This document shows, one piece after another, positions 1 through 23,159 of a stretch of 23,159 nt of DNA. Under the pieces are notes generated by a model. It saw only the letters and a program-made list of their open reading frames with translations, searched no databases and was not told the DNA's origin. Location: NCBI GenBank assembly GCA_004565275.1, contig SDOX01000002.1, forward strand, positions 105,150 through 128,308, in the 5' to 3' direction. Each line of letters begins with the position of its first letter. Position 1 is the stretch's first letter. The stretch comes from Nannochloropsis salina CCMP1776 (taxonomy: Eukaryota > Sar > Eustigmatophyceae > Eustigmatales > Monodopsidaceae). The position numbers and the translations under genes were made by a program.

Positions 1-50
1 CCGTCCCTCCCTCCCCTCCCTCCCCTCCCTCCCTCCCTCCCTCCCTCCTT
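1..50. repeat. CCCT tetranucleotide tract at intron 3' end
   Basis: This is a nearly pure run of CCCT units with a few CCCCT interruptions. It serves as the polypyrimidine tract of the acceptor at 53-54. The complementary strand is a G-rich GGGA run able in principle to form a G-quadruplex. Confidence 0.9.
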
Positions 51-54
51 CCAG

Positions 55-135
55 ATCCACAACATGCGACAGGAATTTGTGGACGCACGGCAAGCCCGTC
101 AAAGGCAGCGGCCAACCACGGGCACTTTCGTCTAA
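55..135 (+). CDS. 3' terminal exon of an unidentified gene (partial)
   Basis: A pyrimidine tract of CCCT repeats (1-50) runs into CTTCCAG, a good 3' splice acceptor ending at 54. From 55 an open frame of 26 codons closes with TAA at 133-135. The encoded tail is charged and Arg/Gln-rich: it begins IHNMRQEFVDARQ and ends RPTTGTFV. The exon is exactly 81 nt and so starts in phase 0. The rest of the gene lies left of the window. I do not recognise the family, and a tail this short could belong to many proteins. Support comes from the acceptor, the open frame and the same intron-end design seen across the window. Confidence 0.5.
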   Translation: MHNMRQEFVDARQARQRQRPTTGTFV

Positions 136-560
136 GCGGGATGAACCCCCTTCCACTGGTCGTGGAAAATGGAGGGGAGGGAAGGGAAGGAGGAGGTATA
201 GTAAGGAGGTATCCGAGAGGGAACTCAAGTAAAACGGTGGAGCGAAGGTGTGTGAAGGCGGGAGTGCTGAAGGGAGGGCGGGGGTAAGGGGAAGGGAGCT
301 CCGAGGGAATCGAAATGGAATTGTTCAAGTTTTGCCGGAAAGCTGCGAAGAAACCACTCATTCACGAGGCAGCGTGAAAATTAATTGACGGGATGAAAAA
401 TCAAGGACAGAAAGAGGGTATTAATGGCCATCCGAGCAAGATTGCTTCGTGCCAGCCTGCTAACTTGCTTCGGAGTAAGAGCAGGCGTCGGTGCATGGAT
501 GTAGAAAGCCATCAAAATCTGGATGACTTCCGATGAGCACCTCCTCTGCAGCTTTCCCCC
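136..560. other. Convergent intergenic region, 3' flanks of two genes
   Basis: About 425 nt lie between the stop of the left-edge gene (+) and the stop of the JmjC gene (-). No credible coding frame is present. The left part is purine-rich (GGAGGGAAGGG-type), and the part from about 300 to 530 is closer to 45-50% GC. It probably holds both 3' untranslated regions. I see no clear AATAAA signal for either gene. Confidence 0.5.
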
Positions 561-2243
561 TCACTCGCTCCCGTCCCGCCCAACCTCCCCTTTCCTCTCT
601 TTACCTGATCCTTCTCGCCATCCTTGACTCCCGCCGTCATTCCCTTCCCCACCTCCCCCACTGCCTCCTGCTTCCCTCCGACCTTGCATTCGTTCCTGCC
701 AATCCCGCTCCCAAAAGTCATCCGTGTACACGCTATCCTTCCCTTCCCCCCCACCTCCCTCCCCGTCAGGCGGGTGAAACCAGTAGTTCAAGGCCACGTG
801 TACGCCCCCTTTGCTGTGAACGTGGTGGAACCATCCAGCGGGGAGGTAAAGCATTTCCCCTTCCTGCACCTCCACCTCCAGAGGAGGGTGCCGAGGGAAG
901 GCGGGAAAGAGGGCGGGGTCCACGCCATCGGAAGCGGTCAGGTCGACGCGACTGAAATTTGCAGGGGGCTTGCCCGTTCGTGCGAAGGTGGTGCTTGGCA
1001 AGGAAGGAGGAAGCGGGGGAGGGAGGGAGGGAGGGAGGGGCGAGCCCGACTGTGGCGCTTGGGGCCGTGGAAATTCTTCCTGATCGCTCGCCGCGTCCTC
1101 CTCCTCTTCCTCTTCTTCTCCCTCCTCTCCTTCCTCTCCTTCCAACTCCGCATCCAAAACGGCCTCCAATGCTGCCTCCAACGCCTCCTCCTCGCGCTCC
1201 ATCCCTCCCTCCCTCCCCCCTTCCCTCTCTGACCGTCGCGCCACTTCCTCCAACCTTCTGGCCGCCTCCCAGGCTTTCACTGCATTCTTCTCCCTCCCAT
1301 CCGCACAGGTTAACGGCTGACCGTAGTAATTCAAACGACCGTTACCGTGGACCAACCTTAGCTTCCCGAAGGTGTACATATTTGGAGCCTCCGACGGCGC
1401 GTACAGGCGGAAAACCTTGCGTCCGCCCAGAAGTATGTACAAATTGTCGTGATAATCGTGGTGAAGGCCGCTGCTGCTTTCTCCCTCCCGCCCTCCCTCC
1501 CCATGCCCGCTCCTACCCATCCACAAATTCATGTTCTGAGGCACAAGGAGCCGAAGGAGGGAGGGGCGGAGGGGAAGGTCCCCCTGCAGCTCCGTCAAGG
1601 GGCTGGACATGAGGGCTGGTCGGTCATCCGGACCGATATCTAGCTCTTGCGTTGTCTGTTCAAGATGGGAGTGTGCGAGTTTGGACGGATGAGAGACAGG
1701 CTCTATCCCCCCCCCCCAACGCCTCGGCCACACCATGCTCCCGGGCCCCTCCGACGGCCCACCCCCTCAATCCCTCCCTACCAGGTAGAGAAGCTGGTTC
1801 TCCTTGTCCACCACCTCCGTGACAAATTCCTCGAAGAGCATGGTCGTTTCTTTCCCCTGGCCGTATTCCTCCCGTGTGTTCTCGCGCGTCTCCACCCGTA
1901 CTCGCGCCTTCCCTGCTTTGCTCTTTAAGTACTTAGGGTCTTTCCACAAGGTCCCTGCCCGCCACTGTTGGTCTGGGAGTGTACCACGTATCAAAACAGG
2001 CTTTCGGGGTGCTATATATTGACGGAAAAACGCGAGCGGGGCCTGGCGTTCTCCATGCGTAGACAAGAAGACTGGAAGGTCAATCGCCTCGACGGTGGTT
2101 GTACCCGGTGGAGGGACGTAGCCGCGGTAGTTGTTGATGCATGGGAGGTCCTGGGAAGGTGACGGCTCTTGCGCTTTGTTTTTTTTCCTCGGTGGAGAGC
2201 CTGGTGGGGTTAAAGAGCCGAATGTCGCGGGCGTTGCAGTCAT
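561..2243 (-). CDS. JmjC/cupin_8-domain oxygenase-like protein
   Basis: Exons on the - strand are 2243-1782 and 1655-561, joined in phase 0 across a 126-nt GT-AG intron. They give 518 residues. The product resembles Fe(II)/2-oxoglutarate-dependent JmjC hydroxylases or demethylases of the cupin_8 type. The N-terminal half has the family feature PRKPVLIRG near residue 80. The core has NLWMG, then LHHDYHDN with the iron-binding His219-x-Asp221, then ILLGGRKVFRLYAP. The distal histidine is in GWFHHV (about 431-432), after GEMLYLPAG. A Lys/Arg-rich PPRKKNK near the N-terminus may be a nuclear signal. Between the two halves of the core lies an extra low-complexity segment of roughly 120 residues with Gly-Arg-Glu, poly-Glu and Pro-Ser-Leu-Pro runs. 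It may be a cryptic in-frame intron (see findings). The substrate cannot be told from sequence. ATG at 2241-2243 is the first in frame. Confidence 0.8.
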
Positions 2244-2548
2244 GCGCCTGCAACTGCGTCTGATATGTTACACGGGGGGTAGGGGAAATAGGTGTGTATG
2301 CTTTAGACACGAGTCAGCTTCATCCCGTAAAAATGGATAAAAATAATAAAGTAAACTTTAAGGGCCATTTAAATTAAATCTTCACCATCAGTCTTCCTCG
2401 GTGTCTTTTTTGTTAAACGTTGAAGGCGACTTTTTTTGGTACGGTTTGAGGTAGATACTTCTATATTACGAGAACATCGCAGCAAAGTAAAATGGTGCAA
2501 AGCGAAATGGCGCAATGCATGTGTGCCTTTTGACAAATATAGTCACCA
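2244..2548. promoter_or_regulatory. 5' flank of the JmjC gene, AT-rich core
   Basis: This 305-nt stretch separates the JmjC start from the stop of the orphan ORF at 2549, so it should hold the JmjC promoter. Its centre (about 2330-2480) is notably AT-rich for this window, with runs such as ATAAAAATAATAAAG. A 15-bp imperfect tandem duplication sits at 2484-2513. I see no gene or RNA gene here. No promoter motif can be assigned with confidence. Confidence 0.35.
2484..2513. repeat. Imperfect 15-bp tandem duplication
   Basis: Two adjacent units, AAAGTAAAATGGTGC (2484-2498) and AAAGCGAAATGGCGC (2499-2513), match at 12 of 15 positions. They lie upstream of the JmjC gene in an AT-rich spacer. This could be a paired protein-binding site or a chance duplication. 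Confidence 0.6.
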
Positions 2549-3130
2549 TTATTCCATGCAAAGCTTTCTGAAAGCGTGATAAGCGGAAGTTTTCTCTTCA
2601 TGTGACCGCTGCTTCCTGTTTCTCACGCTTTGTCCGGGGATCAAAAATTGCGCGAAATACTCCCAGTGATGATGGATGACGGTGGACGCTCTACCGTGGA
2701 TCGCACAGGATATGATGGAATAGATACCCACTGATCCTATGCTCATACCACGCAACATGCCTCCTCGACATAGGAAAAACGCAACTACCCCTCGGTCAGG
2801 ATGTCTCTGGACTTCAAAATACTCTTGATGGAATCCAAACCAAGGAATGGAGTCCATCTTTGTGTTCCACGCTGGGGTCGAAGTCGAGGCTGGAACGAAA
2901 AGGGCGGAGGCCGTGTGGACCGGCGCGGGCTTGGCCGCTTTGGAGGGAAATGAAGCCCATGCCCACGTTGGGTCCTGACGAATCATCGATTTTTCAGGCT
3001 CGCCATGCGTAGTTATCGCTACATGAATAATTTGTAGGAATTGGACCATACTAGATGGTGTGAGCAGATTTTGAAGACTGTAGCTCCACACCCTTGATCC
3101 ATCCACATATGTTGTGATTGTACCTGGCAT
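2549..3130 (-). CDS. Orphan ORF, 193 residues, no recognised family
   Basis: An uninterrupted frame runs from ATG at 3130 to TAA at 2549-2551. It lies in a stretch of average composition with no low-complexity repeats, where a chance frame of this length is less likely than in the GC-rich parts. The predicted protein is rich in His, Ser and aromatic residues. It has a mildly hydrophobic segment near the middle-to-end (GMSIGSVGIYSIISCAI, too polar to call a membrane helix with confidence) and a basic tail (RNRKQRSHEEK). I recognise no domain. It sits head-to-head with the GT64 gene and could be a real small gene, part of a spliced gene, or non-coding. No frame on the opposite strand competes for the same stretch. 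Confidence 0.35.
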   Translation of the reverse strand: MPGTITTYVDGSRVWSYSLQNLLTPSSMVQFLQIIHVAITTHGEPEKSMIRQDPTWAWASFPSKAAKPAPVHTASALFVPASTSTPAWNTKMDSIPWFGFHQEYFEVQRHPDRGVVAFFLCRGGMLRGMSIGSVGIYSIISCAIHGRASTVIHHHWEYFAQFLIPGQSVRNRKQRSHEEKTSAYHAFRKLCME

Positions 3131-3635
3131 GGGAGATGGAAGATCTTAATCTCCCGCCCATCTCTCTGGCTATCTATTAAGTCTCCAAAAGTGAGTCAAG
3201 GACTCGCCTCTTCGCTCCCACTCCGACCTCTGCTCGCGCATGACGTCGTTCCTGGATGTGTCTTGTGAATCTACCTTTGGATAAATCGTGCGGTTTCTTT
3301 TGGAGCTCATTTTTTCATTTCAGGAGTGGGACAGGGTGTAGACAGGGAGCCCTGGGTTCCTCACCAGATCGTTGTGCCCCTCGTGTCCAAGGTCTCGGAC
3401 TTGATGTGCTGTCCTGCTTTCCATCACTCACTGTTCTGAAAATGTTGTCCGATCGATCATGCATCCCAACCCAAACGGGCGTACCCACACAGGAGCCTAC
3501 CCTTTTAAGCTGTGTCGAACATTCATTGGCAGGTGTGAAAAGGTGCGGCGCCAGATTTGGAGCTGAAGGGCACCTAGAAAACCAAAACCGATACAGTTTG
3601 GGGGAAGGAAGCCACGGCCCTTTGGGTTCTGAAGC
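3131..3635 (+). promoter_or_regulatory. 5' flank and probable leader of the GT64 gene
   Basis: These 505 nt lie between the orphan ORF start and the GT64 start codon. A plausible untranslated-leader intron runs from GTGAGTC at 3191 to TTTTTTCATTTCAG ending at 3323 (133 nt), with strong donor and acceptor matches. This would put the transcription start left of 3191, close to the start of the divergent orphan ORF. A short + strand frame at 3256-3684 overlaps but looks like chance. There is no clear TATA box. Confidence 0.4.
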
Positions 3636-6600
3636 ATGCTGTCTTCCTTGTCGTGGCGCAGAGCACGTTCTCCTCCTGTGCTAGGCTCTGAGGAGGGGAA
3701 TTGCCATCATGGGAGCGCCAACAAAGGCGGCACCGGCAGCGGCCTAGGCAGCGGGGTGGGCATTTTGGTCGTAGGAAACCAGGACGAGGCCACGACGGCG
3801 GAGGAGAAGGAGGCCTTGCTCCGGGAAGCAGGGTCCGAGGAGGGAGGAAAGGGAGGAGGAGGGGAAAGCCAAGAGGATGGGGCGTGGCCCCTCTCGGCCG
3901 CCCTCCCTCCCACCCCTACCCTGGAGAGGCCCTCCCTCCCGACCTCCTCCTTGCCCGCCTCCAGCTTGACAGCCTCCAGCTTGACAGGCACGAACGCGTC
4001 CAATTTAACCGTTTCTTTAGGCTCCGGGGGAACGGGCTTGTCCAGGAGAACGACCTCCGCGGCCGCGCTATTGAGTACCGGCCTGGGGGGTTCCAATGGC
4101 GCGAGCACCACTAGCTCGACGACCTCGTCCCCTTCGACGGGCCACACGGGTCCCGCGGGGGGTGGGGCCGCGGGGGGAGGAGGAGGGGGAGGTGGGGGAG
4201 TGGACGGATGGGGTCTGAGAGGGGCGAGCGAGGTGGAGGACGGCTACGAAGAGGGCATTGTGGTGGAGGTAGACAGCACGGGGGGCTTGTTGTGCAGCAG
4301 CAGCAGCACGGAAGGCGTGCCTCGGCCCCGCTCGTTCCGGAAGGGTGCCAAGGACGATTTTGAAGGGCTCTCGGCGGCCTTGACGATGGCGGGGGCTACG
4401 GGCGGGTCTGGGGGGCACGGGAGCGGGATTCCGTCGTCGGAGGAGGGAGGGAAGGAGGGCGGGAGGGAGGTGCCGGCGTCCCGTGTGTTTTGGTCCCCTC
4501 ACCATTTGTACTTGCGCGCGCTTTCCTTTGTGGGGGGGAACGGATTCGGACGGCGAACAGGAGGCAACGCAAAGGACGAGAGCTCCTCCTCCTCCTCCTC
4601 CTCCCCGTCCTCCACCGCTGCTTCCTCCCTCGGCTCGTCTTTGGCCCCGCCGGGGGCGGCGTTGGAGAAGGAAATGTCCCGGGGGGAGCGCGCGGAGCTA
4701 CTGGGCGGGGAAGGAGGGGCCAATGCGGGCACGCCCACGAGCCGACTCGGTCATTCCCTCCTCTTCCCCAAGCACCACGGTCCCCGACCGTTACATTCGT
4801 ACGCCCTGGCCCGGGCTTTTGAAAAGAAACGGCTGGCGGTGTTGGCCGCGTGGCGGCATCGATCGAAACTCTCCCTTTTGATCACGTGTCCCCTCCTCGT
4901 CCTCCTCCTCCTGGTCGTCACCTTAACCTTGGTATCCAGGAGCGGTGCTGCCGCGGCGGGAAAAGCGGAGAAAGAACTGGCCTCGGCCTACCCTGGGGCC
5001 GCCGCCGCCTTGTTGGAAGGAGGAGGGGCGCCGGAGGCATTGGCGCGGCAAAAGTTCACGGTGATTGTCAACACTTACAAGCGCCACGACATGGCGAAGG
5101 ACGCCGTCCGGCATTACGCCGCCTGCGGGAAGGTGCATGCCGGGCGGTCTGAGGGGGGAGGGGAATGGAGGGGAACGGAGGGGAAGGGGTGGTGGTCAGT
5201 CGTGTTTTTTTGTTGGTGTCATGGCTTGTGGTGGGGCAATGTCCTCCTCTTTTTTTCCCCCCCTTTCCCGTGCCCCGTCCCCTCTCCCTCTTTCACCTGA
5301 CTACACGCTGATCAGCCTTTGCTTCCTTCCTTCTTCCCTCCCTCCCTCCCTCCCTCGCTTGCTCAGGTGGATGCGATCCGAGTCGTGTGGTCTGAGAACG
5401 AGACCGCGCCTCCCTCCCCGTTGGAGGAGAAGGACAGGGCGTGGTTCAGTGACCATAAACCCGTTTTCTACGATACGTATGCCACCACGAGTTTGAATAA
5501 CCGTTTCGTGCCCCCGGCGGGCAAAAAAGGCCGGGACAACGGTAGGTGAACCTTTGCGATGCAGAGTCTGGGCGATTGGTGCCATGAATTCTGGAAGGAA
5601 GGTCTTGTGTGAGAGTTGTTATCATGCATGATGGAGGGTGTTTGGAATGGCTTCTCGGGCTGACGGCTTTCGTTGGAGGGTGTGTTCTATCCATGCCCTC
5701 CTTCCCGTCTCAATGCTTTTGTATCGTTACCTTCTGCGTAGCGCTTGACTTCCACCCGTTCGAGGAAAATTTAATTTCCTTATTGACACCACACTTATCT
5801 TTATTTTCCTGTCCCCCCCCTCCTGTCCCCTCCCTTCTAACCCACCCTCAGGCTTGGCCACCGACGCCGTCTTCGCCGTGGACGACGACATCCGGGTACC
5901 CTGCTTGGACCTGGAGTTTGCCTTTGGCGTCTGGAAGGCGGCCGATCAATCGTTGGTGGGTTTTATGCCGCGGGTCCATACTGTGAATCCCGCTGCGTTG
6001 CGTGCGGTGGCGGAGAGGGAAGGGCTCAGGGAAAAACGCCGGGTGGAGAGGCGACGACGGAACGGCCGGAAAAAGAAAATAAGAGGGGGGGAGATGGAAG
6101 AGGCAGGGACGGGGGAGGAGGAGGAGGGGATGGAGATGGACAGCGAAGACGTTGAGGCGATGCCCCCTCTCTTTCGATACAATGGGTGGTGGAAAGTGTG
6201 GTGGGAAGGCGAATATTCCCTGATTCTGACCAAGGCAGCGTTTTTGCACCGGGACTTTCTCCGGGCGTACACGGAAGAAATGCCGGCGGCGATTCGGAAT
6301 TACGTGGACGAGAACCGGAATTGCGAGGACATTGCCATGCAATTCTTGGCTGCGAACATGACGGGAAAACCACCCATTTTTGTCCGAGGAAGACTGACGG
6401 ATTTGGGCGTCTTCAATGGTAGGGCATTGGAGAAGTCGGAGGTGCATGCAGGACTAGGCTTTCCCTGTTTCTGGATGGGTGGGCGGGCTTCTCCCTGAGA
6501 AGTGAACCGTATGCCTCCCCTCGTTATCTTGCTTAACTCAAAAATGTGTTTGTCGGTCGTGGTGCATATCATCCACTTGTCGTATCCAGAGGCGTTACGC

Positions 6601-7044
6601 TCGTTCACGGCCCTGGGATGCACCTCATCTAGAGAGGGCTGGCGGTTGCCCGGCGTCGATGTGTGGGCGGGTCGCTCACCTGCGTCTCTCCCTCCCTTCC
6701 TTCCCTTCCTCCTTCCCGCCCTCCTTGCAGGCATCTCCACCAAGAGTTGGACGCAGCTCGGGCACATGAAGAGCCGAGGGCAGTGTCTGAACGACTTTGT
6801 GGGTCTGTACGGCGGTCGCATGCCTTTGGTGATGGGAAGTGCGGTGGCTGGTCCGACGGGGAGCCTCCTCTTTGGTCGGCCGTCCACCGTTTTCGATTAT
6901 TTCTCGAGCGACGTCCTGCTCGGTTCAGGGGGAGGGGGTGGGGGAGGAGGGGAGGGAGAGCGGAGGCGGCGGGGACGGGCGTTACACCTGATACCCTTGC
7001 TGGCGGTCTTCCTGTTGATCGTGGTGAAGCTCACCTTCTGGTAG
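3636..7044 (+). CDS. GT64 family (exostosin-like) glycosyltransferase
   Basis: Exons 3636-5132, 5367-5541, 5852-6418 and 6731-7044 join in phase through GT-AG introns of 234, 310 and 312 nt and give 850 residues. The C-terminal half is a GT64 catalytic domain, as in the C-terminal part of animal EXT/EXTL proteins and in plant GT64 enzymes that glycosylate inositol phosphoceramides. It shows FTVIVNTYKRHDMAKDA, VDAIRVVWSENE, the sugar-nucleotide/metal motif VDDDIRVPC (DDD about 568-570), VGFMPRVH, NRNCEDIAMQFL (about 713-722) and CLNDFVGLYGGRMPL. A hydrophobic segment at about 411-436 should anchor it as a Golgi/ER type II protein behind an unusually long, Ser/Gly-rich, roughly 410-residue cytosolic region. 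The extreme C-terminus is a second hydrophobic stretch (LIPLLAVFLLIVVKLTFW). A highly charged insert of about 55 residues sits at 607-660. An in-frame TGA lies just upstream of the chosen ATG. Donor and acceptor sugars are unknown. Confidence 0.88.
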
Positions 7045-7437
7045 TCGAGGCGGACGCGGGGACAGGGAGGGTGGAAAGGAAGGAGCGGGGACGCAACCTT
7101 CTAGAACGCACGGCGGGAGGCGAGGCTAGGACGTGAGAGGCTTGTGGAGAAGGAGCCAGGCCGTGGGACGGTCGAGCGGAGCGTGCACTTTTTGAGACGG
7201 TGGAACCAGGGAGGACGTGCGCGGTCCCAGGAATAGTTTCTAGAACTTTCTCTGACACATCAACGTCATGGGACGCGTAAAGTAAAAATGGATGGCTAGG
7301 AGTCTCCCACACGTCCTGTGGACCAGTGGTCGACTGGGAAGATGTGTGAGGTTTAGCGGGCACAGGTGGGAGGAACATTAGTGTTGGCGTACAGAAAGCA
7401 GCAGCAAAAACGTTTTTAGGAGAAGGCAGAGCACCCA

Positions 7438-7443
7438 AATAAA
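7438..7443 (+). terminator. Candidate polyadenylation signal AATAAA of the GT64 gene
   Basis: AATAAA lies within CCCAAATAAAGCG. It is correctly oriented for the GT64 transcript, which would then have a 3' untranslated region of roughly 400 nt. A single hexamer match can occur by chance. Confidence 0.4.
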
Positions 7444-7533
7444 GCGAAATCAAGACCATTTCATAAGGAAAGGTGGCAGAGGGTCACGTGGCTTGTCTCG
7501 GCCGTTGCCGTTGCGCAATGCCCTTTCTTTTAT

Positions 7534-7552
7534 ATCGTGCATCCCGCACGAT
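7534..7552. other. Short perfect hairpin
   Basis: ATCGTGC (7534-7540) and GCACGAT (7546-7552) are perfect inverted repeats around a 5-nt loop, ATCCC. They lie in the convergent spacer between the GT64 and SAE1 genes. It may be a 3'-end or protein-binding element, or chance. Confidence 0.5.
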
Positions 7553-7919
7553 GCTCTCTTGACCCTGCAGCCATCAACCACGCCGACCGTCTTCAACGCG
7601 CACGGCGCCCGCATGTATTTCGCGGTGGGGACGAGGACAATGATGTATTCATGCTCGTGGGAAGGAAAAGAAAGCTTTCCGTCGACTTTTCCAAGTAAAA
7701 ACCTTGGGCGATAATGTTTTGCTCCATGTAGGTGCGTGTTTTGTGCTTTGCCCTCTGGCTGGGGTAGTCATGCTTTAATTCTGTCGCTCTCATTGCTGTT
7801 TTCGTCCTCCTGCGCGCCCTCCTTTTTGTCCTCACTGAGGCTTCTTCCTGTCCCGCCCGTTCCTCCCCTCCCTCCCTCCCGCCCGCCCTCCCTTCCGCCC
7901 TCCCCCCCCCCGCCTCAGC

Positions 7920-9981
7920 CTACTCCTTCTCCTTGGGCGGCGGGACCGCAATCACCCGCCCTTCGTGCGTCGCCCCGTCCCACAAGAACACATTCAAGGC
8001 CGGCTCCCCCTTCCGAGAGATGGCTTTGAGGATTTCTTGACCGAGGATCCCGCCTACGACCGCGCAGACGGGCGAGAGCTCGCTCTGACTCTGCCTGGCC
8101 AGGGCCCTGTTTGGCAGTGGAGAGGAAGGAGGGAGGGTCGGATGGAAAGGAGGGAGGGGGGGAAAGAGGGTACCAAACATACAATTGAACGGCTCATTCA
8201 TTTCCAGTCCCATTCCTTCTCCTCTTTCGACCTCATCTATCGTGACCCCACGCCCACCTTCCCCCTTCCCTCCCTCCCTCCCTCCCTCCTCGTCGCCCCT
8301 CTATTGTGCTCTTCCACCCAGAAGCACCCCGTGACCCTTCCTCCCCTTCCTTTCCTTAGCTCCCTTCAACCTTCCTTCCTCCCTCCCTGCCTCCATCCCA
8401 CTCTCCCTCCCTCCTTCCCTTCCTCCTCCCTCACCGTAGCTCCTCCTCACTCAAAAATCCTGCCTCCAACCCGTTCGCGCCCATGGCGAGCTGACTTTCC
8501 GACACGAAAACCTCGACGCTCTCTTCCGTGGCATTAGGAGGGAATGGGCCACTGTGACGTTCCTCGTACAGGCCTAGGACTGAGGGATATGGAGAGGGAG
8601 GGAGGGAGGAAGGGCGACCGAGGGTCGGAGGAGGGAGGGAGAAAGGAAGGGCGGGGTCAGGAAATAGTATGAGCCTGCGGCATGAACAGACTCGCTGAAT
8701 GTAAGGGTATTAAATGTCCTGTCATCCTCTTCTCCTTCCCTCCCTTCCCCTCCCTTTCTTCCCCCTCCCTTCCCTTCCTCCCTCCTACGTCGGGCCATGA
8801 CGAAGACGCGCGGGACTGGGAACCGGGACTTGAGGGCGGACCAAGGGACCGCTAAAGCGTCGGAGAGCGACGGATAGGCAAGGGTGAACTCGCGAGGAGG
8901 CAGGGGCTGCAGGAGGGAGAGGAGAGAGGGGAGGAGGGAGGGAAGGAGGGAGGGAGGGAGGGAAGGAGGAGGGGGTGAAGGGACGGACTGTCTTGGGCAT
9001 CGCGTCCACCGCCCACGCCTCCCTCCTTCCTTGCACCTACCTTAGCTCCCCCCCCCTCTCCATTTTTCCCCTCCGTCCTTCCTCCTTCTGGCGCCTCGTC
9101 CATCCGGCCAATAAAGCTCTCGCCCAGGTCGATGAAGGCCCAGGCGTGGAGCCCAAAAGTAACCGCGCAAAGGAACCCGCCCCCCTCCCGCCCTCCTTCT
9201 TTCCCTCGTTGTCGAGCCAGAGTATCCAGACGCCGCATCTGCGCGGGGGTAAGGTCGGTGCCGACAATCACGTCGAAATCGACGAAGAAGCTGTCTGGAT
9301 AGGCGCTAGGGTCGCTGGGGTGACAGGCGACAGAGGCGAGGGGGTTCATCGCTTGGACGCCGGGGAGGCAGGCCTCGGCACGCTTGATAGGGAGGAGACA
9401 GGGGCATTGTGAGGGGGAGAAAGGAAAGGAGGGCGATTGGGATCCAGAGGTACGAGCCCGTGGTGACGACCTTGAGGTTGTCGTCCCGGGCCCTCTTCCC
9501 CATATTGCAAGCACTTACATTCATGCCTACGTGCTCCGGCCGAAGGAAAAATTGAGCCCCTAAATCTTCTGGTTTCACCGTCTCGGCGTCCATGAGGGTG
9601 ACGTTGATGCCGGCCAATATCACATTCTTGCAGATCTACCCCGTCGCATGACGGCGTGGAAAGAGGGCAAGAGGAATGTGGGAAATCATATGCTTCTTTC
9701 GCCTTTTTACTTTACTTATTATATTTTTTACCGACACTCCACCCAGAATCTTGCTAAATAATACTTATATCTCCCGGGAAGCATTTCCACGTAATTTCCC
9801 GTACTTTTTCTTCATCCCTCTGTAACCTCCTGACGATTACGCACCCTTAGCAAAGTCTTACCTCTGCTCCCAGTGCCCGCAACCCGCAAAACAGCACCCG
9901 CGCCTCCTGCATGCGTTTTTGTGCATCTAATCCCCACAACCGAATTTGACGGTCGTATACCTCGGATGCGTTCATGGTCAT
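7920..9981 (-). CDS. SAE1: SUMO-activating enzyme subunit 1 (SAE1/AOS1)
   Basis: Six exons on the - strand (9981-9862, 9635-9519, 9382-9041, 8906-8789, 8573-8435, 8106-7920) join in phase to 340 residues, close to the human protein (346). SAE1 pairs with UBA2/SAE2 to form the nuclear E1 that adenylates SUMO and passes it to UBC9. The catalytic cysteine is on UBA2. Diagnostic features in order are YDRQIRLWGLDAQKRM (9-24), GLRALGAEICKNVILAGI, the strand/turn VTLMDAETVKPEDLGAQFFL, DFDVIVGTDL, CAVTFGLHAWAFIDLGE, YPSLSDALAVPWSAL, and SPVCAVVGGILGQEILKAIS near the C-terminus. Residues about 137-148 carry a Gly-Arg-Glu-Gly insert made by a GGGA repeat inside exon 3. Two in-frame ATGs, at 9981 and 9975, are possible starts. 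Introns 3, 4 and 5 start purine-rich and end pyrimidine-rich. The gene diverges from TRM112. Confidence 0.95.
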
Positions 9982-10532
9982 TTCCCTCCTCTCCCCTGTG
10001 GAAGCTTTCCAGGTCCAAAGACTGCGTGGAAAGAAAATTGGAAGATGGCGAAAGCCGAAAATAATTGTCTTATTTATAAAAGCATGGGGGATGGAAGTGT
10101 GCATTTCATTCCTCTTTAAACTACCTGGTAGACTGAGGCAGACAAAATTGCAAGAATTGCTTAGGAGGAATACCTTCGCTGCCAACGGTTGGCGAGACGT
10201 GGTGTTATTTCCACCCAGAAAAAATGATTTTCGAGTGATATACCTCACTCGCTGCCAGCCACGAACCCATGATATGTGAATAGGGGACTGCGAAGATATT
10301 TGTTTCCATTGAGTGGAAGTTGAGAGAATCAGGGTCGCAGAGGCTCCAGCCGGCACCCGACAAACAGCAATTATTATACTAGGAGTCGGGGTCCAACGCA
10401 ATATAGAGCCTGCGGTGCCTGTCACAGCTAACTTATGCTTCTCCGTGATGTATTACACACCTCTTCGCCTTTTCCACGCGATAGGAACGACCCACTTCGA
10501 TTTCCACGTCTCCTTGAAAAGCGTCCCGCCTG
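9982..10532. promoter_or_regulatory. Divergent promoter region of SAE1 and TRM112
   Basis: These 551 nt separate two start codons facing away from each other. The stretch is AT-richer than its surroundings. On the - strand TTTATAAATA (about 10071-10080) lies about 90 nt upstream of the SAE1 start and could act as a TATA-like element. The - frame of SAE1 exon 1 happens to stay open back to 10425, but that extension has no family similarity, so I treat it as untranslated. No clear element is visible for TRM112. Confidence 0.45.
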
Positions 10533-11083
10533 ATGCGCCTCCTCAGCCACAATGTCCTCCGCAATACCGCCAAGGGCGTGGTGGATGGCTACCCTTTGAA
10601 GATCGAAGCTGCAGAAATTGATGTACGTGCTCCGGTATAAGGAAATGGAGAATTTTCAGACTATCAATGGGTCGAAAACAAGGTTTTGTTCGGCTTCTTT
10701 CTCCCAGTGCATGCGTCCAGAACGAAAGTCCCCGAGGCAAGCCTTTGGGGGAATCTCTCCTTGATGCATCCACCTACCCGCACATTTTCCCGCAGGTCCG
10801 TGACACAGAGCCTGACTTGACATTCATTCGGCATCTCTTACCGACGATATCCTTTTCAGGGCTGCGGTCGGCTGCGGAAGACTTGGGGCTAGATGCGGCA
10901 GCTTTCCCCGCCTCCTATTCCACGACATTGGGAGAGGACGAGGCTTTCTTGAGGGCCTTGCACAAGGCATTGTTCGACGTGCGCGTGTTGGAGGGCTCGT
11001 TGGTGTGCCCAGAGAGCGGGAGGAGGTTTTCGATCCGAGGAGGCATACCAGACATGATGTTGACGGATGAGGAGTTGAGTTGA
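10533..11083 (+). CDS. TRM112: TRM112-like multifunctional methyltransferase subunit
   Basis: Exons 10533-10622 and 10796-11083 join in phase 0 over a 173-nt GT-AG intron, giving 125 residues, exactly the length of human TRMT112. TRM112 is the small activating partner of several SAM methyltransferases that modify tRNA, 18S rRNA and release factor eRF1. The N-terminus MRLLSHNVLRN and GYPLKIEAAEI match the family. They are followed by FIRHLLPTI, EDEAFLRALHKALFDVRVLEGSLVCPESGRRF and IRGGIPDMML. Of the four zinc-binding cysteines in the yeast protein only the one in CPESG remains, so the protein is probably zinc-free as in human. ATG at 10533 gives the conserved N-terminus directly. Neighbours show no functional link. 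Confidence 0.95.
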
Positions 11084-12081
11084 CCAGCTGCCAAGAAATC
11101 AGCCGAAGCGCGGAGGCGCAAACAACTTTTACAGACCGGGTTATGGCATGGAGGCCCATATTGTTTGGATCATCGACTTGTAGGAGGAGAGATCGGGTTC
11201 CCTGCCCTTCTACGTTTCGTGTGGATAGTGTACATAGAGCAAGGGACTAGGAAAGGACTTCTCGGGCAAAAAGAATGAACTTCTGAGCCTTAACGATGAA
11301 AAAGCGCTACCGAGCCATGAACGTACAGTCAAGTTCAGCGACGTACCCCGTTGGGGGACAGGAATAAGTGGCTGCGATTTTTGCAATATTGGTCAGCAGT
11401 ATTTATCATCTCTCGTCAATTTGCTTTTGTCGGGGAGGTAGGACAGAAGAACGCAAAGGAGAAAGGTATGGGGGAAAAAAAAAACCCCTGAATACGTGGG
11501 ACAGCGACATGTTTTTCAATAGCCGCTTGTTATTTGATGCCAAATTCTTATACCATGGACTTGGATAATGTCAAAGAGACTTCCTCGGACAGCGTGCAGG
11601 AACGAACGTGGTTGGAAAAGCCCGCATTCCAATAGTTGTGGTTCCAGCAAACACCCCGTGGGACATCAGTTACAAATATTTGGCATCGTACATGCAGAAG
11701 CCATTCTCGGGACGCCAAATTCCCTTTTCTTGCCATTTTTTTGCGTGTGTACGAAACGTTCAAGGAAGGGCTCGAAAACGTGGAACGAAGGGGCAAGCTC
11801 CTCCTCTGTGCTTGACTTGCAACAAAAGCAAGTACAAGAGCCTGTCCGATGGTGTAGATGATCACGATCGAAGCACTTCCATGTGCATAACAGCTTGGTG
11901 CAGCTGGGTGGACGTGAGGCTGCATGGTTTTGAACCTGTTGGATGTCTTGATGCTTCGCTTTTTGCCCGCTCGCTCAAAGCATGGAAGACGAAATGCTTC
12001 TTCCTCCCTTCCATGGCGTTTTCATATACGCGAGTTTCCCTACATTCAACAATTTACATTTTATATAGCCTTTCCGCAGCA
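11084..12081. other. Intergenic region upstream of PSMA4
   Basis: This is about 1 kb between the TRM112 stop and the PSMA4 start, both on +. It should hold the TRM112 3' end and the PSMA4 promoter. TATATA at 12062-12067 lies only about 15-20 nt before the PSMA4 ATG and may be coincidental. The PSMA4 frame stays open upstream to 11608, but the extra residues are unlike any alpha subunit. No RNA gene or conserved protein is recognisable. Confidence 0.45.
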
Positions 12082-13611
12082 ATGGCGAGGCGCTACGATT
12101 CGTCGACGACCACATTCTCACCCGAAGGTACATTAATATCCCTACTTTCTGCCGTCTCCGATCAGACTTGCCCTTTCAGTGCCCTCTGAGCTTGGTGTCC
12201 TTTCTTTCCCTTTTCGCCCTGCTAGTCATTCTATGTACAAGTCGAGAGATCACGTTGAAAGAATGACTACTCATAATATCGGTTGTGGCTTGTCCACGAC
12301 ATTTATCCTTCGGGGGGGACGTACAGGCCGTCTACACCAGGTGGAGTATGCCATTGAAGCTATCAACAACGCAGGTACCTGCGTTGGTATTTTATGCAGT
12401 GACGGCATCGTCTTGGCAGCGGAGCGAAAGACCACAAGCAAGCTCTTGGCCCCCTCAAAGTCCAGCGACAAGATATACCAGATCGACGGACACATCGCTT
12501 CTGTGGTGGCGGGACTGACCTCCGATGCCAACATCCTGATCAATCAAGGTGCGTCGCCAGAGACATCCAAAAAGGAACAAAGAACTTCAAAACTTCGATG
12601 CATAGGAGACGATCATACTCGACCCTGCAGGAAGGAGGCTGACCACCTTTTATCAGCGGCCTGCACCTTTGTATATGTGTACGCTCCATCAGGCCGGAGT
12701 GCCCTCGAATTTAACCCCCCCCTATGCCCTTTTCCTCTTACCTCTGTCCGCACACGACCTTCATTATCTTTTCATCATGAAAGCCTCGTGCAACTGACCT
12801 GGAGCCATCTGGCTTTTTCTCTTCTCTTTCCCTCCGTCTTTCCCGCAGCACGCCTCTCTGCCCAACGGTATCTCTATCAGTACCAGGAAGCCATGCCTGT
12901 GGAGCAACTCGTCCGGTCGATCTGCGACTACAAGCAAGCTTATACGCAATACGGGGGCCTGCGCCCTTTCGGTGTTTCCTTCCTTTTCGCCGGTTATGAC
13001 AGGTAGTTGTCTTTTTTTCTTCCTCCCTCCCTTCCTCACTATGCATGTACCCCAACTGACGAGACGCCTCCACGTTTCCCTCCCCTTCACATTCCTTTCC
13101 CCCCCCTTCCCATGGCCCTTCCCCCTCCAGGCATCAAGGCTTCCAACTCTACGAGTCGGATCCGGCAGGCACCTTTGGGGGCTGGAGCGCCACGGCCATC
13201 GGCGCCAATTTCCAAGCGGGGAAGAGCCTGCTCAAGAATGAATATCCGGAGGGGGGGAGACCTTCCGTGCAGGAGGGCTTGACCCTGGCGGCGAAGGTGC
13301 TTCTGAAGACTATGGATACCACTATTCCCTCCGCGGAGAAGGTGGGAGGGAGGATGGGAGGGAGGGAGGGCGTAATTCCATGCTATCGGGACAGCGACGG
13401 AGCCTTCGCATTCATCACCCCTTCCCCCTCCCCTTCTTCCTTCCATTCCCCTTCCTCCCCCTCCTTCTCTTGGACCAATCAGGTCGAGTTCTTCACCCTG
13501 ACGGCCGGGGAGAAGGAGGGACGCGTCGTACACACCACCCTGGCTGCCGACAAGACCACCTCCTTGCTCGAGGAAGTGAGCGCAAGCACATCGCCGGAGG
13601 GGGATATGTAG
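12082..13611 (+). CDS. PSMA4: 20S proteasome subunit alpha type-4 (alpha3)
   Basis: Exons 12082-12127, 12327-12548, 12849-13002, 13131-13341 and 13483-13611 join in phase through GT-AG introns of 199, 300, 128 and 141 nt, giving 253 residues (human 261). The protein is a non-catalytic outer-ring subunit of the 20S core, acting in cytosol and nucleus. The N-terminus MARRYDSSTTTFSPEGRLHQ followed by VEYAIEA is the alpha-subunit signature. Next come GTCVGILCSDGIVLAAERK, KIYQIDGHIASVVAGLTSDAN, QRYLYQYQEAMPVEQLV, KQAYTQYGGLRPFGVSFLFAGYD and GFQLYESDPAGTFGGW. All of these are close to the type-4 subunit rather than other alphas. The usual Lys/Glu-rich C-terminal tail is replaced by a short Ser/Thr-rich end (SASTSPEGDM). 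The last intron opens with GTGGGAGGGAGG and closes with a long CT tract. The gene is convergent with squalene monooxygenase. Confidence 0.96.
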
Positions 13612-14182
13612 GGAGGGGTTGAGGAGGGGAGGGAGGGAGGGGTTGAGGGAGAGGAGGGTGAAAGAGGGCGTGTAAGGACGAGCTCTGAGAAGAAAGAAAG
13701 TCGACAGCAACCAAGCTCTTTCGCCGTGTCTAATGTGGTCATGAGTTTTCCCACTACTGGGGGCTTACTTAGCGATCCTATCCCACACCCAGTCCAGAGC
13801 CTCCTCGCTCCCTTTTCCCTCTTTAACCCCCGATCGGGCTCCCTTCCTTCTCGCTGTCTGGCAGCCACGCCGTCACCTCCCTCCTCCAGCTCACACCCCC
13901 GTGGCCGTCGCCCTCCTTCCAAAATTTTATTTTACTTTCGGGTTCCGTGAACCATTCCGATCTCCGTCAATTCCTTCCTTTCAAAGACCGAGTGCCGCCT
14001 CTCCCATTGTCCTCGAGACGGGCTGGCCCCTCCTTAACCCCATCACTCCTCTTCTCCTGTCCCCGGACGCATCTTCTCATGTCCATGCTCTCCCTCCCCT
14101 CCTCGCCCACCTGGCCCATAGTACACAACAGGTCTACTTGCCACATCCTCCATCCCCTCCCTCCCCTCTCTCTCTACCTCCT
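13612..14182. other. Convergent intergenic region, PSMA4 / squalene monooxygenase
   Basis: The stretch is 571 nt tail-to-tail. A purine GGGA-type tract follows the PSMA4 stop (13612-13660), and CT-rich sequence fills most of the rest. TTTATT at 13926-13931 reads AATAAA on the - strand, about 250 nt past the squalene monooxygenase stop, and could be its polyadenylation signal. Open frames here are repeat-driven. I see no gene. Confidence 0.45.
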
Positions 14183-16433
14183 TCATCTTCCATACGGAAA
14201 GATGAGCCCGACCAGGGCGCGCACAGGCCAAGCCGCCAGCACGGTGGATTTCTCAACCGACAAGAGCGGCATGATTATCTCACACGCGACCTGTAGCATC
14301 TCGTACGTCCTTCCCAGGCCTCCCCAGCTGGGGACGGGCCACAAGTACTTCCGCACGCCGTGGAATGCGACCAGGAAGAAGTGCAAGGCCAAAATGGAGG
14401 GCCGTGGGGTCAAACCAGAGAGCAAATTGATGGGCCCCCCCGCGCAGTACCCGCCAACGGACAGGTAGTCGAAGCAGGCGTCCCGCAAATCTTTCCGGGT
14501 CGGATTCCCCGCGGGCGTGGAAAAGACGGCATGCAGGGCGTTGGCCAGGACGTTGATGGTCGCCGCCCACGCCTTCCGTTCCCGGGCGAAGCGGCCTTTC
14601 AAAACCCGCATCGCCGCGGGGTCCCCCAGGTCCGTCGACGTTTCCAGGAGGTAACAGAGGGCCTCCACGTCCCGGAGCGCCACGGTCATGCCCCCGCCTG
14701 TCAAGGGGTGCCGCATGTTCAACGCGTCGCCCACCATCAAGACCCCGTCGCGGTCCACGTTGGCGGCGGGCATGCTGCGGTTCGGCATGGACTTGAACTC
14801 GCCCCGGGCCACCGCGGCGGCGAAAGGTGCCTGCAGCACGGGGGGCAATTGAGGCTGGATGTGCGTGGAGAGGTAGTGGGCGAGGTCCCCCGTGGACGCC
14901 GAAGGCATGCGCCCAAAGATATCCACCAAGACCCGCGTTTCCGTTGACGAGATTTGGTAGAGGAGGACGGGACTGGGATCCGCCAGCACCACGTGGCCGC
15001 AGTGGGGGTGGGGCAAAGGGGAAGCCATGGGCGGGTGGGACAAGATGAGGCCGACGAAGGAGGAGAGTTGAGTGGGTTTGGCCGCCTTGTCCACGTGCGT
15101 CCGGAGGGAGGACCACAGGCCGTCGGCGACGAGGGTCAGGGGGGCCATGGCCCGCCGGACCTCCTTCTCCTCCACCTCCTCCCCGTCTGCAGTCCGGAGG
15201 CGCCGGCCCGTGCCGATCTTGTACTCGACGCCGATGACCCGGGACGTGGGCGAGTCGGGCTCGGCGTAGAGAAGCCGGGAGACGATGCCGTTGACGACCG
15301 TTACGTTCGGTTCCGCCAACGCCCGAGCCCGCAACCGTTGGACAAACCGGCCGTTGTGGAAGCTCCTCCCTTGGGGGTGGAGGGAAGTAGGGCCTTGATG
15401 GGCAGCGCTGGGAAAGGATGGGGAAGGCGGCATGGAGAGGTGCCCGCTAGGGGAAGACGGGGGGTTAGGAGCATGGGTGACTTTGGTTCCCTCGGGAAAG
15501 GGGGGCGTGACCGCCCTGCCCGCGCCATGTACGAGCTTGCCTCCCTCCTTTTCTGAGAAGCGTGGGGGCGAGAGGGAGAGGGTGGGACGGTCGGCGGCGG
15601 GAGAGGAGGGGGAGGGATCGATTACTCCGAAGAGCTCCTTCAAGGTGGCGGGATCGTAGGCTGGATACTTGAGAAGGATGCTCTGTACCTTTTCTCCGCC
15701 CTCCTTCTTGTGCTGAGGGGGCGTGAACACCACGTAGCCGTCCACGTGCACGGAGTCGATGCCTTCCTTCGCGCACTCGTCGAGGCCCAAACGTTCCAAA
15801 GCCCGGACCCCGCCAGGCTGGAGAAGCTCCCCAACTATCCGATCCTGCAAACTCATGTCCCGCTCAAACAGGAGGACTTTGAAGCCTCGCTCCGCCAGTC
15901 CCACGGCGGCAGCTGCGCCAGCAGTGCCTGCGCCAATAATGATGATGGATTGCCCGGCGGCTGGAGAGCGCCGGGGCGGAACACGCTGCATGCCGACGCC
16001 CCCCGACAAAAAAAGCCGATCCGCATTACTCGTCGCCACATCCTCCTCCTCCCCCCCCCCAGTGGGAAGGCTGCGGGAGGAGGGGGAAGAAGGGTCAGCT
16101 TTAATTTCGTTTAAGCGAGTTTTGGTGCTGGGCTCGTCAGGGGTTGTCGAAGCTGCACATTTACTTGCTCGGATGTACACGAGACAGAGGCAGGTGAGGG
16201 AAACAACCAAGACCATACCAAGCATAGGGACCTGAATTTTAGACAGGGCCAAAGTGAGCGGTTGGGAGGAGATTTGTCGGATAAGACACGCCGCTTTCGA
16301 TTAGAAGGGGGGTACAACGCCCTATCAATGATCCAGTTGGCCTACCAAGACTTACAAGCGTACCACCACAACGGGAGCACAAAATTGAGTCGCGTACCTG
16401 GGGCGTATCCAACAAAGCGAAGGATGTACTCAT
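14183..16433 (-). CDS. SQE: Squalene monooxygenase (squalene epoxidase)
   Basis: This FAD enzyme of the ER membrane converts squalene to 2,3-oxidosqualene, the first oxygen-requiring step of sterol synthesis. The main exon (16231-14183) has no ATG before the codon at 16225. However, CTAAAATTCAG immediately precedes 16231, and a 36-nt exon (16433-16398, MSTSFALLDTPQ) with donor GTACGC joins it in phase 0 over 166 nt, giving 694 residues. The conservative alternative is ATG 16225 (680 residues). In the longer numbering an N-terminal membrane helix (about 17-33) is followed by the FAD dinucleotide fold IIIIGAGTAGAAAAVGLAERG (from 108). Then come LFERD, GELLQPGGVRALERLGL, GRSFHNGRFVQRLR, LVADGLWSSLR, the second FAD motif GDALNMRHPLTGGGMTVALRDV (from 513) and a hydrophobic C-terminus. 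A Pro/Ser-rich insert of roughly 80 residues (about 215-298) interrupts the family pattern before GRSFHNGRF. Confidence 0.93.
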
Positions 16434-17580
16434 GTGGGCGCTCGGTGGAGATACTTGCTCGTGGGCACGCCACAGAGCCGCCAAACTGCCCAACATTGCC
16501 AATCTAGCAAGCGACTCCCGACGCTTAAGCTGACTGTGTCGTACCCTGCGCACTGCCCAAACGTCTCCTTCCAAAAACCGGAGACCAATCGCCTGTACTG
16601 TTGTTGTGTGCCAAAGATGTAAGGGACATCATCAGTGGCAGGACGGAGCGAAACGAAACAAGCCGGAACAAACTAGTGTTCTTTTCCCACCAGGCGAAAA
16701 CCATGTGGACAGGGCCAATGCGGCGACCACGCCAGCCGCGTGGGGTAGTAAAAAGGGAGCCGAAAAGGAGCAGTAGGCACAGAGCAAGTTCCTTCCATGC
16801 CTTCATTAACGGTAGCAATGGCCACACCCGAATATACAGACGCCCGCCGGCCTTCTATGAGATGCGGCATGGCGGAGTAAATTGTGCTGCGGAAAGAGAG
16901 CAGGGTGAGTCATCATCTCTGTCGGATCGAGACAAGGCGGCTCGATCCGATCTGCTCTCTCTCACCCTACGGTGATGTCGGATGCAGATGTTTTATGTAT
17001 GTTGTGCAGCCGTGAGCGAAGGGCCACTGAATTTTTAAGTGAAAATACGATACTATGGTAGGATATTGGACATGTTGGTGGCCGAGTGCGCTTTAAACTT
17101 TGAATGAGGCGCTGACTAACCCGCACCATCTATTGCGCGGTGATATTTCTCTTTTGCGGCTGTGAAAAATTTATCACGACGCGAGAAAAAATATGACTGT
17201 CATAGGCGGTAGATTAAATGATCAAAGCCAGTGAATTACATGTCAAGTGTAAACAACCAAAGGATCCGATCCTAAAAGAGCCATACTCCACGGCCCATGC
17301 GGCGGCACGCTTTCCTCTACATTCTATCACCTGACGTTTCTTTGCCAGGCACGGCACGTTGTCTTTCGTTGTGGCTTGCAATGATTATAAGGCCACAATA
17401 ACAGTAAATTTGGCTTGGTGATTTGTAAAATGCACAGGATACATTACATCTGCGCTATGTGATCGATCGCCTCGACAGCTCGAATTCCCCTTCCCTTTCC
17501 ATGTTCTCGTCATTCCCTTGGACTTGATGTGCAGTGTCCCCAAGGCTCACCAATGCGCGCTCTCTCACTTCACCACATGT
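16434..17580. other. Intergenic region: SQE promoter side and WD40 gene 3' flank
   Basis: About 1.15 kb lie between the SQE start and the WD40 stop. The SQE promoter should lie near 16434-16700. The centre holds a strong two-part inverted repeat (16902-16968). From about 16975 to 17480 the sequence is AT-richer and free of GGGA/CCCT tracts. An open frame at 16601-16975 on + has no family features and ends inside the inverted repeat region, so I do not call it a gene. I found no tRNA-like B box or other RNA gene by eye. Confidence 0.45.
16902..16968. repeat. Two-part nested inverted repeat (possible hairpin or cruciform)
   Basis: The inner arms TCGGATCGAG (16922-16931) and CTCGATCCGA (16941-16950) are perfect 10-bp inverted repeats around a 9-nt loop. 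The outer arms AGGGTGAG (16902-16909) and CTCACCCT (16961-16968) are perfect 8-bp inverted repeats, separated from the inner stem by 12 and 10 unpaired nt. It lies between SQE and the WD40 gene and is clearly unlike the GGGA/CCCT tracts. Confidence 0.75.
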
Positions 17581-20500
17581 TTAATCCACCGCAATGCTTT
17601 CCTCCTCCTGCTTCAGGCCACCATCACCGTTCGCCTCACCTCCTTCTTCATCCCTCTCCTCCTCCTCTCCTCCAACGCCTGCGTAGTGCTCAGAGCCCAA
17701 GATTTCAAGCCCCCCCCCAGAGAACCCCAACACCACGTGCTGCGTCGTTGGATTGATGGCCAAGCACGCAAGCCACGACGCGTCGCAGGGAAGCGTGCCC
17801 AACAATGGCGCATATCGCCTGCCGAGGGACGAGGAGGAGCGAGAGGAGGAAGAGGAAGAGGAAGAGGAAGAGGCAGAGGAAGGAAAAGGAGAAGAGGAAG
17901 GTGCACTGTAGATGGGGCGGAGAGGCGCGAGAACAAGGGGGCCCTCCCCCCGCATGGACGTGGCTTCCACATCCCGGTGAAACTCCTCCCGCACCTCCAC
18001 CATCGTCCCCCTCCCCTTCCCTCCCTCCCTCCCTCCTTCTCCCCCTCCCTCCCTCCCTCCCTCCTCCTCGTGCTCTATTGGCCACAGGTCGTTGACCGTG
18101 TATACTCTCCCTTCGATCTTGACCCGGGAGGCCCGCTGTCCTCTCCTCACTTTCCCGTCCCCCGCCCATCCCGCGACGCCCCAACGCGACCCTTCGCTTC
18201 CTCCCCCCCTCCCGTCCTCCCTCCCTCCCTCCGCTTCTTTCCCAGCAGGGAGGGCCGGGCACAGGTAATGGTGGAGGATAGGACAAGAGGACCGAAACGA
18301 ACGCCCTCCCTCCTTCGCCCAGACGATCTCACCGGGCAAGGTCAGGTTGAACCCGCCCCCTCCCTCCCTCCCTTCCTCCCTCCCTTCCTCCTCTTCCTCG
18401 TCTGTTTCCTCCCTGAAAGCCAATCTCGGCGCCCACTGCCCCCGTCGGCCCTCTTCTCCATGCCCTCCTTTCTCGATCACGTACACATTCGTCCGCAGGC
18501 TATCCGCCTCCTGAATGACGCACACCTCGCGACGGTGCAACCTCCCCACCCAGGCCCCGTCGCAACGGTCCACTGCCAAGGCCCCTCTTCCCCTCCCTCC
18601 GTCCCTCCCTCCCTCCTTCCCTCCTTCCCTCCCTCCTCGATCGCCCACTCGAAACATGTGCCCGGCCTCCGTCACACACACGACAGCCTCCAGGCAAGCC
18701 AGGCAAGAGGAGGTGGGGGCGGGGCCGGAGGGCGGGAAGGAGGGCGGGAAGGAGGACGGGGGGGAGGGACACGCCAATGCCCGGACATGGCCCCCCACCT
18801 CGATGCGCAAAAGGAGGGGCGGCGCAGGGACGGCCCCCAAGACCGGGATTTGCAGCCGGTGGACGTTCCAGACGTACAAGACGTCGGTCCCTCCCTCCCC
18901 TCCTCCGCCCCCTCCTCCCCCGCGACCTGCCCCGGCACCGGCCGCAGCGCCCACCACCAGGGGGCCGCAGACACAGAGGGCGGTCAAGGGACCGTTTCCA
19001 CGCGTCTTCACTTCCCACGCCGCGCTCTGGGGGCAGCCCAACTCCCACCCCCTCAACACTCCGTAGGCGCTGCCAGCCAGCAACATCCGGGTATCCTTTC
19101 CTTCCCGACCCGCGAAGGCCAGGGCGTGGTTGCCGCCCGCGGCCCCCCGGACCCGGTGCCCGACTCGGTAGACGGCGGCAGGGAGGGAGGAAAAAGTGTC
19201 CAAATCGTACACATAGACGTCCGGCCAGTGCCAAAACGCCACCGCCACCTGCGTGTCCTCCCAGGGGTTCCACTGGAGGGAGGAAATGGCCCGCCGGGGC
19301 GCCAGCGTGAGGATGGGGGGGTGGTAGGAGGGCTCAGGGCAGGAGGGAGGAATCGGGGCGGGGGCAAGACCGGGGACGGGGGGAGGGATCTCTGGAGGTG
19401 GTGCGGGTGGGCCGGAAGTGGAAGGGATGGAGGGAGGGGGGGCCCGGCGCCGGGCGGGGCGCGTGGCAATGAGGGAGAGGAGCTCGTCGAAATCAAAGAT
19501 ACGGATGACGCCATGCGTGCTCCCCACGGCCAGAAGGGCGCCCATGGGGTCGAATTCCATCACAGAGGGGGGGTCCGGGACACTTGATGCGGTCCATCCC
19601 CCTTCCAAGCCAACCGGGGAGGGAAGGAGGGAGGGAGGGAGGGAGGGAGGGAGGGTGGAGGAAAAAGGTCGGAGCCGCCGGGTCAAGAGATGGGCGGCAG
19701 CGCGTCGTGTTTGTGCTCCACAGGTGCCAGTCTGGTAGTGCGTGTAAAAATGGCGCCAATGACGCAAAGCGCCTGGAGGTTTGTGCGGCGCAGGGCCCGG
19801 GAGGGGGGGGCAGCGGAAGGGAGGGCGGGCGGGGCAGAGATATGAGAGGATGCCAGCTTTGTGGTCTGCGTTGGCCGGTATTTTCCTTCCCGGCCGCGTC
19901 TCGTTCCTGGGAAGAGGAGAAATTTTCTCTCGCCCACGGTGTTTCTCATCCCGGTCGGAAAGAGAGGCCCGCCAGGCGTCGGCATCCACAAAGGCGGGCG
20001 AGGTGGCGGAGAGAACAACGTCATTGCGAATATCGGACGTTGTTATACTACATAATGCGCTCCCTGCTGCCTGTATCGGTGCTTCCGTTGGCGGTGCGGC
20101 GGCTGTGACGCCAGAAGAAGCCACGGCAGAGGAGGAGGGAGGAGAGGTGGAGGACGAGGAGGAGGAGGAGGAGGAAGAAAAACAAGGGTCCCATGATAGT
20201 CTTTCGATTCCCTCATCCTCTGGTGCTGCTCTTGATCCTGGTCCTTCTCCCACCGTGGCAACAGGGGCAGGCCGTGACGACGGTGCCTCCGGGACTGTTT
20301 CCCTCACCACCCTTCCCTCGGCTTCTCCCAGTCTGCGCCGCTTTTTGATGACGCAAGGAGTGGATGACGCTGATGAGAGGTGGAGCTCCGAGGCTGTAAG
20401 GTTGCGGGCGGAAATCTCGTACAAACGGCTCAAGAGTGGATCCTCCCTATCGCTCTCCCATTGCTCCCCCGCGTTTCCTCCTGATAGAGCTGCTCCCGCT

Positions 20501-20907
20501 GCGCTGGCCGGACCGGTGGCTTGCATTTTTGTGCATCCACGCACTTGATTTGTAAGAAGCATGCCCTTGTGACTTTCTTGGCCGGAAAGTTGGCACAGGG
20601 GAGGAGAAATTGGCTGAAGCTGAACAGGGGACGAGGGAGGGGAAGGTGAAGGAGAGACCGTGTCTACGACATTGTGAAAACGCACTCTTCCATTTCCTTT
20701 GTCCAGCTGCGAAACTTCCTTTTTTGAGGGTAAATTGGAAGTTATCTCTGCGTTCCTTTTTTTTCCTGCATTTCCTGGCAAGGGTGTCGGTGCTGGGTTG
20801 TCGGTGTTGCCCACTACAAAGAAGGAGCGGATGCTCTGGTTTTTCAGCGCTACAGGCATACAAATTTGTCGTCGGGGCACTGTCCTCCTGTCACTGGCGC
20901 GCTTCAT
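17581..20907 (-). CDS. Large WD40-like protein with low-complexity inserts
   Basis: One open frame from ATG at 20907 to TAA at 17581-17583 encodes 1108 residues. WD40-type blades are visible: EFDPMGALLAVGSTHGVIRIFDFDE (about 450-475), ISSLQWNPWEDTQVAVAFW followed by DVYVYDLDTF (about 540-572), LLAGSAYGVLRGWEL (about 607-625), DVLYVWNVHRLQIP, and ASWLACLAINPTTQHVVLGFS near the C-terminus (about 1041). The N-terminal 430 residues are disordered-looking, with a poly-Ser run, a basic cluster KKRRR that could be a nuclear signal, and near residue 23 NQSIRSFF, which resembles a PCNA-binding PIP box. Gly-Arg-Glu-Gly and Pro-Ser-Leu-Pro runs mark GGGA repeat insertion at several places. Some of these could be unrecognised introns, so the exact protein is uncertain. 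I cannot name the family. A nuclear scaffold or ubiquitin-ligase adaptor is only a guess. It diverges from NUP107. Confidence 0.7.
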   Translation of the reverse strand: MKRASDRRTVPRRQICMPVALKNQSIRSFFVVGNTDNPAPTPLPGNAGKKRNAEITSNLPSKKEVSQLDKGNGRVRFHNVVDTVSPSPSPPSSPVQLQPISPPLCQLSGQESHKGMLLTNQVRGCTKMQATGPASAAGAALSGGNAGEQWESDREDPLLSRLYEISARNLTASELHLSSASSTPCVIKKRRRLGEAEGRVVRETVPEAPSSRPAPVATVGEGPGSRAAPEDEGIERLSWDPCFSSSSSSSSSSTSPPSSSAVASSGVTAAAPPTEAPIQAAGSALCSITTSDIRNDVVLSATSPAFVDADAWRASLSDRDEKHRGREKISPLPRNETRPGRKIPANADHKAGILSYLCPARPPFRCPPLPGPAPHKPPGALRHWRHFYTHYQTGTCGAQTRRAAAHLLTRRLRPFSSTLPPSLPPSLLPSPVGLEGGWTASSVPDPPSVMEFDPMGALLAVGSTHGVIRIFDFDELLSLIATRPARRRAPPPSIPSTSGPPAPPPEIPPPVPGLAPAPIPPSCPEPSYHPPILTLAPRRAISSLQWNPWEDTQVAVAFWHWPDVYVYDLDTFSSLPAAVYRVGHRVRGAAGGNHALAFAGREGKDTRMLLAGSAYGVLRGWELGCPQSAAWEVKTRGNGPLTALCVCGPLVVGAAAGAGAGRGGGGGGGGEGGTDVLYVWNVHRLQIPVLGAVPAPPLLLRIEVGGHVRALACPSPPSSFPPSFPPSGPAPTSSCLACLEAVVCVTEAGHMFRVGDRGGREGGKEGGRDGGRGRGALAVDRCDGAWVGRLHRREVCVIQEADSLRTNVYVIEKGGHGEEGRRGQWAPRLAFREETDEEEEEGREEGREGGGGFNLTLPGEIVWAKEGGRSFRSSCPILHHYLCPALPAGKEAEGGREDGRGGGSEGSRWGVAGWAGDGKVRRGQRASRVKIEGRVYTVNDLWPIEHEEEGGREGGGEGGREGGKGRGTMVEVREEFHRDVEATSMRGEGPLVLAPLRPIYSAPSSSPFPSSASSSSSSSSSSRSSSSLGRRYAPLLGTLPCDASWLACLAINPTTQHVVLGFSGGGLEILGSEHYAGVGGEEEERDEEGGEANGDGGLKQEEESIAVD
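19617..19656. repeat. GGGA tract inside the WD40 coding frame
   Basis: A near-pure run of GGAGGGAGGG on + reads as CCCT units on the coding (-) strand. It encodes a Pro-Ser-Leu-Pro run between the disordered N-terminus and the first WD blade. If it is intronic instead, it would act as a polypyrimidine tract. Confidence 0.7.
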
Positions 20908-21299
20908 CTTTTCCAAGCTATCCTGGCGAAGAAATGGGGAAAGACACCGTCAGTTCCCTCCCTCGTGTTTCAAATTTGCCACACGGAGGGAAAATAACCC
21001 GATTTTCCCAAGGCCCTCGCTAGCACGAGGCAGCGATGCCACAGAGAGATCAATTAAAAAAAGGATGAAGTAACGCGAAGAATAACCCCCGTCTCCGTCA
21101 TTTGTACTCATTGGTCTACCACGCATATTACTGTTTCTTGGCACGTTTTGTGCGCACAGGCAGAGGCGTTCAAGGATCGAGAACCCTTGTCCGCTTCCTC
21201 CCATTAACCTCATCAGGCACAGGGAGGAGGAAACCAACCTCAGACACCCCGGAGAGCCCACAAGACAAACTTCCTCCCCATTTCCCTCCTCCTGAGGTG
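20908..21299. promoter_or_regulatory. Divergent promoter region, WD40 gene and NUP107
   Basis: These 392 nt lie between the two start codons and should carry both promoters. The stretch is of average composition and lacks GGGA/CCCT tracts, with an A-rich patch CAATTAAAAAAAGGATG at about 21050. The NUP107 frame remains open upstream to about 21102 but contains no earlier ATG. No specific motif is assigned. Confidence 0.45.
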
Positions 21300-23106
21300 A
21301 TGCCTGCTCTCGCGCTTGGGCGTGGGAGCGTGCAGGCGGAAGAGGTCAGTCTCCAAGCCGATTTTCACGCCATTCTTGCTGAATATGTGCGTGAGCATCG
21401 ACTGTACGCCTTCCATCCTGATTTCGAGGTGCGCTTCGCGCCCGAAGAGAAATTTTTAAAGGCAGCTGAGGACCGCTTGCGGGAAGCAGCACAAGGCGGG
21501 AGGGAAAATGTGGGGAAAAACGGCGGACGCGGGGAGTCAGGAAAGGAGCGGCACGAGGAGCTAGCTACGGCCAGAAAGTGGGAGGTGGAGGCGGACTCAT
21601 GGATGGTAAGAAGAAGGTTGGCAAAATGCCTGGGAGGTAAACCGGCGCTACGAATTCACGTACTCACGTCGCATTATCTGAATCTTCTGTGCATCTACTT
21701 TCCTGTCTCAGCTCCTGCAACTCCGCCGGGAGGACTTGGATTATCCGAGTATGGGGCCCTTTCGGTCATCGCCTCAGGCATTGATACCCGGAGAAGTGAA
21801 AGAAATGGAAGACGGGGAGCTCGAGAGCGAGGGCTTGGTCGAGAGGAGCATGCTTAAGGTGGGTGAGAAGGGGGGGCGGGAGGAAGGGCGCGAGATGCAG
21901 GGATAGGGTATCCTCCTCCCGCGGTCAATCCTGACCTCCCTCCCTCCCTCCCTCCCTCCCTCCCTCCCTCCCTCCCTCCCTCCCTCCCTCCACTCCATCC
22001 TCCCCCCTTTCTTCTTTTCCAACTCCCACACTCTTCCAGGTCTTGGAAGACTTTCTCAACCATCGCAAGGAGTTTCGGCGGCTGGTGTTGCTGGTGACCT
22101 GGCTCGAGCTGCTGCGGGAGAGGGACCTCTGGATGCTGCGTGACGAGATCGATGGGCTGGTAGGAAGGGAGGGAGGAAGGAAGGAGGGGAGGAAGGAAGG
22201 AAGGGAGGGAGGGAGGGAGGGAGGGAGGGAGGGGGGAGAAAGGCATGACTGGGATAAATCAGTGCCAACAGCTAGTCGTCCATTTATAGCCTCCCCTCCC
22301 CTCCGCCCTCTCTCCCTCCCTCCCTCCCTCCCTCCCTCCTCAGGAGGGCGGCTACGACATGTGGCCCTCCACGTGCCAGCGGGAAGGAAGGGTGTGTCTG
22401 GACCCAGACTACCCCCAGCACAGTCGCCGCCCTCTGCTGCCCGTGGATGAACGGCAAGATTTCCTCCTTCTGGAACGGATTTGGCGGTACGCCCTCCCTT
22501 CCTCCTCCTCACGCTTCCCCCTCGATCACCCTCCCTCTCTCTCTTTCCTCTCCATCGTGACTTCCCTCCCCATTGTTTCGCGCTCCTCCTCACCTCGCCC
22601 CTCCTTTCTCCCTCCCTACCTCCCTCCTTCCCTCCCTCCCTCCCCTAGCTTTCTCCGCGCGGGTAGATTGGATGACGCCATCGACCTCTGCCTCCGTTGC
22701 GGCCAGTATTGGCGAGCCGCCTCCATCAGTGGGGGGGACCCCTGGGAGGTGTTTGTGCCTGAAGGTAGGGAGGGAGGGAGGGAGGGAGGGAGGGAGGGGG
22801 GGAAAAGGAGGGAAGGACGGGGAGAATGCCGTTTTGGGGGGCGTGTGGATGCATGCATGTTTTTTTTCCTGAAAGAAAAAAAGACAAAAGCCTAACCTTT
22901 CTCCTTTGGCAACATCCCTGCACTCTTTCCCACCAGACCTGGACCGAGGGAGGGAGGGAGGGAGGTCGGGCCGAAGACGAGGGGCGGGCGCAGTGTGGGT
23001 GAACAATCTCCGACCATTGTTGTGGAGGAGGATGTGCGCGACGCTGGCGGAGACCCTGTGGCGGGAGGGTTCCAGCCAGAAGGAGAAGAGCCTGAAGATG
23101 GAGCGG
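21300..23106 (+). CDS. NUP107: Nucleoporin NUP107/NUP84, N-terminal part (runs off window)
   Basis: NUP107 (yeast Nup84) is an alpha-helical scaffold member of the Y-complex of the nuclear pore. Exons 21300-21605, 21712-21858, 22040-22159, 22344-22486, 22649-22764 and 22937-23106 join in phase, giving 334 residues before a donor (GTGAGG) at 23107. The gene continues to the right. Family features are LEDFLNHRKEFRRLVLLVTWLEL in exon 3, RPLLPVDERQDFLLLERIW ending exon 4, and FLRAGRLDDAIDLCLRCGQYWRAAS in exon 5, the most diagnostic segment. WVNNLRPLLWRRM in exon 6 corresponds to the family GNP..LWK region. The first 100 residues are charged and poorly conserved, as usual. ATG 21300 is the first in frame. 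Exon 6 opens with a Gly-Arg-Glu-Gly stretch from a GGGA tract, and an alternative in-frame acceptor (GGCGCAG, ending about 23000) could skip it. Confidence 0.9.
21935..21991. repeat. CCCT tract in NUP107 intron 2
   Basis: This is a pure CCCT array of about 14 units, 48 nt before the acceptor ending at 22039. It forms the 3' half of an intron whose 5' end is G-rich (GTGGGTGAGAAGGGGGG). Confidence 0.95.
22160..22343 (+). other. Intron with complementary GGGA and CCCT ends
   Basis: NUP107 intron 3 is 184 nt. Directly after the donor GTAGGAAGGG it runs into GGA/GGGA repeats, pure at about 22203-22233. Just before the acceptor it carries a CCCT tract (about 22313-22340) ending CCTCAG. The two pure arms can pair over roughly 28 bp around a loop of about 80 nt, placing the splice sites side by side. 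Confidence 0.85.
22766..22802. repeat. GGGA tract abutting a 5' splice site
   Basis: A pure GGGA array of about nine units starts right at the donor GTAGGG of NUP107 intron 5. It contains many consecutive G-triplets and meets the pattern for a G-quadruplex on the transcribed sense strand. Confidence 0.95.
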
Positions 23107-23159
23107 GTGAGGGCGGGAGGGCGGGAGGGAGGGAGGGAGGGAGGGAGGGAAGGGACGGA
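23107..23159 (+). other. Partial NUP107 intron 6 opening with a GGGA tract
   Basis: The donor GTGAGGGCGGG at 23107 is followed by GGGA repeats to about 23150. The window ends inside the intron. It again shows the purine-rich 5' end. Confidence 0.75.

Follow-up and report, generated by a model that had tools for sequence, protein, structure and literature searches.

The stretch of DNA analysed here, referred to as the window, comprises 23,159 nucleotides of the genome of Nannochloropsis salina CCMP1776 (contig SDOX01000002.1). Six of its genes (JmjC/cupin-8, GT64, SAE1, TRM112, PSMA4 and NUP107) were modelled by hand or with a gene finder, and the models reproduce the total of 19 complete introns given in a preliminary description of the sequence. 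GT...AG borders are present in 19/19, including all nine introns that this description had listed for a purine tract after the donor, whose positions were confirmed. As read, five of the six models are free of internal stops. The gene finder recovered the open exon 3636-5132 of GT64 and the identical three introns; two genes of the window that it missed, PSMA4 and NUP107, were modelled by hand. Pfam scans of the genes other than GT64 gave a fitting match for each (proteasome, Nup84_Nup100, ThiF, Cupin_8/JmjC_2 and Trm112p, the last with 20.8 bits, under its cut-off of 22). Further, residues 1-233 of the 253 of PSMA4 and residues 6-331 of the 338 of SAE1 align with solved structures. A search of the window for known structured RNAs in Rfam yielded no family at the gathering score. 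The introns are listed in Table 1.

Table 1. Introns of the window and the repeat content of their ends (R5, purine 5′ tetramers; Y3, pyrimidine 3′ tetramers; MFE in kcal/mol).
Intron	Position	Strand	Length (nt)	Ends	Remark
JmjC/cupin-8 gene intron	1656..1781	-	126	purine 5′ end 10, weak 3′ end 2	
GT64 intron 1	5133..5366	+	234	both arms, R5 16, Y3 19	gene finder too
GT64 intron 2	5542..5851	+	310	5′ arm absent, pyrimidine 3′ end 10	gene finder too
GT64 intron 3	6419..6730	+	312	weak 5′ 3, pyrimidine 3′ end 15	gene finder too
SAE1 intron 1	9636..9861	-	226	scattered 5′ purine tetramers 7, weak 3′ 4	outside the list of the preliminary description
SAE1 intron 2	9383..9518	-	136	weak 5′ 4, pyrimidine 3′ end 14	
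SAE1 intron 3	8907..9040	-	134	both arms, 6 + 38	
SAE1 intron 4	8574..8788	-	215	both arms, 25 + 27	
SAE1 intron 5	8107..8434	-	328	both arms, 25 + 19	
TRM112 intron	10623..10795	+	173	without arms	
PSMA4 intron 1	12128..12326	+	199	scattered 5′ pyrimidine tetramers 6, without 3′ arm	G7 run near acceptor
PSMA4 intron 2	12549..12848	+	300	without 5′ arm, pyrimidine 3′ end 5	
PSMA4 intron 3	13003..13130	+	128	both ends pyrimidine, 9 + 13	
PSMA4 intron 4	13342..13482	+	141	both arms, 17 + 15	
NUP107 intron 1	21606..21711	+	106	strong arms absent	
NUP107 intron 2	21859..22039	+	181	first 60 nt purine 8 + pyrimidine 5, strong 3′ arm 20	
NUP107 intron 3	22160..22343	+	184	both arms, 35 + 37	strongest both-arm case, MFE -111.7
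NUP107 intron 4	22487..22648	+	162	CCCT-type tract at either end, 19 + 33	hardly any stem, MFE -2.3
NUP107 intron 5	22765..22936	+	172	strong 5′ arm 32, weak 3′ 4	
NUP107 partial intron	23107..23159	+		begins GTGAGGGCGGGAGG	truncated by window end; direct reading

An intron end was considered to carry a strong tract when at least 5 tract tetramers fell within its 60 nt, the first 6 and last 4 bases of the intron being excluded. Because this threshold counts tetramers and not run length, it can be passed by scattered tetramers, as happens in 12128-12326 and in the SAE1 intron 9636-9861, which passes for 5′ purine tetramers with no single run. At this threshold the 5′ end is of purine type in 10/19 introns and of pyrimidine type in 4/19, and the 3′ end is of pyrimidine type in 13/19 and of purine type in 0/19. 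Within the first 60 nt, 14 introns have more purine than pyrimidine tetramers and 3 have fewer (sign test p = 0.013); the comparison of the strong 5′ ends alone, 10 versus 4, gives p = 0.18. Over the last 60 nt, pyrimidine tetramers prevail in 16 introns, with two ties and one reversal, in 12128-12326 (p = 0.0003). Summed over all window introns, purine and pyrimidine tetramers amount to 193 and 45 in the first 60 nt, 62 and 87 in the middle and 5 and 277 in the last 60 nt. These counts support the conclusion that tract orientation tracks the splice sites in the window introns. On either DNA strand an inverted pair GGGA...CCCT has GGGA first, so the asymmetry is one of order, and what it chiefly depends on is that acceptors lack purine tracts in front of them. 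The preliminary description had stated that the tracts are always in sense orientation. Here "always" is too strong, because pyrimidine tetramers exceed the threshold near the 5′ end of 12128-12326 (scattered), 13003-13130, 21859-22039 (beside purine ones) and 22487-22648, the last with CCCT tracts at both ends. Its remark that the JmjC intron and NUP107 22765-22936 are weaker at the 3′ end was accurate, these two being the only members of its list of nine below threshold (2 and 4 tetramers).

The repeat, a strand-symmetric (GGGA)n.(TCCC)n microsatellite that abounds in some regions of the genome, is concentrated in gene bodies in the window and is not confined to introns. Of 12,097 exon bases, 181 belong to sense GGGA tracts and 86 to sense CCCT tracts; tract bases are absent from five of the eight intergenic blocks. 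Genome-wide, three TCCC units at most 30 nt before CAGG were counted 647 times, versus 257 in a backward-read control, and GGGA units in the same position 652 times versus 636. On the donor side, GGGAGGGAGG at most 30 nt after AAGGTRVG was found 150 times (control 91), and for CCTCCCTCCC there were 19 forward sites and another 25 distinct ones in reverse (control 10). With the looser anchor AAGGTR, the counts were 119 versus 85 for GGGA and 28 versus 9 for TCCC, the relative excess being larger for TCCC. These donor-anchored counts are imperfectly controlled, because both anchors are purine-rich themselves.

For comparison, the 19 window introns were pooled with 49 predicted ones (43 in C1 and C2, 6 in C20 and C30) into a set of 68. 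The predicted introns provide a rough comparison only, since the gene finder makes errors: C1_5 is without a piece of EPSP synthase, C2_10 takes in an intron end, and C2_13 and C1_4 are apparently partly wrong. Nine proteins out of the 19 predicted from several exons were scanned with Pfam, one of these as its first 313 residues only. Fifteen better-supported introns from other contigs were chosen by judgement, nine because they lie inside a Pfam stretch (one match being below its cut-off) and six on other grounds, either a position beside or between domain stretches or a recognised protein family. A strong 3′ purine tract is present in 0/15 of them. In the whole pool such a tract occurs in 5/68 introns, all five unsupported predictions, among them C20 1613-1793 with a very strong tract of 32 tetramers. 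The 5′ bias of the window is absent from the 15 better-supported introns, where purine tetramers prevail in 6, pyrimidine ones in 7 and 2 are tied, and among the 43 predictions from C1 and C2 it is weak (20 versus 15), so that no general donor G-run rule is demonstrated.

The preliminary description proposed that the two arms of one intron, GGGA and CCCT, could form a long stem that joins donor and acceptor and might aid splicing. Complementary simple repeats are indeed found at both ends of one intron in 7/19 window introns at threshold 5, but this equals what the single-arm frequencies predict (6.84 expected, one-sided Fisher p = 0.63); the description itself had named the lack of a paired-arm excess as evidence against its proposal, and no such excess was found in the window. 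Observed and expected numbers were 11/10.26 at threshold 3, 6/5.05 at 8, 5/4.42 at 10 and 5/2.84 at 15, and the strengths of the 5′ and 3′ arms in the window correlate with a Spearman coefficient of 0.35 (p = 0.14). The pool of 68 is more favourable to the stem, with 11 both-arm introns versus 6.62 expected (one-sided Fisher p = 0.014). However, this pool mixes tract-rich and tract-poor stretches, and permutation within stretches raises the expectation to 8.9 (p = 0.15); the window together with the 15 better-supported introns, treated in the same way, gave 10 versus 8.6 (p = 0.25). There may be a small excess of both-arm introns. Pair-specific complementarity was not found in the window either, the duplex energy being -38.9 kcal/mol for matched and -38.2 kcal/mol for mismatched arms (permutation 0.41). 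The same matched/swapped comparison restricted to the ten introns with a strong 5′ end gave 0.71.

On paper, the arms are able to fold. Several both-arm introns are predicted to fold more stably than their dinucleotide shuffles, with z values of -4.3 for 22160-22343 and -4.1 for 8107-8434, or -2.8 and -4.7, respectively, with thirds-only shuffling. In some introns the predicted fold buries the 3′ end, which speaks against an aid to splicing: of the final 25 bases it covers 22 in 22160-22343, against 0 in 21859-22039 and 8574-8788. Span-limited folds of the pre-mRNA divide the nine strong 5′ arms considered into five that prefer their own 3′ arm, three that prefer an upstream intron and one that pairs with none, and the summed expected pairs are 100.5 within the own intron and 101.5 with the CCCT arms of upstream introns. 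The predicted partner of the 5′ arm is the intron's own 3′ arm in SAE1 intron 4 (28.1 and 27.0), the 3′ arm of intron 3 in SAE1 intron 5 (46.5 and 46.0) and that of intron 4 in NUP107 intron 5 (44.2 and 44.5). In unrestricted folds, SAE1 intron 5 and two NUP107 introns, 3 and 5, pair chiefly with an upstream intron; for NUP107 intron 3 the predicted partner differs between fold settings. The order of arms along the genome points both ways. GGGA-first pairs exceed CCCT-first pairs at spacings of 30-60 (34 versus 8), 61-91 (231 versus 97) and 92-119 (495 versus 400), which counts in favour of the stem, but CCCT-first pairs prevail at 120-150 (937 versus 609) and 220-250 (654 versus 338). Introns that are armless or carry CCCT at both ends sit in the same genes as the both-arm introns, which also argues against a stem that serves splicing.

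A precedent for such stems comes from fish, where, according to a review (PMC7404189), Lin and others described introns with AC/GU repeats at opposite ends that can form a stem across the intron, an effect on splicing being shown with minigenes and mutagenesis; on the same authority, these authors also drew attention to mammalian repeats rich in G, C or GC. The window introns are similar in that complementary simple repeats lie at opposite ends in a subset of them. They differ from the fish introns in that their arms, known here from sequence and predictions, co-occur only as independence predicts, are predicted to pair also across exons, and lie where ordinary polypyrimidine tracts and G-runs are placed. 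The tests able to distinguish selection for a stem from independent biases of the two ends gave negative results. Stems in individual introns are possible, and a donor-acceptor stem that aids splicing is unlikely as the explanation of the tracts. Of the suggestion that the repeat is "shaped by, or assists, splicing", the shaping is supported by an orientation that follows the splice sites, and the assistance through such a stem is not supported.

The tracts are probably best explained as a single simple repeat sorted by ordinary splice-site requirements, with no hairpin dedicated to splicing. This explanation starts from what the analysis shows, namely the distribution and orientation of the tracts, the lack of detectable pair-specific complementarity and a predicted pairing that is divided between the arm's own intron and upstream ones. 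Introns would hold copies of (GGGA)n.(TCCC)n, and splicing would filter the surviving orientation by position. Close to the acceptor, the TCCC strand could act as polypyrimidine tract, or at least leave it undisturbed, and GGGA would ruin it. Close to the donor, GGGA would prolong the donor consensus (GTRNG here) and resemble G-run intronic splicing enhancers, and TCCC would be tolerated, though rarer. U2AF-like and G-run-binding factors may be the filter. Because the two tolerated forms are reverse complements, introns with both arms would be self-complementary as a by-product.

Alternatively, gene bodies might simply favour GGGA on the sense strand, through a strand asymmetry linked to transcription or through purine loading; this would restrict the splicing constraint to the 3′ end and leave the 5′ tracts with no role as a splice signal. 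Exons too favour sense purine tetramers (767 versus 549 in the window, 2063 versus 1471 in the predicted exons of C1 and C2), in line with this explanation, but their bias is 1.4 to 1 and that of the 5′ intron ends of the window 4.3 to 1. Since, in addition, the intron middles lean the opposite way, position within the intron matters, and purine loading seems quite improbable as the main cause. The inverted ends of the introns also recall the terminal inverted repeats that DNA-transposon introners are said to carry, and the introns could accordingly be introner-like mobile elements ending in GGGA and CCCT. However, a blastn comparison of the 68 introns, masked for simple repeats, with about 180 kb gave one non-self match, a 19-base CT stretch. 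The ends are tetranucleotide repeats that vary in length and phase and occur in exons as well, and no sequence beyond the simple repeat was found to be shared by the introns, unlike in introners. As far as the 68 introns reach, mobile introns of this kind were rejected and are scarcely credible here. A broader role of inverted GGGA/CCCT RNA stems in steering splice-site choice within tract-rich compartments is a rather unlikely prospect: stems inside an intron would accelerate its splicing and make recognition of a polypyrimidine tract less necessary, stems across exons would promote exon skipping or circular RNAs, and microsatellite length would tune splicing. If stems do act, exon skipping and circular RNAs at exons flanked by arms are the first effects to look for. 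Sorting by splicing signals, if it holds, provides a clear case in which one microsatellite is ordered by orientation along the transcript and mimics a designed hairpin. It also cautions that complementary intron ends are no proof of function unless co-occurrence and pair-specific complementarity have been tested.

In U2-type introns, a polypyrimidine tract occupies the final few tens of nucleotides in front of the AG acceptor. The window introns conform to this with 3′ ends that are pyrimidine-rich and free of strong purine tracts, and depart from the usual tract in being built mostly of TCCC units, C-rich instead of U-rich. G-run intronic splicing enhancers of short introns were reportedly described by McCullough and Berget in 1997. 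Many 5′ ends studied here are likewise rich in G triplets, adjoining the 5′ splice site, and GGG is given as an intronic splicing enhancer in PMC1831480. Unlike those enhancers, the runs here belong to a tetranucleotide microsatellite and follow no rule outside tract-rich stretches. A literature search, to which most subscription papers were inaccessible, turned up no title or opening of an abstract that deals with GGGA/CCCT intron ends, which leaves their absence from the literature unproven. Four G3 runs, a sequence motif of G-quadruplexes or G-run elements, lie within the first 80 nt of 8/19 window introns.

The gene models of the window (positions 105150-128308 of the 1,343,167-base contig C55, in a genome of 26.5 Mb and 103 contigs) were rebuilt, giving six genes with 19 introns in all, and the coordinates of the nine introns named in the preliminary description proved exact. 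The models of PSMA4, TRM112, SAE1, the JmjC/cupin gene and NUP107, the last cut by the window end, are free of internal stops; for GT64, with an open exon at 3636-5132, the gene finder returned the same three introns. Pfam matches agree with each of the five genes scanned (all but GT64), that of Trm112p being slightly under the cut-off. For PSMA4 and SAE1, alignments with solved structures extend across the exon junctions. Tetramers of the GGGA (purine) and CCCT (pyrimidine) families were then counted in 60 nt at each intron end (fewer in short introns), excluding the first 6 and last 4 intron bases. At the 5′ end of the 19 introns, 193 purine tetramers were found versus 45 pyrimidine tetramers, at the 3′ end 5 versus 277 and in the intron middles 62 versus 87. 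At least five purine tetramers were present at the 5′ end of 10/19 introns and at the 3′ end of 0/19; the corresponding figures for pyrimidine tetramers were 4/19 and 13/19. The GGGA-first, CCCT-last order claimed earlier is real in the window and rests mainly on the lack of purine tracts upstream of the acceptor; the accompanying claim of a sense orientation means nothing beyond this order, because an inverted GGGA/CCCT pair reads GGGA-first on both DNA strands. In PSMA4 intron 1 (12128-12326), the acceptor is not preceded by a pyrimidine tract, and a G7 run lies inside the last 20 bases; it is the sole window intron in which purine tetramers outnumber pyrimidine ones at the 3′ end.

Beyond the window, 177,886 bases were examined (156,748 readable, the remainder N), and the rest of the genome was covered by pattern-search counts and positions. 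Three-unit matches, counted as overlapping starts, numbered 0 (GGGA) and 12 (TCCC) in 120 kb of the interior of contigs C1 and C2, against 29 and 38 in the 23-kb window. Such matches also occurred in shorter pieces of C20, C30, C40 and C55 (8 to 21 in each) and were absent from a piece of C3. The window therefore sits in a tract-rich genomic region. Among the matches listed, long tracts gather near contig ends (C1, ~0-249 kb and 841-964 kb), which may reflect subtelomere-like compartments. The first 100 places listed for five-unit GGGA tracts on C1 reach 963,520 of 1,072,967; 97 of them fall outside 249-841 kb, an interval with only one such tract (three places) among the matches listed and with shorter tracts, e.g. 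near 262-265, 681, 713 and 783-788 kb. On C2, most places among the matches listed for tracts near CAGG lie below 250 kb.

Many introns predicted outside the window are doubtful. Strong tracts (at least five tetramers per 60 nt) were purine 5′ in 6, pyrimidine 5′ in 4, pyrimidine 3′ in 10 and purine 3′ in 4 of the 43 predicted in C1 and C2, where 5′ purines exceeded pyrimidines in 20 introns versus 15; for the six of C20 and C30, the same classes held 2, 0, 2 and 1. All five introns with a strong purine 3′ tract are unsupported predictions. Among 15 better-supported outside introns, pyrimidines exceeded purines at the 3′ end in 15/15, and strong tracts numbered 3, 2, 9 and 0 in the same classes, with both arms (purine 5′ and pyrimidine 3′) in 3. 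The 3′ pyrimidine rule looks general beyond the window; the 5′ purine rule was not found in these 15 introns (purines in excess in 6, pyrimidines in 7, tied in 2).

Gapped searches of the genome, counted on the strand with the fixed anchor first and read as one count per anchor, placed three TCCC units at most 30 nt upstream of CAGG 647 times versus 257 in a backward-read control, and GGGA units 652 versus 636; acceptor-like sites therefore clearly favour CCCT. GGGA units followed AAGGTRVG 150 times (control 91) and AAGGTR 119 times (control 85), and CCCT units followed AAGGTRVG at 19 forward and 25 distinct reverse sites (control 10) and AAGGTR 28 times (control 9). Against this control, which is only approximate for donors, GGGA is favoured at donor-like sites in absolute excess (~59 versus ~12 per strand), not in ratio.

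The best account of these patterns is that splicing signals filter one microsatellite by orientation. The gene-finder matrix, seed sites included, has G at +5 in 77%, and at +6 G reaches 42% and T 35%, so that a GGGA tract can start right at the donor; intron 22765-22936 (GTAGGGAGGG) is an example. TCCC units would serve as the pyrimidine tract at the acceptor. GGG is described as an intronic splicing enhancer (PMC1831480). The preliminary description had instead proposed a stem joining donor and acceptor, an idea with a direct precedent in a subset of fish introns, where, according to a review, AC/GU repeats at the ends affect splicing in minigenes, G-, C- and GC-rich repeats having been suggested for mammals (PMC7404189). 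The window introns, compared at the sequence level, are alike in anatomy, yet their two arms do not co-occur beyond expectation. Against the preliminary description's own test, an excess of paired arms over the product of single-arm frequencies, both strong arms were found in 7/19 window introns with 6.84 expected (11/10.26, 6/5.05, 5/4.42 and 5/2.84 at thresholds of 3, 8, 10 and 15), and arm strengths gave a Spearman coefficient of 0.35 (p = 0.14). Taken alone, the pool of 68 introns, which mixes tract-rich and tract-poor stretches, would favour the stem (11 versus 6.62, one-sided Fisher p = 0.014); permutation within stretches gave 8.9 expected (p = 0.15), C1 and C2 introns alone 3 versus 1.4 (p = 0.13), and the window introns combined with the better-supported ones (34 in all) 10 versus 8.6 within sets (p = 0.25).

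Mean duplex energy was −38.9 kcal/mol for matched and −38.2 for swapped arms (permutation 0.41), and −56.3 versus −58.2 in the ten strong-5′ introns (0.71). In unrestricted folds of the NUP107 and SAE1 pre-mRNAs, three 5′ arms (NUP107 introns 3 and 5, SAE1 intron 5) mostly pair with the 3′ arm of an upstream intron. Those of SAE1 introns 1 and 4 pair with the 3′ arm of their own intron, as does that of NUP107 intron 1, though weakly. Folds limited to a 600-nt span, covering nine strong 5′ arms of PSMA4, NUP107, GT64 (starting 300 nt before the end of exon 1) and SAE1, with JmjC left out, preferred the own 3′ arm in 5/9 (PSMA4 4, NUP107 3, GT64 1, SAE1 1 and 4), an upstream one in 3/9 (NUP107 5, SAE1 3 and 5) and neither in 1/9 (NUP107 2). 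Summed expected pairs were 100.5 (own) versus 101.5 (upstream), so that an intra-intron stem is possible in these models, with no clear preference over other partners. Four G3 runs lie within the first 80 nt of 8/19 window introns, making a quadruplex a potential competitor of the stem. At the spacings covered (30-60, 61-91, 92-119, 120-150 and 220-250 nt), GGGA-first pairs genome-wide numbered 34, 231, 495, 609 and 338 and CCCT-first pairs 8, 97, 400, 937 and 654, in counts that pool introns and exons and count long tracts repeatedly, both orders alike. The switch at ~120 nt would fit introns between GGGA/CCCT arms at short range and exons between CCCT/GGGA arms farther apart, and suggests that cross-exon partners are common. 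Inverted tracts are far rarer 30-60 than 120-150 nt apart, as if closely spaced ones were avoided or lost.

Exact tracts of at least 11 bases cover 356 of 3,820 intron bases in the window, 267 of 12,097 exon bases (a class including the open frame 17581-20526, of 981 codons and with no Pfam match) and 86 of 7,242 elsewhere. Most are held by exons and introns, and five of the eight intergenic blocks (5,078 bases; G+C 0.48-0.51, below exons at 0.63 and introns at 0.56) have none. Exon copies in frame encode REGG and SLPP repeats, seen also in predicted genes of C2, C20 and C30.

Tract-free blocks and coding tracts in the window
Feature	Positions	Basis
Tract-free intergenic block	2244-3635	exact-tract count
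Tract-free intergenic block	9974-10532	exact-tract count
Tract-free intergenic block	11084-12081	exact-tract count
Tract-free intergenic block	16226-17580	exact-tract count
Tract-free intergenic block	20527-21300	exact-tract count
In-frame exonic tract, low-complexity REGG/SLPP insert	1017-1039	
In-frame exonic tract, low-complexity REGG/SLPP insert	1202-1217	
In-frame exonic tract, low-complexity REGG/SLPP insert	18018-18636	
In-frame exonic tract, low-complexity REGG/SLPP insert	19626-19655	

With simple repeats masked, the only sequence shared among the 68 introns is a CT stretch of 19 bases; this speaks against mobile introns. No Rfam family was found in the window. An imperfect intergenic hairpin with nested complementary arms lies at 16892-16963, and the 121-nt fold around it has a z of −2.5 versus shuffles.
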